This document shows, piece by piece, positions 1 through 64,000 of a DNA stretch of 64,000 nucleotides; within the stretch, counting starts at the first letter, position 1; every line of letters begins with the position of its first letter. The DNA lies in NCBI GenBank assembly GCA_017416795.1, contig JAFQBD010000018.1, positions 1-64,000 of the forward strand, written 5' to 3'. The DNA is from Bacillota bacterium (lineage in GTDB: Bacteria > Bacillota > Clostridia > Peptostreptococcales > Anaerovoracaceae). A program made the position numbers and the translations under genes. The notes beneath the pieces are model-generated. The model had not been told where the DNA came from, ran no database searches, and worked only from the letters and a program-made list of their open reading frames with translations.

Positions 1-2
1 TG

Positions 3-506
3 AAACGTGAAATTTTCGATCCGCTTGGAATGAGCGATACGACGTTCTTTAGTGAGGCGGACCTTACAGACATTGCCATGCCACATAGCAAAGGTCGTGA
101 CAGAGTTATACGCCTTGAAACCACATACCCATATACCAGACAGCATACACCAAGCTCAACTTTGAAATCGACAGCAGCAGACCTCCTCAAATGGGCCGGT
201 AGCCTTTTGCAGCCGGCAGGATTTAGTGATATGTGGATACCGAGAATAGAAGTGCCGGACACAGGCGAGCAGATGGGTCTAGGCTGGTTTATCAGAAAGC
301 AGTATGTTTCGACCGAAACACATGAAGCGGGTGAGAATGAGAAGTCGATATATACATTGGTCGGTCACGAAGGAAGTGACAATGGATTCAGGACCAGCTT
401 TTGGATGTCCCCTGAACTTGGGATCGCGACAGTGCTGCTTTGCAACTTGACAGATGCACCACTGAAGAAGCTTAATAAGAAGCTATTTGAAAAGCTGGTA
501 AAATAA
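3..506 (+). CDS. beta-lactamase-family serine hydrolase, C-terminal part (5' end outside window)
   Basis: The reading frame is already open at the left edge, so this is the last 167 residues of a longer protein; an internal ATG at position 30 is not the true start. The visible part begins with a DPLGMSDT segment, typical of class C beta-lactamase/DD-peptidase-like hydrolases. Near the end is a GHEGSDNGF segment, which matches the HxG box that replaces KTG in this family. The SxxK nucleophile box must lie upstream of the window. Such proteins cleave or remodel D-amino-acid peptides or esters; the substrate cannot be told from this fragment. Family call is confident, function is not. Confidence 0.75.
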   Translation, partial: KREIFDPLGMSDTTFFSEADLTDIAMPHSKGRDRVIRLETTYPYTRQHTPSSTLKSTAADLLKWAGSLLQPAGFSDMWIPRIEVPDTGEQMGLGWFIRKQYVSTETHEAGENEKSIYTLVGHEGSDNGFRTSFWMSPELGIATVLLCNLTDAPLKKLNKKLFEKLVK

Positions 507-509
507 TTA

Positions 510-538
510 TTTCCATGCTGAGGAATAAATGGTAAAAT
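510..538 (+). promoter_or_regulatory. possible promoter for the nuclease-like gene
   Basis: TTTCCA (510-515), a 17-nt spacer and TAAAAT (533-538) preceded by TGG, as in an extended -10. The -35 box is weak. It begins just after the previous stop codon. A GGGAGG ribosome site follows before the ATG at 572. Confidence 0.35.
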
Positions 539-571
539 ATACCAACTAAACAAATAAGGGAGGTTGGGAAA

Positions 572-1351
572 ATGTATTTTAGAAGAAAAGAATTTATTCA
601 GGCATCAAATGGATTGAAGCAACAGATTGTAGACATTGAAAAACAGCTTTCTGCAATCGAGCCGGGAGATATAGTGTGCAGAAAGAGAGGGAACAAAACA
701 TATTATTCTGAGTCCACGGAAACCGGTGAAAAGGGTATCACGCGAAATCAAAAAAGGATTTATGAGTTAGTTCGTCAATTATTTTATGAGAAAGAATTAA
801 AGCTGCTGAAGGATAATAGCAAGGTTCTGGATTATTGTGTCAAACATTATAAGGATATTTCAGATGAAATAATAATAAATGAATTAGAGAAAAGTCATCC
901 TAATATGCCTGCAAAGAAGATCTTGCTTAGTAAAACAGCAGATAAGCAACACGAAGTTTATGAGAAGAATCCATATTATCAAGAAGATTTGAAATATATA
1001 ACAACGAAAGGTGTCGTGCTTAGATCTAAATCGGAACGAGAAATAGGCAATGCCTTAGAGGCGATGAATATTACTTATACAAGTGATGTTCTTATAGACT
1101 GTGGAATGAATAGATATTATGCGGATTTTGTAATCAAGCGCAAGAATGGAAGTAAACTGGTATGGGAACATTTCGGACGAGAACACGATGAACTATATAT
1201 GGCAAAGAACGAGGTGCGTATCAAAGACTATATTTCGATTGGGTTAAGACCATGGGATAACTTGATATGGACATATGATTCGGATATTGAAGATAGTCGC
1301 ACAATAAGAAGAATAATACAGCGTTTCATCATAAGTGACCTTGACCGTTGA
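572..1351 (+). CDS. PD-(D/E)XK nuclease-like hypothetical protein
   Basis: 259 residues, with a GGGAGG ribosome site before the ATG. The N-terminal half is charged and helical, with a short coiled-coil-like stretch at residues 10-30. The C-terminal part (about 145-240) looks like a restriction-endonuclease fold: a conserved helix with SKSERE, then YYADFVIK and later VWEHFGR. These would supply the E, D and second acidic residue of a PD-(D/E)XK site, although the usual lysine is not in its standard place. No partner methylase or mobile-element gene is visible, so a DNA-repair or defence role is only a guess. It has its own weak promoter and is followed by a 392-nt gap. Confidence 0.45.
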   Translation: MYFRRKEFIQASNGLKQQIVDIEKQLSAIEPGDIVCRKRGNKTYYSESTETGEKGITRNQKRIYELVRQLFYEKELKLLKDNSKVLDYCVKHYKDISDEIIINELEKSHPNMPAKKILLSKTADKQHEVYEKNPYYQEDLKYITTKGVVLRSKSEREIGNALEAMNITYTSDVLIDCGMNRYYADFVIKRKNGSKLVWEHFGREHDELYMAKNEVRIKDYISIGLRPWDNLIWTYDSDIEDSRTIRRIIQRFIISDLDR

Positions 1352-1471
1352 GGTTAATGCGTTACGTATCGTTTTTTTGTGCGGCAGTTTAACAGGTTAG
1401 GGTTCGGTAGTTTCTCTATATCGGTAAAGTCATGTTTTTACGGGAGTGATTTTTGAAATATTGGCGTTATC

Positions 1472-1495
1472 AACCTGAAAAACGAGGTTTTTTTT
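1472..1495 (+). terminator. weak intrinsic terminator candidate
   Basis: AACCT (1472-1476) pairs with AGGTT (1485-1489) across an 8-nt loop, and a run of T ends at 1495. The stem is only 5 bp, so efficiency is doubtful. It follows the nuclease-like gene. Confidence 0.35.
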
Positions 1496-1541
1496 CTAAA
1501 ATCAGCTAGTTAGTTTCGTCAATTATAATTAGTCTTAGTGT

Positions 1542-1571
1542 AGCGGGATTTTTAAGTAAAAAGGTCCCGCT
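1542..1571 (+). terminator. GC-rich hairpin, possible terminator
   Basis: AGCGGGA (1542-1548) pairs with TCCCGCT (1565-1571). Only GTTTTAA follows, so it may be a weak terminator or a processing hairpin. Confidence 0.35.
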
Positions 1572-1635
1572 GTTTTAATGGTTATAATAATTCACGAGAC
1601 TTTGCTGTAAAAAGCACAATGAAAAGTTCAAATAT

Positions 1636-1719
1636 GTGATGATTGCTCCCGCTAAATAAACAAAAGGATAGTTATACGAAACTTCAGTTAGTACTCCTAC
1701 ATTTATTTGCAATCATCAC
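1636..1719. repeat. 11-bp perfect inverted repeat with arms 73 nt apart
   Basis: GTGATGATTGC at 1636-1646 is exactly repeated in inverse orientation as GCAATCATCAC at 1709-1719. The right arm covers part of the -35 box of the larC promoter. Two operator half-sites or a long hairpin are both possible. Confidence 0.5.
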
Positions 1720-1735
1720 GTTACTGGTATATAAT
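1707..1735 (+). promoter_or_regulatory. strong sigma-A promoter of larC, probably giving a leaderless mRNA
   Basis: TTGCAA (1707-1712), 17-nt spacer, TATAAT (1730-1735). Transcription should start around 1742, within a few bases of the ATG at 1744. No ribosome site precedes that ATG, so the transcript is probably leaderless. Confidence 0.7.
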
Positions 1736-1743
1736 TAGATGTT

Positions 1744-2481
1744 ATGAAGACGATATATTTTGACTGTAAAAACGGAATAAGCGGTGATATGGTTTTGAAA
1801 GCGCTGATGGATCTTAGCGGTCAGAGAAATGCTATAGAAGAAGCACTGAAAAACGAGCATCTTCACACTCACGATGACCACGACCATCACGACCACCATC
1901 ACGCTCACGGACGCAGCTGGCTCAAGGTCAGAGAGCTGATCGATCACAGCAGTTTCTCGGACGATTCTAAGCAGACAGCTCTCAGCATATATCAGAATAT
2001 CGCTGAGGCAGAGGCGAGCGTCCATGGTGAGACCCTCGAGACCATACACTTCCATGAAGTGGGACGTGATGAAGCTGTCAAGAATGCTCTCGGCATAGGT
2101 ATGGCGCTGGAAATCATAGAGCCACTCGAAATCATGACATCGCCAATATACGATGGAAAGGGCACTGTCGTCTGCAGCCATGGAGAGATACCTGTTCCCG
2201 TACCTGCAGTAATGGCGCTTCGCGCAAAGTGCACATACGACTTCAAAACGGCAGATGTCAATATGGAAATGGTGACCCCGTCTGGGCTTGCAAGCCTAAT
2301 GGGTATCAAGGCAAAGCCTGCCGTCAAAACGCTGCAGCAGATCCTCGAAGATCCACGAGTCAGCATTATTGCTGAAACAGAAGCCAAGGGCAGCAGAGAC
2401 ACCGGTCGAGGTGGACTGCGGGTATACTTGCTCGAAGGCAAATCGGATGACGTGAGTGCGCTTGACAGGAGGGACATATGA
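1744..2481 (+). CDS. larC: LarC N-terminal domain protein (nickel-pincer cofactor nickel insertion, LarC1-type)
   Basis: 245 residues. The start MKTIYFDCKNGISGDM matches the conserved LarC N-terminus, so ATG 1744 is correct although it lacks a ribosome site. A His-rich stretch at about residues 39-56 is typical of LarC and suits nickel binding. In Lactobacillus, LarC chelates Ni into the pyridinium-bis-thiocarboxylate cofactor of lactate racemase. Family members have about 400 residues, either as one protein or as LarC1 and LarC2 joined by a ribosomal frameshift. Here only the first half is present: the next gene, overlapping by 4 nt (ATGA), is SseB and not LarC2. No larA, larB or larE is seen nearby. 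Its activity without the C-terminal half is uncertain. Confidence 0.75.
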   Translation: MKTIYFDCKNGISGDMVLKALMDLSGQRNAIEEALKNEHLHTHDDHDHHDHHHAHGRSWLKVRELIDHSSFSDDSKQTALSIYQNIAEAEASVHGETLETIHFHEVGRDEAVKNALGIGMALEIIEPLEIMTSPIYDGKGTVVCSHGEIPVPVPAVMALRAKCTYDFKTADVNMEMVTPSGLASLMGIKAKPAVKTLQQILEDPRVSIIAETEAKGSRDTGRGGLRVYLLEGKSDDVSALDRRDI

Positions 2482-2927
2482 ATATAACAGATATAAGTCC
2501 GGTTTCTAATCCGGATCTGATAAAAGCAATAAACAAAGCGAAGGAAAATCCTGATCAAATCAATTCCAACAGGATGCTCAACGAAGCAGTGAAAGCCAAG
2601 TATCTGATACCTATCAAGATGGAAAGCACCATCGTGATGGATGGAAATAAAGGATACGGGGATGTGGAAGATGCGAATATAAATTTCGAACTTCTGAAAG
2701 CCAATACCGGTAAGATATATTATCCGGTCTTCACCGATCTGAAGGAACTGCAGAAATGTGCCGTCGATAAGAATCAATCAAGTATGGTAGTTGGCTTTGA
2801 TGATCTGGCTGCACTGCTGCTTCAGCCGATGAATGCGATTGCGGGATTCGTGATAAACCCGATGGGCGACAATATTTGCTTTAGTACACAGATGATCGCC
2901 GCAATGAAAAAGGATATGGAAAAATAA
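2478..2927 (+). CDS. SseB family protein
   Basis: 149 residues, starting inside the stop codon of larC (ATGA) with AGGAGG upstream, so the two are translationally coupled. The layout is that of the SseB N-terminal domain: a helical start, then a segment with AKYLIPIKME, then YPVFTDLKEL, and a final helix with MGDNICFSTQMI. SseB-type proteins are small soluble proteins of poorly known role, named after an enhancer of serine sensitivity. No signal peptide. It stands just before valS and probably shares its transcript. Confidence 0.7.
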   Translation: MNITDISPVSNPDLIKAINKAKENPDQINSNRMLNEAVKAKYLIPIKMESTIVMDGNKGYGDVEDANINFELLKANTGKIYYPVFTDLKELQKCAVDKNQSSMVVGFDDLAALLLQPMNAIAGFVINPMGDNICFSTQMIAAMKKDMEK

Positions 2928-2947
2928 TTTTAAGGAGAATGATACAC

Positions 2948-5653
2948 ATGACTATCGAGAAGAATTTAGCGAAGACATATGATCCGAAAGATTTCGAAGA
3001 TCGTATATATGAAATGTGGGAAACCAGCGGAGCTTTCAGAGCAGAAGCTGACCCCGATAAGAAGCCGTTTACTATCGTGATGCCGCCTCCAAATATCACA
3101 GGCCAGCTTCACATGGGACATGCTCTTGACCAGACATTACAGGATGTACTCACAAGATTCAAGAGACTTCAGGGCTACAGCGCACTTTGGCTGCCGGGCT
3201 CAGACCATGCATCCATCGCTACTGAAGTTAAAGTAGTTGACAGGATCAGACAGGAAGAAGGACTGGAAAAAGAAGATCTGGGAAGAGAAGAATTCCTTAA
3301 GCGTGCATGGGCATGGAAGGAAGAATTCGGCGGCAAGATCACTAAGCAGTGCCGTAAGCTGGGTGACTCATGCGACTGGTCCAGAGAAAGATTCACTATG
3401 GATGAAGGCTGCAACAAGGCAGTAAACCACTTCTTCGTTAAGCTTTACGAAAAGGGTCTCATCTACAGAGGAAACAGACTGATCAACTGGTGTCCTGAAT
3501 GCGGAACATCCCTGTCAGACGCAGAAGTTGAACACGAAGATAAGAACGGTATGTACTGGTACTTCAGATACCCTGCAGCAGATGGCGGTGAAGGCGTAGT
3601 TGTTGCTACATCAAGACCTGAAACTATCTTTGCAGACGTGGCTATCGCAGTACATCCTGAAGACGACAGATACAAGGATCTGGTAGGAAAGAAAGTACTG
3701 ATCCCTCTGCTGAACAAGGAAATCCCTGTTATCGCAGACACATATCCTGATCCTGAAAAGGGTACAGGTGCAGTAAAGATCACTCCTGCTCATGACCCTA
3801 ACGACTTCGAAGTTGGAGCAAGACATAATCTGGGAACACCTACATGCATCGATTTCGAAGCTAAGATGACTGCAGCTGCAGGCAAGTATGAAGGTATGGA
3901 CAGATACGAATGTCGTAAGGCATGGGTAGCTGACCTGGAAGCAGCAGGATATCTTGTTAAGACAGAAGAAAAAGTCATCCCTGTAGGCGAATGCTACAGA
4001 TGCCATACAGTAGTTGAACCAATGCTTTCAGACCAGTGGTTCGTTAAGATGGAAGATCTGGCTAAGCCTGCTATCGAAGCAGCTAAGGCAGGAGATCTGG
4101 AACACGTTCCTGAAAGATTCGAGAAGATATACCTCCACTGGCTGGAAGAAATCAGAGACTGGTGTATCTCAAGACAGCTGTGGTGGGGACACAGAATACC
4201 TGCATATTACTGCGACGATTGCGGAGAGCTTATGGTAGCAGAAGAAGCACCGCTCAGCTGCAGCAAGTGCGGAAGCAAGAACATCAGACAGGACGAAGAC
4301 GTTCTCGATACTTGGTTCTCATCAGCACTCTGGCCGTTCTCAACTCTCGGATGGCCTGAAGAAACAGAAGATCTGAAGTATTTCTATCCTACAGACGTTC
4401 TCGTAACAGGATACGACATCATCTTCTTCTGGGTAGTAAGAATGGTATTCTCAGCTCTCGAAACTACAGGCAAGACACCGTTCAAGTACGTTTATGTACA
4501 CGGTCTTGTTAGAGACGCACAGGGAAGAAAGATGTCCAAGTCACTGGGCAACGGAATCGATCCGCTGGAAATCATCGACCAGTACGGTGCAGACGCACTG
4601 AGATTCATGCTGACAACAGGCATCACACCTGGTAACGATATGAGATTCAAGACAGACAAGCTTGAATCATCAAGAAACTTTGCAAACAAGTTATGGAATG
4701 CATCAAGATTCACTATCATGAATCTGCAGGACGAAGAAGGAAACTTCAAGCCTATGGCAGATCTGTCAGACCTCAATGCAGCAGCACTGAAGGATGAAGA
4801 TAAGTGGATCATCTCAAGAGTGAACGATGCAGTAAAATATATCACAAACACACTGGAAAAATTCGATCTGGCACTGGCAGGACAGAGAGCTTACGATCTG
4901 ATCTGGAATGAATACTGTGACTGGTATATCGAAATCGTTAAGGGAAGACTTTACGGTGAAGATGAAGAAGATAAGAAGGTGGCAAGAGCCGTTCTCGTTA
5001 AGGTCCTCAAGGACATGCTGAGACTGCTCCACCCATTCATGCCATATATCACAGAAGAAATCTGGGCATACCTGCCTGCAGGAGAAATCAAGGCTGATAA
5101 CCCTGAAAACTTCCTGATCAAAGAAAACTGGCCACTTTACGATGAAGCACTGACTTTCGAAGCTGAAGCAGAAAAGATCGAAATGGCAATGGCTATCATC
5201 AGAAGCATCAGAAACATTAGAGCAGAAGCAGATGCTGCACCAAGCAAGAAGCTGACTGCAGTTATCCTCAGCGCAGAAGGTAAGGAAGAAGTAGTTAAGT
5301 CAGCAGAAAGACACGTTAAAAAGCTGGCCAACATCACTGATATCACATTCATCGCAGATAAGGCGGATGTTCCTGAAGAAGTAATGTCAGCCGTAGTTGC
5401 AGGCGCTGAAGTATTCATTCCGCTTGATGACATCATGGACTATGAAGCAGAATACGACAGACTGACTAAGGAAAAGAAAAAGCTGGAAGGCGAAGTTAAG
5501 AGAGTAGTTGGCAAGCTGTCAAACGAAGGCTTCGTAAGCAAGGCTCCTGAAAAAGTCATCAACGAAGAAAAGGCTAAGCAGGTAAAATACGAAGAAATGC
5601 TGGCTAAGGTAATAGACCGTCTGGCAATCGTAGAAAAGAAGGTTGGCAAATAA
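2948..5653 (+). CDS. valS: valine--tRNA ligase
   Basis: 901 residues, the usual size. Start chosen at 2948 because AAGGAG (2932-2937) is 10 nt away; the in-frame ATG at 2939 is only 1 nt from it. Class I signatures are present: PNITGQLHMGHALD (HIGH box) near residue 45 and KMSKSLGN near residue 530. Between them are the editing (CP1) domain and two Cys pairs (CPEC and a CDDC/CSKC zinc-like set). The C-terminus is a long coiled coil (about 840-901), as expected for ValRS. It charges tRNA-Val in the cytoplasm. No T-box leader fits in the 20-nt gap upstream. Its codon use is more biased than that of its neighbours (mostly GAA, CTG, AGA), typical of a highly expressed gene. Confidence 0.97.
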   Translation: MTIEKNLAKTYDPKDFEDRIYEMWETSGAFRAEADPDKKPFTIVMPPPNITGQLHMGHALDQTLQDVLTRFKRLQGYSALWLPGSDHASIATEVKVVDRIRQEEGLEKEDLGREEFLKRAWAWKEEFGGKITKQCRKLGDSCDWSRERFTMDEGCNKAVNHFFVKLYEKGLIYRGNRLINWCPECGTSLSDAEVEHEDKNGMYWYFRYPAADGGEGVVVATSRPETIFADVAIAVHPEDDRYKDLVGKKVLIPLLNKEIPVIADTYPDPEKGTGAVKITPAHDPNDFEVGARHNLGTPTCIDFEAKMTAAAGKYEGMDRYECRKAWVADLEAAGYLVKTEEKVIPVGECYRCHTVVEPMLSDQWFVKMEDLAKPAIEAAKAGDLEHVPERFEKIYLHWLEEIRDWCISRQLWWGHRIPAYYCDDCGELMVAEEAPLSCSKCGSKNIRQDEDVLDTWFSSALWPFSTLGWPEETEDLKYFYPTDVLVTGYDIIFFWVVRMVFSALETTGKTPFKYVYVHGLVRDAQGRKMSKSLGNGIDPLEIIDQYGADALRFMLTTGITPGNDMRFKTDKLESSRNFANKLWNASRFTIMNLQDEEGNFKPMADLSDLNAAALKDEDKWIISRVNDAVKYITNTLEKFDLALAGQRAYDLIWNEYCDWYIEIVKGRLYGEDEEDKKVARAVLVKVLKDMLRLLHPFMPYITEEIWAYLPAGEIKADNPENFLIKENWPLYDEALTFEAEAEKIEMAMAIIRSIRNIRAEADAAPSKKLTAVILSAEGKEEVVKSAERHVKKLANITDITFIADKADVPEEVMSAVVAGAEVFIPLDDIMDYEAEYDRLTKEKKKLEGEVKRVVGKLSNEGFVSKAPEKVINEEKAKQVKYEEMLAKVIDRLAIVEKKVGK

Positions 5654-5677
5654 ACTCGTAAACAGATGGAGACCAAT

Positions 5678-6979
5678 ATGAATGCAATAGACAAGATCCA
5701 TCAATTCAATAGATTCGGAAGCCGTTTGGGGCTTGAACGCATGACCGTACTCCTCGACAAATTGGGAAATCCTCACGAGGATCTTGATGTCATCCACGTG
5801 GCAGGCACCAACGGCAAAGGTTCCGTATGCAAATACCTGGAAGAGGGACTTTCGGCCTGCGGTTATCGCGTAGGCCTCTACACATCTCCTTTCATAGAAA
5901 GGTTCAATGAGCGCATCCGCTTAGGAGGTCAGGATATCTCCGATGAAGATCTGCAAAGCTTCACGGATCGCGTCCTTAAGGCTTCTGATGAGATGGTAGC
6001 AGAAGGGCTCGATTCTCCGACAGAGTTTGAAGTTGTGACGGCTATCGCCTTCCTCTATTTCAAAGAAAAAGGTGCAGATATCACAGTGCTTGAAGTGGGG
6101 CTTGGCGGCAGCGGAGACTCGACAAACGTAGTAAAGAAACCGCTGGCATGTGCCATAACATCCATTTCATTTGATCATATGGATAGATTGGGAAATACCC
6201 TTGCTGAGATCGCTGTCAATAAGGCGGGAATCATCAAAGAAGGCGTTCCTGTCGTATCAAATGTACCTGAGAGGGAAGCTGCACAGGTCATTGCCAGAAC
6301 AGCATACGAGAAAGACAGTAAGCTGTATGATATCTCCAAGAACAAGTTCATGATTTTTGATGAAACACCGTTTTCGCAAAAAGTCAGCATGGAAGTTCTG
6401 GGAACAGATTACAGCGACATAGAAATTTCTATGACAGGCAGCCATCAAGGAGAAAACCTGAAGACAGCCCTGACTATCATAGAGATATTGAGAAAAGAAC
6501 GAAAGATAAAGATAGAGCGCAGCAAGCTGTACGAAGGCCTTAAGAAAGCTGCTCAGCCGGGCAGGTTCGAGGTGCTTGCAGAAGACCCTATGGTCATCAT
6601 CGACGGAGCCCATAACGAAGCGGGCGCCCGCGCTTTGCATGATACGGCGAATAAGTATTTCGAAGGACAGAGGATAATGCTGGTGACCGGTATGCTGGCA
6701 GATAAACAAATCGATGATATCCTCAAATACTTTTCACAAATAACTGATAAAATGATAATAACCGAGCCCGACAATCCACGAAAACTGACAGTGGATCAGC
6801 TCAGTGAAACACTTAATAAAATGGGAATAGAGCCTTTGGAGGCGAAGACGGCGAGAGAGGCTGTCGAGCTTGCAGAGAGTATGAAGGATGAGTACGATAT
6901 GATACTCTTCGCAGGATCGCTGTACCTTATAGGTGATGTAAGGAGGATAGTGAGAAATGAATGGGGAAAAGGAAACTAG
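5678..6979 (+). CDS. folC: folylpolyglutamate synthase / dihydrofolate synthase
   Basis: 433 residues of the Mur-ligase superfamily. It adds glutamate to dihydropteroate and folates. Motifs seen: the P-loop AGTNGKGSVCKYL near residue 42, YTSPFIERFNERI, a metal-binding SFDHMDRLG segment near 165, and DGAHNEAGA near residue 310. Start at 5678 because GGAG (5668-5671) lies 6 nt before it; the ATG at 5666 has no ribosome site. It follows valS by 24 nt, a very common Firmicute pair, and overlaps the next gene by 23 nt. The size is normal and nothing is odd. Confidence 0.93.
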   Translation: MNAIDKIHQFNRFGSRLGLERMTVLLDKLGNPHEDLDVIHVAGTNGKGSVCKYLEEGLSACGYRVGLYTSPFIERFNERIRLGGQDISDEDLQSFTDRVLKASDEMVAEGLDSPTEFEVVTAIAFLYFKEKGADITVLEVGLGGSGDSTNVVKKPLACAITSISFDHMDRLGNTLAEIAVNKAGIIKEGVPVVSNVPEREAAQVIARTAYEKDSKLYDISKNKFMIFDETPFSQKVSMEVLGTDYSDIEISMTGSHQGENLKTALTIIEILRKERKIKIERSKLYEGLKKAAQPGRFEVLAEDPMVIIDGAHNEAGARALHDTANKYFEGQRIMLVTGMLADKQIDDILKYFSQITDKMIITEPDNPRKLTVDQLSETLNKMGIEPLEAKTAREAVELAESMKDEYDMILFAGSLYLIGDVRRIVRNEWGKGN

Positions 6980-7898
6980 CAACAAAAAGAAGAACAAAAT
7001 ACTGCTGTACTACAACGCATATTCAGGCAGCGGTGTATTCAAGAACAACCTGGACCACATAGTCGAGAGGATCCAGAACGCGGGATTTCAGACGATCCCG
7101 GTGAGGGCGTCTAAGGGACTGGTCATCGATGATGTGCTGGCAAACATCGATCAGGATGAGTTCAGCAGGATCATCGTAGCAGGTGGAGACGGCACGGTAA
7201 ATCTCTGCGTCAACGCTATGATAAAACATGATATCCATCTGCCGCTTGGCATACTTCCGGCAGGGACTGCCAACGATTTCGCGTATTATTTCGAGCTGCC
7301 GTCAGATATCGACTATCAGCTGGACATAGCCCTCGGCAATAAGACTACAAGGGCTGACGTGGGTGAAGTCAACGGAAGGAATTTCGTCAATGTAGCAGCT
7401 CTCGGTGCGCTGATAGATGTCAGCCAGAAGACAGATCCTAACCTGAAGAATGCCATAGGAGTATTGGCATATTATCTCAAGGCGCTTACCGAAATACCGC
7501 AGCTTCATGCTATACCTGTTAAATTGACGACTCCGGAAGCTGTACACTTCGAAGACATATATTTCATGGTCGTGATGAACGGTGAATCTGCCGGCGGATT
7601 CAGGAAGTTGTCGCCGCAATCATCGATGAACGACGGTAAGCTGGATGTTATCGCATTCCGCAAGATGCCGATACTGGAACTTGGACCGCTTCTCTTCGAA
7701 GTAGTAAACGGCAGACATCCTAACAATAAGAATGTGTTGTTTTTCCAGACGGATGAGCTGACCATAGAATCCAATGAAGATATCAGCACCGATATCGACG
7801 GAGAACACGGCGAAAAACTGCCGCTCCACTTCAAAGTACTTAATGAGAGATTGGAAGTGTTCGTATCTGAACAGAACTGGACATACGACGAAGATTAG
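6957..7898 (+). CDS. diacylglycerol kinase-family lipid kinase (YegS/BmrU type)
   Basis: 313 residues. The catalytic signature GGDGTVN is near residue 80, followed by LPAGTANDFA, which binds nucleotide in this fold; the C-terminal beta-sandwich contains DGKLDV. The N-terminus is a short basic tail before the first strand KILLYYNAYSGSG. Relatives phosphorylate diacylglycerol or other lipids and help recycle the lipid released in lipoteichoic acid synthesis; here the substrate is unknown. The start lies inside the end of folC and has AAGGAGG upstream, so the two are one operon. Confidence 0.85.
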   Translation: MNGEKETSNKKKNKILLYYNAYSGSGVFKNNLDHIVERIQNAGFQTIPVRASKGLVIDDVLANIDQDEFSRIIVAGGDGTVNLCVNAMIKHDIHLPLGILPAGTANDFAYYFELPSDIDYQLDIALGNKTTRADVGEVNGRNFVNVAALGALIDVSQKTDPNLKNAIGVLAYYLKALTEIPQLHAIPVKLTTPEAVHFEDIYFMVVMNGESAGGFRKLSPQSSMNDGKLDVIAFRKMPILELGPLLFEVVNGRHPNNKNVLFFQTDELTIESNEDISTDIDGEHGEKLPLHFKVLNERLEVFVSEQNWTYDED

Positions 7899-7909
7899 GA
7901 GAGGATAGT

Positions 7910-8350
7910 ATGATAAATTTCAAAATATCAGTAACAGAAGATTACGAGAAATTAGTACCGTTTTTCATCGAAAACGAGCTTGAGTTTTCGGAAGAAGAAC
8001 CGGTGCCTACCGATCTGGTCAAGTGCTGGGAAATAACTGACGGAGATGGTAAGCTGATCGGCGGTTTCGTGCTGGCTAAGCGCGAAGGTGAATTCATCGT
8101 GGACGGCATAGCCATAGATCCCGAATACCGTAAGTTCAAGCTGGGAAAGGCACTCCTGGAGAGAGGTGTAGAAGAAGCTCTTAAGAGAGGTGCAAAGCGC
8201 ATCTATCTCGTAGCAAGGGCTCCGGGATTTTTCAGAAAGTACGGCTTCGAGGCTATATCAAGAGAAGAGTCTCCTGACTTTTTCGAATGCCTTACATGTC
8301 CGCAGTATCAGGTGAGCTGCTTCCCTGAAGTCATGAAACTGGAGCTGTAG
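7910..8350 (+). CDS. GNAT-family N-acetyltransferase
   Basis: 146 residues with AGGAG before the ATG. The GNAT core is clear: a central strand with FIVDGIAIDPEYRKFKLG, where the pyrophosphate-binding loop is the variant KFKLGKALL, and the C-terminal GFFRKYGFEAI typical of acyl-CoA acetyltransferases. The substrate cannot be deduced. It starts 12 nt after the lipid kinase and looks like the last gene of the valS-folC operon, because a terminator-like hairpin follows. Confidence 0.75.
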   Translation: MINFKISVTEDYEKLVPFFIENELEFSEEEPVPTDLVKCWEITDGDGKLIGGFVLAKREGEFIVDGIAIDPEYRKFKLGKALLERGVEEALKRGAKRIYLVARAPGFFRKYGFEAISREESPDFFECLTCPQYQVSCFPEVMKLEL

Positions 8351-8380
8351 AGAATAAGACAGAAACTTAATAACAGACAT

Positions 8381-8434
8381 AAAACCCCTTTGCATAAGCA
8401 TATATTCTACGAGAATGCTGTGAGGGGGTTTTTT
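8381..8434 (+). terminator. terminator-like hairpin whose 3' arm is the ribosome site of the next gene
   Basis: AAAACCCC (8381-8388) pairs with GGGGTTTT (8425-8432), followed by T to 8434. An inner hairpin is ATTCT (8404-8408)/AGAAT (8412-8416) with loop ACG. The GAGGGGG at 8422-8428 is also a near-perfect ribosome site for the ATG at 8436, so folding would both stop transcription and hide the site. Confidence 0.6.
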
Positions 8435-8435
8435 G

Positions 8436-9074
8436 ATGGAAAAATATGCGCAGACCGGATGGAATGATAATATCGAAACTAATACTGTGCGGCTCGTGGG
8501 GACGGTTTTGGGAGGACCTGTGTTCGATCACAAGGTGTATGGGCAAGCTTACTATATGATCGTGTTGGGGATAATGAGAAAAAGCGGATATGAAGACAGG
8601 ATAAGATTGATCGTTTCCGAGAGACTCCTGGGAGGAAGGTCACCGCAGGAGGGAAGGGTTCTGGAAGTTCATGGACAGATCAGGACATATAACAAAGAAG
8701 AAGCCGGAAGAAACAAACTTGAGATCATAGTGTTTGCCAGAGAACTCAAATATATCGGAAAAGACAGCGAACATATAAACGAAGTGATACTGGAAGGATA
8801 TATATGCAAGGCGCCTATAAGGAGAACATCTCCCCTTGGCAGAGAAATATGCGATCTTATGGTGGCCGTCAATCGACCGTACAATAAGTCTGATTATATA
8901 CCGGCGATAGCATGGGGCATGAATGCGGCTCGGTGTGAGTCTCTTCAGGTTGGAGACAAAGTCATGGTACATGGCAGGATACAGAGCAGAGGTTATCGGA
9001 AGACCATAGAAGATGGGAGTCATGTTATGAAGACTGCATATGAAGTTTCGGTGGTAAGAATAAGCCTTGTGTGA
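8436..9074 (+). CDS. SSB-like protein with two OB-fold domains
   Basis: 212 residues. The start is ATG 8436, 7 nt from GAGGGGG; a TTG just before it is not needed. Each half looks like a single-stranded DNA-binding OB fold: residues 15-110 (VRLVGTVLG to LEIIVFARELKY) and 115-210 (NEVILEGYICKAPIRRT to YEVSVVRIS). The second half keeps the SSB/PriB pattern of PLGREICDLMVAVNR and IPAIAWGMNA. Canonical SSB has one OB domain and an acidic tail ending DDDIPF; here that tail is absent. It may bind DNA or RNA or act as a regulator. No obvious promoter lies between the upstream hairpin and the start, so expression may need readthrough. Confidence 0.7.
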   Translation: MEKYAQTGWNDNIETNTVRLVGTVLGGPVFDHKVYGQAYYMIVLGIMRKSGYEDRIRLIVSERLLGGRSPQEGRVLEVHGQIRTYNKEEAGRNKLEIIVFARELKYIGKDSEHINEVILEGYICKAPIRRTSPLGREICDLMVAVNRPYNKSDYIPAIAWGMNAARCESLQVGDKVMVHGRIQSRGYRKTIEDGSHVMKTAYEVSVVRISLV

Positions 9075-9128
9075 AGACTTGGTGAAACATTCGCGCGGAG
9101 GTCTTTAAACCCATGAAAAACATTGTAA

Positions 9129-9157
9129 TTGCAAGCTTTTTATGGTATCATTATTAT
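9129..9157 (+). promoter_or_regulatory. promoter of the GH25 gene
   Basis: TTGCAA (9129-9134), 17-nt spacer, TATTAT (9152-9157), about 40 nt before the ATG at 9198. A GAGGG ribosome site follows. Confidence 0.6.
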
Positions 9158-9197
9158 GTATAATTACGTCTAAAAATACATTTGATACGAGGGATAA

Positions 9198-10898
9198 ATG
9201 AACAAAAGACAAAGCAACAGTAAGCTTTCAAAAATGATATGCATGATAGTGGCAGCAGTATTCGTGTTCACTACTATTGCCATGCCGGTATACGGCATTG
9301 AGGATACTCCAATTGAGGACACTTCAGATGTACAAGTCTACGAGGAATCTGCAAGCAGCTGGAGATTTCAGAACGGATATAACATAGCAGAGCCTCAGGA
9401 CAACGGTATCAGCCCTAATATGGCGACAGCAAGGGCGGCTTACAAAGCTTGGAGTAAGACGGAAAATGGATTCATAAACAGCAAAGGTCAGGTCATTGAA
9501 GGTGCTGTAAGGAAGGGCGTTGACGTAAGTGCATGGCAGGAGAATGTGGATTGGGCCAAGGTAAAGGCAGCCGATATAGACTTCGCAATAATCAGATGTG
9601 GATATGGTGATGATATGAAGTCGCAGGATGATACAGAGTGGCTGTACAATGTGCAGCAGTGTGAAAAATACGACATACCTTATGGTGTGTACTTGTATTC
9701 TTACGGCAGTGCAGATATCAAATATACTGCCAAAGCAAAGAAAGAAGCGGCCCATGCCTTAAGATGTCTCAAGGAAGCAAACGCGAACCCTGATTATCCG
9801 GTCTACTATGATCTTGAAGACGATTCTCTTGCGGATAATTATACTGATAATGAGATAAAGAAAGGGGCAGCTGTTTTCTGCGGTGCCATTGAGGCGGCAG
9901 GCTACGAAGCAGGAATATATGCTAATTACTACTGGTGGAACAATGTTCTTTATGATATTCCTAAAGACTCTGCATTCGACCAGTACGATAAGTGGGTGGC
10001 TCAGTACAATTACAGATGCGACTATAAAGCAGACGAGTATAGGCTTTGGCAAAGTACCAGTTCAGGTAAGGTAAACGGTATACCGGGAGATGTAGATCTC
10101 AACTTTGAGTTTGAGCTGGTAAATGAAACTAACAGGACTACTGACATCTGGTCAACAGATGCAGAAGGCAATACTGTATATATCAACTCGGAAGGCGAGA
10201 TCGCTAAATCACAGTGGATAGAATATAGAGGCAATACATATTACGTTGGCTCGACCGGCAAACGTCTTACAGGGCGCCGGTATATAGGTGATGATCGCTA
10301 TTACTTTAACAAATTCGGTAAGCTGGTAAAAAACAGCTGGATAACAGTTTCAGGCTATAAATATTACGCAACATCTGATGGCAGTTTAGCCAGAGGATAT
10401 AAGAAAATAGGAAACTATTACTATTTGTTCAATAGTGATACCGGTGTGATGAGGAAGGGAACTGTCACAGTAGGTAGCAAGCAGTATAAGCTGTTTTCTT
10501 TAGGTAAGGCATGTCTGAGCACAGGCAAGATAAAGACGGCTGTTAATTACAGGACCGGCCCATCGACTTCATACAAGAAAAAGGGCGTATATAAAAAGGG
10601 TAAAGTCGTATATGTCATCAGGACCTCTAATGGCTGGAGCAAACTGTCGACAGGATATTGGGTGAGCTCGAAATATATTAAAAAAACAGTAACTTACCCT
10701 AAAACGGTTACCACCTTCAAAAAATACAAGGTCAAGACTACTGACGGTATAAATTACAGGACAGGACCCGGAACAGGCTATAAGAAAAAAGGAACCTACA
10801 ACAAAGGAACAGTTCTGACTATAGTTGCAACAAAGAACGGCTGGGGAAAGACAGCCAAGGGCAATTGGGTGAAACTCAGCTATACTAAGAAGATTTAA
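9198..10898 (+). CDS. secreted GH25 muramidase with wall-binding repeats and two SH3b domains
   Basis: 566 residues. A signal peptide is visible (MNKRQ..., hydrophobic to about residue 33, ending near VYG). The GH25 lysozyme domain covers about 108-310: GVDVSAWQ at its start, IIRCGYG, the catalytic acidic pair in YYDLEDDS near 197, and LWQST near the end. It is followed by aromatic YG-type wall-binding repeats (about 318-425; for example YYVGSTGK and RYYFNKFGK) and two SH3b domains sharing NYRTGP(S/G)T (about 440-495 and 510-565). It hydrolyses MurNAc-GlcNAc bonds in peptidoglycan, probably for wall turnover or release of surface material. It has its own promoter. Confidence 0.92.
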   Translation: MNKRQSNSKLSKMICMIVAAVFVFTTIAMPVYGIEDTPIEDTSDVQVYEESASSWRFQNGYNIAEPQDNGISPNMATARAAYKAWSKTENGFINSKGQVIEGAVRKGVDVSAWQENVDWAKVKAADIDFAIIRCGYGDDMKSQDDTEWLYNVQQCEKYDIPYGVYLYSYGSADIKYTAKAKKEAAHALRCLKEANANPDYPVYYDLEDDSLADNYTDNEIKKGAAVFCGAIEAAGYEAGIYANYYWWNNVLYDIPKDSAFDQYDKWVAQYNYRCDYKADEYRLWQSTSSGKVNGIPGDVDLNFEFELVNETNRTTDIWSTDAEGNTVYINSEGEIAKSQWIEYRGNTYYVGSTGKRLTGRRYIGDDRYYFNKFGKLVKNSWITVSGYKYYATSDGSLARGYKKIGNYYYLFNSDTGVMRKGTVTVGSKQYKLFSLGKACLSTGKIKTAVNYRTGPSTSYKKKGVYKKGKVVYVIRTSNGWSKLSTGYWVSSKYIKKTVTYPKTVTTFKKYKVKTTDGINYRTGPGTGYKKKGTYNKGTVLTIVATKNGWGKTAKGNWVKLSYTKKI

Positions 10899-10924
10899 GG
10901 CAGGCATCGCCTGACAGCAAAAAG

Positions 10925-11335
10925 ATGGGAAGACTAATAGATGAAAAGCTTCTGAAATTCATATCTGTAGGTATCGTCAATACCTTGATCGGTATGGCGA
11001 TAATGTTCGGGATGTATAATCTTGCCGGATGCTCATACTGGGTGTCTTCGGCAGCAAATTACATCATAGTTAGCATATTGAGCTACATCTTAAACAGAAG
11101 TTTTACATTCGGATACAAAGGACAGGTCGCCACAAGCGGCATGAGGTTCGCGCTGAATATAGCAGTGTGCTACCTTATAGCCTACGGCATCGCAAAGCCG
11201 ATGGCTATATGGATGCTTGAAGGCTGCAGCACAGCAGTACAAGAAAATGCGGCGATGCTGGTTGGAATGTGCATTTTTACAGGTCTTAATTATTTGGGGC
11301 AAAGGTTGTTTGTTTTTAAGGATTCGAATCGATAA
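10925..11335 (+). CDS. GtrA family membrane protein
   Basis: 136 residues with four predicted membrane helices (about 10-32, 38-58, 75-95, 105-125). The GtrA pattern is clear: LLKFISVGIVNTLIG at the N-terminus, ILNRSFTFGYKG after helix 2 and LGQRLFVFKDS at the C-terminus. GtrA proteins are thought to move lipid-linked sugars across the membrane for decoration of surface polymers or teichoic acid. The ribosome site is weak (AAAAAG). A small GC palindrome (CAGGC ATC GCCTG, 10901-10913) lies in the short gap after the GH25 gene, without a T run. Confidence 0.85.
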   Translation: MGRLIDEKLLKFISVGIVNTLIGMAIMFGMYNLAGCSYWVSSAANYIIVSILSYILNRSFTFGYKGQVATSGMRFALNIAVCYLIAYGIAKPMAIWMLEGCSTAVQENAAMLVGMCIFTGLNYLGQRLFVFKDSNR

Positions 11336-11360
11336 GGTTTCGATTCCGGAGGAGGAGAAC

Positions 11361-12989
11361 ATGGAATTCAAGAGGATCTATGATGAATGGGCAGCAAGCC
11401 CTGCTTTGACAGACGAAGAAAAGGCAGAACTTGCAGCCATGTCCGAAGAGGACATATACGAATCATTTTATAAATATGCCGAGTTTGGTACGGCCGGAAT
11501 GAGAGGCATCATGGGACTCGGCACTAATAGACTCAACAAATACACCATCAGAATGGCGTCAAAAGGTCTGGCACAGCTTCTGGGGGAAGGAAGCAAAGTG
11601 GCTGTGGCATACGATACGAGAAATAATTCCGTGGAATTTGCTCAAGAAACAGCTAAGGTGCTGGCTGCAGCGGGTATCAAAGTATATCTCTTTGACAGAT
11701 ATTCTCCTGTACCTCTCCTTTCATATGCTGTGAGAGAGCTGGGATGTGACGGCGGTGTAGTTATAACAGCAAGTCACAATACGAGCGAATACAATGGCTT
11801 CAAGGTTTACGACAATACAGGATGCCAGATGAACGAAGAAATGGCAGGAAAGATCGCGGCCAATATCGATGCTCTAACCGACGGACTTGCCGTAGCGACT
11901 GCAGAACTCGATAGCGAAAACATAGAATACGTAGGCGACGAACTCATAGATAAATTCATTCAAGCTGTAGCTGCATGCGATACAGGCATAGATAAGGCAG
12001 CAGCAGAAGACATCAAGATAGTATATACTTCTCTTCACGGCTCAGGAAGGGACTATGTCCTCAATACTTTGGAAAGGGCAGGGTTCGTTCAGGTCAGCTT
12101 AGTAGAACAGCAGGCGGAGTTTGACGGAGACTTCCCGACAGTAGCGAAACCTAACCCTGAAGACAAGGCGGCATTTGCGATAGCAGAAGAGATCGCGCTG
12201 TTAAACGGTGCTGATGTGATAATCGGAACAGATCCTGACTGCGACAGGATAGGTATCGGAGTCGTGAAAGACGGGTCTGTAGAATGCCTTACAGGCAATC
12301 AGACAGGCGTGCTTCTTATCGATTTCCTGGCCAGGATGGATGAAAATGCAGCAGGAAAGAAGCTGATAACTACCATCGTAACAAGCGATATGGGCAAGGC
12401 GGCTGCAGAAAGCTATGGAGTAGATGTGATAAAGACATTTACGGGATTCAAGAATATAGGCGCAGTGATGAATGAACTGAAGCCGGGTCAGTATTTCATG
12501 GGCTATGAAGAAAGCTACGGATACCTTCCGGGTGAACATGCCAGAGATAAGGATGGCGTGTCGGCAGCCCTCGTGATCTGTCAGATGGCAGCATATTGGA
12601 AATCTCAGGGCAAGACGCTGGTTGAAGCTCTTGATGAATTATATAATAAGCACGGATACTGGATAGATCGTCAGCAGTCATTCACATTCGAAGGTTCTGC
12701 AGGCGTTGAGAAGATGGCGTCCATCATGGAAACATTCAGAAGCAAAGGCGCAGAAGTTTTCGCAGGTGCAGGTGATGTGGATGAATTCCTCGACTACAGC
12801 AAGGGCATAGACGGGTTCCCTCCTGCAAACGTTCTGAAATTTATGTTTGCAGGCGGTTCATGGATAGCCATCAGACCATCGGGAACAGAACCTAAGATCA
12901 AGTTCTACTACTGCATCACCGCTCCGAAGAAGCAGGATGCTGAAGACAAGTTTGAGAGCCTTAAGAAATGCATTGAAACATTGATTTGA
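11361..12989 (+). CDS. pgcA: alpha-phosphoglucomutase / phosphomannomutase family
   Basis: 542 residues, the usual size for Firmicute PgcA. The start at 11361 follows a GGAGGAGG ribosome site; a frame open upstream overlaps gtrA and is not used. Motifs: the phosphoserine loop ITASHNTSEYNG near residue 140, the Mg loop GTDPDCDRIG near 290, the sugar loop EESYGYLPG near 382 and the phosphate-binding RPSGTEPKIK near 506. It interconverts hexose 6- and 1-phosphates and so feeds nucleotide-sugar synthesis for wall polymers, glycolipid anchors or glycogen. Its place after GtrA and before an LCP gene suits envelope glycan work. Confidence 0.9.
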   Translation: MEFKRIYDEWAASPALTDEEKAELAAMSEEDIYESFYKYAEFGTAGMRGIMGLGTNRLNKYTIRMASKGLAQLLGEGSKVAVAYDTRNNSVEFAQETAKVLAAAGIKVYLFDRYSPVPLLSYAVRELGCDGGVVITASHNTSEYNGFKVYDNTGCQMNEEMAGKIAANIDALTDGLAVATAELDSENIEYVGDELIDKFIQAVAACDTGIDKAAAEDIKIVYTSLHGSGRDYVLNTLERAGFVQVSLVEQQAEFDGDFPTVAKPNPEDKAAFAIAEEIALLNGADVIIGTDPDCDRIGIGVVKDGSVECLTGNQTGVLLIDFLARMDENAAGKKLITTIVTSDMGKAAAESYGVDVIKTFTGFKNIGAVMNELKPGQYFMGYEESYGYLPGEHARDKDGVSAALVICQMAAYWKSQGKTLVEALDELYNKHGYWIDRQQSFTFEGSAGVEKMASIMETFRSKGAEVFAGAGDVDEFLDYSKGIDGFPPANVLKFMFAGGSWIAIRPSGTEPKIKFYYCITAPKKQDAEDKFESLKKCIETLI

Positions 12990-13009
12990 CAAGCAGAAAT
13001 TGATATAAT
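12981..13009 (+). promoter_or_regulatory. promoter of the first LCP gene
   Basis: TTGATT (12981-12986), 17-nt spacer, TATAAT (13004-13009) with TGA just before it (extended -10). It overlaps the last codons of pgcA. AAAGGAG follows at 13024-13030. Confidence 0.6.
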
Positions 13010-13036
13010 AAAAGTTAGTGCAAAAGGAGCAAATTG

Positions 13037-14542
13037 ATGGGCTACGATAAAGATACAAGAAGATTTGGTAATACAACCGGAAATGATCGATATATGAGTG
13101 ATGAGCAGCGTGCCAGACAGCAGGCTTATGAAGAATATCTGAGCTTGAGAGAAAATCGCACGCCTAGAGGCAATTACGTCAAGAATGATGACCTCTATGG
13201 CTCATATTTTTCTAACGGCCGTAGAGAAGACAGATCTCGCGATGAGATCCGTGAAGAATACATGAGGGCAAGGCGTGGAAACAGCATCGAAGACACACCA
13301 TATGGTATGTCAGAGATGAGACGTAAGAATAAGAAGGATCAGATCGCTCGCCAAGGTCGTGTCAACAAGGCGGACAAGGATATGTTCGAAGACAGACCGG
13401 CAAGAAGACATGATGACATGTTTGACGATAGATCCGCAGGTGTGATCGAAGAGAAACCATCAAGATCCAGGACCAAGAGAAAAGAAAAAGCTGCCAAGAA
13501 GGCTGCAAAAGGCAAAAAGAACGGACGCGGTCTCAAAGTAGCTCTCATAGTGGTGATCGTATTGGTGCTCGGAATAGGCGGAGTTCTGGCGGCAGGTATA
13601 GCAGTTGTCAAGAATACTCTCGACAACGTAGGAAGAGTAGAACTGGATCCTAACATGATAGGAATAAATCCTGTAGTCGATCAGCAATTGAGCAATTACC
13701 GCAACATAGCTCTCCTCGGCATAGATGCCAGAGATATGAGCAACGATGCTGGCGTTCGAAGTGATGCCATTATCATAGCAAGCATCAACAAGGAGACAGG
13801 CGAGATAAAATTATTCTCAGTTTACAGAGATACTATGCTGGATCTCGGTGATGATGTAGGTCTCGATAAGATAACTCATGCATATTATTACGGGGGACCT
13901 ACGAAGGTGCTCTATACACTCAACAAGAACCTTGATCTCAATATCAAGGAAGTAATGGTAGTGAACTGGAAGTCAGTTGCTGACGTTGTAGATGCTCTCG
14001 GAGGTATCGATGTCAAGATAGAAGATTCCGAGATCAACGAACTCAACAGGATCATAGACCATACTGCAGGCGTTATCGGAGGATCATCTGAAGATGTAAC
14101 TGCATCCGGAAAGCAGACGCTCAATGGTAACCAGGCAGTAGCATATGCCAGAATACGTAAGGACGCGGCAACAGGCGACTATAGACGTAACGAGAGAATG
14201 AAGATCGTTGTCAAGTCCACATTCAATAAGGCGATGCAGATGGATGTGAAGGCACTCAGAAAGATCTCGAATGAGATCCTGCCTGAAGTCAAGACCAACA
14301 TGTCATCAAGAGATATGATGGGAATGCTGATGGATATCAAGTCATATGAGATGACTGACAGCATCGGCTGGCCATATACTACGAGAGGCTGGACCGGCAA
14401 CGCATGGTACGGACCACCTGTAACGCTGTATACTAACGTGGTGCAGCTCCATGAAGAACTGTTCGCACAGGACGGATATGAACCGACACAAGATGTCAAT
14501 GATATAAGCGCTCGTATCTCAGCAACTACAGGATATTATTGA
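13037..14542 (+). CDS. LCP (LytR-CpsA-Psr) family transferase with long cytoplasmic tail
   Basis: 501 residues. The start is ATG 13037, about 6-7 nt from AAAGGAG, rather than the TTG just before it. Residues 1-160 are very charged (Arg, Lys, Asp), low in hydrophobics and probably disordered. One membrane helix lies at about 166-190. The LCP domain begins with NIALLGIDARDM near 226 and contains SVYRDTMLDL, DALGGIDVKI, and YARIRKD with the conserved arginines. LCP enzymes move undecaprenyl-pyrophosphate-linked glycopolymers onto peptidoglycan outside the cell. The long basic-acidic tail is unusual and might bind cytoplasmic partners or be phosphorylated. It is the first of three LCP genes in the window. 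Confidence 0.9.
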   Translation: MGYDKDTRRFGNTTGNDRYMSDEQRARQQAYEEYLSLRENRTPRGNYVKNDDLYGSYFSNGRREDRSRDEIREEYMRARRGNSIEDTPYGMSEMRRKNKKDQIARQGRVNKADKDMFEDRPARRHDDMFDDRSAGVIEEKPSRSRTKRKEKAAKKAAKGKKNGRGLKVALIVVIVLVLGIGGVLAAGIAVVKNTLDNVGRVELDPNMIGINPVVDQQLSNYRNIALLGIDARDMSNDAGVRSDAIIIASINKETGEIKLFSVYRDTMLDLGDDVGLDKITHAYYYGGPTKVLYTLNKNLDLNIKEVMVVNWKSVADVVDALGGIDVKIEDSEINELNRIIDHTAGVIGGSSEDVTASGKQTLNGNQAVAYARIRKDAATGDYRRNERMKIVVKSTFNKAMQMDVKALRKISNEILPEVKTNMSSRDMMGMLMDIKSYEMTDSIGWPYTTRGWTGNAWYGPPVTLYTNVVQLHEELFAQDGYEPTQDVNDISARISATTGYY

Positions 14543-14568
14543 TAAATCAAAACCGGAAGGAAAACTAA

Positions 14569-15645
14569 ATGGACAATAAAACATCACTTCTCATACTGTT
14601 TGGCGGCATGTCATCGGAACACGAAGTATCCCGTGCTTCAGCGGCTTCGGTGCTAAGACATATAAACAGTGAGAAATATGATATCAAAACAATAGGAATA
14701 ACAAAGACAGGAGATTGGCTTCTGACGGATTCTCCGGCAGAAGAAATACAAGACGGATCCTGGGAAAAGAACGAAAGCAACAAGAGCGCTTTCATCGCAC
14801 CTGATCGTGCCACGAGAGGCATCATCATCAAAGAAGCAGACGGCACATTCGCCATCGAGAGCATCGATGTGATTTTCCCTGTGCTTCACGGCAGGAACGG
14901 TGAAGATGGCACGATGCAGGGGCTGCTTAAGATCTCAGGTATACCGTTCGTAGGATCGGGTACTACATCATCTGCTGCTTCTATGGACAAAGCCATAACC
15001 AAGGCTGTCCTAGATCAGGCGAATGTATGTAACCAGGCCAAGTGCGTCGTTATCGATAGGAAGACATACGAGAAGGATCCTGAGAATGAAGTGATAGCTA
15101 TGTTCGACTACTTCGAATGTCAGCTGCCGCTTTTCGTGAAGCCTGCCAATGCCGGCTCTTCAGTAGGCATATCTAAGGCTAAGACGGCGGAAGATCTGCC
15201 GAAGGCTATTGAAAAAGCCCTTCTTGAGGACGACAAAGTGCTCGTTCAGGAGACTATCGTCGGCAGAGAGATAGAAGTGGCTGTTTTGGGAAACGAAAAC
15301 CCTGAAGCTTCATGCATAGGCGAGATCTTTGCAGCAAACGAATTTTACGACTACGAGGCTAAATATCAGAATGCAGAGTCTAAGACGGGGATAGTTTTCG
15401 ACCTGGACGAAGCTAAGGAAAAGGAAATACGTGAGACGGCAGTTAAGGTATATGAGACCATGGGCTGCAGAGGGCTTGCGAGAGTAGACTTTTTCCTCAA
15501 AGAGAGCGGCAAGGTAGTATTCAATGAGATAAACACCCTGCCGGGATTTACGAATATCAGCATGTACCCGCAGCTTTGGGAAGCATCGGGACTGCCTTAC
15601 GATAGATTGATAGACAGACTCATCGAGCTGGCTATGGAAGAATAA
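14569..15645 (+). CDS. ddl: D-alanine--D-alanine ligase
   Basis: 358 residues of the ATP-grasp fold. The signatures are complete: FGGMSSEHEVS at the N-terminus (binds the first D-Ala), PVLHGRNGEDG near 103, NAGSSVGISK near 199, the omega loop FYDYEAKYQ near 262, and NEINTLPGFT near 323. The YDYxxKY form of the omega loop marks a D-Ala-D-Ala enzyme and not a D-Ala-D-Lac one. It makes the dipeptide used by MurF in peptidoglycan synthesis. It follows the LCP gene by 26 nt. A second, divergent homologue lies at 38612-39688. Confidence 0.93.
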   Translation: MDNKTSLLILFGGMSSEHEVSRASAASVLRHINSEKYDIKTIGITKTGDWLLTDSPAEEIQDGSWEKNESNKSAFIAPDRATRGIIIKEADGTFAIESIDVIFPVLHGRNGEDGTMQGLLKISGIPFVGSGTTSSAASMDKAITKAVLDQANVCNQAKCVVIDRKTYEKDPENEVIAMFDYFECQLPLFVKPANAGSSVGISKAKTAEDLPKAIEKALLEDDKVLVQETIVGREIEVAVLGNENPEASCIGEIFAANEFYDYEAKYQNAESKTGIVFDLDEAKEKEIRETAVKVYETMGCRGLARVDFFLKESGKVVFNEINTLPGFTNISMYPQLWEASGLPYDRLIDRLIELAMEE

Positions 15646-15689
15646 CTGAAGATAAACGCGAAACGGCGAAAAACGAAAAGGAGAAGAAA

Positions 15690-17435
15690 ATGGCAAAGGA
15701 AAAAATCAATTTTGAAGATGCACAGGTAAGAGACAATTACAGACATACTACTTCACATATCATGGCTCAGGCTGTCAAGAAACTTTGGCCGGATGCTAAG
15801 CTGGCTATCGGACCTGCTATCGACAACGGCTTTTACTATGACTTCGATATGGAACATAAGCTGACAGATCAGGACCTGCTGAAGATCCAGAAGGAAATGA
15901 AGAAGATCATCCAGGCTAATTATCCGCTGGAAAGATTTGAACTGCCTAGAGCAGAAGCTATCAAGTTCATGGCAGAAAAGGGAGAAGACTATAAGGTAGA
16001 ACTGATCGAAGATCTTCCTGAAGATGCTGTTATCTCATTCTACCAGCAGGGCGACTTCGTTGATCTCTGTGCAGGACCTCATATGGAAAGCACAGGTCAG
16101 ATCAAGGCTGTGAAGCTGCAGAGCATCGCAGGCGCTTACTGGAGAGGTGACTCAAACAGAAAGATGCTCCAGAGAGTATACGGAACAGCTTTCCCTTCAC
16201 AGGCAGAGCTGGATGAATATATTGCAAGACTTGAAGAAGCTAAGAAGAGAGACCATCGTAAGATCGGTAAGGAAATGGATCTTTTCGCACTTTATGAAGA
16301 AGGTCCGGGATTCCCGTTCTTCATGCCTAAGGGAATGATCATCAGAAACGAACTGGAAAACTTTTGGAAGACTGAACATGCTAAGAGAGGATATGTAGAA
16401 ATCAAGACTCCTCTGATCATGAATGAACAGCTGTGGAGAACTTCAGGTCACTGGGATCACTACAAGGACAATATGTATTTCACTCAGATCGACGATGAAG
16501 ATTACGCTATCAAGCCAATGAACTGCCCTGGTTCCATGCTGGCATACAAGAGAAAGATGTGGTCATACAGAGAGTTCCCTATCAGAATGGGTGAACTTGG
16601 ACAGGTTCACAGACACGAACTGTCAGGTGCTCTTCACGGACTGATGAGAGTAAGAACATTCACTCAGGACGATGCCCATATCTTCATGCTGCCTGAACAG
16701 ATCAAGGACGAAGTTATCGGTGTTGTTAAATTCATCGATGATGTATATAACATGTTTGGATTCAAGTATCACATCGAACTGTCAACAAGACCTGAAGATT
16801 CAATGGGTACTGACGAAGAATGGGAAGCAGCTGAAACTGCACTGAGAGAAGCTATGGAATCAATCGGCAAACCATTCGTTATCAACGAGGGAGACGGTGC
16901 ATTCTACGGACCTAAGCTGGACTTCCATCTGGAAGACTCCATCGGCAGAACATGGCAGTGCGGAACTATCCAGCTGGATATGCAGATGCCTCAGAGATTC
17001 GATATCAACTACGTAGGTCCTGACGGAGAAAAGCACAGACCTGTTATGATCCATCGTGTTATCTTCGGATCCATCGAAAGATTCATCGGTATCCTGACTG
17101 AACACTTTGCAGGCAAGTTCCCTCTGTGGATCGCTCCTGTACAGGTGAAGCTGCTGACAGTTACCGAAAAGTTCACAGATTACGCTCTGGAAGTTGCTAA
17201 GCAGTTTGAAGAAGCAGGCCTCAGAGTTGAAGCTGACGTTAGAAACGAAAAGATCGGCTACAAGCTGAGAGAAGCAAGAAACGAAAGAACTCCTTACATC
17301 TGCGTTATCGGTGAAAGAGAAGTAGAAAACAGAAACCTGACTGTACGTTCAAGCAAGGCAGGCGAACTGGGCGAAATGACTATCGACGAACTTCAGGAAA
17401 AGCTGCTTAAGGAAATCGCAGACAAGGCTATCTAA
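15690..17435 (+). CDS. thrS: threonine--tRNA ligase lacking the TGS domain
   Basis: 581 residues against about 640 for the usual bacterial enzyme. The missing part is the N-terminal TGS domain: the protein starts directly in the editing domain with HTTSHIMAQ (residues 18-26) and CAGPHMES near 128, the two zinc-site pairs of that domain. The class II core follows: motif 2 around FRMGELGQVHRHE-like residues 295-310, the zinc ligands in MNCPGSM, and the C-terminal anticodon-binding domain from about 480. A ribosome site, AAAAGGAGAAG, precedes ATG 15690, and no in-frame start lies upstream, so the short form is real. Codon use is as biased as in valS. The 44-nt gap upstream leaves no room for a T-box. 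Confidence 0.95.
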   Translation: MAKEKINFEDAQVRDNYRHTTSHIMAQAVKKLWPDAKLAIGPAIDNGFYYDFDMEHKLTDQDLLKIQKEMKKIIQANYPLERFELPRAEAIKFMAEKGEDYKVELIEDLPEDAVISFYQQGDFVDLCAGPHMESTGQIKAVKLQSIAGAYWRGDSNRKMLQRVYGTAFPSQAELDEYIARLEEAKKRDHRKIGKEMDLFALYEEGPGFPFFMPKGMIIRNELENFWKTEHAKRGYVEIKTPLIMNEQLWRTSGHWDHYKDNMYFTQIDDEDYAIKPMNCPGSMLAYKRKMWSYREFPIRMGELGQVHRHELSGALHGLMRVRTFTQDDAHIFMLPEQIKDEVIGVVKFIDDVYNMFGFKYHIELSTRPEDSMGTDEEWEAAETALREAMESIGKPFVINEGDGAFYGPKLDFHLEDSIGRTWQCGTIQLDMQMPQRFDINYVGPDGEKHRPVMIHRVIFGSIERFIGILTEHFAGKFPLWIAPVQVKLLTVTEKFTDYALEVAKQFEEAGLRVEADVRNEKIGYKLREARNERTPYICVIGEREVENRNLTVRSSKAGELGEMTIDELQEKLLKEIADKAI

Positions 17436-17489
17436 TAGAGATAAATATGATTATATACGCCGCTTCAATATATTTATGAGGTGACAATT

Positions 17490-19394
17490 ATGATGAAAAA
17501 GATAATGAAAGCAATAGCAGTCATAGCTATTTTTGTCGTGACAGGTTCAGCACCTGTAACTTTGGCGTATGCAGATAAGGCCGATACTGATACAGTATCG
17601 GTCATTTTTACGCATGACATGCATTCACATCTCGATGAATTTGCTAAGCTTAAGACTGCTATGGATGATGTTAAAGACGAGTATCCGGACAGTTTCGTAT
17701 TGGATGCGGGAGACTTCGCCATGGGGACTCCTTACCAGGTGACATTCTCGCAGCAGGCGTCTGAACTTAAGATGATGGACTATCTTGGATTTGAAGCGAC
17801 TACGCTGGGAAATCATGAGTTCGACTACAGAGCGCTAGGTTTAGCAGGTATGTTCGATGCTGCCAAGGGACTTGATGTCCAGATGGTAATGGCTAATATA
17901 GATTGGGATGCTACGCTGGCAGATGAAGAACTGGCGTCCGATGCAGCGGTACTGAAAGAATCATACGATGCTTACGGAGTCAAAGAATATACGATCATAG
18001 AACATGCAGGCATAAGAGCCGCCATGTTCGGACTGATGGGAGAAAATGCTGTAGACTATGCTCCTGAGAGCGGGCTCTTGTTCAAGGATGCCAAAGAAGC
18101 TGCAGCAGAAACAGTTGAGAAAATAAAAACTGAGGAAGATGTGGATATGATAATCTGCCTGTCTCACTGCGGTACTATCGAGAATGAAGACGATGTGATG
18201 GAAGAGACAGAAGATTATCTGCTGGCAGAAGCAGTCCCTGAGATCGATCTGATCATAAGCGGACATACTCACACTGTCCTTGAAGAAGCAGTTCAGGTAG
18301 GTGATACATATATCGTTTCATGCGGAGCATACAATGCATACATGGGACATGCCGTGATGGAACCTAAGGCAGACGATTCGGGCGGATATATGCTCAGCTC
18401 ATATAAGCTGATACCACTCGATGAAACCGTAGCTGATGATGCGGCGGTGAAAGAAGAATTAGTAAAATACAGAGAACTGGCAGATGAAGAATACTTCAGT
18501 GAGTACGGATTCAGCTGGGAGCAGGTCATCGCCGAAAACGATATCGAGTTCACACCTTCTGATGAGCTGGGACTTGTTCAGGGTGAAGAGCCTCTGGGAA
18601 ATCTGATAACAGATTCATACAAGTACGCATTGGAGCAGATAGGTGAAGAAGCCGACATCACAGTAGTTCCACTAGGAGTCATCAGAGGAAGCTTTGACAA
18701 AGGCGAAATAACAGTAGCCGATGCGTTCAATGTCAGCTCCCTCGGATATGGTAAGGACGGACTTTCCGGATATCCGCTCGTGAAAGCATACCTTACAGGC
18801 AAGGAACTTAAGGCTGTGGCTGAAGTAGATGCTAGCGTATCCTTGCTCATGAATGTTGCAAGACTTTATTCCAACGGTCTGGAATATTCATATAATCCTA
18901 ACCGTCTCATAATGAACCGTGCAGTAGACGTGAAAATAGGAAACAGCGATGCCTTCGGTGATGCAGAAGGAGAAGCTGTGTCGGTAGAAGACGATAAGCT
19001 GTACAGCGTAGTAGCTGACCTTTACTCATGTCAGATGCTGGGTACAGTCAAAGATCAGTCATTCGGCCTTCTCAAGATAGAGCCGAAGGACGAAAATGGT
19101 GATCTCATAACAGATTACGAAGATCACATAATTTATGACGGAGATAAAGAACTGAAGGCTTGGTATGCCTTAGCTTCATACATAGATTCATTCGAAGATG
19201 ATAAGGTGCCTGAGTATTACGGACAGACTCACGGCAGGAAAACAGAGATAGACAGCAAGAGCCCGGGAGAACTTTTGAAGCAGCCTAACAAGATAGCATT
19301 TATCGTTGCAGCTGTTGTTATCGTTCTCGTATTGCTGATCGTTGCTATCGTAGCTCTGATAAGAAGACACAGAAGAAAGAAAAGGACTAGATAA
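17490..19394 (+). CDS. membrane-anchored 5'-nucleotidase / metallophosphoesterase family protein
   Basis: 634 residues. A signal peptide is visible at the N-terminus (to about residue 25, ending near VTLAYA). The metallophosphoesterase domain includes FTHDMHSHLDE near residue 42, DAGDFAMGTPY, TTLGNHEFDY near 100, CLSHCG and SGHTHTVLEE near 255. The 5'-nucleotidase C-terminal domain spans about 345-560 and starts with LGNLITDSYKYALEQ. At the end are a membrane helix (about 606-626) and a basic tail (RRHRRKKRTR), so it stays attached to the membrane with its active site outside. Likely role: hydrolysis of external nucleotides or related phosphoesters. GAGGTG precedes the start; ATG 17493 is an alternative. 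Confidence 0.88.
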   Translation: MMKKIMKAIAVIAIFVVTGSAPVTLAYADKADTDTVSVIFTHDMHSHLDEFAKLKTAMDDVKDEYPDSFVLDAGDFAMGTPYQVTFSQQASELKMMDYLGFEATTLGNHEFDYRALGLAGMFDAAKGLDVQMVMANIDWDATLADEELASDAAVLKESYDAYGVKEYTIIEHAGIRAAMFGLMGENAVDYAPESGLLFKDAKEAAAETVEKIKTEEDVDMIICLSHCGTIENEDDVMEETEDYLLAEAVPEIDLIISGHTHTVLEEAVQVGDTYIVSCGAYNAYMGHAVMEPKADDSGGYMLSSYKLIPLDETVADDAAVKEELVKYRELADEEYFSEYGFSWEQVIAENDIEFTPSDELGLVQGEEPLGNLITDSYKYALEQIGEEADITVVPLGVIRGSFDKGEITVADAFNVSSLGYGKDGLSGYPLVKAYLTGKELKAVAEVDASVSLLMNVARLYSNGLEYSYNPNRLIMNRAVDVKIGNSDAFGDAEGEAVSVEDDKLYSVVADLYSCQMLGTVKDQSFGLLKIEPKDENGDLITDYEDHIIYDGDKELKAWYALASYIDSFEDDKVPEYYGQTHGRKTEIDSKSPGELLKQPNKIAFIVAAVVIVLVLLIVAIVALIRRHRRKKRTR

Positions 19395-19399
19395 CAAAA

Positions 19400-20785
19400 A
19401 TGGTTTTTAGTAGTGCTATATTTTTATTCAGCTTTTTACCTATACTGCTGCTGGCATACTTCATAGTTCCCGCGAAAGCCAAGAACTATGTGCTGCTGGC
19501 ATTCAGTATGGTTTTCTATGCCTTCGGAGGACCTAAGTATTTGGTGGTCCTTCTCTTCGTAGTGCTTGTAGACTACATAGGTGCTCGGCTTATAGAGAAA
19601 AAGAGAGATAGCGCCAAGAAGATACTTACAGCTGTGATAGCAGTCAATCTGGCAACTCTTGTATTTTATAAATACACCATGTTTTTCCTGGAAAACCTCA
19701 GTGTGCTCTTCCAGGCAGATCTGGAATTTTTCGAAGTCATAATGCCGATAGGTATCAGCTTCTACACGTTCCAGTCCATGAGCTATGTTATAGACGTATA
19801 CCGCAGAGAAGTGGCAGTACAGAAGAATTACCTGCTTCTGCTGCTTTACGTATCGCTCTTCCCACAGCTGGTGGCAGGACCGATAGTAAGATATCAGACT
19901 ATCGAACATGAGATAAATAACAGAAAATCTTCAATCAACGATGTATGCTATGGAGTAGAAAGATTCATTCTCGGATTTGCCAAGAAGATCATTATCGCCA
20001 ATCAGATGGGGATGCTGGCTGATATCGTATTTGACGGCGGCACGGAATACACCCCTGTAGCCTGGCTCGGAGCCATCGCGTATATGTTCCAGATATACTT
20101 TGACTTCTCGGCATATTCAGACATGGCCATAGGTCTGGGCAGGATATTCGGGTTCCATTTCCTCGAAAACTTCAACTTCCCATACGTGTCAAAGAGCATC
20201 AAGGAATTCTGGTCAAGATGGCATATATCACTGTCTACATGGTTCAGAGATTATGTATATATCCCGCTGGGAGGCAATCGCTGCAGTGCCGGAAGACACT
20301 TCTTCAACATGGCAGTAGTTTGGGCGCTGACAGGATTCTGGCACGGTGCCGAGTGGACTTTCCTATTCTGGGGACTTTACTACTTCGTATTTCTGGCTAT
20401 CGAGAAGTTCATCATCAAGGATAAGCTGGATAAGATCCCGACTGTCCTCAGACATATCGGAACACTGCTCATCGTTCTCATAGGCTGGGTGCTGTTCAGA
20501 GCAGAAGACATGGGAACATTCACCAACATGGTGGGAACTATGTTCTCATTCAACTTCGATGCAGTAGGCATGGCAGAAGCCAGACTGTATATCGAAACTT
20601 ATTTCGTATATTTTATCGGTGCCATCATATTCTCAACACCGATCTATTATAAAATATGTGGCAGATTCGAAAACAGCAAGGTATTTGCAGTCATCAAGTA
20701 CGGTGGACTGCTTGTTCTCATGCTGGTTTCAGTCATGTTCCTGGCACATTCAAGTTACAACCCGTTCATATACTTCAGATTTTAG
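19400..20785 (+). CDS. MBOAT family O-acyltransferase (AlgI/DltB/PatA-like)
   Basis: 461 residues with many membrane helices. It has the MBOAT core: WSRWHISLSTWFRDYVYIPL near 275, followed by LTGFWHGAEWTF with the conserved histidine near 314. Members move acyl groups, often acetyl, across the membrane to surface polymers such as alginate, peptidoglycan or teichoic acid. It starts 5 nt after the nucleotidase gene and is followed after 9 nt by a DHHW protein, the usual partner that transfers the acyl group outside. Acetylation of a wall polymer is the best guess. Confidence 0.9.
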   Translation: MVFSSAIFLFSFLPILLLAYFIVPAKAKNYVLLAFSMVFYAFGGPKYLVVLLFVVLVDYIGARLIEKKRDSAKKILTAVIAVNLATLVFYKYTMFFLENLSVLFQADLEFFEVIMPIGISFYTFQSMSYVIDVYRREVAVQKNYLLLLLYVSLFPQLVAGPIVRYQTIEHEINNRKSSINDVCYGVERFILGFAKKIIIANQMGMLADIVFDGGTEYTPVAWLGAIAYMFQIYFDFSAYSDMAIGLGRIFGFHFLENFNFPYVSKSIKEFWSRWHISLSTWFRDYVYIPLGGNRCSAGRHFFNMAVVWALTGFWHGAEWTFLFWGLYYFVFLAIEKFIIKDKLDKIPTVLRHIGTLLIVLIGWVLFRAEDMGTFTNMVGTMFSFNFDAVGMAEARLYIETYFVYFIGAIIFSTPIYYKICGRFENSKVFAVIKYGGLLVLMLVSVMFLAHSSYNPFIYFRF

Positions 20786-20794
20786 GAGAATATG

Positions 20795-21925
20795 ATGAAA
20801 TACATCAAGATCAGTTTTATTGCTATATTCATATGTGTCATTTCGGCATTCTTCATATTGACCATAGATAATCATAAGGAAGTCAGTGAGCTGGAAAAGC
20901 GCACGCTTCAGACTTTCCCTGAGTTCAGCATAGAGAAGCTGGCAAGTGAAGAATACTACAACGATCTGACTGCTGCCTTTTCCGATCAGCTGGAATTCAG
21001 AGATATACTGGTAAAAGGATATTATATCTTCCAGTTCCAGAGGTATAACGGAGACGTGGTCATCGGTGAAAATGACGAGCTATATGCGGCATATCAGAGA
21101 GTGGATGAAGATTATTACGAAGACCTGAGGACTAATGCCGGGTATGCCAACGAAGTGGCAGCCGAAGTAATAGATGCAGGTGCGGACTTTACATTCCTCT
21201 CCATCCCAAGAAAAGATGCCATAGAGACTGAGAACCTTCCTGACAGCTATATCAGCAGCGAAGAGTCTTACCTGAAGGCTGTCGATATACTGGATGAAGT
21301 CTTAAGTGACGATATCCGGTTCATAGATGCCTATGATGTTTTCAAGGCTAATGACGATGTGAGAGCGTATTATACAACAGACCATCATATCACACCTAGA
21401 GCAGCATTTATGCTGTACCATGAAGTGCTCAAAGCATGCGGCATGCCGGATTATCCGGTTGAGGAACATTATGACGTGGAGAAGACTATCATCAACGGTT
21501 CATTCAATAACCAGATAGGACAGAGCGTCAAATCTAAGCCTGAAGAGCTTTCCATGGTGCCTCATGAAGAGACAGCTTATGAAAGATCCGAAGACGGCGA
21601 AAAGAGCGATCTGGCGGTATTCCGGAGCAGGAATACTTACGAAGACAGCTATATGGAAGGTGACCATGCATATACAGTGATCGATACGGGCCGCGATCAT
21701 TTGCCTAATATCATGTATGTGGGATCCTCCTTTACGAATATCATGGAAGCTGTGACTATAAGGGATTTCAACCTTATGGTATCTATAGACTACAGACATA
21801 ATGAAACAGGGACAAGCATTGCAGAATACGTGAAGAAGCATGATATAGATCACGTGATATTTATACCGTCCCAGTCAAACGATGCGTTCAGCAAGATAAT
21901 GATGAAGAAGCATTTAGGAAGGTAA
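20795..21925 (+). CDS. DHHW / AlgJ-like protein, partner of the MBOAT acyltransferase
   Basis: 376 residues with one N-terminal membrane helix (about 5-25) and an extracellular domain. The motif YYTTDHHITPRAAF near residue 200 is the DHHW signature with Ile in place of Trp. The middle part (QFQRYNGDVVIGENDELY) and the last part (YVGSSFTNIMEA) are typical of SGNH-like AlgJ/AlgX relatives, where a serine in the C-terminal GxS segment attacks the acyl donor. ATG 20795 is chosen because AGGAG is 6 nt away; ATG 20792 is only 3 nt away. Together with the MBOAT gene it forms a polymer O-acylation unit. Confidence 0.82.
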   Translation: MKYIKISFIAIFICVISAFFILTIDNHKEVSELEKRTLQTFPEFSIEKLASEEYYNDLTAAFSDQLEFRDILVKGYYIFQFQRYNGDVVIGENDELYAAYQRVDEDYYEDLRTNAGYANEVAAEVIDAGADFTFLSIPRKDAIETENLPDSYISSEESYLKAVDILDEVLSDDIRFIDAYDVFKANDDVRAYYTTDHHITPRAAFMLYHEVLKACGMPDYPVEEHYDVEKTIINGSFNNQIGQSVKSKPEELSMVPHEETAYERSEDGEKSDLAVFRSRNTYEDSYMEGDHAYTVIDTGRDHLPNIMYVGSSFTNIMEAVTIRDFNLMVSIDYRHNETGTSIAEYVKKHDIDHVIFIPSQSNDAFSKIMMKKHLGR

Positions 21926-21926
21926 G

Positions 21927-23438
21927 ATGGAAAACAATAACGAGAAGAAACAAGAAGTCTCAAAGACGAAAAAGAAAGAAAAGAAGCCTAAAAATAGATT
22001 TTCTGTCGGCATAGGAAGTATCATCGTCATGTTGATCACTCTGGCTGTCGAAGCATTATTTACCGTAATGCTTATGACTCTGAACATCCTGCCGTTCATG
22101 TATTTAGCTATCTTGATAACTGTGTTGGTGTTGATAGATCTGGGCCTCTTCTTCATGGTCAGAAAGAGCAGGAAGGGAAGCAGCAAGAGGCTGGCAGCGA
22201 CTATCATCATGGTGCTCGTTGCTATCGTGATGATCATGGGCTGCTTCTACATGCTCAACACTTTCGATACGTTCAAGAAGATAAGCAGTGATGGCAGACA
22301 GCTGGAAAAATTCCACGTAGTTGTGCTTGTAGACAGCAAATATGAAGCTATCGAGGATATCGAAGGGCAGGAAGTATATGCGCTGGATACACAGTCAAAG
22401 ACATATGCCGAGGCTAAAGAGAGACTTCTTACAAAGGTCGAAGTGAAATATATGACAGCGGCCAATGTTACAGCTGCAGGACATCAGCTTATAGATAAAG
22501 ACGGTAAAACTCACGATGAGATAATCCTTGTGAGTGACAGTAACTATGAAATGCTGTGTGAAAATAATAAGGGATTCAGGAAAAATACCAAGTTCCTGTA
22601 CACGATTTCAGTTGCTTCAAAAACCAACGATTTCGCTAAGAGGATAGATGTTACAGAAGACCCGTTCAACATATATATTTCCGGCGTTGACACGAGAGGC
22701 AGCATCGAAGATGTCTGCAGAAGTGATGTCAATATGATCGTGACAGTAAATCCTGAAACAAGACAGGTTCTGCTGACATCGATGCCTAGAGACTCATACG
22801 TGGAATTGGCATCTGTCGGTATGATGGACAAGCTGACCCATACAGGTATCTACGGCATAGAAGAGACTATCGCGACTGTAGAAAACTGGCTTGATGTAGA
22901 GATAAACTATTACTATCGTGTCAACTTCAAGATGCTTGTAGATCTGATAGATGCTTTAGGCGGAGTTACGGTCGATATACCTAAGGGCTTCGAGTCGACA
23001 TACTGGGATTACAGCTTCAAGGCCGGAGAAAATCAGCTCGATGGTAAGGCTGCGCTGGCATTCGTGCGTGAGAGAAAGACATTTGAAGACGAAGACGAAG
23101 AACGAATCAAGAATCAACAGAGAGTGATGAAAGCCATCCTCAAGAAGGCTACCAACAGCAAGGTGATACTGACTAACTATACAGACCTTCTCAATGCTGT
23201 CGAAGGAAGCATGCAGACAAATATGTCTAATAAGGACATAACAGCGATAGTGAAGATGCAGCTTAAGGATATGGATACAGGATGGACCATCAAGTCCATA
23301 GCTGTAGATGGTAAGGATGCAGAGCTGGGCACATACAGTATGGGACCGGGAAAACCGCTGTTCGTATCGGTGCCTAAGGAAAAATCAGTAGAAGAAGTAA
23401 AGAAAAGGATACATGAAGTCATGTATCCGGTGGAATAG
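21927..23438 (+). CDS. LCP family transferase, three membrane helices (first of a tandem pair)
   Basis: 503 residues. A lysine-rich N-terminus (residues 1-28) is followed by helices at about 30-52, 55-75 and 93-112. An extracellular linker domain (115-240) with repeated YEAIEDIEGQEVYAL-like sequence precedes the LCP domain (about 250-430), which contains IYISGVDTRGSI, TSMPRDSYVEL, ALGGVTVDIP and AFVRERKTFEDED. The start is 1 nt after the DHHW gene. The last 11 codons also encode, on the other strand, a hairpin that looks like the terminator of the tRNA-Arg gene. It probably links a glycopolymer to peptidoglycan. Confidence 0.9.
   Translation: MENNNEKKQEVSKTKKKEKKPKNRFSVGIGSIIVMLITLAVEALFTVMLMTLNILPFMYLAILITVLVLIDLGLFFMVRKSRKGSSKRLAATIIMVLVAIVMIMGCFYMLNTFDTFKKISSDGRQLEKFHVVVLVDSKYEAIEDIEGQEVYALDTQSKTYAEAKERLLTKVEVKYMTAANVTAAGHQLIDKDGKTHDEIILVSDSNYEMLCENNKGFRKNTKFLYTISVASKTNDFAKRIDVTEDPFNIYISGVDTRGSIEDVCRSDVNMIVTVNPETRQVLLTSMPRDSYVELASVGMMDKLTHTGIYGIEETIATVENWLDVEINYYYRVNFKMLVDLIDALGGVTVDIPKGFESTYWDYSFKAGENQLDGKAALAFVRERKTFEDEDEERIKNQQRVMKAILKKATNSKVILTNYTDLLNAVEGSMQTNMSNKDITAIVKMQLKDMDTGWTIKSIAVDGKDAELGTYSMGPGKPLFVSVPKEKSVEEVKKRIHEVMYPVE
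23407..23428 (-). terminator. terminator of tRNA-Arg, inside the coding end of the LCP gene
   Basis: GGATACATGA (23407-23416) and TCATGTATCC (23419-23428) are perfectly complementary. Read on the - strand, the hairpin is followed by TTTTCTTTACTT. It lies about 10 nt beyond the 3' end of the tRNA. Confidence 0.6.
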
Positions 23439-23514
23439 TGGCACGCCGTGAGGGACTCGAACCCCCAACCGACAGATTCGAAGTCTGCGACTCTATCCAT
23501 TGAGCTAACGGCGC
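23439..23514 (-). tRNA. tRNA-Arg (anticodon TCG), 3' CCA encoded
   Basis: Read on the - strand from 23514: acceptor GCGCCGT pairs with ACGGCGT (one G-T pair at the end), D arm GCTC/GAGT, anticodon stem GCAGA/TCTGT with loop CTTCGAA, giving anticodon TCG, which decodes CGA. The T arm is GGGGG/CCCTC with loop TTCGAGT. Discriminator G and CCA follow. All arms fold in the standard cloverleaf. The gene abuts the stop codon of the upstream LCP gene and lies antisense to the LCP operon. Confidence 0.95.
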
Positions 23515-23540
23515 ATATATTCAGTTGGAACAACAGTGAT

Positions 23541-23569
23541 ATTATAGATTATTTTTGTAGATTAAGCAA
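23541..23569 (-). promoter_or_regulatory. promoter of tRNA-Arg
   Basis: On the - strand: TTGCTT (23569-23564), 17-nt spacer, TATAAT (23546-23541). The expected RNA start is about 20 nt before the tRNA. The -35 box ends one base before the ATG of the next LCP gene on the + strand. Confidence 0.7.
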
Positions 23570-23570
23570 T

Positions 23571-25106
23571 ATGAGTAGAAACAAGAAAAAGAAAAAAGAA
23601 AAATTCAATGTGCTGCCCAAGTCCACGGGACTTTCGCTGGTAGTGATAATACTGCTTATGGTAGAAGCGTTTTTCGTACTTCTCATGAGCGTGCTGGATA
23701 TCCTTCCGGCTAAATATGCCATAATAGTTCTGGCAGTATTGTTCCTTATGGACTTCCTGGTGTTCAAGCTGATGAAGACACCTAAGAGGGTGACTAATAA
23801 GAGGCTTGTAGGTGCCATCATAGGTGTAGCGATGCTGAATATCCTGGTGATTGGCTGTAATTATCTTTTCAATACTTATGATACTTTCCAGAAGATAAGT
23901 GAGTATAAAGCTCAGTGGGAAGATTATTATGTAGTTGCAGATGCAGACAGCGCTTATCAGAAGGCAGAAGATATAAAAGGCAAGACTGTATATGTGGTCA
24001 AGGCTGAGTCAAAAATGTATAACGAAGCTAAAGAAAGGCTCGTCACTAAAGCAGATGTAGAGTACTCAGACGTGGCAGATGCTGCGACTCTATGCGAAAA
24101 GCTTACAGACAAGAATGAATCGTCTAATACCGATGTGATTTTCTTGAGCAGAACAAACTTTGAACTTTACTGTGAAAACCACGAAAACTATGAGGCGGGA
24201 ACCAGGATCATCGATACGATAACCGTAGAAGTCAAGACTGACGATTTCGCTGACAGGATCAATGTTACTGAAGACCCGTTCATAATGTACATAACAGGTA
24301 ATGACCAGTACGGTAAACTGGAAGGCGTATCGAGAAGTGACGTCAATATGGTAATGGCGGTACATCCCGTCAACAGAGAGATACTGCTTGTTTCTATCCC
24401 TAGAGACTCATATGTGATGCTCCATTCATACGGGGCTTACGATAAGCTTACACATGCAGGTATTTACGGTGTTGATGAGACGGTCGCTACTGTGGAAGAC
24501 TGGCTGGACATCGATATCAACTACTATTTCAGAGTCAACTTCAGTATGCTCGTCAGGATCGTAGATGCTGTAGGCGGTGTAACTGTAGATGTACCTAAGG
24601 CGTTCTCATCCACATACTGGGACTACAGTTACAAAGAAGGTGAAAACCATCTGAAGGGAAAAGCAGCGCTGGCCTTCGTTCGTGAACGTAAGAACTTAGA
24701 AGGCATGGACATGGAAAGAGGTAAAAATCAGCAGAGACTGCTTTCTGCATTGCTCAAGAAAGTAACTCAGAGTGAAGTTATATTAACAAAGTATACTAAG
24801 ATACTTGACTCTGTAGAAGGCTATATGCAGACAAATATGTCAAACAAGGATATCTCGGCCCTCGTAAAGATGCAGATCAACGATATGAGAGGCTGGAACA
24901 TCAAGTCGATTTCCATAGACGGCGGTACAGGGATGCAGACTACTTACAGCATGGGAAGCACTAAGTTGAGTACGGTGATTCCTTATGAAGATTCTGTCAA
25001 CGAAGCTAAGGACGCTATACATGCAGTTCTGTACCCTGCAGAGAACGATAAGGCGGCAGAAGATGCTAAGCAGGAGATAGACGAAGAAGCTGTTGAGCTG
25101 CCGTAA
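23571..25106 (+). CDS. LCP family transferase, three membrane helices (second of the tandem pair)
   Basis: 511 residues, clearly a paralogue of the gene at 21927: same Lys-rich start, three helices (about 20-42, 45-65, 82-100), same linker and same LCP domain with YITGNDQYGKL, VSIPRDSYVML, AVGGVTVDVP and AFVRERKNLEG. The C-terminal tail is acidic and extra. The ATG at 23571 is chosen because the frame upstream runs into the tRNA gene. No ribosome site is visible before this ATG, so translation may be weak or depend on the long transcript. The role should be the same as for its twin, perhaps with another polymer or acceptor. Confidence 0.88.
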   Translation: MSRNKKKKKEKFNVLPKSTGLSLVVIILLMVEAFFVLLMSVLDILPAKYAIIVLAVLFLMDFLVFKLMKTPKRVTNKRLVGAIIGVAMLNILVIGCNYLFNTYDTFQKISEYKAQWEDYYVVADADSAYQKAEDIKGKTVYVVKAESKMYNEAKERLVTKADVEYSDVADAATLCEKLTDKNESSNTDVIFLSRTNFELYCENHENYEAGTRIIDTITVEVKTDDFADRINVTEDPFIMYITGNDQYGKLEGVSRSDVNMVMAVHPVNREILLVSIPRDSYVMLHSYGAYDKLTHAGIYGVDETVATVEDWLDIDINYYFRVNFSMLVRIVDAVGGVTVDVPKAFSSTYWDYSYKEGENHLKGKAALAFVRERKNLEGMDMERGKNQQRLLSALLKKVTQSEVILTKYTKILDSVEGYMQTNMSNKDISALVKMQINDMRGWNIKSISIDGGTGMQTTYSMGSTKLSTVIPYEDSVNEAKDAIHAVLYPAENDKAAEDAKQEIDEEAVELP

Positions 25107-25135
25107 CGACAAGCATGCATAATGGCAATAATAGC

Positions 25136-25164
25136 TTGGAAAACAGGCGGTATTAGTGTAAAAT
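25136..25164 (+). promoter_or_regulatory. promoter of the polymer export operon
   Basis: TTGGAA (25136-25141), 17-nt spacer, TAAAAT (25159-25164). It lies 40 nt before the GTG start at 25204 and probably drives the genes from there to at least 33885. Confidence 0.6.
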
Positions 25165-25203
25165 ATAATATGTATGAGTATTTTTAAATAAAGAGGCAGA
25201 AAC

Positions 25204-26010
25204 GTGAAGACACTTATAGAAATTATAAAAGAACATATAACGTATAGAAAACAAATAGGTAAACTGGCATTAGCCAATCTGGTCAAAACATACAGAGGAT
25301 CAGCTCTTGGATGGGCATGGGCCTTTGTTAGACCGGTAGTGACCATATTCGTATTTTGGTTTGCTTTCAGTTTTGGATTGAGAGCAGGTGGAGATGTAGA
25401 CGGATTCCCATTTTTCTTGTGGCTGATAGCCGGATTCATCCCATGGTTCTATATGAGTGAAATGATATCAGGTGGTGCGGGCTGTATAAGATCCAATAAA
25501 TTCATGGTAACTAAGATGAAGTTTCCGATTTCCATCATACCTACTTTCGTGAGTTTATCTAAATTCTCGGTGCATCTCATTCTTATGGTAGTTATGATAG
25601 GTATATTTATCGTATTTGGATACTTCCCTGATGTATATTATCTGCAGCTGCCTATATATATGCTTATGATGCTGATGTTTTTCACGGTATGGGGACTTTT
25701 CGCCGGAATGTTATCAGCAATAAGTAAAGACTTCCTGAATTTGGTCAAGTCAGTCAGACAGGCTATATTCTGGTTGTCGGGTATCATATACAATGTGCAG
25801 AATATCGATATCCCATGGATCAGAGCTATCTTGAGCTATAATCCTGTTACCATAGTTGCCACCGGATACAGACACTGCTTTATAGATAAGACTTGGTTTT
25901 TTGAAGATCTGGGCAGTATAAGGAACTTCTTTATCGTATATATAATTATGATAATAGGAGCAATATGGGCATATAAGAGACTTTATAAAGATATACCGGA
26001 TGTTATGTAG
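25204..26010 (+). CDS. ABC-2 type polymer exporter, permease subunit (TagG-like)
   Basis: 268 residues starting with GTG, preceded by a GAGG ribosome site. Six membrane helices are likely. The N-terminal amphipathic part is followed by YRGSALGWAWAFVRPVVTI, which matches the conserved Y(R/K)xSxLGxxWxxLxP segment of teichoic-acid and O-antigen exporters. Together with the next gene it forms a TagGH/Wzm-Wzt type transporter that moves an undecaprenyl-linked polymer out of the cell. Its position before a TagB/TagF-like enzyme supports a teichoic-acid-like cargo. Confidence 0.9.
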   Translation: MKTLIEIIKEHITYRKQIGKLALANLVKTYRGSALGWAWAFVRPVVTIFVFWFAFSFGLRAGGDVDGFPFFLWLIAGFIPWFYMSEMISGGAGCIRSNKFMVTKMKFPISIIPTFVSLSKFSVHLILMVVMIGIFIVFGYFPDVYYLQLPIYMLMMLMFFTVWGLFAGMLSAISKDFLNLVKSVRQAIFWLSGIIYNVQNIDIPWIRAILSYNPVTIVATGYRHCFIDKTWFFEDLGSIRNFFIVYIIMIIGAIWAYKRLYKDIPDVM

Positions 26011-26021
26011 GAAGGAAAATC

Positions 26022-26747
26022 ATGAGTCAACCAGCTATAATATTTAACAACGTAACAAAAGCATATAAACTCTATCGCAATGACAGAGCAAGGTTCCTCA
26101 GCCTGTTTTCACGAAAAGTAAGATATAAGGAAAACAAAGTAATAAACGGCATTTCCTTTACTATCAACGAGGGGGAAGGCGTAGCCTTCTTCGGCAGAAA
26201 TGGGGCAGGTAAATCTACTATCTTGAAGATGATAACAGAAGTAAGCTGGCCTACAAGCGGAGAAATAACCGTTAACGGCAGAGTCAGCGCACTTCTTGAA
26301 CTTACTGCAGGATTCAACCCTGAATTCACAGGAAGAGAGAATATCTACCTCAAGTGCAATATCATGGGCATGAGCGATGAAGAAGTCAAGAAGGTTGAAC
26401 AGGAAATGATCGATTTCGCCAATCTGGGAGATTATATCGATCAGCCTGTCAGAACTTATTCCAGCGGTATGAAAGCAAGACTGGGGTTTGCCATAAACAT
26501 CAATATCGAGCCTGAAATACTGATCGTCGATGAAGCTCTCAGTGTAGGAGATAAAGCGTTTAGAATCAAGTGCAGACGAAAGATCAGAGAAATCAGAAGA
26601 AGAGGGGACGTTACATTTTTATTCGTAACTCACGCAGCTAATTTCGCTAAGGAATTCTGTGAAAGAGGTATAGTCCTTGAAAAAGGCAAAATCAAGTTTG
26701 ATGGTCCGATAGAAGAAGCTATCGCTATGTATGAGAAAATGGTATGA
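26022..26747 (+). CDS. ABC polymer exporter, ATPase subunit (TagH/Wzt-like, without C-terminal extension)
   Basis: 241 residues. Walker A FFGRNGAGKSTI is near residue 55, the Q-loop region around LLELTAGFNPEF is typical of TagH/Wzt proteins, the signature TYSSGMKARLGF lies near 146, and Walker B EILIVDEALSVGD near 165 with an H-loop VTHAA near 205. TagH and many Wzt proteins carry an extra C-terminal carbohydrate-binding or SH3-like domain; it is absent here, so cargo recognition must lie elsewhere. Energises the permease encoded 11 nt upstream and overlaps the following polymerase gene by 4 nt. Confidence 0.92.
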   Translation: MSQPAIIFNNVTKAYKLYRNDRARFLSLFSRKVRYKENKVINGISFTINEGEGVAFFGRNGAGKSTILKMITEVSWPTSGEITVNGRVSALLELTAGFNPEFTGRENIYLKCNIMGMSDEEVKKVEQEMIDFANLGDYIDQPVRTYSSGMKARLGFAININIEPEILIVDEALSVGDKAFRIKCRRKIREIRRRGDVTFLFVTHAANFAKEFCERGIVLEKGKIKFDGPIEEAIAMYEKMV

Positions 26748-27883
26748 TGGATCACATTAAGCGTATCTGTATAGGTATTTTCAAAACTGTATTAAAAGCG
26801 ATTTACTGCATATTAAAAGTATTCACCTCGCCAAAGAATAAAGTTCTTTTCTGCAGCAGGCAGTCTAATGATTTACCATTGGATTTCAAGCTGATACAGG
26901 AAGAACTTGATGGCAGAGATACAGATATGCAGTATGTTTGCATATGCAGAAATATAGGCAGCGGCATTGGAGATTATATCAAGTTTTTAATGGCGATGCT
27001 CAGAAGTATGTATCATCTTGCAACAGCGAGAGTATGCGTTTTGGATTCATACTGGCCGCCTGTCAGCTTACTTAAGCATAAAGACAGCTTGATCGTCATC
27101 CAGATATGGCATGCCATAGGAAAAATCAAAAAGTCGGGCCATGCATCGGTAGGCGCTGTTTCAGGAAGAAGTACAAGTTCCGCGAAACTTCTCAATATGC
27201 ATGAAAATTACGATCATATCATTGCCGGAGCTAAGGTTTGGAACGATTATTACTGCGAATCATTCGGTGTGCAGGAAGATCTTCTCCTAAACTACGGACT
27301 GCCAAGGATCGACTATCTGATAAATACAGCAGAAGAAAATCGTGAAAGATTTTTCAGAGAAAATCGTCAGCTGAAAGAAAAGAAAATCATCCTCTATGCG
27401 CCGACATTCAGAAGAAATATGGAAGCTAAGTGGGATCAGATTATAGATAAAGTGGATTACAGCAAGTATGCACTGATAATCAAGAACCATCCGAGCCAGA
27501 GAATATACGGAGATAAGCCGACAGGCGACGTACATTACTTCGATGATTGGAAAACCATGGACTTGATTTCAGTATGTGACTATATCATCACCGACTATTC
27601 GGCAATAGCTCTGGAAGCAGCAGTGCTGAATAAGAAAACATATTACTGGGCATACGATTATGATGAATATTTGGCCAATAACGGCCTTAATATAAACCTG
27701 CATGAAGCTGCACCGGGGCATGTTTATGCAGATGTCAAAGAATTACTGTCTGCCATCGATGAGGGCAGATATGATCAAGACGTCTTAGATGAATACAGGA
27801 AGAAGTATCTTCCTGAAGATCTGGGAATGTCTACGACGAAAATATGTGACCTTATTATGAAATCGATAAGAGAAGGGAAGTAA
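26744..27883 (+). CDS. CDP-glycerol glycerophosphotransferase family protein (TagB/TagF-like)
   Basis: 379 residues, the size of TagB rather than the much longer TagF. A membrane-facing N-terminus is followed by a GT-B type fold: IQIWHAIGKIKKSG near 120 with the catalytic histidine, ILYAPTFRRNME near 205, IKNHPSQR near 245, and CDYIITDYSAIALE near 280, which binds CDP. Members add glycerol-phosphate or ribitol-phosphate from the CDP-activated form to a lipid-linked acceptor. One such short enzyme could act as primase or polymerase. ATGA overlap with the ATPase gene. Confidence 0.88.
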   Translation: MMDHIKRICIGIFKTVLKAIYCILKVFTSPKNKVLFCSRQSNDLPLDFKLIQEELDGRDTDMQYVCICRNIGSGIGDYIKFLMAMLRSMYHLATARVCVLDSYWPPVSLLKHKDSLIVIQIWHAIGKIKKSGHASVGAVSGRSTSSAKLLNMHENYDHIIAGAKVWNDYYCESFGVQEDLLLNYGLPRIDYLINTAEENRERFFRENRQLKEKKIILYAPTFRRNMEAKWDQIIDKVDYSKYALIIKNHPSQRIYGDKPTGDVHYFDDWKTMDLISVCDYIITDYSAIALEAAVLNKKTYYWAYDYDEYLANNGLNINLHEAAPGHVYADVKELLSAIDEGRYDQDVLDEYRKKYLPEDLGMSTTKICDLIMKSIREGK

Positions 27884-27893
27884 CGGATCGAAC

Positions 27894-28481
27894 ATGAGAT
27901 TTGTAATAATGGCCGATGGCAAAGGAACAAGATGGGATAATTACATGGGAATACCCAAGCATCTTGCAGAGATCAATGGGGAGCCGATACTGGGGCGTAC
28001 AGTAAGACTTCTCAATGAAATGACAGAAGGCGAAGCCGAAGTCATAGTAACATCCCACGACGAAAGATATGAATTCAAGGGAAGCAGGAGACATGAGCCT
28101 CTGGACAACAAACTTGAGATAGACAGATTCACAAGAGAGCTCATAGCAGACGATACTTGCTTCCTTTACGGAGACACATATTATACTGAAGAAGCATTGT
28201 CAGCAATCATAAATATGGAGGCTGACGACTTGCTGTTTTTTGGCAATACCAAATCCATAGTAGCCGTTAAGATCAAGGATTCAGCCTTGTTCGAACACCA
28301 TGTCGACAATGTCAAGAAACTGTTCCTGGCAGGTAAGATAGAAAGATGTGTGGGCTGGCAAGTATACCAGTCGGTTACGGGACAGGATTTCGCCAACAAG
28401 GCAGTTCCGGCAGAGAAATTCATCCTGCTGGCAAAAGAAACAACAGATTTTAACACACCTGAGGAGTACAGAGAGATTTAG
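27894..28481 (+). CDS. NTP-transferase-like sugar-phosphate nucleotidylyltransferase
   Basis: 195 residues. The N-terminus RFVIMADGKGTRW corresponds to the GGxGxR nucleotide-binding loop of sugar nucleotidylyltransferases, with ADG in place of the usual AGG. PKHLAEINGEPILGRT follows with the conserved lysine and the PxxG segment, and LYGDTYY near 85 supplies the metal-binding aspartate. It is shorter than typical members (about 230-250), because the C-terminal part is reduced. It probably activates a sugar phosphate or polyol phosphate for the polymer made by the neighbouring genes; which one is unknown. Confidence 0.7.
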   Translation: MRFVIMADGKGTRWDNYMGIPKHLAEINGEPILGRTVRLLNEMTEGEAEVIVTSHDERYEFKGSRRHEPLDNKLEIDRFTRELIADDTCFLYGDTYYTEEALSAIINMEADDLLFFGNTKSIVAVKIKDSALFEHHVDNVKKLFLAGKIERCVGWQVYQSVTGQDFANKAVPAEKFILLAKETTDFNTPEEYREI

Positions 28482-28483
28482 TT

Positions 28484-29533
28484 ATGATGAATTTTTGCAG
28501 AAAAGCGTTAAAAAAATTAAAGTTATTCGTGTTGTACTGGACAAGGATCGTGTTCGTTAAGAACAACTTCAAGGTTCCATTCTTCACTAAATTGAGAGCC
28601 AACATATTCGGAGGATATCTCGGAGACCAGTACATTCTTTATGATTTCAAACATAATGATAAGAATGAATACCTGTCAGAGTTCGACTGGTATCGTTCAA
28701 GATACATCAATGAACCGTTTGATTTCGCCTTTAATAACAAAGTCGTATGTACTGAAATACTGAAGCATCATATCAGATTTGCCGAAAACTATTTCATAAT
28801 CAACAAAGGCGTTCTTCACGATTTCGAAAACGGTCCTATAGAGTATGAGAGAGTATATGAAAGACTCGTTGAAGAAGGGAACCTCTTTATCAAACCTTTC
28901 GCCATGGGTAAGGGCAACGGAGTGCATAGATTGGCATGTGATAAAGACGGCAAGCTTTACATCGACGAAAAAGAATATACGAAAGATGGACTTATTGAAT
29001 ACCTGAAGAAACTTGATGGATACATCATCTGTGAATGCATGAAGCAGCATTCTTATTCGGACAACATTTATGACAAGACAGTAAATACTATAAGATTCAT
29101 TACGATGAGAGATGTAGAAACTCATCAGATGAAAGTATTCTTCGCAGTACAGAGAATCGGCACGGCCAAGACTATACCTGTAGATAATGGAAGCAAGGGC
29201 GGACTTGTTGCTAAGATCGATCTTGAAACAGGCGTGCTCAGCGAAGCTAGATGCTTACAGGATCTTGGCGTTTTCAAGGTACATCCTGACTCAGGCAATC
29301 CGATCGAAGGTGCACAGATACCGAACTGGACTGCCATCAAAGAGCAGATGCTTGATGTTTGCAAAAAGATCCCTTACATGGACTTTATCGCATGGGATCT
29401 GCTCATTACCGAAGAAGGCGTATGCGTCATAGAAGCCAATACATCCTCAGGAGTCAATATAATCCAGCTTTGGGGAGGTCAGAAACAGGGCGAACTTGGC
29501 GACTTCTTCAGACATTACAATGTGATCAAGTGA
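28484..29533 (+). CDS. sugar-transfer-associated ATP-grasp protein (module 1, first ligase)
   Basis: 349 residues. The ATP-grasp domain spans about 70-340: LFIKPFAMGKGNGVH near 136 with the nucleotide-binding lysine, then YIICECMKQH, VNTIRFITM near 203 and the metal-binding end DLLITEEGVCVIEANTSSG near 305-320. This pattern is that of the ATP-grasp family found in polysaccharide clusters. The enzyme should form an amide or ester through an acyl phosphate; the substrates are unknown. A short basic-hydrophobic N-terminus may touch the membrane. It starts 2 nt after the nucleotidylyltransferase gene, so it belongs to the exporter operon. Confidence 0.8.
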   Translation: MMNFCRKALKKLKLFVLYWTRIVFVKNNFKVPFFTKLRANIFGGYLGDQYILYDFKHNDKNEYLSEFDWYRSRYINEPFDFAFNNKVVCTEILKHHIRFAENYFIINKGVLHDFENGPIEYERVYERLVEEGNLFIKPFAMGKGNGVHRLACDKDGKLYIDEKEYTKDGLIEYLKKLDGYIICECMKQHSYSDNIYDKTVNTIRFITMRDVETHQMKVFFAVQRIGTAKTIPVDNGSKGGLVAKIDLETGVLSEARCLQDLGVFKVHPDSGNPIEGAQIPNWTAIKEQMLDVCKKIPYMDFIAWDLLITEEGVCVIEANTSSGVNIIQLWGGQKQGELGDFFRHYNVIK

Positions 29534-29578
29534 TTTATCAAAAGATAATTATCGAGCAATTAAAACTAAGGTGATGCT

Positions 29579-31564
29579 ATGGATCGATATGGAATTATAA
29601 ATAATGCGGGACAGAGAGAAATCACATTGCAGAAGATATGTGATGTGATAGGGATCCAAGTGCCCGAAAGATTCAATGATGTCAAAGACATCGTCAACAA
29701 TAATGTAGTTACTAAACTTGATCTTGCTACAAAAGGATCATGTCTTTTTCAGATCATCAAAATAAGAAAGAAAAACTTTCCTGATGCAGAGTGGTTTGAA
29801 GAAGCTGAGAAAAAAGGCGTTATCGCGATTTTTGTAGATGAAGAACAGTATTATAGAAATGGCCTTGATAAGACTGACTATCCTATAATTCCTGTGGAGG
29901 ATCTGATAGATAAATGCGGAGCATTTTACTCGTACATCAAGGATCTGAATAATGTGAAGACCCTTGCAGTCACAGGGACTTGCGGCAAAACCACTACTAT
30001 GAAGTTTTTGCAGAGCATCATTCCTAACCATTACAAGACATATAGCAATAAGGGTAATGCCAACTCTTTCTTTACTATAGCTAAACACATCATGCACGAG
30101 CTGACTGATGATAAAGAAATATATCTTCAGGAAGCAGGGGCCAGCGGACCTGATTCTATCAGGAAGTCTGCAGCTATGCTCAAGCCGGATGCATTCATTT
30201 TGCTTAATATATTCCGACATCATCTGAACACATATAAGACACAGGAAAACATCCTTAATGATAAAGCCAGCTTTGACGACTATCTTCAGGAAGGCGGCGT
30301 TGTGATCGCCAATTTTGATGATGAACTGATCAAAAATTATGGATTCAAGCATAAGGTGATTTCTTTCGGTGTTCACACAGAAGACGAGGTGGACTACAAG
30401 GTAGTAAGAGTAGAACAAAAGAGCTCATCCCTTGAAGTTGACATCAAGTATGAAGATAAACTTGTACCTATCAAGGTAGAGATCCTTGGCGTGCAAAACG
30501 CATATAACGTAGCTGCAGCATTTGCTCTTTGCAAATGGCTGGGCCTCAGCGATGAAAAGATCCTCGAAGGCTTCGACACATATGAAAGTGCAGGCTACAG
30601 ACAGAATTTCAGAAATGTTGGCGGACATGACCTGCTGATCGATTGCTATAACGTATGTGAAGATTCAATGAGGGCATCCTTTGAAACTATCAGATTGCTT
30701 CCTTTGGAAGAAGGAAATAAGAAGGTGGCCGTAATTACAGGTGAAAACAAACTGGCAAAGCAGGCGGAAGAGCTTTCATTCAGAATGGGAAGCGAGCTTG
30801 ATCTTAAGGACATCGATCATGTGATCTGTTTCGGAGTTGAGGAAGAAACACAATATAACCTGAACAAGTACTGCCATACAAGAGCTGTATACGAAGGCAT
30901 CAAATCAACAGGATACGAGAATGTTACTTACGTAAATACCCTCGATGATTTGGAAACAGCGATAAGAGATAATGTAGCTGTCGGAGATAAGGTCCTGTTC
31001 AAGGGCATGTACAATATGGATCTGACTACAGTGATAGACAGAGTCTTCGGAACTGCGATCTCGATGAATAATCCTTACTATGTTAAAGATGCAGTGGCAG
31101 TATCCGAGAAGAAATTTGAAGGTAAAAAGATCAAGGCTGTTGAAGGTATAGATCTGATTTCAGTACCTGATAAGAATGCGAAGAATATGATCATTCCCGA
31201 CTATGTAGATGGAAGACCGATCCACAGGATAGCGCCTGATATGTTCAGAGCATGCACTAAGATAAAAAGTGTCGAGCTGGGAAAAACCGTGAAGAATATA
31301 GGTCGAAATGCGTTCGCAGGGTGTGTGGGATTAAAGAAGATAACGATCCCGGGCAATGTTAAAGTCATTGAAAAAGGCGCATTTTTCGGGTGCCTCGGCT
31401 TGAAGGAAGTTGTTATTGAAGAGGGGGTCACTCATATTGACAAGGATGCGTTCAAGAACTGCATCAGGCTTAAATCAGTAAGCGTTCCCGATTCGGTGAA
31501 GTATATCGATGAGTCAGCATTTTCCAACTGTCCGTTTTTGAAAAATAAAGAATTGAAGAAATGA
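29579..31564 (+). CDS. MurF-like ligase fused to BspA-type leucine-rich repeats
   Basis: 661 residues without signal peptide or membrane helix. Residues 10-115 are a MurF-like N-terminal domain. The central Mur-ligase domain has P-loop VTGTCGKTTTMKFL near 131 and YSNKGNANS. A MurF-type C-terminal domain follows, with LLIDCYNVCEDSMRASF near 355. Residues about 537-655 are five LRR_5 repeats (pattern I..AF..C..LK.I.IP..V). Mur ligases join an amino acid or dipeptide to a carboxyl group; MurF adds D-Ala-D-Ala. The fusion of a cytoplasmic ligase to LRR_5, normally a surface repeat, is not one I recognise. It is followed by a tandem ATP-grasp gene overlapping by 4 nt. Confidence 0.8.
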   Translation: MDRYGIINNAGQREITLQKICDVIGIQVPERFNDVKDIVNNNVVTKLDLATKGSCLFQIIKIRKKNFPDAEWFEEAEKKGVIAIFVDEEQYYRNGLDKTDYPIIPVEDLIDKCGAFYSYIKDLNNVKTLAVTGTCGKTTTMKFLQSIIPNHYKTYSNKGNANSFFTIAKHIMHELTDDKEIYLQEAGASGPDSIRKSAAMLKPDAFILLNIFRHHLNTYKTQENILNDKASFDDYLQEGGVVIANFDDELIKNYGFKHKVISFGVHTEDEVDYKVVRVEQKSSSLEVDIKYEDKLVPIKVEILGVQNAYNVAAAFALCKWLGLSDEKILEGFDTYESAGYRQNFRNVGGHDLLIDCYNVCEDSMRASFETIRLLPLEEGNKKVAVITGENKLAKQAEELSFRMGSELDLKDIDHVICFGVEEETQYNLNKYCHTRAVYEGIKSTGYENVTYVNTLDDLETAIRDNVAVGDKVLFKGMYNMDLTTVIDRVFGTAISMNNPYYVKDAVAVSEKKFEGKKIKAVEGIDLISVPDKNAKNMIIPDYVDGRPIHRIAPDMFRACTKIKSVELGKTVKNIGRNAFAGCVGLKKITIPGNVKVIEKGAFFGCLGLKEVVIEEGVTHIDKDAFKNCIRLKSVSVPDSVKYIDESAFSNCPFLKNKELKK

Positions 31565-33885
31565 AAAAAATAAGAGAAATATTCACGTACTTGATGATCT
31601 ACAGATCTGTTTCCAACGGATTCGATGTTTCCGGAGCGAAGCAGTGGCTGGAAAAGATGCTGAGAGTAATGAAAAAAACTAAAAAATATAGTTTGACGCA
31701 GAAGATCAAGGCGTTCAGAAAAGGATATACGCCGCAGCTGGCAGAAAAACTGGAAATCGATCTTAATAGTCAACGTGATATCAGAGAAAACATATCCCTT
31801 AGAGATTATCTGTATCTTCAGCCGCTCAATGGGCTGTACACTAAGTGGATGGATAACAAGGTGATCACCAGAAAGATATGTGCTGATTTTGCTGATGTTT
31901 TTCAGAATGTGTATTACCAGGTAACATCGTCAAAAAATGGCAACAGCATCACTGCCCTTGAAGATTGTCCGTATGAAGGGTATGGAGAAGAAGATGTCAT
32001 CAGACTCATCAGAGATAAGAAAAGAGTTGCGGTCACTGAACCGAGAAGATACAGAAATGTCCTTATAGAGTACATTGACGGCGCATATTACTATGATCAT
32101 CAGCTCATAGATGAAAGTGAGATCATCAGTAAGATCACATCATTCCATAAGAGAGCGATCATAGCCGAATATGCAGTGCCTGCTGATGAGTACAGAAACA
32201 GATATAATGATTTTGGCAATCTCATCACAGCAGTTATAGTAAACAAGACCGGCAATTCACCGGTCATAACAGAGGCATTTGTGAGAGTGGATGATCACTA
32301 CACAGATGAATTGAACAAGAACAGAGAAAGAGAAACTGTTCTTGAGAATAAGATCTACTACAATACAGATACTCTCGATAAAGCAGATAAAGAGAAGCTC
32401 CCTGCGCAGAAGTATTACAGCGGAAGTATAGTTCCGGTAGATCCACAGAATGGCGTATATGATGACGCAGCTTGCAGCGGATCCATCTCAAGCTGGGACG
32501 AAATAAGAGATACAGTTGTGAAGATATGCAGACACGTGCCGCAGCTGGAATTCTTCTCAATGGACATCCTGATCACGGAAGACGGATTCAAGATCATCCC
32601 GTTTATGAATGTGCCTCAGTACTTTGAACATAAGAAATTCTCCGCAGAGACTCTGGATTATCTCCTGGGAAAACTGAAGGAGAAGAAGGAATACTATAGC
32701 GATCCAAAGGTCAAGAAGGCATGGAGCAGAGAAAAAGTCATTACTAAGATAAGAATGATATTCTGCAGGATGTTCTTCCCGAAGGGATTGAAACCTTATT
32801 TAAGTACCAGATGGATATCGGAAGTCAAGGACGATCTTCTGAGAAACAAAGAGACGACTATCAAAGAAAAGATCTGGGCATACAGACACGGTTTTCTTTC
32901 ATACAGACTTAAACAGTACGGTATCACTGATGAGAATTTCTGTGATTATATATCGGATTTTGAGTACAAGTGGCTCAGACATATCAACGGAAGCTACAGA
33001 TCTGTACTTGAAGATAAGATCACAGTCAAATATATAGTGAATAAGTTCAGAGAATGTTTCCCTGATTATTACTATCACATCAAGACTGTCAACAATGTGA
33101 ATGTGATCATTCCTATGATGGACTGCCCTGAAGGATATGGACATGACTTTGAAGATATATTCGCACTAGTAAGAGCAAAGGGCGTTCTGGCTCTTAAGCC
33201 GGATTTTGGCTCTCACGGAGCAGGCTTCTATAAGTTGTCTTATGCAGATGGCGAGTATTACCTGAATTTTGACAGAGTTGAGAAACAGCAGGTAACTGAC
33301 ATCCTCAGTGATCCTGCCAATCAGTACCTTATCACTGAATATATCAACAATCATCCTCAGTTCAAGAGGATATATGACGGCGCTGTTAATACCATTAGAA
33401 TAATCGTATTCAAAAAAGACGGCATTACGCCTGAAATAGGGAATGCATATATGAGATTCGGCTCCAAGAAAACAGGAGCAGTAGACAATATGGGTGCAGG
33501 CGGCATGTTTGTTCAGGTAGATATAGATACCGGTAATTACCATAGCGCTAAGATAATAACAGATAACTCCATCAAGGATTGTCCGAGACATCCTGATACC
33601 GATGTATTGATGGAAGGGACTATACCGCACTGGGACGGTGTGAAAGAAACTGTTCTTAAGGTGGCGGCAAGCATACCTCAGCTTGAATACTTTGGATTTG
33701 ACGTAGCAGTGACTGAAGAGGGCATCAAGTTCCCGGAAATCAACAGATCTCCGGATTATCCTAAGATCGAAAGATTCAGTTATGCTACTAATCAGTACCT
33801 GCTGCAGAAGCTGCAGGAAAAGAAAAAGAAATTTGGCTACGATAAAAAGCCTTGCAGGACATTAATTCACTTGCCAAGACGTTAG
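31561..33885 (+). CDS. tandem ATP-grasp protein, first domain degenerate
   Basis: 774 residues made of two copies of the same unit, each a helical lead-in of about 80 residues plus an ATP-grasp domain. Copy 2 (about 420-760) keeps the active-site pattern: VLALKPDFGSHGAG near 542, VNTIRIIVF near 610, and DVAVTEEGIKFPEINRSP near 715-730. Copy 1 (about 45-400) has VAVTEPRRY where the lysine should be and DGFKIIPFMNVP where the metal-binding glutamate should be, so it probably does not bind ATP normally and may hold a substrate or regulate. ATGA overlap with the MurF-LRR gene shows close coupling. Confidence 0.8.
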   Translation: MKKIREIFTYLMIYRSVSNGFDVSGAKQWLEKMLRVMKKTKKYSLTQKIKAFRKGYTPQLAEKLEIDLNSQRDIRENISLRDYLYLQPLNGLYTKWMDNKVITRKICADFADVFQNVYYQVTSSKNGNSITALEDCPYEGYGEEDVIRLIRDKKRVAVTEPRRYRNVLIEYIDGAYYYDHQLIDESEIISKITSFHKRAIIAEYAVPADEYRNRYNDFGNLITAVIVNKTGNSPVITEAFVRVDDHYTDELNKNRERETVLENKIYYNTDTLDKADKEKLPAQKYYSGSIVPVDPQNGVYDDAACSGSISSWDEIRDTVVKICRHVPQLEFFSMDILITEDGFKIIPFMNVPQYFEHKKFSAETLDYLLGKLKEKKEYYSDPKVKKAWSREKVITKIRMIFCRMFFPKGLKPYLSTRWISEVKDDLLRNKETTIKEKIWAYRHGFLSYRLKQYGITDENFCDYISDFEYKWLRHINGSYRSVLEDKITVKYIVNKFRECFPDYYYHIKTVNNVNVIIPMMDCPEGYGHDFEDIFALVRAKGVLALKPDFGSHGAGFYKLSYADGEYYLNFDRVEKQQVTDILSDPANQYLITEYINNHPQFKRIYDGAVNTIRIIVFKKDGITPEIGNAYMRFGSKKTGAVDNMGAGGMFVQVDIDTGNYHSAKIITDNSIKDCPRHPDTDVLMEGTIPHWDGVKETVLKVAASIPQLEYFGFDVAVTEEGIKFPEINRSPDYPKIERFSYATNQYLLQKLQEKKKKFGYDKKPCRTLIHLPRR

Positions 33886-33899
33886 AATTTTAATATAAT
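33871..33899 (+). promoter_or_regulatory. promoter of the L,D-transpeptidase gene
   Basis: TTGCCA (33871-33876), 17-nt spacer, TATAAT (33894-33899), overlapping the end of the ATP-grasp gene. The leader to ATG 33974 is about 70 nt and AT-rich, with ACGGAGGGG as ribosome site. Confidence 0.65.
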
Positions 33900-33973
33900 T
33901 GAGAGACTATATAACTATATATAGTGTGGATAAGTGAATTAATGTTTGAAGATATAGTTTTCACGGAGGGGAA

Positions 33974-35713
33974 ATGAAAAGGATTATAAGCATCACATTA
34001 GCAGTAATAATGATGGCTACGGTATTCGCAGATATACCGTTACTTAGAGTTTCAGCAGCAGAGACGAACAATGAAACAAATATTGAAACTGATGTGCAGC
34101 AGCTTGAAGGTAATACAGGTGATGAAGTTCAGAAAATCAATATTGCAGATGCTGCAGCAGCTGTTGAAAACAGCAGAGTGCAGTACACAGGAGAGCAGGT
34201 TTATCCTGGCAGTATAACAGTAACTTACGGTGAAACTATATTAACAGAAGGAACTGACTACACTGTAGCTTACAGCAACAATATAGAGCCCGGTTTAGCT
34301 GATGTCATGATTACGGGAACAGGCTTATACGAAGGCACAAAAGTCGTTAAATTCGAGATCTATAAACCGCAGATAAAAGATGCGGAAATCGTTCTGAGTG
34401 CGACAGATCTTTCATATAGCGGCAAAGCAAGAAAACCATATCCGAAATCAGTTACATATCAAGGTGTTGAACTTGTAAAGAATATCGATTACAAGGTAAA
34501 AGGATACAGCAACAACATCTATCCGGGAACGGCTAAAGTTACGATCGAAGGTATCGGTAAGTATGCCGGAACAGTGGACGAGAAGTTCACAATTGCAGCA
34601 ATAAATGATTTCAAAGTTGCTTCACGCACAACAGAAAGTATCAAGCTGAGCTGGAAAAAAGAAAGTAATGTCAAGGGATACAAGGTTTATAAATACAACT
34701 TCTCAACTAAGAAGTGGAAGCTGATAAAAACCATAAAAAGCAATAAAACCACATCATATACAGTTAAAGATCTGGTTCCTGGACGCGGCAATAAATACAG
34801 TGTCAGAACATATGTAGTTAAAGGCAAGACATATTACGGACCTAGGGCTGAAATGGCGGCAGCTACTAAACCGAGCAAGGTAGTGCTCAAGAGCTTCGTT
34901 TCAGGCAGAGAACGTAATGGCAGAGTAACATGGGGCAAGAGAAACAGCACCGGATATCAGGTACAGCTGGCAAGAAACTCCAAGTTCACTAACGCTAAAA
35001 AATATACCGTGAAATCAGACAGCACTGTGAAAATGACATTTGAGAATCTTACGAACGACAAGACTTATTACGTTAGAGTAAGAGCTTACAAGACATATTA
35101 TGGTGTGACTACATACGGAAGCTGGAGTACAAGCAAGAAAACGAAGATCGATGATACCGGCTGGGATACTATAGACGGCAAGAGGTATTATTACAAAGAT
35201 GGTGTTAGACTGAAGGGCGCCCATAAGATCGACGGAAGTAAGTACTACTTCAGTAAGGATAGAGACGGTGAGCTGCTGGGAGCTTCTTATACGATGTATA
35301 AGAAAATCAAGGATAAGAAGAGCGATACTAAATACGCGATCGCCGTATCAAGAGAACTGAATCGTGTATGTGTATACAAGCGTGAAGACGGCAGATGGGT
35401 ACTGAAGAAGTATTGGAAGTGCTCTACAGGTGCTAAGAGCACACCTACACCTAAGGGTTCATTCAAGACTCCTAAGAAAAAGGCTAAGCTGAACTTCTTT
35501 GGTATGACAGAAGATTATACTTGCTGGTATGCTACAAGGATCACCGGCAGAGTATACTTCCACTCAGTACTGTATAACAAGTACAGCAGAACAAGCGTAC
35601 AGGACGGCAGATTAGGCATGAATCTTTCACATGGATGTATCAGAATGGCCTACGATACTGCTAAGTGGATACATACTAATATCAAATCCGGAACTAGAGT
35701 AGTTATTTATTAA
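33974..35713 (+). CDS. secreted L,D-transpeptidase (YkuD) with Ig-like, Fn3 and wall-binding modules
   Basis: 579 residues. A signal peptide is visible (to about 30, ending near VSAAE). Two repeats of about 78 residues sharing GTDYTV/NIDYKV and YSNNI(E/Y)PG (about 60-210) look like bacterial Ig-like modules. Two Fn3-like modules follow (about 212-395), then an aromatic wall-binding repeat with GKRYYYKDG (395-435). The YkuD domain is C-terminal: VYFHSVLY and, 15 residues on, NLSHGCIRM with the catalytic cysteine near 552. Such enzymes make 3-3 cross-links in peptidoglycan or attach proteins to it. It has its own promoter and terminator, so it is separate from the ligase genes around it. Confidence 0.93.
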   Translation: MKRIISITLAVIMMATVFADIPLLRVSAAETNNETNIETDVQQLEGNTGDEVQKINIADAAAAVENSRVQYTGEQVYPGSITVTYGETILTEGTDYTVAYSNNIEPGLADVMITGTGLYEGTKVVKFEIYKPQIKDAEIVLSATDLSYSGKARKPYPKSVTYQGVELVKNIDYKVKGYSNNIYPGTAKVTIEGIGKYAGTVDEKFTIAAINDFKVASRTTESIKLSWKKESNVKGYKVYKYNFSTKKWKLIKTIKSNKTTSYTVKDLVPGRGNKYSVRTYVVKGKTYYGPRAEMAAATKPSKVVLKSFVSGRERNGRVTWGKRNSTGYQVQLARNSKFTNAKKYTVKSDSTVKMTFENLTNDKTYYVRVRAYKTYYGVTTYGSWSTSKKTKIDDTGWDTIDGKRYYYKDGVRLKGAHKIDGSKYYFSKDRDGELLGASYTMYKKIKDKKSDTKYAIAVSRELNRVCVYKREDGRWVLKKYWKCSTGAKSTPTPKGSFKTPKKKAKLNFFGMTEDYTCWYATRITGRVYFHSVLYNKYSRTSVQDGRLGMNLSHGCIRMAYDTAKWIHTNIKSGTRVVIY

Positions 35714-35722
35714 CGATTTATT

Positions 35723-35755
35723 AACGAGATGATCATATCGATCATCTCGTTTTTT
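35723..35755 (+). terminator. intrinsic terminator after the L,D-transpeptidase gene
   Basis: AACGAGATGAT (35723-35733) pairs perfectly with ATCATCTCGTT (35741-35751) around a 7-nt loop, and T continues to 35755. Confidence 0.92.
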
Positions 35756-35765
35756 CTTTCTCTGG

Positions 35766-35794
35766 TTGCGCTTGATCATCATTGAATATATAAT
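35766..35794 (+). promoter_or_regulatory. promoter of the DUF819 gene
   Basis: TTGCGC (35766-35771), 17-nt spacer, TATAAT (35789-35794), followed by AAAGGAG before ATG 35828. Confidence 0.6.
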
Positions 35795-35827
35795 CAATAT
35801 ATAGTAATTAAAGGAGTTAAAATTATA

Positions 35828-37012
35828 ATGAACATATTATTTACTATCATTTTCATAGTCGTCCCTGCGTTCATCATCGCAGCAAGCACGAAAATCAAAT
35901 TAGTAGAAAAGATAGGCATAGTTCTTGTCTGCTATATACTGGGTATGCTCGTAGGAAACATCGGAGTGCTGCCTGAAAGCTTCACTGCTGCTCCCGAGGG
36001 AGGCGACAGCGCCGTCAGCCTGCTACAGAGCGTAACTATATGTATAGCCTTGCCTCTTGTCCTCTTTTCCCTCGACCTGAGCAAGTGGGTGAAGATCGCC
36101 AAGAAAGGGATGTTATGTATGGGACTTGCATGCATATCAATAATCATTGTCACTGTATGTATACATCTGGTGTTCAACGATTATAATGCCGAAAGTTCCA
36201 AGTATGCGGCAGCTGCAGTAAGCGTATATACGGGAGGAACAGTGAACCTCGGATCGATAAAGCTGGCAATAGGCATGAGTGAAAACGACTATATCATATT
36301 CAACACTTACGACGCAGTTATTTCTGTCCTGTACATATTCTTCCTTTCAATGGTGGGTCAGAAGTTTTTCAGGAAGTTCTTCAAACTCAGACCTTATAAA
36401 TCACTTGATATGGATCATGGAGATGCGACAGATACCATAGATGAATCAGCAGGAGCATATAGAGCGCTTATAGATCCTAAAAACATCAAAGGATTGGGAT
36501 TTGCCCTCCTGTTATCTGCACTGATTTTTGGAGTATCTTATGGCCTCAACATCATGGCATCAAAAATAGACCCCGGCCTTGGCATGACTGTGATGATGTT
36601 ATCGATAACATCGATATCCATTGCTCTTTCATTCGTCAAAAAAATCCGAAGCATCAAATATACTTTCCAGCTTGGGATGTATATCATTTACATATTCTGC
36701 TTCTCGGTAGCAGCTTGCGCCGATTTCAAAGCACTGATCAACTTCAACTACGTGATCTTTGTTTATGTTGGAGTTTCCATTGTTGCCAGTCTGCTGATAC
36801 ATGCATTCTTATGTAAGCTGGCTAAGATAGACACTGACACATTGATAATCACTTCTGTTTCCATGGTATGTTCGCCGCCGTTCGTTCCGGCCATGGCGGC
36901 ATCTCTTAAGAATAAAGAAGTGCTTATCAGCGGTCTTGCAACAGGCGTTGTAGGATATGCCATAGGTAATTATTTAGGAATTGCTGTCAACTACTTGTAC
37001 GCACTGTTCTAG
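35828..37012 (+). CDS. DUF819 family membrane protein (YjcL-like)
   Basis: 394 residues, about ten membrane helices in two similar halves. The match to DUF819 rests on the overall layout and on segments such as YTGGTVNLGSIKLA near 135 and VCSPPFVPAMAAS near 350, which look like the paired re-entrant regions of small-solute carriers. No transported substrate is known for the family. It sits 34 nt upstream of a PLP-dependent lyase and shares its transcript, so it may carry that enzyme's substrate or product. Confidence 0.7.
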   Translation: MNILFTIIFIVVPAFIIAASTKIKLVEKIGIVLVCYILGMLVGNIGVLPESFTAAPEGGDSAVSLLQSVTICIALPLVLFSLDLSKWVKIAKKGMLCMGLACISIIIVTVCIHLVFNDYNAESSKYAAAAVSVYTGGTVNLGSIKLAIGMSENDYIIFNTYDAVISVLYIFFLSMVGQKFFRKFFKLRPYKSLDMDHGDATDTIDESAGAYRALIDPKNIKGLGFALLLSALIFGVSYGLNIMASKIDPGLGMTVMMLSITSISIALSFVKKIRSIKYTFQLGMYIIYIFCFSVAACADFKALINFNYVIFVYVGVSIVASLLIHAFLCKLAKIDTDTLIITSVSMVCSPPFVPAMAASLKNKEVLISGLATGVVGYAIGNYLGIAVNYLYALF

Positions 37013-37046
37013 ATCCATGTTCAGTAATATGAGGAGGTAAAGTATC

Positions 37047-38498
37047 ATGAATTATAACGCACCTGAAAAAGGCAGACCATTCGAAGAAATATTAAAAGAA
37101 CTAGACACATTCGGGGTCAACGATCCTGACTATAAAAATGCTAGGACCTGGAGTCTCGTTTACTACCTTAACGAAGAGTATACCAACTTTCTGCAGGATG
37201 CGTACGGCAAGTACTTTTCTGCCAACGGCCTGAATCCTACGGCTTTCAAGAGCCTCAAACGCCTTGAAAAAGAAGTCCTGCGCTTTACAGCAGACTTGTT
37301 CCATGTAGATTACAGTGCGTGCGGTGTGATGACTTCATGCGGCACAGAAAGCTGCATGCTGGCAGTGAAGACTTACAGAGATCATGGCCGCAGCAGAGGT
37401 ATCAAAAAACCCGAGATGATCATCCCTGAAACTGCTCATGTAGCATGGGACAAAGGCGCAGAATACTTCACTGTCAAGGTGCGTCGCGCTCCATTAGCGG
37501 AGGACTGGCGTGTCGACATCAAGGCAGTCGAGAAAATGATAAACAAGAATACCGTGATGATCCTGGGTGCAGCTCCCGAATATCCTCACGGCATAATCGA
37601 TCCTATAGAAGAACTCGGTGAGCTGGCATTGAAACATAAGATCCCTCTTCATGTAGATGCATGTGTAGGAGGCTACATCCTGCCGTTTATAGAAAAGGCA
37701 GGCAAAGAACTTCCACTTTGGGACTTCAGGGTAGAAGGCGTTACATCTATTTCTGCTGATATCCATAAGTACGGATTTGCTGCAAAGGGCGCTTCATGCA
37801 TAATCTATAGGAATGTGGATTATTTCAAGCATCAGGTATTCGTTAATGAAAGCTGGCCGGGTGGAGTATTCGCATCTCCGGCATTTCTCGGCACACGTCC
37901 TGGAGGTGCATATGCAGCTGCGTGGGCCGCAGTACAGGCTAACGGCATCGAAGGTTACACAGCCCTGGCGAAACGGACAATAGAGATAACGGAAGCCCTT
38001 AAAAAAGGAATAACTTCTATCGATGGACTTGAAATAATAGGTGAACCTAAAGCAAGTCTCTTTGCTTACAGATCCACATCGCCTAATATCAATATGTTCT
38101 CGGTAGGAGACTTGATGGAAGCGAAAGGATGGCATATAGACAGATTACAGAAGCCGGATGCTCTTCACGCTATGGTAACGGCACCACATGAAAAAGTAGT
38201 TGAACAGTATATCGCAGACCTGAAAGAATGCGTAGCCTATGCCAAGTCTCATCCTGAACTGGCAGATGAAGGACAGGCAGCTACTTATGGTATGATATCA
38301 CACATACCGCTTCGCGGCATGGTCCGTAAGCAGGTGCTGGATATGTTCGCTGACTCATATAGACTTGATGCCGAAGAACTCGACTTGTCTGACTCAAGCT
38401 CTATGACACCGGGCAGCGGTCAGGAAGGCAAGAAGAGCATCGTAGACAAGGCTATTTCATGGTATGTGAGAAAGAAATCTGCCAAGGCATCTAAATAA
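37047..38498 (+). CDS. sphingosine-1-phosphate-lyase-like PLP-dependent enzyme
   Basis: 483 residues of the group II decarboxylase fold. The sequence follows S1P lyase closely: TSCGTESCMLAVKTYRD near 92, PETAHVAWDKGAEYF near 130, ILGAAPEYPHG near 172, IPLHVDACVGGYILPF near 203, and SADIHKYGFAAKGAS near 236, whose lysine should bind PLP. The eukaryotic enzyme splits sphingoid-base phosphates to phosphoethanolamine and an aldehyde; bacterial relatives may also be amino-acid decarboxylases. No N-terminal membrane anchor, but the C-terminus is basic (WYVRKKSAKASK). AGGAGG precedes the start. Release of phosphoethanolamine for surface decoration is an attractive but unproven role. Confidence 0.8.
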   Translation: MNYNAPEKGRPFEEILKELDTFGVNDPDYKNARTWSLVYYLNEEYTNFLQDAYGKYFSANGLNPTAFKSLKRLEKEVLRFTADLFHVDYSACGVMTSCGTESCMLAVKTYRDHGRSRGIKKPEMIIPETAHVAWDKGAEYFTVKVRRAPLAEDWRVDIKAVEKMINKNTVMILGAAPEYPHGIIDPIEELGELALKHKIPLHVDACVGGYILPFIEKAGKELPLWDFRVEGVTSISADIHKYGFAAKGASCIIYRNVDYFKHQVFVNESWPGGVFASPAFLGTRPGGAYAAAWAAVQANGIEGYTALAKRTIEITEALKKGITSIDGLEIIGEPKASLFAYRSTSPNINMFSVGDLMEAKGWHIDRLQKPDALHAMVTAPHEKVVEQYIADLKECVAYAKSHPELADEGQAATYGMISHIPLRGMVRKQVLDMFADSYRLDAEELDLSDSSSMTPGSGQEGKKSIVDKAISWYVRKKSAKASK

Positions 38499-38529
38499 CA
38501 AACTGTTAAACAGAGATGTAAGATTTGAT

Positions 38530-38558
38530 TTGTTTTCCCGGCATCTCAGTGATATAAT
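38530..38558 (+). promoter_or_regulatory. promoter of the divergent ddl gene
   Basis: TTGTTT (38530-38535), 17-nt spacer, TATAAT (38553-38558) preceded by TGA (extended -10). The leader is about 45 nt, with AGGAGG before ATG 38612. Confidence 0.65.
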
Positions 38559-38611
38559 AAAAGTTAGATTTTAGAAAATAATTAATAGTTTTAGCATAAC
38601 TAGGAGGAAAC

Positions 38612-39688
38612 ATGAAAGATATATTAGTTGTATTCGGAAGCATGACACCTGAACATGATTTATCATGTAAATCAGCAGCAACAATTCTCGAAGGGATCGA
38701 CAGAGAAAAATTTAATCCTATCGCTGTAGGTATCACTAAGGAAGGTAAGTGGTTCTATACAGAAGCATCAACTGAAGACATCAAATCAGCAACTGCTTGG
38801 CTTGAATCTCCGACAAATAAGAAGTGTATGCTGGACACTGATTTCGGTTCACACAGACTTATCGTATTCGAAGATGACAACACAGTATCATTCAAGAATG
38901 TTGACTGCGTGTTTGCAAGAATCGCAGGAAATATGGGAGAAGACGGTAAGCTGCAGGGTCTGTTCGAAGTTGCAGGCATACCGTATGTAGGATGCGGCGT
39001 TATGTCATCAGCATGCTCCATGGACAAGGATATATCATATATGTTTGCAGACAGCATTGGCCTCAGAAGACCGCAGACTCAGGTCCTTTGGAAGAAGGAC
39101 TTTGATGAAAAGGGTAAGGGCCTTGTTGAAGACGTCAAGGAAGATCTGGCTGCTAAGGTGGGCTTCCCTATCTTCGTTAAGCCTACATCGACAGGTTCAT
39201 CCGTAGGTATCTCTAAGGCTCACGATGAAGAAGAATTATGGAAAGCTCTCGAAGTTGCTTTTTCATACGGCGATAAAGTCGTTCTTGAAGAAAATATCGT
39301 CGGAACAGAAATCAAGGTCGGCATTTTAGGAAACGACGATCCTAAGATCGGTGCTCTTTGCGAACTGACAGCTAACGGTGACTTCAATGACTTTGACACT
39401 AAATATATTGCGCACAGTTCAACTAAGAAGATTCCTGCTGAGCTGGATCCGGAAACAGAAGCGATGATCAAGGATTACACTATCAAGATCTACAAGGCTC
39501 TCGATTGCAAGGGCTTCTCGAGGATCGACCACTTCCTGACTGAAGACGGACAGCTGGTGTTCAATGAAGTCAACAGCATGCCGGGATTCCAGCCTACAAG
39601 CGTATATCCTGTGCTGTTTGATGCTATCGGTATGTCATATACAGAGCTGATAACAGAACTGCTGGAACTGGCAATGGAGAATAAATAA
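38612..39688 (+). CDS. divergent D-Ala--D-Ala ligase homologue
   Basis: 358 residues, same length and fold as the ddl at 14569, but changed at substrate positions. The N-terminal loop is FGSMTPEHDLS instead of FGGMSSEHEVS. The usual LHG before GEDG is RIAGNMGEDG. The omega loop reads NDFDTKY instead of YDYEAKY, so Phe replaces the tyrosine that helps fix the first D-Ala; a FDFxxKY form is known from VanC-type D-Ala-D-Ser ligases. Kept are PTSTGSSVGISK near 195 and NEVNSMPGF near 322. No VanT, VanX or VanH genes are near. It probably makes a D-amino-acid dipeptide other than D-Ala-D-Ala, possibly for the neighbouring MurF-like fusions. Confidence 0.75.
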   Translation: MKDILVVFGSMTPEHDLSCKSAATILEGIDREKFNPIAVGITKEGKWFYTEASTEDIKSATAWLESPTNKKCMLDTDFGSHRLIVFEDDNTVSFKNVDCVFARIAGNMGEDGKLQGLFEVAGIPYVGCGVMSSACSMDKDISYMFADSIGLRRPQTQVLWKKDFDEKGKGLVEDVKEDLAAKVGFPIFVKPTSTGSSVGISKAHDEEELWKALEVAFSYGDKVVLEENIVGTEIKVGILGNDDPKIGALCELTANGDFNDFDTKYIAHSSTKKIPAELDPETEAMIKDYTIKIYKALDCKGFSRIDHFLTEDGQLVFNEVNSMPGFQPTSVYPVLFDAIGMSYTELITELLELAMENK

Positions 39689-39697
39689 TGAGACAAA

Positions 39698-39728
39698 ACT
39701 TCCGTGGTGATACCGCGGAAGTATTTTT
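39698..39728 (+). terminator. intrinsic terminator after the divergent ddl
   Basis: ACTTCCGTGG (39698-39707) pairs with CCGCGGAAGT (39713-39722), ten pairs with one G-U, loop TGATA, then ATTTTT. Confidence 0.9.
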
Positions 39729-39770
39729 GTGAAGAGTAAGTGAAAAATGCACCTAAATAGTCCTTATAAT

Positions 39771-39799
39771 TTGAACAACCATGGCTGATATGGTATAAT
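39771..39799 (+). promoter_or_regulatory. promoter of murI
   Basis: TTGAAC (39771-39776), 17-nt spacer, TATAAT (39794-39799) with TGG just before it (extended -10). Start codon at 39858. Confidence 0.7.
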
Positions 39800-39857
39800 A
39801 TATCAGTTAAAGTGTAATTATTTTTATAATATATGAACAAGCAGAAAGGCAAAGCAA

Positions 39858-40667
39858 ATGGACAATAGACCTATAGGATTTTTTGATTCGGGAATAGGTG
39901 GCCTGACATGTATCCCAACATTACAAAAAGTATTACCGAATGAGAAGGTAGTTTACTATGGTGATACGGCCAGGACTCCTTACGGATCAAAAGCTATCGA
40001 CACTATACGAAGATTTTCATATCAGATCTCTGACTACCTTGTAAGTCATGACGTTAAGATGATAGTTATCGCATGCAATACTATCAGTGCCACATGTCTT
40101 GATGCATTGAGACGCAGACATCCGCAGATCCCTATCATCGGGGTCATAGAGCCTATCGCCAACCGTATTTCCAGGGAAGAGTCCGGTGGAGTTGAAATCG
40201 GTGTTATAGGCACTAAGGCAACAGTTGCCAGCGGTGTATATGCCAATATAATCACAGGCAGGAACAAAGAGGTCAAGCTTTTTAGCAGAGCATGTCCGGC
40301 TTTCGTTCCTCTTATCGAAGAAGGGATCATAGATAATGAGATCATGGACCTTACGATCAAGTATTATCTGGATGATTTTATCAAAAACAATTCACTTAAG
40401 AAGCTGGTTCTGGGATGTACACACTTCCCGTTCCTGAAGCAGAACATCAACAGACTATATCCTGAACTGGAGCTTCTGAATCCGTCTTCTGAAGTCATAA
40501 ATGAAGTCAAGAGGATACTCGAAGAAAACGATATGCTTGCAGAACCTAGTCATCGTGAACATCTATGTTTTGCCAGCGACCTGTCCGAGAACTTCCAGAC
40601 GATGATAGATAATGTATTTGAAGATAACAGAGAAGTTAAAGTACAGTTCAAGAAGTTCGAAGAATAA
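39858..40667 (+). CDS. murI: glutamate racemase
   Basis: 269 residues, usual size. Motifs: GFFDSGIGGLT at residues 4-14, YYGDTARTPYG near 35, VIACNTISATC near 74 with the first catalytic cysteine, and LVLGCTHFPFL near 185 with the second. It makes D-glutamate for MurD and peptidoglycan. Here it lies between a divergent Ddl and a CapA-MurF-LRR fusion, which raises the chance that part of its D-Glu serves a second polymer. It has its own promoter; the next gene begins 47 nt later and is probably co-transcribed. Confidence 0.95.
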   Translation: MDNRPIGFFDSGIGGLTCIPTLQKVLPNEKVVYYGDTARTPYGSKAIDTIRRFSYQISDYLVSHDVKMIVIACNTISATCLDALRRRHPQIPIIGVIEPIANRISREESGGVEIGVIGTKATVASGVYANIITGRNKEVKLFSRACPAFVPLIEEGIIDNEIMDLTIKYYLDDFIKNNSLKKLVLGCTHFPFLKQNINRLYPELELLNPSSEVINEVKRILEENDMLAEPSHREHLCFASDLSENFQTMIDNVFEDNREVKVQFKKFEE

Positions 40668-40714
40668 ATGAGTTTGAGAATAGTTAATAAGCATAAAGAA
40701 TGGAGTTGTTATAT

Positions 40715-43672
40715 ATGAGTTCAGTAGGAAACTTAGCCAAGGTCACTTATGAGAAATTATTGAAATACGATTTTGTTTGGAACAGACGAGCACAAGCCAA
40801 GAATTTTGTCGCAAACGTTCGAAAAATAAAATACAACAAATTTAGAGCCAAGCAGCTGCATATGTTCGGCAAGCTTGACATCAGCGATACGACATTTGAG
40901 TATATCGATATCGAAGATACCGGCAGAAAGAATGATGTTGTTTTTGGATTTGATACCCTGGGACAGATAAAGAGTATCCCGGCGCTCGATCACGTTGAAT
41001 ATTGCTCATCATTGCAGGGAGTCCTTTCTGCAGATGATATAGATATAAGGCTTTCCATTACGGAAGATCCTGATTTCGATCCTGAAATACTAAAGTACTT
41101 CAAGGATGAAATGAATCTGTATACATTGACACCTGATACAGGATTCATCATCAGAAAAGGTCAGTATAAGGCGGCATTCTTCGGTCTGCAGATGCCAAAG
41201 GACGGCGATCTTGAAGCTGAAAACATCTTAAGCGAACAGGTCCTAAAGAATATCATATACTGCAGACAGCAGGATATTGATTATATCGTAGCATATGCGC
41301 TGCGTGAATATAATAACAGCATACCGGTAACACCATATGAGAAAGCCTATATGAGAAGTCTTGCTAACAGCGGATGTGATGCTATATTCTGTGCCAATGA
41401 AGGCTGGATCCATGCAGGCGCTAATACTAAGAAGCTTAATGGTAAGTATAGCGATTCCATTGCCAGCATGGGTTCACTGTTCGGAGAAGGCGCTGAAGTA
41501 GAAGGGGCAGCTATGGCGATCAGAATAAAGCTTCTGCCGAATGTTGCAGGTGATGAGCGATTCTTCGTAAATAAGGGATATATCCCTATGTATAACAATA
41601 AGCTGGCAGACGGCACGTTATATTCCGTGACTCGTATAGACTATCATAACAGTGAACATAGAAGAAATAAGGATATGATGGAGGCGCTGAAATACATCGA
41701 AGATGCTACTTTCAAGCATAGAGACATCAGAAATATCCTTACCATAAACGATATCTGTGAGATCCTCGAAGTTGAATTGCCTGAGAAGTACAGATATCTT
41801 GCCAATGTAAGCGTAGGCAAAGTATGCGCCAGATCATTCGAAGTAAACAGCGGAGATGTCTTCTTCTTCAGACAGCCGTTTTCAGATAAGAATGACGGTG
41901 AGCCTGCACCTCTCGAAGAGAGACTCAGGATCGTTGATAAGGCTCTGGGAAGAGGTGCCAGATTCGTATTCTCTTATGCAGATCTGGGCGATAAGATCCC
42001 TCATATCAAAGTGGATAATGCCAGAGAAGCACATATCACAGTATGTGCACATTTGAGACAGATGTATGAAGTGAGAACTGTAGGCATCACAGGCAGCGTA
42101 GGTAAAACAAGTACTAAGGACATGCTCTACAATGTTCTCAATGAGAAATATGCTACATTCAGAAACCTGAGAAATTCCAACACTCAGGTAAATATAGGAA
42201 TGCATATCCAGGATTTCAGAGGAGGATATGAATTCTTCATTCAGGAAATCGGCGGAGGCAGACCGGGCGGAGCATCAAGACATTCAAGAATGATCCTGCC
42301 GGAGGCAACTATCGTTACAAACATAGGCCATGCACATCTGGGTAACTATGGAACTCAGGAAAAGCTGATGGAAAGCAAGCTGGGCATCGTAGAAGGTATG
42401 GATGAAAAGGGCACACTTTATCTCAATGCAGACGATCCATTACTGAGAACTGCCAAGGTAGATGCCGACACTGTTTTCTTCGCGGTCAACAATAAAGAAG
42501 CAGACTACTATGCAGACAATATTACAGAAGATAACGGACAGACTTTCTTCGAGATAGTACATGGAGATCACAGAGTACCTGCAATGCTCAACGTACTTGG
42601 AGAGTACAATGTGCTTAACGCTGTATGCTGCTATGCGATCGGTAAGAAGTTCGGACTTACAGATGAACAGATAGTAGCAGGAATATCCAAGTTCGAAACA
42701 AGCGGTGTAAGACAGAATCTCATGACTATAGCAGGATACGATTTGTTCGTCGACTGTTTCAATGCATCACCAAGGTCCATCGAAACGTCCCTGTCAGTAC
42801 TTGAAAAGATCGAAACAGATAACAGGAAGATCGCAGTTATCGGTGACGTTACAGGTATGGCAGAAATGACAGAAGAGATCCATGTTGAGATCGGTGAGAT
42901 CGTTACATCTAAGAAGATGGACAAGCTTATATGCTACGGAGAATCATCAAAGATCGTTCACAAGATGGCATTGGAAGCAGGCATTGATGCAGTAAGTATC
43001 ACAGACCCTAAGGAACTGGAAAAGACTATCATGCAGGAAGCCAATGAAGGCGATGTTATCCTCTTTAAGGGCAGCGGCAAGATGAAGTTCACAGAGAGGA
43101 TCGACAATATGTTCGGTACTATGCTTGCCGACCAGGGTTATGTAGACAAGATGGCATTCAGAAAAGTGAAGGAAAGCAGAGTAAGATACAATGCTTACGA
43201 AAACTATGCTACTGTTACAGGATGCGTTGACTTCAACGGAACTGTCAAGATCGCCAAGTCAGTTATGGGCGTGCCCGTATACAACTTGGGAGAAGGCGCA
43301 TTCTCGGATAAAGAAAACGTTAGGGAATTCAAACTTCCTGACACTATAAGGCATATAGGCGCAGGATGTTTCTACGGATGCGGTATGATAAAGACCGTTG
43401 AGATCCCTAGATCAGTGAAATATATAGGTGAAAGCGCATTCGCAGAATGCAGTTTGCTCGAGAAGATCGAACTGCCTGAAGGCGTTATGCAGCTTGATGA
43501 TAAGGTATTCTACGGCTGTACTGAACTCAAGGAAGTTTATCTCCCTGCGAGTATCAGACAGATGGGCGAAGACATTTTTGACAATTGCGACAGCGTTACA
43601 GTTTACTGTAAGGAAGGTTCATACGCAGCACAGTACTGCGCAGCTAACGGAGTGCACCATAAGTTAGTTTAA
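40715..43672 (+). CDS. CapA-like / MurF-like ligase / leucine-rich-repeat fusion
   Basis: 985 residues, no signal peptide. ATG 40715 is chosen because GGAG lies 9 nt before it; the ATG at 40700 has none. Residues 60-330 resemble a CapA (PGA_cap) domain, best seen in the helix-strand order and in CRQQDIDYIVAYALREYN and NSGCDAIFCANEGW, but the usual metal ligands are not recognisable. Residues 345-440 are a MurF N-terminal domain, 440-840 the ligase with P-loop TGSVGKTSTKDML near 457 and LFVDCFNASPRSIETSL near 677. Residues about 860-985 are BspA-type LRRs with a capping YCKEGSYAAQYC segment. CapA and the Mur-like CapB work together in poly-gamma-glutamate synthesis, so this fusion suggests an amino-acid polymer or side chain. 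Confidence 0.78.
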   Translation: MSSVGNLAKVTYEKLLKYDFVWNRRAQAKNFVANVRKIKYNKFRAKQLHMFGKLDISDTTFEYIDIEDTGRKNDVVFGFDTLGQIKSIPALDHVEYCSSLQGVLSADDIDIRLSITEDPDFDPEILKYFKDEMNLYTLTPDTGFIIRKGQYKAAFFGLQMPKDGDLEAENILSEQVLKNIIYCRQQDIDYIVAYALREYNNSIPVTPYEKAYMRSLANSGCDAIFCANEGWIHAGANTKKLNGKYSDSIASMGSLFGEGAEVEGAAMAIRIKLLPNVAGDERFFVNKGYIPMYNNKLADGTLYSVTRIDYHNSEHRRNKDMMEALKYIEDATFKHRDIRNILTINDICEILEVELPEKYRYLANVSVGKVCARSFEVNSGDVFFFRQPFSDKNDGEPAPLEERLRIVDKALGRGARFVFSYADLGDKIPHIKVDNAREAHITVCAHLRQMYEVRTVGITGSVGKTSTKDMLYNVLNEKYATFRNLRNSNTQVNIGMHIQDFRGGYEFFIQEIGGGRPGGASRHSRMILPEATIVTNIGHAHLGNYGTQEKLMESKLGIVEGMDEKGTLYLNADDPLLRTAKVDADTVFFAVNNKEADYYADNITEDNGQTFFEIVHGDHRVPAMLNVLGEYNVLNAVCCYAIGKKFGLTDEQIVAGISKFETSGVRQNLMTIAGYDLFVDCFNASPRSIETSLSVLEKIETDNRKIAVIGDVTGMAEMTEEIHVEIGEIVTSKKMDKLICYGESSKIVHKMALEAGIDAVSITDPKELEKTIMQEANEGDVILFKGSGKMKFTERIDNMFGTMLADQGYVDKMAFRKVKESRVRYNAYENYATVTGCVDFNGTVKIAKSVMGVPVYNLGEGAFSDKENVREFKLPDTIRHIGAGCFYGCGMIKTVEIPRSVKYIGESAFAECSLLEKIELPEGVMQLDDKVFYGCTELKEVYLPASIRQMGEDIFDNCDSVTVYCKEGSYAAQYCAANGVHHKLV

Positions 43673-43699
43673 TATAGTTATATAGGAGAAATATTATTT

Positions 43700-44884
43700 A
43701 TGAGATTGTTTCGAAAAGTAAAGAAAACCAGTGCAAACGATAAACTGATCGCTGAAGTCGCAAAAAATATGTGTTGCAGCAAGAGAAAGGCCAAGGCTGC
43801 TATGGATGATGTCAAAGAAAGGCTGGGCGTATCCTATAAGAGTTACGTCAAGTATGATTTTCATCTGTTAAGCCCTGAAGCTCAGAAAAAGAAGGCTAAG
43901 CGTATTGAAGAAAAGAAAGCTAATGCTCAGAAAATCGTAGCAGAAAGTGTTGCGAAAGTTGCAGCGGCAACAGGAGAAGATCCTGTTGTTGTTAAGAAAA
44001 AAATTTCTGAAGCAAGAAAGCGTACGGGCATCGGTTTTGACGAATATGCAAAGTACGAATTTTGGAAGCTTTCAAAAGAAGAACAAGCGGCTTTCTACAC
44101 AAGAGGTGTAGGTAATGCTCTTACTGAAAAGTATAATACGAACAAAGAAGGCAGATCTATATTCGCTAATAAAAGCATATTCGATAAGACCTTTGATAAG
44201 TATTTAAACAGAATGTGGTTCTTCAACAAAGAGATAACTTTGGAAGAATTCAAAGAGAAAATGGCGGACCAGACAAGAGTTATTTACAAGCCGATCATAA
44301 GCAGTCAGGGCAAAGGAGTAGAAGCATTTGATGTTGATCAGGACAAGCTGGATGAAATGTACGAAATGTTCTGCAGCTTCCCAAAAGGCGTAGTCGAAGA
44401 ATGCATAGTTCAGCATCCGGAAATGGCACGTTTTTCAAAGAACGCGGTAAACACTATCAGAACGGTTACGATATTTAAAGATGATAAAGTAAATATCGTA
44501 TATGCTGCAGTAAAAATGGGTGGCGGCGACAGCGTAGTTGACAATGTTCATATCAGTGGAGGCGTAGTGACTCCGCTGGATGTTGAGACAGGAAAGGTAA
44601 GGCACAAGGCTTCTGATTTCGAAGGCAATTTATACACACATCATCCTGTAACAGGTGAATACATCATGGATCTGCAGGTACCTTTCTGGGATGAATATAA
44701 GGAATATATGGACAAACTATGCAGGGTCGTAGACGGAATCAATTATATTGGTTGGGATATCGCCATATCCGATAAGGGTCCTGTTGTGATCGAAGCCAAC
44801 TTCAAACCTTCACCTTCGCTGATCCAGATACCGTTCTTCAAAGAACGCATAGGTATGAAACATATTGTGGAAGATTATCTGTAA
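43700..44884 (+). CDS. ATP-grasp protein with two copies of an N-terminal helical module
   Basis: 394 residues. Residues about 5-65 and 85-140 are two copies of a helical module with the pattern GVSYKSYVKYDFHLLSPE and GIGFDEYAKYEFWKLSKEE; the same module starts the ATP-grasp proteins at 44902 and 50658. The ATP-grasp domain (about 155-390) has VIYKPIISSQGKG near 194, AVNTIRTVTIF near 250 and DIAISDKGPVVIEANFKPSP near 355-372. All key residues appear intact. It is likely to join an amino acid or similar group to an envelope precursor. It lies 27 nt after the CapA-MurF-LRR gene in the same operon. Confidence 0.78.
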   Translation: MRLFRKVKKTSANDKLIAEVAKNMCCSKRKAKAAMDDVKERLGVSYKSYVKYDFHLLSPEAQKKKAKRIEEKKANAQKIVAESVAKVAAATGEDPVVVKKKISEARKRTGIGFDEYAKYEFWKLSKEEQAAFYTRGVGNALTEKYNTNKEGRSIFANKSIFDKTFDKYLNRMWFFNKEITLEEFKEKMADQTRVIYKPIISSQGKGVEAFDVDQDKLDEMYEMFCSFPKGVVEECIVQHPEMARFSKNAVNTIRTVTIFKDDKVNIVYAAVKMGGGDSVVDNVHISGGVVTPLDVETGKVRHKASDFEGNLYTHHPVTGEYIMDLQVPFWDEYKEYMDKLCRVVDGINYIGWDIAISDKGPVVIEANFKPSPSLIQIPFFKERIGMKHIVEDYL

Positions 44885-44901
44885 TACGAGTATGGAATAG
44901 C

Positions 44902-46377
44902 ATGAAAGAATATGTAAGATTAGTATCGGAAATAACAGGAAATGATCCTGATAGTACACTGGCCCGAATGAAAATGGTTAAAAAAACATTCGGGATATCA
45001 TATAAAGAGTACTATAATAACGGAATGTACAACATGTCTGAAGGCATGCTGGAAAAAGAGGCTTTGAGGCTTCGTAAGAGAAAAGAGAAGAGACGAGAAG
45101 CTTTTGATGCCATTATAAAAAACAGCAGCATGACAAAGGACAGGATCATCGCTGAAATAAAGCGTATCAATGAGAAAGAAATCAAGCATATAAACGTCCT
45201 GTTCTATGAAAGATTTCAGATGTATTCTATGAGTGAAGAAGAGCTGGAGACGACACTTGAACTTCTGAATAAGAGAGATGAGCTGTGCAAAGAAATCAAA
45301 GATGATTTTAAAAGCATTGATGCAGGGCGAATGACATATTCAGATATCGATCAAAAGATCGCTGAACTGAAGGCCATCATCAAAACCTTAATGAAGCCAG
45401 ATTTTATCGATAAGCTGAGAAATATGTATGCTAAAGGCAGAGACTGTACTAATGACATAGTTCTTGATGATGTATTTGTTGATATGGACGCAACGCGACT
45501 TTTGCTTGAGTTTTCCTTCAAGGAATATCTGGCATTTCACTTCGAAGACAAGACCTTTGAAGAAAAGCGTGAATACATGAACAACAAAGAGAGAATGGAA
45601 GTCTTGAGACAGTATAACGATGAAGCCGGATGTGACATGCTTGATGACAAGGCGAAGTGTTACAAGGTGCTGAAAAAGCAATTCGGCAGAAAGCAAATAT
45701 TGATAAGCAATAAGAACGATGCCTTTCGCTTTAAATGCTTTTGCTTTGGGCGAAAAGCTTTTGTCAAAAAGGCACTGGCCAGATCCATGGGTAAAGGTAT
45801 AGAACTTGTAAACTTGGATGGAAAAACAGATATACGAAAAATAATGATGAGTTTTCTTGATGAATCGGGACCATTCGTAGCAGAGGAACTGATACGTCAG
45901 CACGATACGATGAAGGCATTCAATGAAACTTCTGTTAATACAGTGCGTTTAGAAACATTTTTCGATGGGAAAGAAGTTAGAATCATGGACTCATTCATGA
46001 AAACAGGGCAAAACGGTTCCTTTGTGGATAACGGGGGTGCAGGAGGCATTTTTGCTGCAGTAGATCCTGATTCAGGCATATTGCTCGGTGACGGAATCGA
46101 TGAGTTCGGCAAAATATATATTACACATCCGCAATCAGGCACACGATACAAGGGTCATAAACTTGAAGATTGGGATAAGGCTCTCGCATTAGTCAAGAGT
46201 GTTGGCAGCAAGTTCGCGGGAGTAAGCATCATCGGATGGGATTTAGCCTATACGGATAAGGGGAAATGGATAATCGTAGAAGGGAATGCCAAGCCTCAGA
46301 TAATAGGTAACCAGGCGACGCAGACGAAGGGACTTAAGAAAGAATTCTTAAAAAAAACAAAGTATTCAGAAAAATAA
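44902..46377 (+). CDS. ATP-grasp protein with long helical N-terminus (paralogue of 50658)
   Basis: 491 residues. Residues 1-70 contain the helical module (FGISYKEYYNN), and a second, weaker copy lies near 85-140 (FYERFQMYSMSEEE). A further helical part (165-255) ends in KVLKKQFGRKQ. The ATP-grasp domain (255-485) has FVKKALARSMGKG near 286, VNTVRLETFF near 346, GGAGGIFAAVD and WIIVEGNAKPQIIGNQ near 456-470. The pattern is that of the sugar-associated ATP-grasp group. It begins 17 nt after the preceding ATP-grasp gene with a poor ribosome site, so it is probably coupled to it. The first 69 residues are about 68 percent identical by eye to those of the gene at 50658. Confidence 0.78.
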   Translation: MKEYVRLVSEITGNDPDSTLARMKMVKKTFGISYKEYYNNGMYNMSEGMLEKEALRLRKRKEKRREAFDAIIKNSSMTKDRIIAEIKRINEKEIKHINVLFYERFQMYSMSEEELETTLELLNKRDELCKEIKDDFKSIDAGRMTYSDIDQKIAELKAIIKTLMKPDFIDKLRNMYAKGRDCTNDIVLDDVFVDMDATRLLLEFSFKEYLAFHFEDKTFEEKREYMNNKERMEVLRQYNDEAGCDMLDDKAKCYKVLKKQFGRKQILISNKNDAFRFKCFCFGRKAFVKKALARSMGKGIELVNLDGKTDIRKIMMSFLDESGPFVAEELIRQHDTMKAFNETSVNTVRLETFFDGKEVRIMDSFMKTGQNGSFVDNGGAGGIFAAVDPDSGILLGDGIDEFGKIYITHPQSGTRYKGHKLEDWDKALALVKSVGSKFAGVSIIGWDLAYTDKGKWIIVEGNAKPQIIGNQATQTKGLKKEFLKKTKYSEK

Positions 46378-46448
46378 GTTGATTTTTTGAGCAAAAGTGT
46401 TAAACTTGTTTTGGCAAAATATATCATCTATCGAAGGAGGAGTAATTA

Positions 46449-47813
46449 ATGAACAGTTTTATGGTCGCTTTTGGCCTAGCCAGCATCATGCTTTGCATAG
46501 GCACGCTGCTTAGAGCGAAAATCGGATTTTTGAGAAATATGCTGGTACCTGCCAGCGTTATTGCCGGCATCATCGGTGTTATATTCATGAATGTTATAGC
46601 CCATTTCGATGTAAATATCGGAACGGATGCCAATATGTTCACAGATATAGTTAATAATCTGTTTACTGTATCATTCATTTCCATCTGTCTCACAGGATCA
46701 AGCAACAATGAAGACAGTACTGCCAAGAATATCATGAAGGGTGCTTTGGGAATGGGTATCGTATGGTGTCTGCTGTACGCTCTCACACCGCTTGTAGGTA
46801 TGCTTATCGTTGGAGGCATAGGCAAGGGATTTGATATGGAAGCTATATATGGATCCATGATACCTTATGCATTCACACAAGGTCCGGGACAGGCAGCTGC
46901 ATACGGTGCAGTATATGAATCATTCGGATGGGAAAATGCAGCTATGGTCGGCGTTACATTCGCGGCTATCGGTTTCGTGGTGGCATTCCTCGTAGGTGTT
47001 CCTGCAGCTAAGCTGGGCGTAACAAGAGGCATCGCTAAGAACTGTGGGCAGATCGACCAGAGCATCCTCAAGGGATATCTCAAGAAGGAAGAGCAGACAA
47101 ACTACATGGTAAAAGACACTACTTGCAATAGCAACATCGAAACACTTACTTTCCACTTCGCTGTTATAGGTCTTTGCTACATACTTGCTATAGGCATCTC
47201 TAAGATTCTGGGACTTCTTCCTAGCTTCCTCGGAGATGCTATGGAAGGTCTCATGTTCATGAACGGTATGTTCGCAGCATACATAGTAAGATTCATAATG
47301 AAGAAGCTGGGACTCGTATTCCTGCTGGAAGACACTCTCCAGAATAAGATCACAGGCTGGACGGCAGACTATTTAGTAGTATGTGCGTTCATGGCAGTAG
47401 GATTCAGCATCCTGGGAAGCTGGATCGTTCCTATGCTCATCGAAGCCGTAATAATCACAGCTATTACATTCGTAGTATGCTTCTACTTCGGTAAGAGATT
47501 CGGCGGAAGCAACGACTTCGAACGTACTCTCGGATTATACGGAACAGCTACAGGTACTGTACCAAGCGGTATCGCACTCGTAAGGATCATCGACCCTGAG
47601 TTCAAGACCACTACTGCTATAGAGCTTGGACTCATGAACATGGTAATGCTGCTTTCCACACCTGTATATATCATACTCCTCGGTATGGCATCAGGATCGA
47701 TACCGGTGCCTATCACTATGGCAGCATTAGCAGGACTCACGATAGTTTATGCTATCATATTAAAGGTTACTAAGTGCTGGAAAAAACCTACATATGTTTG
47801 GAAAGAAAAATAA
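46449..47813 (+). CDS. sodium/glutamate symporter family protein (GltS-like)
   Basis: 454 residues with about twelve membrane helices. The two GltS-type halves each have a glycine-rich re-entrant segment: YAFTQGPGQAAAYG near 140 and LYGTATGTVPSGIALVRI near 360. A strong AAGGAGGAG ribosome site precedes ATG 46449. GltS exchanges Na and glutamate in E. coli, while clostridial relatives may carry other amino acids or organic acids. The next gene is an amidohydrolase, so the carrier may bring in an N-acyl amino acid or an amide that the enzyme opens. It separates two ATP-grasp paralogues. Confidence 0.82.
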   Translation: MNSFMVAFGLASIMLCIGTLLRAKIGFLRNMLVPASVIAGIIGVIFMNVIAHFDVNIGTDANMFTDIVNNLFTVSFISICLTGSSNNEDSTAKNIMKGALGMGIVWCLLYALTPLVGMLIVGGIGKGFDMEAIYGSMIPYAFTQGPGQAAAYGAVYESFGWENAAMVGVTFAAIGFVVAFLVGVPAAKLGVTRGIAKNCGQIDQSILKGYLKKEEQTNYMVKDTTCNSNIETLTFHFAVIGLCYILAIGISKILGLLPSFLGDAMEGLMFMNGMFAAYIVRFIMKKLGLVFLLEDTLQNKITGWTADYLVVCAFMAVGFSILGSWIVPMLIEAVIITAITFVVCFYFGKRFGGSNDFERTLGLYGTATGTVPSGIALVRIIDPEFKTTTAIELGLMNMVMLLSTPVYIILLGMASGSIPVPITMAALAGLTIVYAIILKVTKCWKKPTYVWKEK

Positions 47814-47828
47814 ATACATAAATTAAGA

Positions 47829-47853
47829 GAAATAGGCTGATAAGGCCTATTTC
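47829..47853 (+). promoter_or_regulatory. hairpin between the symporter and amidohydrolase genes
   Basis: GAAATAGGC (47829-47837) and GCCTATTTC (47845-47853) are perfectly complementary, loop TGATAAG. No T run follows, so it is more likely an mRNA-processing or stability hairpin than a terminator. It ends just before TTAGGAGA, the ribosome site of the next gene. Confidence 0.5.
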
Positions 47854-47870
47854 TAGTTAGGAGAAAAAAT

Positions 47871-49478
47871 ATGGATACATTATATTATGGAGGCCCTATA
47901 CTGACGATGGAAGATGAGCATGATCGTCCGGAGGCAGTTCTCGTAAGCCGAGGCATCATCAAAAAAGTAGGTACGTTAAAAGAAGTTATGGACGCCGCAG
48001 GAAAGAATATCAAGAAATATGATTTAAGCGGCAAATGCCTCATGCCTTCATTTATAGATCCGCACGGACATGTTGCCATGAAGGCTCAGATGTCACTGTT
48101 TGCGGACCTTTCCGAATGCAGATGCTTTGATGATATCGAGAAGGAAATGGCAAAATACATCAAGGAAAATAAGATCACACCTAAGCAGGTGGCAGTAGGA
48201 TTCGGCTACGATCATAATTTCCTCGAAGAATATGCACATCCCGGCAAGGCCGTCCTCGATAAGGCAAGTAGCGACATCCCTATTCTCATACTTCACGTGT
48301 CAGGTCATCTCGGCTGTGCCAACTCGGCAATGCTCGATCTTGCAGGCATAGATAAGGATACAGAAGATCCAAAGGGCGGACGCTACGGCAGGGTAGAGGG
48401 AAGCACTGAGCCTGACGGTTATCTCGAAGAATCAGCTATGATGGGTGTTCAGGGAATAATGGCAAAGCGCGTCAAGGCTGACATCGGCAAGATGCTTAAC
48501 GGTATGCAGCAGGCATATATCGAAAACGGTGTGACTACTGTCCAGGAAGGTGCCGCTAATGCGGGAAATATCAAGCTGCTGAAGATGGCATCCATGCTTG
48601 GTAAACTCAAGACAGATGTAGTTATCTATCCACTCATCAGTGATGGCGGATCAGATTTGATCGAGAAGAATAGAAAAATCGTAGGGCAGTATAAGAAGCA
48701 TCTTAAGATCGGCGGATATAAGATGCTGCTGGACGGATCTCCTCAGGGAAGATCGGCTTGGATGAGTGAGCCTTATCTCGGAGGAGAAGAAGGATACTGC
48801 GGATATCCATGGATCACAGATGAAGAGGCTGATGAATATGTACTGACAGCAGTAGAGGAGAATATGCAGGTGCTGGCACATTGTAACGGTGATGCAGCAA
48901 GCGAACAGTTCCTCAATGCTTACGAAAGAGCCATGGAAAAATCAGAGAATCCTAATAAGGGAGATCTCAGACCTGTCATGATCCATTGTCAGACAGTGAG
49001 AAACGATCAGCTGGATCGTATGGCTGAGATAGATATGATAGCATCTATCTTCGTAGGACACGTATATTACTGGGGCGATGTCCACATGAAGAACTTCGGA
49101 CCTGAACGAGGCAACCACATCAGTCCTGTCAAGGACGCTCTCGACAGAGGACTGTCTGTCAACTTCCATCAGGATACGCCTATCACCAAGCCTGACATGC
49201 TCCATTCTGTATGGTGCGCAGTAAACAGGATCAGTAGAGGCGGCAATGTGATCGGCGAAGATCAGAAGGTCGGCGTATATGATGCCCTCAAGGCAGTAAC
49301 GATAAATGCCGCATACGAATACTTCGAAGAAGATTCCAAGGGAAGCATAGCTGAAGGCAAACGTGCAGACCTTGTTATCCTTGATAAGGATCCTACGACA
49401 GTGGAATCTATGGCAATCAAGGATATATCGGTGCTTGAGACGATCAAGGATGGCAAAACCATATATCAGAAAAAATAA
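47871..49478 (+). CDS. amidohydrolase family protein (YtcJ-like)
   Basis: 535 residues of the amidohydrolase_3 group. The metal site begins with FIDPHGHVAMK near 62 (HxH), later LHVSGHLGCANSAML near 145, LAHCNGDAASEQFL near 338, and MIHCQTVR near 370, with the last metal residue in FHQDTPITKPDML near 430. No signal peptide. Relatives hydrolyse amide or N-formyl bonds; substrate unknown. It shares a transcript with the GltS-like carrier, 58 nt upstream, which points to use of an imported amide. AGGAGA precedes the start. Confidence 0.85.
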   Translation: MDTLYYGGPILTMEDEHDRPEAVLVSRGIIKKVGTLKEVMDAAGKNIKKYDLSGKCLMPSFIDPHGHVAMKAQMSLFADLSECRCFDDIEKEMAKYIKENKITPKQVAVGFGYDHNFLEEYAHPGKAVLDKASSDIPILILHVSGHLGCANSAMLDLAGIDKDTEDPKGGRYGRVEGSTEPDGYLEESAMMGVQGIMAKRVKADIGKMLNGMQQAYIENGVTTVQEGAANAGNIKLLKMASMLGKLKTDVVIYPLISDGGSDLIEKNRKIVGQYKKHLKIGGYKMLLDGSPQGRSAWMSEPYLGGEEGYCGYPWITDEEADEYVLTAVEENMQVLAHCNGDAASEQFLNAYERAMEKSENPNKGDLRPVMIHCQTVRNDQLDRMAEIDMIASIFVGHVYYWGDVHMKNFGPERGNHISPVKDALDRGLSVNFHQDTPITKPDMLHSVWCAVNRISRGGNVIGEDQKVGVYDALKAVTINAAYEYFEEDSKGSIAEGKRADLVILDKDPTTVESMAIKDISVLETIKDGKTIYQKK

Positions 49479-49608
49479 TTTCAACATTAATAAATTTTAA
49501 TATTCAATTAATACTATTTTAATCTAGATACATTATCATAAGGCCATAACAAAGAACAATAAGCTAAAATATATTAGTTTAATAAGGGTAGAGAGTGAGG
49601 TGTATCAC

Positions 49609-50514
49609 ATGAAAAAAGTATTAACTTACGTATTAGCTGCAGCGATGGTGTTCACAGTATTCGGATTCAATACAGGTGAAGCAGACGCAGCAGTAGGAGC
49701 AAAAAAAATCGGTAGAGTGGGAGCCGCTTCTAAGACAGTAAGGATCGGAAATGAATTTGATCTGGAAGTTAAGAAGGGCAGCAAGGTAAAGGACAGCAAC
49801 CTTAAATGGTATATCAACAACACAAGCATCGTTAAGTTCGATGATGACGACAGAACAGATGAAGAAATCGAACTGAGAGCAGTTAAAGCAGGCAAGACTA
49901 AGGTTTACTGCAAGAACAATCTGACAGGCGGCAGGATCACTTATACTATCACAGTTAAGAAAGCAACAAATAAGATCAGTATCGTAGGCAGCAAGAACCG
50001 TACTTACAATACAGGTGCAGAATTCGATCTGGCAGTTAAGCTGGGCGGTAAGATCAATGAAAACAAGGTTAAGTGGACTATCGGAAACACAGCTATCGTA
50101 GGATATGACGACGATGACAGATACGACAACGAAATGGAATTCTACGCTAAGAAAGCCGGAACTACTAAGATCACAGCTAAGAACCTGCTTACAGGCGGAA
50201 GCATAGTTTACAATGTAACAGTTAAAGGACCGGGACCTTACAACCTGGTTAAGATAGGCAATCTGACTAAGACAGTAGAAGTTGGCGACGATCTTGATGT
50301 TAAGGTATCAAAGGGTGCATCCCTGAGAGCTGACCAGATCAACTGGACAGTAGGCGATCCTAGCATCCTCGGATTCGAAAACGGAGACACTGTAGGAACA
50401 GCAGTAGAAGTTGTAGGCCTCAAGGCAGGAACAACTAAGTTGTACGCTAACAATGCACATACAGGCAAGTACCTGGTTTACACAATCAAAGTAGTTCCTG
50501 ACTACGATGATTGA
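49609..50514 (+). CDS. secreted protein with three Ig-like repeats
   Basis: 301 residues. Start ATG 49609 is 8 nt from TGAGG; a GTG at 49600 is less likely. The signal peptide MKKVLTYVLAAAM ends near ADAA. The rest is three repeats of about 88-92 residues (about 32-120, 121-208, 212-298), each with KIGRVG-like start, FDLEVKKGSK, a W.I.N..IV core, and a KAGTTKI(T/Y)AKN-L-TGG end, similar to Big_2-type Ig-like modules. Repeats 1 and 2 have DDDDR clusters in the same loop; repeat 3 has lost them. No wall anchor is seen. It has its own terminator. Role: probably a surface or secreted adhesive or structural protein. Confidence 0.7.
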   Translation: MKKVLTYVLAAAMVFTVFGFNTGEADAAVGAKKIGRVGAASKTVRIGNEFDLEVKKGSKVKDSNLKWYINNTSIVKFDDDDRTDEEIELRAVKAGKTKVYCKNNLTGGRITYTITVKKATNKISIVGSKNRTYNTGAEFDLAVKLGGKINENKVKWTIGNTAIVGYDDDDRYDNEMEFYAKKAGTTKITAKNLLTGGSIVYNVTVKGPGPYNLVKIGNLTKTVEVGDDLDVKVSKGASLRADQINWTVGDPSILGFENGDTVGTAVEVVGLKAGTTKLYANNAHTGKYLVYTIKVVPDYDD

Positions 50515-50530
50515 TCCATAAGGCAATATT

Positions 50531-50556
50531 AAAACCATCCCTCGGGATGGTTTTTT
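50531..50556 (+). terminator. intrinsic terminator after the Ig-like protein gene
   Basis: AAAACCATCC (50531-50540) pairs with GGATGGTTTT (50545-50554) with a 4-nt loop CTCG, then T to 50556. Confidence 0.95.
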
Positions 50557-50599
50557 ATTATAATTCACGATTTTAGTACAAAAAATGCCAAAAGAAGTT

Positions 50600-50605
50600 T
50601 ATAAT
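50600..50605 (+). promoter_or_regulatory. -10 box of a probable promoter for the third ligase module
   Basis: TATAAT at 50600-50605, with only a weak -35 (TACAAA, 50577-50582, 17-nt spacing). It is placed after a strong terminator, so some promoter is needed here for the genes at 50658 and 52094. Confidence 0.4.
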
Positions 50606-50657
50606 ATACAAGTAAAAATATGACTAAATATGTGGAGGTCTATACAACATTAAAATT

Positions 50658-52124
50658 ATGAATGAATACGTAAAACTAGTATCGGAAAAAACGGGGGAAA
50701 GCTTCGATAGTACGTTGAGCCGAATGAAAAAAATAAAGAAGTTATTCGGGATCTCATACAAAGAGTACTATAATAACAATCTGTTTGATTTGTCGCAAGG
50801 AATGTTGGAAAAAGAAGCCTTGAGACTCCAAAGGAGAAAAGCGCGCAGAAAAGAGGCATTCGAAAATGCCATAACAAACAGCGGACTTTCAAGAAATGAA
50901 ATACTTGAAGACCTCAGCCGTATCAGCGCTAAAGGAATCATACCGATAAACATCATGCTTTATGATAAATTCCAAATGTATTCTTTGAACGAAGAAAAAT
51001 TGGAAGAAACTTTAAACACTATCAAGTATAGAGATTCCATCTGCAAAGAGCTGAAAAAAGATCTGGAACTTATCGATGAAGGCAAAATGCAGTATGCTGA
51101 TATCGAGCCGAAATTAGAAGAACTGAGAGATATAGTAAGATCATTGATGAACTCTCAATTCTTCGAGAAACTCAAGGCTATGTATATCAGAGGACGAGAA
51201 CATATAGAAGAAGATTCCTTAGAAGAAATATTTGTCGATATGGATATCACCAGAATGCTGCTGGGGTTCACATACAACGAGTATTTATCATTCCATTTTG
51301 AAACAAGGGACCTTCAAGCGCGAAGAACATTCATGACCAATAAAGAAAGAATGATAGCGCTGAGAAAGATAAACGATGATATCAGCTGCAACCTTCTGGA
51401 TGATAAGGCAGAATGCTATAAAATTTTCAAAAAGAAATTTGGCAGAAAACAGATTTTAGTAAAGGAAGAGACAGATTATCGTAAATTCAAGCGTTTCTGT
51501 TTTGGCAAAAAGAGTTTCGTTAAAAAGGAAATCTCTAAATCCATGGGCAAGGGTATAGAACCCGTTTATCTCGATGGTGATGTTGATTTAAAGAAAATCA
51601 TGAAGAGATTCATTGATGAATCCGATGGATTTGTTGCCGAGGAAATGATAAAACAGCACCCTTTTATGGCGTCGTTTAACGGTTCTTCCGTTAACACTGT
51701 CCGTGTGGAAACGTTTTTTGACGGAGAAAATGTGAAAGTCGTAGATTCATTCTTCAGAGTGGGCCAAAACGGAGACTTCGTTGATAATGCAGGCGCAGGC
51801 GGGATCTTTGTAGATGTCGATATAGAGACAGGTAGCTTATGCAGTGACGGTATAGACGAATTTGGCAGAGTTTATGTGACACATCCGCAGTCAGGAAAAC
51901 ATTTTCGCGGAAATGTACTGCAAAAATGGGATAAGGCTTTGAAGCTTGTCAAATATTGCGGAAGCAGAGTTCCGGGAGTCACTTATATAGGATGGGACCT
52001 GGCATACACCAATAGAGGAAAGTGGATAATAGTAGAAGGCAATGCCAAACCGCAGATCATATGTAATCAGGCATCAAAAGGCAGAGGATTAAAATGCGAA
52101 TTCATAGAAAAAGCAAAAATATAA
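50658..52124 (+). CDS. ATP-grasp protein with long helical N-terminus (paralogue of 44902)
   Basis: 488 residues, colinear with the protein at 44902: helical module with FGISYKEYYNN (1-70), a weaker second copy near 85-140 (LYDKFQMYSLNEE), helical linker ending FKKKFGRKQI, and ATP-grasp domain with FVKKEISKSMGKG near 287, VNTVRVETFF near 347, AGAGGIFVDVD and WIIVEGNAKPQIICNQ near 456-470. All catalytic positions look intact. The GGAGG at 50634-50638 is 19 nt from the ATG; an in-frame ATT at 50649 is at a better distance and would add three residues. Overlaps the CapA-MurF gene by 31 nt, so the two proteins are probably made together. Confidence 0.78.
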   Translation: MNEYVKLVSEKTGESFDSTLSRMKKIKKLFGISYKEYYNNNLFDLSQGMLEKEALRLQRRKARRKEAFENAITNSGLSRNEILEDLSRISAKGIIPINIMLYDKFQMYSLNEEKLEETLNTIKYRDSICKELKKDLELIDEGKMQYADIEPKLEELRDIVRSLMNSQFFEKLKAMYIRGREHIEEDSLEEIFVDMDITRMLLGFTYNEYLSFHFETRDLQARRTFMTNKERMIALRKINDDISCNLLDDKAECYKIFKKKFGRKQILVKEETDYRKFKRFCFGKKSFVKKEISKSMGKGIEPVYLDGDVDLKKIMKRFIDESDGFVAEEMIKQHPFMASFNGSSVNTVRVETFFDGENVKVVDSFFRVGQNGDFVDNAGAGGIFVDVDIETGSLCSDGIDEFGRVYVTHPQSGKHFRGNVLQKWDKALKLVKYCGSRVPGVTYIGWDLAYTNRGKWIIVEGNAKPQIICNQASKGRGLKCEFIEKAKI

Positions 52125-55100
52125 ATATATTTGACAAGAAGAGTGTGACTGTAATGATGACCGGCGAACTTGTCGGCTATTCGTTCATGGGAGCTAAAAA
52201 ACTCATACAAGATTCAGACCTGACGGTAGGAGTCATAAAAGACAGGGTCACAGATAAAGATAAGACTTTGAATGCAGCTGAGAAAGCAGGATTCGACTAT
52301 GTGACAGAACCGGAAGAATCGGGAAAAATAAGCTGTATCATCAAAGAGGTAAAAGGCATAAAGATCGGTATCATCAATGTTGATAGGGAACACCTTGAAG
52401 ATGAAGAAACGCTGAAAAATCGCTTTTCAGAAGCGAGAAAAGACGGAGCTGAGTTTCTCTTGGTGTATGCAGGTTTCGGCGCCGAGATCGACGATATGGA
52501 TCTTAAAAAACTGGTTGAAGCAGGGGCAGATTACATCATCGGATACGGCAAGAAGAAGGTTGGCCCGTACAGTGTTTTAATATCCGGCGAAAATAAACAA
52601 GTGCCGATAATCTACAGCAGCGGGACTTTCGGAGGCAGACAAGGCAAGATAATAATTGCAGAGCTTAGATTATCAAGAAATAAGCAAGGCGATGTTGAAC
52701 TGATCAGCGAGGGATATCACCCGTGCCTGGGAACCGGTAAGATCAGACCGATAGATGAAGCGCTTAACGAATACAGCGATAATGAAGAGCGCATAGAACT
52801 TGAAAATGCACTTCTTACGATCAGAACATCGATGGGTATCAACGAAAGGTGCAAGTGCATCATAAGTGCCGATAAGATGCCGGAGAAAATGATGAACGGC
52901 AGCTACAGCCCTTTACAAAAGCAGTACGAAGTGCAGCCGCTGATAACAGCAAGAAGAAAGCAGACTGCCGGTGCTAAGAGGGTAAAGAAAGCTGCAGAAC
53001 GTGAAGCAACGATCATACTTACAGGGAATATAGAGTATGACAGCCGCATCGAAGAAGAAGCCGAGTGTTTCGGACATTACGAATTTCGAAAGAGCTTCAA
53101 GGCAATATCTCGCTGTTTCAAAGATGCAGATTTTGTAATAGGAAGCCTTGATACTATGGCATCCCCTAATTATCCCGGCATCAGTGAAGTTTCAAAAAGA
53201 AGCATAGATTCAGGATATTCCAATTGTCGTATGGAATTCATTGAAGCGTTGGAACAAGCCGGTTTCACGGGTATTGCTGTTTCAAACCCACATAATGCAT
53301 ATCTTGGGATCGAAGGAATTCTTGACACAGAACAAACCATCAAAGATCATAATATGATCCCTTCGGGACTGGGATATGATAAGACGCCGACCGTAGATGT
53401 GAACGATATGAAAGTAGCTTTAGTTTCGGTCACTGTTGGATGTGCTGCGCTTAAAAATCGTTTGACGGAGGAAGCATCTGACAGATTCCTCAATATATTC
53501 GATATGAAAAAGACTAAGGCTGAAATAGATCGTGCGAAAGCTGATGATGCAGATTTTGTTATAGCATATATCAACTGCGGAGCGGACGATGGCGATATGG
53601 ACATTGAAGCTCGCAAGAAGGCAGCGGAATCCGTTGCCGACATGGGTGCGGATTATGTGATCTGCACGGGGAGCAGAGAAGTTTCGGAACATTATCGCTT
53701 TGATACGAAAGATGGCAGAAATGTTCCCATCGCTACATCTCTCGGATGCTTCATCACAGGAAATGAAGATATTCCAAGCCATGACGGCAGCATGATCAAA
53801 CTGAGACTGCTGAGAGACTTTGAAGGGAAGATACACATAAGTGACAGTTTTATTCCGATCAAGATATATCATAAATATGACGGCGTATGTCACAATATCG
53901 TGCCTGATGATGCATATTATAACGATGACTCCGTAGAATACGGCCGCAACTTTACCGTAGCGGAGCTGTATGGATTCCTCGGTAAAACACCTGATGAGAA
54001 AGATCTCGAAAAGCTCGGTGAAAAGTATCATGAGCAGGTGAGCTTCATAACGGCTAAAGAAGAATATATCGAAGAAGGGTGTGCAGCAGTGCTTTTCAAA
54101 TATGCTGATTACGGCAGATTTGAAGAACGTGAGTGGGATATCCGCAAATGTGTAGAAGCAGGAGTGACTCTTGTCATCGATAATGTGCCGCATGATGAAT
54201 TGCCGTGCATCGTAGTTGAAGATGACTTGATGGACGTCTATGGGAAACTTATAAAAGAAGTAATCAAGGGGTATGACCCTATAACCCTTGCGATCACAGG
54301 GACCATGGGAAAGACTACGACTAAAGACATGGCAGTTTCCGTATTCGATAATTACTATAAGACCTTATCAAAAAGAGGCAATGTCAATACTGCTTTCACT
54401 GTCGGTCTGCTGGCACAGAAGCTTAGGGAAGACGATGAAGCATATGTACAGGAAGTCAACGGCGGTACGATAGGTGAAGCCTCTCATATCACCAAGATGA
54501 TAGAACCTGACATCTGCATCTTGACTAATATAGAGAAGAACCACATGAGTCAAGTGGGGACGGTAGAAAATCTTATCAAAGCTAAGATGGGTATCATAGA
54601 CGGACTCAAGCCGGATGGCGTGCTCATAATGTGCAGAGACAATAAGTACCTCCACGATATGGAACCGCCGGTAAAAACTATCTCATACAGCATTTCCGAT
54701 CCGTCGTGTCATTACTATGGCAGAAATATCAGAACTGAAGGTGATGATCTGCTGTTCGACATCGTAGTCAACAGATCCGAGTTCGACGATGCAGGAGTTT
54801 ATCCTGCCAGATTAAATATACGCGGAGAACATAATGTGGGAAATGCTATTGCAGTATTCGCCGCGGCAAGACGAGCAGGAATACCGCCTCATGAGATCAT
54901 CGCAGGCCTTTCAAGATTCAAAACAAGAGGGATCAGGCAGAACATATTTGAGCACGATGGTATTAGGATGATAATGGATACGTACAATTCCAACCCTGTA
55001 GCACTGTATAACATGATCGATGTATTAGATCAGTTCAAGCCGGAGGAAAACGGCAGGAAGATCATTATACTGGGCATGATGGGTGAGCAGGGCGATGATT

Positions 55101-55372
55101 CTCAGCAGGTCCATTATGATGTGGGCAAGACTGTCGGCGGACGTGAATTCGATGTCCTGTTCTGCTTCGGAGAAGATGCTAAATATATGGCTAAAGGTGC
55201 CAGGGACTGCGGTAAAGAAGCCTACTGGTTCGATAATAGAGAGGCTTTCAACAGAAGTCTTGCCAACAGCATAAGACCCGGGGATGTGGTTCTGGTAAAA
55301 GGCAGTCATTCCAATAAGCTGGATACAGCGACAATGGTGCAGATATTCGGTAAGGGTATTCGCAGCCGCTAG
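52094..55372 (+). CDS. double CapA-like / MurF-like ligase fusion
   Basis: 1092 residues, no signal peptide; AGAGGA lies 5 nt before ATG 52094. Residues 15-235 and 300-595 are two CapA-like (PGA_cap) domains. They keep the fold pattern (VMMTGELVGYS and IILTGNIEYDS at the starts, GADYIIGYGKKKV and GADYVICTGSREV near the ends), but the Asp, Glu, Asn and His metal ligands are mostly replaced. Residues 620-1090 are a MurF-like ligase: N-terminal domain with FTVAELYGFLG, P-loop TGTMGKTTTKDM near 735, LSKRGNVNT, IEKNHMSQVG, GEHNVGNAIA and MIMDTYNSNPVAL near 958. No LRRs here. The combination again joins the CapA and Mur-ligase halves known as partners in poly-gamma-glutamate systems. Confidence 0.78.
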   Translation: MRIHRKSKNINIFDKKSVTVMMTGELVGYSFMGAKKLIQDSDLTVGVIKDRVTDKDKTLNAAEKAGFDYVTEPEESGKISCIIKEVKGIKIGIINVDREHLEDEETLKNRFSEARKDGAEFLLVYAGFGAEIDDMDLKKLVEAGADYIIGYGKKKVGPYSVLISGENKQVPIIYSSGTFGGRQGKIIIAELRLSRNKQGDVELISEGYHPCLGTGKIRPIDEALNEYSDNEERIELENALLTIRTSMGINERCKCIISADKMPEKMMNGSYSPLQKQYEVQPLITARRKQTAGAKRVKKAAEREATIILTGNIEYDSRIEEEAECFGHYEFRKSFKAISRCFKDADFVIGSLDTMASPNYPGISEVSKRSIDSGYSNCRMEFIEALEQAGFTGIAVSNPHNAYLGIEGILDTEQTIKDHNMIPSGLGYDKTPTVDVNDMKVALVSVTVGCAALKNRLTEEASDRFLNIFDMKKTKAEIDRAKADDADFVIAYINCGADDGDMDIEARKKAAESVADMGADYVICTGSREVSEHYRFDTKDGRNVPIATSLGCFITGNEDIPSHDGSMIKLRLLRDFEGKIHISDSFIPIKIYHKYDGVCHNIVPDDAYYNDDSVEYGRNFTVAELYGFLGKTPDEKDLEKLGEKYHEQVSFITAKEEYIEEGCAAVLFKYADYGRFEEREWDIRKCVEAGVTLVIDNVPHDELPCIVVEDDLMDVYGKLIKEVIKGYDPITLAITGTMGKTTTKDMAVSVFDNYYKTLSKRGNVNTAFTVGLLAQKLREDDEAYVQEVNGGTIGEASHITKMIEPDICILTNIEKNHMSQVGTVENLIKAKMGIIDGLKPDGVLIMCRDNKYLHDMEPPVKTISYSISDPSCHYYGRNIRTEGDDLLFDIVVNRSEFDDAGVYPARLNIRGEHNVGNAIAVFAAARRAGIPPHEIIAGLSRFKTRGIRQNIFEHDGIRMIMDTYNSNPVALYNMIDVLDQFKPEENGRKIIILGMMGEQGDDSQQVHYDVGKTVGGREFDVLFCFGEDAKYMAKGARDCGKEAYWFDNREAFNRSLANSIRPGDVVLVKGSHSNKLDTATMVQIFGKGIRSR

Positions 55373-55408
55373 AAGATGAAGATAAGGTGAATGTTCGCAT
55401 TAAAACAT

Positions 55409-55436
55409 TTGATTATGATATGTTTTATGATAAAAT
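55409..55436 (+). promoter_or_regulatory. promoter of the transglutaminase-like gene
   Basis: TTGATT (55409-55414), 16-nt spacer, TAAAAT (55431-55436) preceded by TGA. AGAAGGAGAG follows before ATG 55477. Confidence 0.55.
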
Positions 55437-55476
55437 TAAAATGTATATCTATGTTTATATTAAGAAGGAGAGAAAA

Positions 55477-57183
55477 ATGAACAAGAAGTGCAAATTAGGA
55501 GCCAGGATAATTGCTATCCTTACTATTGCATGCATGATCATGGCAGTTGTTCCGCCGATGGAAGCCTCAGCTGCATCCATGACAGACAAGAGTTATGTTG
55601 ACAGCATGACTGTAGGAAACAAAGCAGGCGATTCAGTTACCATCACTAAGATGGGAACGAATGTATTCAAAGTGCAGTGTACTCACTCACTTGCGTATGA
55701 CCGTATGGATGTAAGAGTATTCAAGTACGGAACAAGCACGAAGGTGGCTAGCAGCGGATACATCTCTTACGGCATGGAAGCAGGAGGATCATGGGAAGAG
55801 TATCTTTACACAGATGGTCTTGCTGCAAATACGAACTACAGACTGACAGTATATAAGCAGCTGGGTTCAAACAGTGACGGAAACAGCTATAAACCATATG
55901 TTGACAGGATCACAATCAGAACGAACAGCAAGGGTGAAGCAAATCTTGTAAATTATACAGAAATCAACAAACAGAACACTAAGGTGAGAGCATCAGGAAG
56001 CAGTGCAGAAAAGTACAAGAATACTTCTATGCAGGACTTCAAATACATGCTGTTCAACTATGCAAACAAATCATCAAGAAGAACTATCAGCGCATCTACA
56101 GAAAGCGCGTACTATAAGAAAGTTACTGACGGCATAGTAAGTGCAGAGGACAGCGACTACACTAAGCTGAGAAAAATCTATACATATGTGGCAGATAAAT
56201 TCTATTATGATTACAGCGGCAAGAAACCTTACGATGATCCGTATTACAACCTGAGACATGCAAACAAGCTGGATGCATCTTCAGGATACAACTGGTCAAA
56301 CGGCAAAGTAGCCATCCAGTGTGACGGTTATGCCGGAGTCTTCATCGCAATGGCACGTTCACAGGGTATCCCTGCCAGAATGGTAGCAGGTAACCTTCTG
56401 TCATCAACAGGAGAAACATGGGAATCAGTAGGAACAGTCAAGAATAAGACTCACTGCTGGGTACAGGCATATGTAGACGGCAGATGGATCGAGATCGACC
56501 CATGCAGAGCAACACTTAATAAATTCAAATCCGGCAGCTGGACTAAGGAAAAGCAGATCAACTACATGTTCTTCGACATGACTGATATGCAGCTGGCGCA
56601 CACTCACTGCTCAGTAGAATTCGAGGGAGATCTCAGCGCAGTATCATCATCTTCATCAGCCAAGAGCCAGACTATCACAACAGAAGCATCAAGCTACAGC
56701 AAGGTTATCGGCTACAAGGCATTCAGCCTCAATGCCAAGTCCAAGACAAGCAAAACATACAAGTCATCAAACACTAAGGTCGTTACTGTTTCAAGCGCGG
56801 GTAAAGTAACCATCAAGGGAACAGGTAAGGCTACTATCACTATCACAGCTAAGGCAGCCAATGGATATAAGTCAGCAACCAAGAAGGTGACTGTGACAGT
56901 TAAGCCTAAGCAGGTAACAGGTCTCAAGCTGACTAAGGCTAAGAAGAGCTTTACAGCTAAGTGGAGCAAGGCTACAGGAGCATCAGGCTATCAGGTAGCA
57001 TACACAACAGATAAGAACTTCAAGAAGAATATCAAATACACTACAACTACTTCACTGAAGAAGACTGTGAAGAGCCTGAAAAGCAAGAGAACTTACTACG
57101 TTAAGGTAAGAGCATATAAGACATACAACGGAAGCAAGATATACGGCACATACAGCACTAAGAAATACATCAAGACTAAATAA
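55477..57183 (+). CDS. secreted transglutaminase-like protein with Ig-like and Fn3 modules
   Basis: 568 residues. ATG 55477 follows GAAGGAGAG; a longer frame upstream has no ribosome site. The signal peptide ends near residue 34 (MEASAAS). An all-beta N-terminal domain (35-160) precedes the transglutaminase core: the catalytic Cys in AIQCDGYAGVF near 285, then HCWVQAYVDGRWIEIDPC with His and Asp near 325-342. The C-terminus has a Big_2-like module (about 395-480, SSNTKVVTVSSAGKV) and an Fn3-like module (about 485-565, with KVRAYKTYNG, the same type as in the L,D-transpeptidase). It may cross-link or cleave surface proteins. Own promoter; the LicD gene starts 2 nt after it. Confidence 0.87.
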   Translation: MNKKCKLGARIIAILTIACMIMAVVPPMEASAASMTDKSYVDSMTVGNKAGDSVTITKMGTNVFKVQCTHSLAYDRMDVRVFKYGTSTKVASSGYISYGMEAGGSWEEYLYTDGLAANTNYRLTVYKQLGSNSDGNSYKPYVDRITIRTNSKGEANLVNYTEINKQNTKVRASGSSAEKYKNTSMQDFKYMLFNYANKSSRRTISASTESAYYKKVTDGIVSAEDSDYTKLRKIYTYVADKFYYDYSGKKPYDDPYYNLRHANKLDASSGYNWSNGKVAIQCDGYAGVFIAMARSQGIPARMVAGNLLSSTGETWESVGTVKNKTHCWVQAYVDGRWIEIDPCRATLNKFKSGSWTKEKQINYMFFDMTDMQLAHTHCSVEFEGDLSAVSSSSSAKSQTITTEASSYSKVIGYKAFSLNAKSKTSKTYKSSNTKVVTVSSAGKVTIKGTGKATITITAKAANGYKSATKKVTVTVKPKQVTGLKLTKAKKSFTAKWSKATGASGYQVAYTTDKNFKKNIKYTTTTSLKKTVKSLKSKRTYYVKVRAYKTYNGSKIYGTYSTKKYIKTK

Positions 57184-57185
57184 TT

Positions 57186-58808
57186 ATGAATGTTTTGCAG
57201 GAAAAAATGCTGGCTATGCTCGGTGAGATAGACGATATATGCCGCAAGCATAAAATTGAATATTGCCTGTTTGCCGGCTCCGGCCTCGGTGCGGAGCGCC
57301 ACAGCGGGTTCATCCCGTGGGACGACGATGCAGACATCGTGATGACACTCGACAACTACGAGAAGTTCCTAAGAGTATTCGATGGCGAGGCTAAAGAGGG
57401 TAGAACGCTCAACTGCCTCGAGAAATCCTCCGCTTATCCGTTCACCTATGCCAGATATGTGGACACGACCACAGCGGCAATACAGCGACACTCAGCATTT
57501 GGCGGATGCGATCCCGGTATCAAGATCGACATCTTTTTCGTAGTACCGACCTACGACGACTTGAAAAAGGCAGAAAAGCATAGACTTGAGATCCTCGCAT
57601 TTTCTGAAGTTATCTGCCCGTATGCCATCATGCATCACTATAGACCTGAAGGATATGCAGATGCATACAAGGCCGAGAAGAAGCTTTTTGACAGGCTGGG
57701 CAGAGAAAAGTATATCGCTAGGAGAATGCCGAAGCTGAAGGAGATCAAGAAGAGCGGCAGCAGCCGCTGCGTCCTGTTTTCAGGTATGATGAGCAATTCA
57801 TACATCCTGGATACAGACATATTTGACGAGATAGAATATGTCAGATTCGAGAATACCGAGCTTCCGGTATCGATGCAGAACATCAAGCTCACCAGAGAGC
57901 TTTACGGTGAAAGATGGATCAGCAAGCCTAAGACCTTGGATATACCGAGACATACTTATCTTCTGGATACTGAAAGACCGTATAACGAATATCTCGACAA
58001 GCTGTGGAACAAGTGTGACTATCGTGAGAACGAGAGGAATACTGCAGCCAGAAGAGATATGCATATATACGAGCGTGATACATTCAAGGATGTTTTCATC
58101 AACGATCAGAGGCTTAGGAACCTTGCTGTTAAGCTGGGCACAGACAATGCCTACAGCAAGCTGAACGAAGGAGAAAAGGCCGCATGGCCGCAGCTTTCTC
58201 AGCTATTCGAGAATTATTACAACGTTCAGCTGAAATCTATAAATAAACATTATAACTTGTTCATTGACCTTAATAACGATACATTCAAGGCGGCGATGGA
58301 TACAGCCGTCATGACAGACAGATATTACGATGCTGCGGACATATTGAAGATAGGCGATATGTCCGGCAGCATGCCTTATACAGGCGAAATGATGCAGGAT
58401 ATCAGAGAGAGGATCGATACCTGCCGCAAAATCACAGAAACTCTATATATAGAAAACGACCTGAACAAGACAGCGGAGCTGATAGATGATATAGCAGACC
58501 CGCTGCTTTGTGATTCTCTGACAGTCAAGACAGCCTCCCTCTGGTTAAGAGCAGCAGAAGCTGCAAAGCATGATGCTTCGCAGGGAAATGCCTTTGATGA
58601 GCTCCTAGCTGAAGTGGATCTTTCTGCCGAAGCTTACGGATTTCCGGGAGAACTTCTCGCTGTCAAAGGGTACTGTTTAGAGATAAAGGGACAGCTGAAA
58701 GAAGCTGAGGCAGTCTATGAGAAGGCTGCGAAAAACACATGTAACGGCTTTGTTTATCAGTGGCTGGCAGATAAAGGATTTATCACATATGAATACAAAT
58801 ACGAGTAA
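57186..58808 (+). CDS. LicD family phosphotransferase with TPR-like C-terminus
   Basis: 540 residues. The LicD domain (1-275) has LGEIDDICRKHKIEYCL, GSGLGAERHSGFIPWDDDAD near residue 38 with the metal-binding acidic cluster, and KIDIFFVVP near 118. LicD proteins transfer phosphocholine or related phospho-groups from CDP-activated donors to surface sugars. Residues about 340-540 are helical and end in a TPR-like unit (GYCLEIKGQLKEAEAVYEKA). The start has no ribosome site and lies 2 nt after the transglutaminase stop, so translation should be coupled. Overlaps the next gene by 20 nt. Confidence 0.87.
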   Translation: MNVLQEKMLAMLGEIDDICRKHKIEYCLFAGSGLGAERHSGFIPWDDDADIVMTLDNYEKFLRVFDGEAKEGRTLNCLEKSSAYPFTYARYVDTTTAAIQRHSAFGGCDPGIKIDIFFVVPTYDDLKKAEKHRLEILAFSEVICPYAIMHHYRPEGYADAYKAEKKLFDRLGREKYIARRMPKLKEIKKSGSSRCVLFSGMMSNSYILDTDIFDEIEYVRFENTELPVSMQNIKLTRELYGERWISKPKTLDIPRHTYLLDTERPYNEYLDKLWNKCDYRENERNTAARRDMHIYERDTFKDVFINDQRLRNLAVKLGTDNAYSKLNEGEKAAWPQLSQLFENYYNVQLKSINKHYNLFIDLNNDTFKAAMDTAVMTDRYYDAADILKIGDMSGSMPYTGEMMQDIRERIDTCRKITETLYIENDLNKTAELIDDIADPLLCDSLTVKTASLWLRAAEAAKHDASQGNAFDELLAEVDLSAEAYGFPGELLAVKGYCLEIKGQLKEAEAVYEKAAKNTCNGFVYQWLADKGFITYEYKYE

Positions 58809-59526
58809 TAAATATCACAAGATGCATATTGATTTGCTGAACATATGTGAAGAAAGCGGGATCAGACCGATAGCCGGTAAAAGAGTATCGTATGATATCC
58901 TGAAAGCCTCATATTCCAACGGTTTGAAGGATTTCATACTTATGCCCGAGGATATGGTGAAATTCCGTTCAAAGTGCGCGGACGCCCTTTCTGCTATGGG
59001 ATATGTCATATCAGAAGGTAAGACCGGATCTGCGGGCGCAGGCGGCTTTATCAGGATATACGGGCAAGATGTCCTGGCGACAACGATCCCGTCTCTTATG
59101 AACGATCCTGACGCCACTCACGGTCCGCAGTTCATCATAAGACAGCTCACAGAAACTGATGAAGGATATAGCTTTATTGCCAATAAGACGACATTCACAT
59201 TCGACAGATCGCATATAGACGATCTGACAGGATTTTCATATATAGGCGGCACAGTATACATGATAAGAAGTGCTGCCGACCACATCGAAACTATATACGG
59301 GGAAGATCCGGCGCAGGGAAACAGCCCTGCCGGATACGGTATATTTGAACTTGACTGCACTCCCGAAGAATTTATCAGGGAGGCAAAAAAAAGAGGATAT
59401 CTGACAGAAAAAAGAATATCAGAATACAAGAAGCACAGGAAATGGAAAAAAGAAAACCGCAATCCTGTAGAAGAAAAATATCGCAGGTATCAGGAAGTTT
59501 TACTGAGCCTTGACACCTGCGAATAA
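58789..59526 (+). CDS. small LicD-like protein without a complete acidic motif
   Basis: 245 residues from ATG 58789 (AAAGGA is 10 nt upstream); the open frame upstream lies within the LicD gene. The order of segments is LicD-like: HIDLLNICEESGIRPI, then NGLKDFILMPEDMVKF in the place of WDDDxDIxM-xxNYxKF. Only one of the clustered aspartates is left, so catalysis is doubtful. The middle part (FIANKTTFTFDRSHID) is not recognised. The C-terminus is a charged helix. It could be a non-catalytic partner of the neighbouring LicD proteins. No closer family is recognised. Confidence 0.5.
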   Translation: MNTNTSNKYHKMHIDLLNICEESGIRPIAGKRVSYDILKASYSNGLKDFILMPEDMVKFRSKCADALSAMGYVISEGKTGSAGAGGFIRIYGQDVLATTIPSLMNDPDATHGPQFIIRQLTETDEGYSFIANKTTFTFDRSHIDDLTGFSYIGGTVYMIRSAADHIETIYGEDPAQGNSPAGYGIFELDCTPEEFIREAKKRGYLTEKRISEYKKHRKWKKENRNPVEEKYRRYQEVLLSLDTCE

Positions 59527-59554
59527 GAGCACGAACCAGAGAGGGGAAAGAGAA

Positions 59555-60853
59555 TTGTATAAGGATAAAAAAGTAGTGATCACATACGGGACATTCGATC
59601 TATTCCATAAGGGTCACTATAACATTTTGAAGAGAGCCAAGGAATTAGGCGATTACCTTATCGTAGGCGTTACAGGAGAAGCTTACGATGCTGAGAGAGG
59701 CAAGCTGTCCGTCAGAGACAGCCTGGTCAAGAGAATAGAAAACGTCAAGAACAGCGGATTCGCAGACGAGATCATCGTAGAAGAATACCTGGGACAGAAG
59801 ATCCAGCATATCATTCAGTACAATGTAGACGTGCTTGTCGTAGGATCTGACTGGAAGGGTAAGTTCGATCACATGAGAAAGTACTGTGAAGTAGTCTACC
59901 TGGAGAGAACGAAAGACATCTCAAGCACCATGCTTCGTGAAGAAGGCGATATCTATAAGCTGGGTATCGTTACAGACAGCGCCGAGGATGACGATATGGT
60001 CATCGAATCCAAGTATGTCAGCGGCATCCATGTGGAATCCGTATATTCAGACGAAGAACAGCTGGCTAAGGAATTCTGCAATGATTTCGAACTGGACAGC
60101 TACTATACAGACTACAGCAAGTTTCTCGAATCAGTCGAGATAATATACATAAACACGGTGAAGGATAAGAAGTATCATCTTATCAAAGAGGCCCTCGAAA
60201 ACGATAAGGTAGTCATAAGCTCACCTGTCGTTGCAGATTCTATCGAGAAGATCGAGGAACTGTACAAATTTGCCGCAGATAACAAGAAGATCCTCATAGA
60301 ATGCGTCCCTACATTCTACCTGCAGGCATATATGCAGCTCATGTGGAACGCTAAAGGACAGCAGATAGGCGACCTTATCTGCGTTAAGAACAGCATAAGA
60401 CTTGGCGAACTGGTAGGCATAGACAAGGACGACATCGATGCACACCTGTATTTCACCACATTATTTGCTAAGCAGATCGTCGGAGACAATGCCGTATTCG
60501 ATAAAAAACAAGTAGGACAGGGAGACAATCTCCACATCCTCTATACAGGTGAAAACGGAGAATGTATCTACAGCTGCGAACTGGGAAACAGTCCTCATAT
60601 CAAATCTGACATGAAGATCATCGGAACAGAAGGGACCATCAATGTGCCTGCCAACTGGTGGGAAACAGGTTACTTCGAGCTCAAGAGAAACGATGACAGC
60701 AATATCAGACGACACAGCTGTAACTACAGCGGTAACGGCATGAGATACGTCCTCGTATCAGTACTGTCTAAGATCAAAGAAAACAAGCACGAAGACATGC
60801 GTCTCACTCCTGAAGAAGTGCTGTACGCAGCCAAGATAGTAAAAGGGTTCTAA
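59555..60853 (+). CDS. cytidylyltransferase fused to a Gfo/Idh/MocA-like domain
   Basis: 432 residues starting with TTG, 8 nt after GAGGGG; an ATG at 59510 lies inside the previous gene and has no ribosome site. Residues 1-130 are a TagD/glycerol-3-phosphate cytidylyltransferase domain: ITYGTFDLFHKGHYNIL with the HxGH-type site at about 9-22, and ERTKDISSTMLRE near 125. Residues about 145-430 resemble a Gfo/Idh/MocA oxidoreductase: a Rossmann part with YTDYSKFLESVEIIYINTV and a segment ILIECVPTFYLQAY near 250 where the EKP motif is expected; it reads ECVP, so the redox activity is uncertain. It may make CDP-glycerol or another CDP-alcohol for the LicD enzymes. Confidence 0.8.
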   Translation: MYKDKKVVITYGTFDLFHKGHYNILKRAKELGDYLIVGVTGEAYDAERGKLSVRDSLVKRIENVKNSGFADEIIVEEYLGQKIQHIIQYNVDVLVVGSDWKGKFDHMRKYCEVVYLERTKDISSTMLREEGDIYKLGIVTDSAEDDDMVIESKYVSGIHVESVYSDEEQLAKEFCNDFELDSYYTDYSKFLESVEIIYINTVKDKKYHLIKEALENDKVVISSPVVADSIEKIEELYKFAADNKKILIECVPTFYLQAYMQLMWNAKGQQIGDLICVKNSIRLGELVGIDKDDIDAHLYFTTLFAKQIVGDNAVFDKKQVGQGDNLHILYTGENGECIYSCELGNSPHIKSDMKIIGTEGTINVPANWWETGYFELKRNDDSNIRRHSCNYSGNGMRYVLVSVLSKIKENKHEDMRLTPEEVLYAAKIVKGF

Positions 60854-60860
60854 AACAAAT

Positions 60861-62483
60861 ATGACAGAAGTACAAGAATACTTGCTAAAGTTAATAAAAG
60901 AAATAGATGACATCTGTTTGGAACATGATATAGACTACTATATCTTCGCAGGATCTCAGCTTGGCGTCGAACGAAACGAAGGCTTCCTGCCATGGGACGA
61001 TGACATAGATCTGATCATGACAGAAGAAAATTACCAAAAGTTCATGAAAGTCATGAGAGAAGATCCGCCGCCAAACAGAGCTTTTGAATGCAGCGAGCAG
61101 AATAAGGAGTACCCTCTCCAATTCGGTAAGTATATGAGCACCGATATGACGGGACTCATCAGACCACACGCATTCAACAATGCAGCATCAGGTCTGTGGA
61201 TCGACATCATACATGCCGTCCCTGCACCTACATCCGAGAGAAGACTTGAATTCATCAAGAAGTGGTTCTGCTGCTGGTGCGAGCTTGATAATGAGATCTA
61301 CGTAGAGCATAAGACACATTATGAAGGCTTCTATCCGAGATACAGATTCCTGGTATTCCTGGCCAAGGTTTTCGGCAAGAAGACTATCGACAAGTGGGCA
61401 GACAAGCTGTTCAACAGCTATCCCGAAGATAAATGCACCCACTATCTGATGTATCACAGCCTCTATACAGATTACAGATTTTTCGAGAAGAAATTCTTCG
61501 AAAAACCTGTAAGACGCCTCTACGAAGGCATGGAGGTAAGCGTTTCTCCGTACAACAGGGAATTCTCCAGACTTCTATTTGGAGATTCCTGGATGATGGT
61601 GCCGCCTGTGGCAGACAGAGAAGTCCACGCCATGGTAGTGGATTTTGATGTGCCGTACCATAAATATGTGGATGACTACATGTGCTTCCTCAACAAGGAC
61701 GAAGTCATGGCAAACCTGAAGGAAACTAAGGTGATCCAGACGAAGAACCTTGTTGAACGAAGAAAATTCATCAAGAGATTATTCTACATAAAAGGTATCC
61801 TTCTCAACGAGAGGATGAAGAGCCGCATCGAAAGCGAAGGTATCGACCTTGATAAGGAATTGGAAGCAGGCAATTTCGATCTGATAAACGATATTTACAA
61901 GGAATTCGAAAAACTCCAGTACGATGAGCTTGCAGCCAAGTGGGGAGCATTCATCCCTATCGAAGATGACCTGCTGTATACATACATCAACAAGGCGATG
62001 CGCTATGACGGACAGTATTATAAGACAAACAAGTTCTTAAGACTGAGAGCTGCAGAAAAGAAGGCTCCGCTGTCAGCAGAACTTGAGAGCATGAGACCTG
62101 TCATAGATATATGCCGTAAGCTCTCCATCGCTCTGTGGGATGATAGAGACTTCGACAGTATAGAAAAAATAATAAATACAGAGATAGAAGGCAAAAACTA
62201 CGGATTCTGCATAGATTTCGAGCTTGCCAAACTTTATCTCAAGATGCATAAGGCTGAGGGAGAAGACGACTACGATGCTGTGAAAACAGAGATCGAAAAG
62301 ATACTGAAGCTCATCCCCGATCAAGGCGAATGCATCAAACTTCTCGGTGATATAGCATATCTTAAAGGCAGCCTTAAGGAGGCTGCAGGATATTACGAGA
62401 AGGCAGAAAACATCACGACTAACGGCCTGCTGCTGTTAGATATCCGTAAGAAAAAAGAGGAAATTACCATTGAAAACTCGTAA
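60861..62483 (+). CDS. LicD family phosphotransferase with TPR-like C-terminus (second copy)
   Basis: 540 residues, the same architecture and length as the protein at 57186. LicD domain: LIKEIDDICLEHDIDYYIF, GSQLGVERNEGFLPWDDDIDL near 33-53 with the acidic cluster intact, GLWIDIIHAVP near 113. The C-terminal part again has a TPR-like unit (LGDIAYLKGSLKEAAGYYEKA). It starts 7 nt after the cytidylyltransferase fusion without a ribosome site, and its last codons overlap the next gene by 14 nt. Transfer of a phospho-group to a surface sugar is likely; donor probably the CDP-compound of the gene before it. Confidence 0.87.
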   Translation: MTEVQEYLLKLIKEIDDICLEHDIDYYIFAGSQLGVERNEGFLPWDDDIDLIMTEENYQKFMKVMREDPPPNRAFECSEQNKEYPLQFGKYMSTDMTGLIRPHAFNNAASGLWIDIIHAVPAPTSERRLEFIKKWFCCWCELDNEIYVEHKTHYEGFYPRYRFLVFLAKVFGKKTIDKWADKLFNSYPEDKCTHYLMYHSLYTDYRFFEKKFFEKPVRRLYEGMEVSVSPYNREFSRLLFGDSWMMVPPVADREVHAMVVDFDVPYHKYVDDYMCFLNKDEVMANLKETKVIQTKNLVERRKFIKRLFYIKGILLNERMKSRIESEGIDLDKELEAGNFDLINDIYKEFEKLQYDELAAKWGAFIPIEDDLLYTYINKAMRYDGQYYKTNKFLRLRAAEKKAPLSAELESMRPVIDICRKLSIALWDDRDFDSIEKIINTEIEGKNYGFCIDFELAKLYLKMHKAEGEDDYDAVKTEIEKILKLIPDQGECIKLLGDIAYLKGSLKEAAGYYEKAENITTNGLLLLDIRKKKEEITIENS

Positions 62484-63768
62484 GGAGAAGACCTTTGAAC
62501 TCCTTGATGAAGTGATCGCAGCATGCGAGGCGAGCGATATACGATACGTCATATCGGGAGAGCTGGCGCTGCGCCGGGTCGAGGGGACAGAGGTGCCCGA
62601 TAATTTTAATAATGCAGCTGTAGCAGTTTTTGCGCGGGACATCGATAAGCTGTGCGCGGCCTTATCAAAGCGAGAAGATCGTCATGTTGAGAGCCTTGCC
62701 AATAACAGCAGATTCCCGGGATTTTATGTCAGATATACAGACCCGTCAACGACCTTGTTCAATTACACGGAGCCGGCATTCACATACGATGTCAATGCTT
62801 TCGGGGTCAATATCGAGATCATCTGCAGCATACCTAAGATAAACTTCAGAAGAAGGATACTGTCCCAGCTAAAGGTAGTATTCGTCACCGAAAACGCACC
62901 GTACTACATGGACAGCCGCCATAAGTCCAAGAGCATCAACAGAGCCCTTTGTATGCTGTTCTTCAAGCTGTTTAAGGATACTTCCGTCATGGCATACATA
63001 TATAGGAAGTGGATAAGGGTAGGCAGCATCAAGAGGAAGAAGTATGAGATCGCTACGATAAGAGGATATATAGCCGAGTTTAAGGAATCCGACTTCAAAG
63101 AAGAAAACAGGGCTTCCTTCGTATCTAAGTATTTTGGCAAGGATAAGAGGATCAAGCCTACATACCATGAAGTTTATGACCTGGAAGTACCGTGCAGAAA
63201 GTTCTCACAGGCAATCGATGAACATGACTTGCCGCTGAAGGAATACCAGAAACATCAGCAGAAATTCCTTAAATGGCAGCAGGAAGTATACTTCCCTATG
63301 AGAAAGATTAGAAGGAAGCATTACAACTACATGTTCTGTGCAGAAGACAGGATGCTGATGTACAAGGAATTCGATGCTGAGAAGAAGCAGCTGGTGATGG
63401 ATCTTTATGATAAGGGAAATTACGAAGAACTTAGAGAGATCCTGGCAGGCTATATAGACAATATCAACAAGTATCACAAAGATACCATCGGTTTCTGTTC
63501 GGATCATGAGATATTCCGGGTCGCACTCAGCACAATGCTTTGGGAAATATCAGGCAAAACCGGTAAACCTTCTGCATTCAAACGTAGAAGCAGGAAGATA
63601 ATAAATATAATCAAGAATACTCAATATGCACATATGGATTCTGTAGAGAACGTATTCTGGGGCGACCGCGAAGATTCAGCCGTCCTGAAACAGAGAAAAG
63701 CACAGATCCTCAAAGACATAGAACAGGAGATAACATGTATTATATCAACGAAAACGTCAAAGATTTAG
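62470..63768 (+). CDS. LicD-related protein with a destroyed acidic motif
   Basis: 432 residues starting with TTG inside the end of the LicD gene, with GAGG about 10 nt before. The N-terminus TFELLDEVIAACEASDIRYVIS aligns with the LicD start, but where the family has PWDDDxD this protein has PDNFNNAAVAVF, so the metal site is lost. DVNAFGVNIEIICSIPK near 105 matches the second LicD strand. Residues 130-345 are helical and basic (many Lys and Arg), and the C-terminal 80 residues are helical again. Probably a pseudo-enzyme that supports one of the active LicD proteins. It overlaps the following aminotransferase gene by 34 nt. Confidence 0.6.
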   Translation: MKTRKEKTFELLDEVIAACEASDIRYVISGELALRRVEGTEVPDNFNNAAVAVFARDIDKLCAALSKREDRHVESLANNSRFPGFYVRYTDPSTTLFNYTEPAFTYDVNAFGVNIEIICSIPKINFRRRILSQLKVVFVTENAPYYMDSRHKSKSINRALCMLFFKLFKDTSVMAYIYRKWIRVGSIKRKKYEIATIRGYIAEFKESDFKEENRASFVSKYFGKDKRIKPTYHEVYDLEVPCRKFSQAIDEHDLPLKEYQKHQQKFLKWQQEVYFPMRKIRRKHYNYMFCAEDRMLMYKEFDAEKKQLVMDLYDKGNYEELREILAGYIDNINKYHKDTIGFCSDHEIFRVALSTMLWEISGKTGKPSAFKRRSRKIINIIKNTQYAHMDSVENVFWGDREDSAVLKQRKAQILKDIEQEITCIISTKTSKI

Positions 63769-64000
63769 ACAGGATATTCGACCAGAATTCAAGAGAAGGA
63801 TATCTGAGAATGGATCTTAATGAAAATCCCGGCGGACTCCCGGAAGAATTCATCAAGGAAGTTCTTTCCGACATCACACCGGAATTCATATCAAAATATC
63901 CCGAAACACTTGAATTCACAGAGACTCTGGGCAATATGATCGGTGCTAAGGTAGAGGAAATATGCCTAACCAACGGTTCTGCAGAAGCCATAAGACACGT
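63735..64000 (+). CDS. HisC-like class I/II aminotransferase, N-terminal part (3' end outside window)
   Basis: 88 codons are visible, open to the right edge. ATG 63735 has AGGAG 5 nt upstream and lies inside the end of the preceding gene in another frame. The text RMDLNENPGG, SKYPETLEFTETLG and TNGSAEAIRH is typical of histidinol-phosphate aminotransferase-like PLP enzymes, where the first segment closes the active site and the last begins the PLP phosphate site. Such enzymes next to LicD and cytidylyltransferase genes may make an amino-alcohol phosphate or phosphonate head group; here this is inference. Confidence 0.75.
   Translation, partial: MYYINENVKDLDRIFDQNSREGYLRMDLNENPGGLPEEFIKEVLSDITPEFISKYPETLEFTETLGNMIGAKVEEICLTNGSAEAIRH

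Follow-up and report, generated by a model that had tools for sequence, protein, structure and literature searches.

A teichoic-acid-like locus with MurF-like fusion proteins and PF14397 ATP-grasp ligases in an Anaerovoracaceae bacterium

Analysis of a 64,000 nt stretch of DNA from a gut or rumen bacterium of the Bacillota, family Anaerovoracaceae (here called the window; positions 1–64,000, forward strand, of contig JAFQBD010000018.1 in assembly GCA_017416795.1) reveals three MurF-like fusion proteins and five ATP-grasp ligase genes within a teichoic-acid-like gene set. It is probable that these specify a cytoplasmic pathway that amide-links amino acids or short peptides to an exported, wall-attached teichoic-acid-like glycopolymer or its precursor; the amide product on the polymer, the residues used and the order of the steps we infer from the genes. 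The original prediction had proposed amide substituents on an exported polymer, made by three repeated modules. The proposed substituents fit the families and folds encoded here as well as characterised precedents (PMC11800379, PMC8153356), while the description of the modules as repeats is only partly right. All of the genes that it listed correspond to open reading frames at the positions given, on the + strand.

The genes for polymer synthesis and export are all on the + strand. Two LCP-family glycopolymer transferases (21927–23438 and 23448–25106, Pfam LytR_cpsA_psr), with orthologues at the same place in the related genomes G008, G014 and G047, are followed by a TagG-like ABC-2 exporter permease (25204–26010, PF01061), a TagH-like exporter ATPase (26022–26747, PF00005), a TagB/TarB-like glycerophosphotransferase (26744–27883, PF04464) and a MobA/IspD-type nucleotidyltransferase (27894–28481, weak PF12804/PF01128). 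The TagG gene adjoins ATP-grasp 1 in most relatives, and the nucleotidyltransferase lies beside ATP-grasp 1 in nearly all. TagH orthologues are 55–72% identical in most relatives' loci and about 40% in three genomes of the genus g42, and the TagB-like protein matches the TarL, TarB and TarF models, all below the cut-off. Further along are a secreted L,D-transpeptidase (33974–35713; Pfam YkuD, fn3 and choline-binding-type repeats), a membrane-anchored transglutaminase-like protein (55387–57183, PF01841, one predicted transmembrane segment), two LicD-family phosphotransferases (57186–58808 and 60861–62483, both PF04991) and a fusion of a TagD-like cytidylyltransferase with a GFO/IDH-type oxidoreductase domain (59510–60853; 89% in the TagD part for the G303 orthologue). 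In G008, G014, G047 and G048 a YkuD gene is likewise close to Mur fusion a, and one is also present in the G199 cluster; in the first three of these genomes, orthologues of the first LicD gene adjoin that fusion. The exporter, the TagB/TarB/TarF-type transferase and the LCP ligase of the wall teichoic acid pathway are all present; PF03808, the TagA/TarA (WecG-type) linkage-unit glycosyltransferase, has no match in the genome, and the locus is therefore not a canonical wall teichoic acid set. The region also contains a GltS-type transporter gene at 46449 and amino-acid-metabolism genes, for a PLP decarboxylase and an amidohydrolase.

The three Mur fusions differ in their domain composition. Fusion a (29579–31564, +) joins a MurF-like ligase to BspA-type leucine-rich repeats (LRR), fusion b (40700–43672, +) carries a degenerate PGA_cap (CapA-like) domain, a MurF-like ligase and LRR, and fusion c (52094–55372, +) has two degenerate PGA_cap domains and a MurF-like ligase. 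The three genes had been placed correctly apart from the start of fusion b, where 40715 is an internal methionine codon and the reading frame begins at 40700. The fused PGA_cap domains, missed by the first reading, are recognised by profile comparison (92–99.8% probability, against 0.2–0.3% for controls) and have lost their catalytic motifs. The Mur_ligase_M domain is found in all three (Pfam E values of 1.8e-29, 8.7e-34 and 2.4e-31 for a, b and c), and their best NCBIfam model is murF, with 176, 240 and 255 bits, all below the model's cut-off of 288.6 bits; the genome's true MurF is outside this locus (C49, 372 bits). In the Mur central domain all three keep the P-loop GxxGKT and the catalytic residues Glu, His and Lys; a 733-aa fusion in the relative G199 lacks the Lys. 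The N-domain DSR...DGH acceptor signature, which most of the 10 true MurFs in the comparison have, is absent from the fusions. (G044, a mis-extracted MurF row that forms a long branch in the Mur tree, was dropped from this motif comparison.) An AlphaFold model of fusion b (pLDDT 82.8) has the MurF fold. No complete Mur fusion has a predicted transmembrane segment, so that these are, as judged by the lack of membrane or signal segments, predicted soluble cytoplasmic proteins, and a membrane-spanning CapA is ruled out.

The fusions are not copies of one module. They are only 26–27% identical to one another and fall into three separate clades of the Mur tree, each common to other genomes (the clade of fusion a has support of 100/100, and that of fusion c includes G332 and G199). 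The tree rules out a recent duplication of the three Mur modules, and by these comparisons the fusions are ancient paralogues, not tandem repeats. Fusion b has orthologues of 58–60% identity in G100, G162 and G397, and its Mur part is 74% conserved across genera. A scan of genome contigs with the whole CapA-CapA-Mur protein gave no match, and no description of PGA_cap or of LRR together with a Mur ligase was found in a literature search.

All five PF14397 (ATPgrasp_ST) genes of the genome are in this locus, with E values from 8e-39 to 1.1e-45 and scores of 134–156 bits against a Pfam gathering score of 31.4. ATP-grasp 1 (28484–29533, +; 8e-39) marks the conserved core. ATP-grasp 2 (31561–33885, +) has an intact C-terminal half; its N-terminal half is an ATP-grasp relative whose catalytic motifs are lost in each of five genomes compared by alignment, four of them relatives. 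All five predicted genes stand, and the predicted six ATP-grasp domains include one that is dead. ATP-grasp 3 (43700–44884, +; 2.2e-43) has intact motifs, and ATP-grasps 4 (44902–46377, +; 2e-42) and 5 (50658–52124, +; 1.1e-45) both have N-terminal helical repeats; at 57% identity these last two are the only members of the supposed modules that look like a recent duplicate pair. The structural model of ATP-grasp 5 (pLDDT 83.1) has a peptide-ligase/RimK/LysX/TTL/Ddl-type fold, closest to the Streptomyces peptide ligase 8ynd, RimK, LysX and TTL. The modelled fold resembles those of carboxylate-amine ligases, and the amide-ligase activity of PF14397 is putative. Profiles of two PF14397 subfamilies matched no solved structure by sequence, and a literature search that did not extend to the 2009 amidoligase survey (doi 10.1039/b917682a) found no characterised member of the family.

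Three terminator-like hairpins on the + strand divide the region, at 35723–35751 (ending unit 1), 39698–39722 and 50531–50554 (ending the unit of fusion b). Each Mur fusion consequently lies in a different predicted transcription unit beside one or two ATP-grasp genes. Close to fusion b are a divergent D-Ala-D-X ligase, Ddl_B (38612–39688, +; PF07478/PF01820), and the MurI glutamate racemase (39858–40667, +; TIGR00067, 207 bits). Ddl_B belongs to the Ddl family (NF002528, 348.7 bits against a cut-off of 262) and is 39% identical to Ddl_A, a second, canonical Ddl at 14569. It departs from the canonical substrate-binding motif HGxxGEDG, the window's copy reading AGNMGEDG and three linked orthologues AGNTGEDG; the loss of the 'HG' histidine is thus conserved, and Ddl_A keeps the HG. 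MurI had been counted with the pathway, and the gene is indeed there, but no other glutamate racemase in the genome scores over the cut-off, so MurI also serves peptidoglycan, which rules out a dedicated role.

Distribution of these genes was surveyed in 350 genomes of the family, representing 92 genera, and several features are apparent. First, ATP-grasp 1 has orthologues (50–79% identical) in 29 genomes of nine genera, Mur fusions are found in 22 genomes, and the two occur together in 18 (hypergeometric P 3.6e-19, shared ancestry ignored); counted by genus, ATP-grasp 1 is present in 9 of 92, Mur fusions in 6 and both in 5 (P 1.5e-5, shared ancestry again ignored). Second, in nearly all loci examined, TagB, the nucleotidyltransferase, TagG, TagH and an LCP gene form a run with ATP-grasp 1, often together with the double ATP-grasp 2. 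Third, the predicted pairing of Mur-like and ATP-grasp genes beside TagGH or LicD was checked and is conserved across several genera. In G100 a nine-gene run with gaps of -44 to +34 nt reads MurI, CapA-Mur-LRR, Ddl_B, TagG, TagH, TagB, ATP-grasp 1, nucleotidyltransferase and intact PGA_cap, and in G199, of another genus, a run with gaps of -14 to +10 nt reads TagB, nucleotidyltransferase, ATP-grasp 1, two ATP-grasp-3-like genes, Mur-LRR, CapA-Mur-LRR and an ATP-grasp-4-like gene. The Mur-LRR gene of G008, G014 and G047, which are also the three gut or rumen MAG loci recovered in a scan with ATP-grasp 1, is inside a TagGH/NTP/ATP-grasp/LicD/YkuD/TagD cluster. Finally, the association is not universal: several genomes (e.g. 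G303, G238 and G177) keep the ATP-grasp/Tag core without Mur fusions, which are therefore accessory. The two are on different contigs in G219, G278, G325, G332 and G347, Mur fusions occur without ATP-grasp 1 in G048, G310, G365 and G513, and G036, which has no PF14397 gene at all, encodes one fusion-related protein.

Other roles for these genes have to be weighed. MurI, Ddl_B and fusion b could be an alternative peptidoglycan precursor set that makes a variant stem peptide in the manner of van operons, the Tag genes being adjacent only through a shared wall-gene neighbourhood. The closeness of Ddl_B to Ddl/VanG-type ligases (NCBIfam), the lack of another racemase over the cut-off, the cross-genus conservation of the Mur part of fusion b, and the VanY-type and S11 D,D-carboxypeptidase-type domains of the fusions in G036 and G821, respectively, are all consistent with this. 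However, the genome has a normal MurF and the window a canonical Ddl, the MurF acceptor signature is missing from every fusion, the MurI/fusion b/Ddl_B unit runs directly into TagG-TagH-TagB in G100, G162 and G397, and fusions a and b of G199 overlap or abut ATP-grasps and TagB; we thus regard a precursor role as unlikely.

Polymerisation of D-glutamate into a poly-gamma-glutamate-like capsule by PGA_cap, a Mur-type ligase and a racemase, as in CapBCA/PgsBCA, is quite improbable. It would account for the fusion of PGA_cap to Mur ligases, the intact stand-alone PGA_cap in the clusters of four g42 genomes, the adjacency of MurI to fusion b and the GltS-type gene, but it has no role for Ddl_B, the fused PGA_cap domains are degenerate and are absent from the a-type fusions, and the genome gives no hit for the CapC membrane subunit (PF14102), which the control search does find in Bacillus subtilis. 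Moreover, the Mur parts resemble MurF, CapB/PgsB being absent from the 24–25 NCBIfam families listed for them, and CapB has been placed near FPGS, not MurF (PMC11915815); this candidate was rejected on CapC and CapB. A further reading, likewise quite improbable, gives the two ligase classes small-molecule or protein substrates (for a secreted non-ribosomal peptide or for protein tagging) and explains their linkage to wall genes by a common surface function. Although the small-molecule and protein ligases that ATP-grasp 5 most resembles in fold, the LRR domains, which suggest protein contacts, and the PLP decarboxylase and amidohydrolase genes would suit such a role, ATP-grasp 1 keeps its place within the TagB/TagGH run in different genera, where little else is conserved, and the loci have no conserved carrier protein or peptide exporter besides TagGH.

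Several known systems are comparable in part. The TupA-like ATP-grasp domain at the C-terminus of Campylobacter Cj1438 forms amides on glucuronate of the growing capsular polysaccharide (PMC11800379), and this protein and the teichuronopeptide TupA of Bacillus halodurans likewise belong to surface-glycopolymer clusters; the present locus, in contrast, has PF14397 and not TupA-family ATP-grasps, includes MurF-like fusions and a Ddl besides, and is in a window that shows no obvious uronate enzyme. Peptidoglycan MurF and Ddl share the MurF fold, the catalytic core and, in g42 loci, an adjoining D-Ala-D-X ligase, but differ in the acceptor signature lost here, the PGA_cap/LRR fusions, the separate clades and the teichoic-acid-like linkage. 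CapBCA/PgsBCA also pairs a Mur-type ligase with a PGA_cap protein, whereas here there is no CapC, the ligase is MurF-like rather than CapB-like, and the fused PGA_cap is degenerate and cytoplasmic. Cyanophycin synthetase CphA, whose Mur part is placed near MurE/MurF (PMC11915815), has an ATP-grasp and a Mur-type ligase acting together, but fused in one protein and making a free Asp-Arg polymer, not encoded separately in a glycopolymer locus. In archaeal pseudomurein clusters a single gene set for a wall polymer includes Mur ligases together with a MobA-like NTP transferase and an ATP-grasp protein (PMC11915815); these clusters differ from the present locus in their Mur classes, in having no Tag/LicD genes reported and in belonging to the domain Archaea. 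The locus is best read, on these comparisons, as a likely variant on the theme of TupA, Cj1438 and cyanophycin synthetase.

In the favored pathway of amide attachment to the exported glycopolymer, the polymer would be made by the TagB and LicD transferases with the TagD-like cytidylyltransferase, exported by TagGH and attached to the wall by LCP proteins. ATP-grasps 1 and 2 would form the core, acting on the polymer or its primer, and the MurF-like fusions, working through acyl phosphates, would attach further residues to an acceptor presumably no longer UDP-MurNAc-tripeptide, with their degenerate CapA/PGA_cap and LRR parts as putative binding or docking modules. The donor for unit b is probably a D-amino-acid dipeptide from a specialised Ddl_B. 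A bolder and rather unlikely version is a second stem-peptide pathway independent of peptidoglycan, in which the Ddl dipeptide passes to CapA-MurF-LRR and PF14397 enzymes, and the L,D-transpeptidase and transglutaminase cross-link the resulting peptide on the polymer to peptidoglycan or neighbouring chains.

Little is known outside model bacteria of how wall polymers are decorated through amide bonds, and the literature searched has no description of MurF relatives that carry CapA-like and LRR fusions and operate with TagGH loci. If the proposed pathway is correct, gut and rumen bacteria would have copied the MurF/Ddl chemistry of peptidoglycan for another wall polymer, and the whole PF14397 ligase family would gain a testable function, with a bearing on how these bacteria set their surface charge and cross-linking and on how sensitive they are to drugs that target the wall.

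All of the genes assigned to this locus by the original prediction are present on the plus strand of the window, and domain searches agree with its count of three MurF-like fusions and five ATP-grasp genes. Mur fusion a (29579–31564) consists of Mur and BspA-type LRR parts, fusion b (40700–43672) has a 340-residue N-terminal part ahead of its Mur and LRR parts, and fusion c (52094–55372) joins PGA_cap to Mur. ATP-grasps 1 to 5, starting at 28484, 31561, 43700, 44902 and 50658, all belong to ATPgrasp_ST (PF14397), and a whole-genome search finds this family nowhere else in the genome. The surroundings include LCP transferases, a TagG/TagH exporter pair, a TagB/TarB-like enzyme, a small nucleotidyltransferase, an L,D-transpeptidase, Ddl, MurI, a transglutaminase-like protein, a TagD-like cytidylyltransferase and two LicD proteins. 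MurI is the sole glutamate racemase over cut-off in the genome and must therefore feed peptidoglycan too. A genome-wide family search returned no TagA match, and the polymer is thus not canonical wall teichoic acid.

Three further observations concern individual genes. The TagD-like cytidylyltransferase (59510–60853) is fused to an oxidoreductase-like domain, and across its TagD part it shares 89% identity with the orthologue of one relative (G303). A tRNA-Arg (23439–23514, minus strand) covers the beginning of the LCP ORF as listed (23448–25106); its true start is probably further downstream. A PLP decarboxylase of the tyrosine/glutamate type (37047–38498; scores below cut-offs) could be a source of amine for amidation; none was seen in the relatives' loci.

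Strong terminator-like hairpins at 35723–35751, 39698–39722 and 50531–50554 split the locus such that every Mur fusion is predicted to be transcribed together with one or two ATP-grasps (units and hairpins are consensus matches, not mapped transcripts). Unit 1 would contain TagGH, TagB, the nucleotidyltransferase, ATP-grasp 1, Mur fusion a, ATP-grasp 2 and YkuD, and the next predicted unit ends with Ddl_B, a D-Ala-D-X ligase (38612–39688). In unit b, MurI, Mur fusion b and ATP-grasps 3 and 4 would precede GltS and an amidohydrolase. ATP-grasp 5, Mur fusion c, the transglutaminase, LicD and further genes are predicted to make up unit c.

The locus had been described as three repeated modules, a description that does not hold. 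The Mur fusions are only 26–27% identical pairwise and fall into three separately supported clades, all apart from true MurFs in the tree (FUSa 100/100, FUSb 100/99, FUSc 100/99), and are therefore old paralogues gathered in one locus; ATP-grasps 4 and 5, at 57% identity, are an exception to this old paralogy. The best NCBIfam model for fusions a, b and c is murF, with 176, 240 and 255 bits, none reaching the cut-off of 288.6 bits, and the genome's real MurF, on a different contig, scores 372 bits. Fusion b, modelled with AlphaFold (pLDDT 82.8), also finds its best structural matches in MurF. Aligned with ten true MurFs, the window fusions retain the P-loop GxxGKT and the central-domain catalytic Glu, His and Lys and have lost the DSR and DGH signature that marks the N-domain of MurF. 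This domain is the UDP-MurNAc-binding part of MurF, and the acceptor of the fusions, judged from these residues, is thus probably other than that of MurF.

The N-terminal part of fusion b and both N-terminal parts of fusion c, missed in the earlier reading, are relatives of PGA_cap (CapA-like), with profile-comparison probabilities of 92 to 99.8% versus 0.2 to 0.3% for unrelated controls. Their catalytic motifs are lost, and are kept in stand-alone PGA_cap proteins of related loci. No transmembrane segments are predicted in any complete Mur fusion, which points to the cytoplasm as the place where the CapA-like parts act. Other fusions occur elsewhere. A single protein in G036, a genome without PF14397, combines Mur, LRR, intact-motif PGA_cap and VanY-type parts (L027:6093–9359, minus strand) and adjoins an LCP gene; G821, from another family of the phylum, has a MurF-like part joined to an S11 D,D-carboxypeptidase-type domain (L083:1288–3507, plus strand). 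As read from the sequences, the VanY-type catalytic Glu appears replaced by Asn and the S11-type SxxK motif appears lost. These fused domains hint that the ligands are D-amino-acid peptides.

Six ATP-grasp domains had been counted; in the double ATP-grasp 2 the C-terminal half is intact and the N-terminal half is dead, as in all five genomes aligned. The structures that resemble a model of ATP-grasp 5 (pLDDT 83.1), at moderate TM-scores, are carboxylate-amine ligases: a Streptomyces ATP-grasp peptide ligase, RimK, LysX, tubulin tyrosine ligase and Ddl. The N-terminal helical repeats of ATP-grasps 3–5 bear a G(I/V)(S/T)(Y/F)xEY motif (window 44902–46377 and 50658–52124; loci L021 and L041) that is essentially confined to ATP-grasp proteins in the fetched loci. 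In G048, the PF14397 gene is flanked by two large proteins of 1153 and 825 aa (L021:1–3459 and 5025–7502, both minus strand) that hold ATP-grasp domains of other families. Ddl_B is indeed divergent, departing from the canonical Ddl_A in conserved motifs: the 'HG' ahead of GEDG has changed to 'AG' in the window's copy and in three linked orthologues, and REIEVAVLGN to S/TEIKVxxLGN. These shared, lineage-specific changes are consistent with an altered substrate.

ATP-grasp 1 has 20 matches among 394 genomes of the order, all within one family, where it occurs in 29 of 350 genomes and 9 of 92 genera. Three matches with names are 'Clostridiales' or 'Bacillota' MAGs, one from goat jejunum. Nearly all fetched ATP-grasp 1 loci contain TagB, the nucleotidyltransferase, TagG and TagH, often a second, double ATP-grasp (ATP-grasp 2), and also an LCP gene adjoining a 581-residue protein, most likely ThrRS given that the window's own ThrRS has this length. 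Of the 350 family genomes, 22 carry Mur fusions, 18 of them together with ATP-grasp 1 (hypergeometric P 3.6e-19, ignoring shared ancestry); at genus level, ATP-grasp 1 is present in 5 of 6 Mur-fusion genera versus 9 of 92 overall (P 1.5e-5, likewise ignoring shared ancestry).

Pairing beside TagGH or LicD, proposed earlier as a check, is seen in several relatives, with genes called by a simple longest-ORF scheme. G100 has the order MurI, CapA-Mur-LRR, Ddl_B, TagG, TagH, TagB, ATP-grasp 1, nucleotidyltransferase and intact PGA_cap, with gaps of -44 to +34 nt; G162 is arranged identically, and G397 has the two halves on two contigs. G199, of another genus, has TagB, the nucleotidyltransferase, ATP-grasp 1, two ATP-grasp-3-like genes, Mur-LRR, CapA-Mur-LRR and an ATP-grasp-4-like gene (gaps -14 to +10 nt), with a third Mur fusion and two YkuD genes upstream. 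In the window's own genus (G008, G014, G047), Mur-LRR lies inside a TagGH/ATP-grasp/LicD/YkuD/TagD cluster. Strict partnership fails elsewhere: several genomes, such as G303, possess the ATP-grasp/Tag core but no Mur fusion, and in G219, G278, G325, G332 and G347 the two are on different contigs, where contig breaks may conceal linkage. The Mur fusions are thus accessory to this core. Among 299 genomes from across the phylum, just two gave a comparable match, the window's own being one of them. Several genomes have a gene for an L,D-transpeptidase close to their Mur-LRR fusions (window 33974–35713; L017–L020, L066), a recurrence that suggests a cross-linking role.

In our view the locus is probably best explained by amide decoration, in the cytoplasm, of a teichoic-acid-like polymer that is exported by TagGH and attached by LCP proteins. 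A variant set of enzymes for peptidoglycan precursors is unlikely, and ligation of small molecules or proteins is less likely again. Least likely is a capsule of a poly-gamma-glutamate-like kind: CapC was not found in the genome, and no CapB-type ligase (CapB lies near FPGS; PMC11915815) is among the best 24 to 25 NCBIfam families for the Mur fusions.

Under polymer decoration, ATP-grasps 1 and 2 would be part of the core, the Mur fusions would attach further residues, binding or docking would fall to the degenerate PGA_cap and LRR parts, and Ddl_B would provide a D-amino-acid dipeptide to unit b. Relatives of this chemistry are known. Campylobacter Cj1438 is an ATP-grasp enzyme established as forming amides on a surface polymer (PMC11800379); TupA is linked to teichuronopeptide (PMC8153356), and Mur and ATP-grasp activities are known to work together in cyanophycin synthetase and the pseudomurein clusters (PMC11915815). 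The literature searched held no description of PF14397 or the fusion architectures, although a 2009 amidoligase survey may carry a related prediction, and the locus thus appears to be a variation on a known theme.
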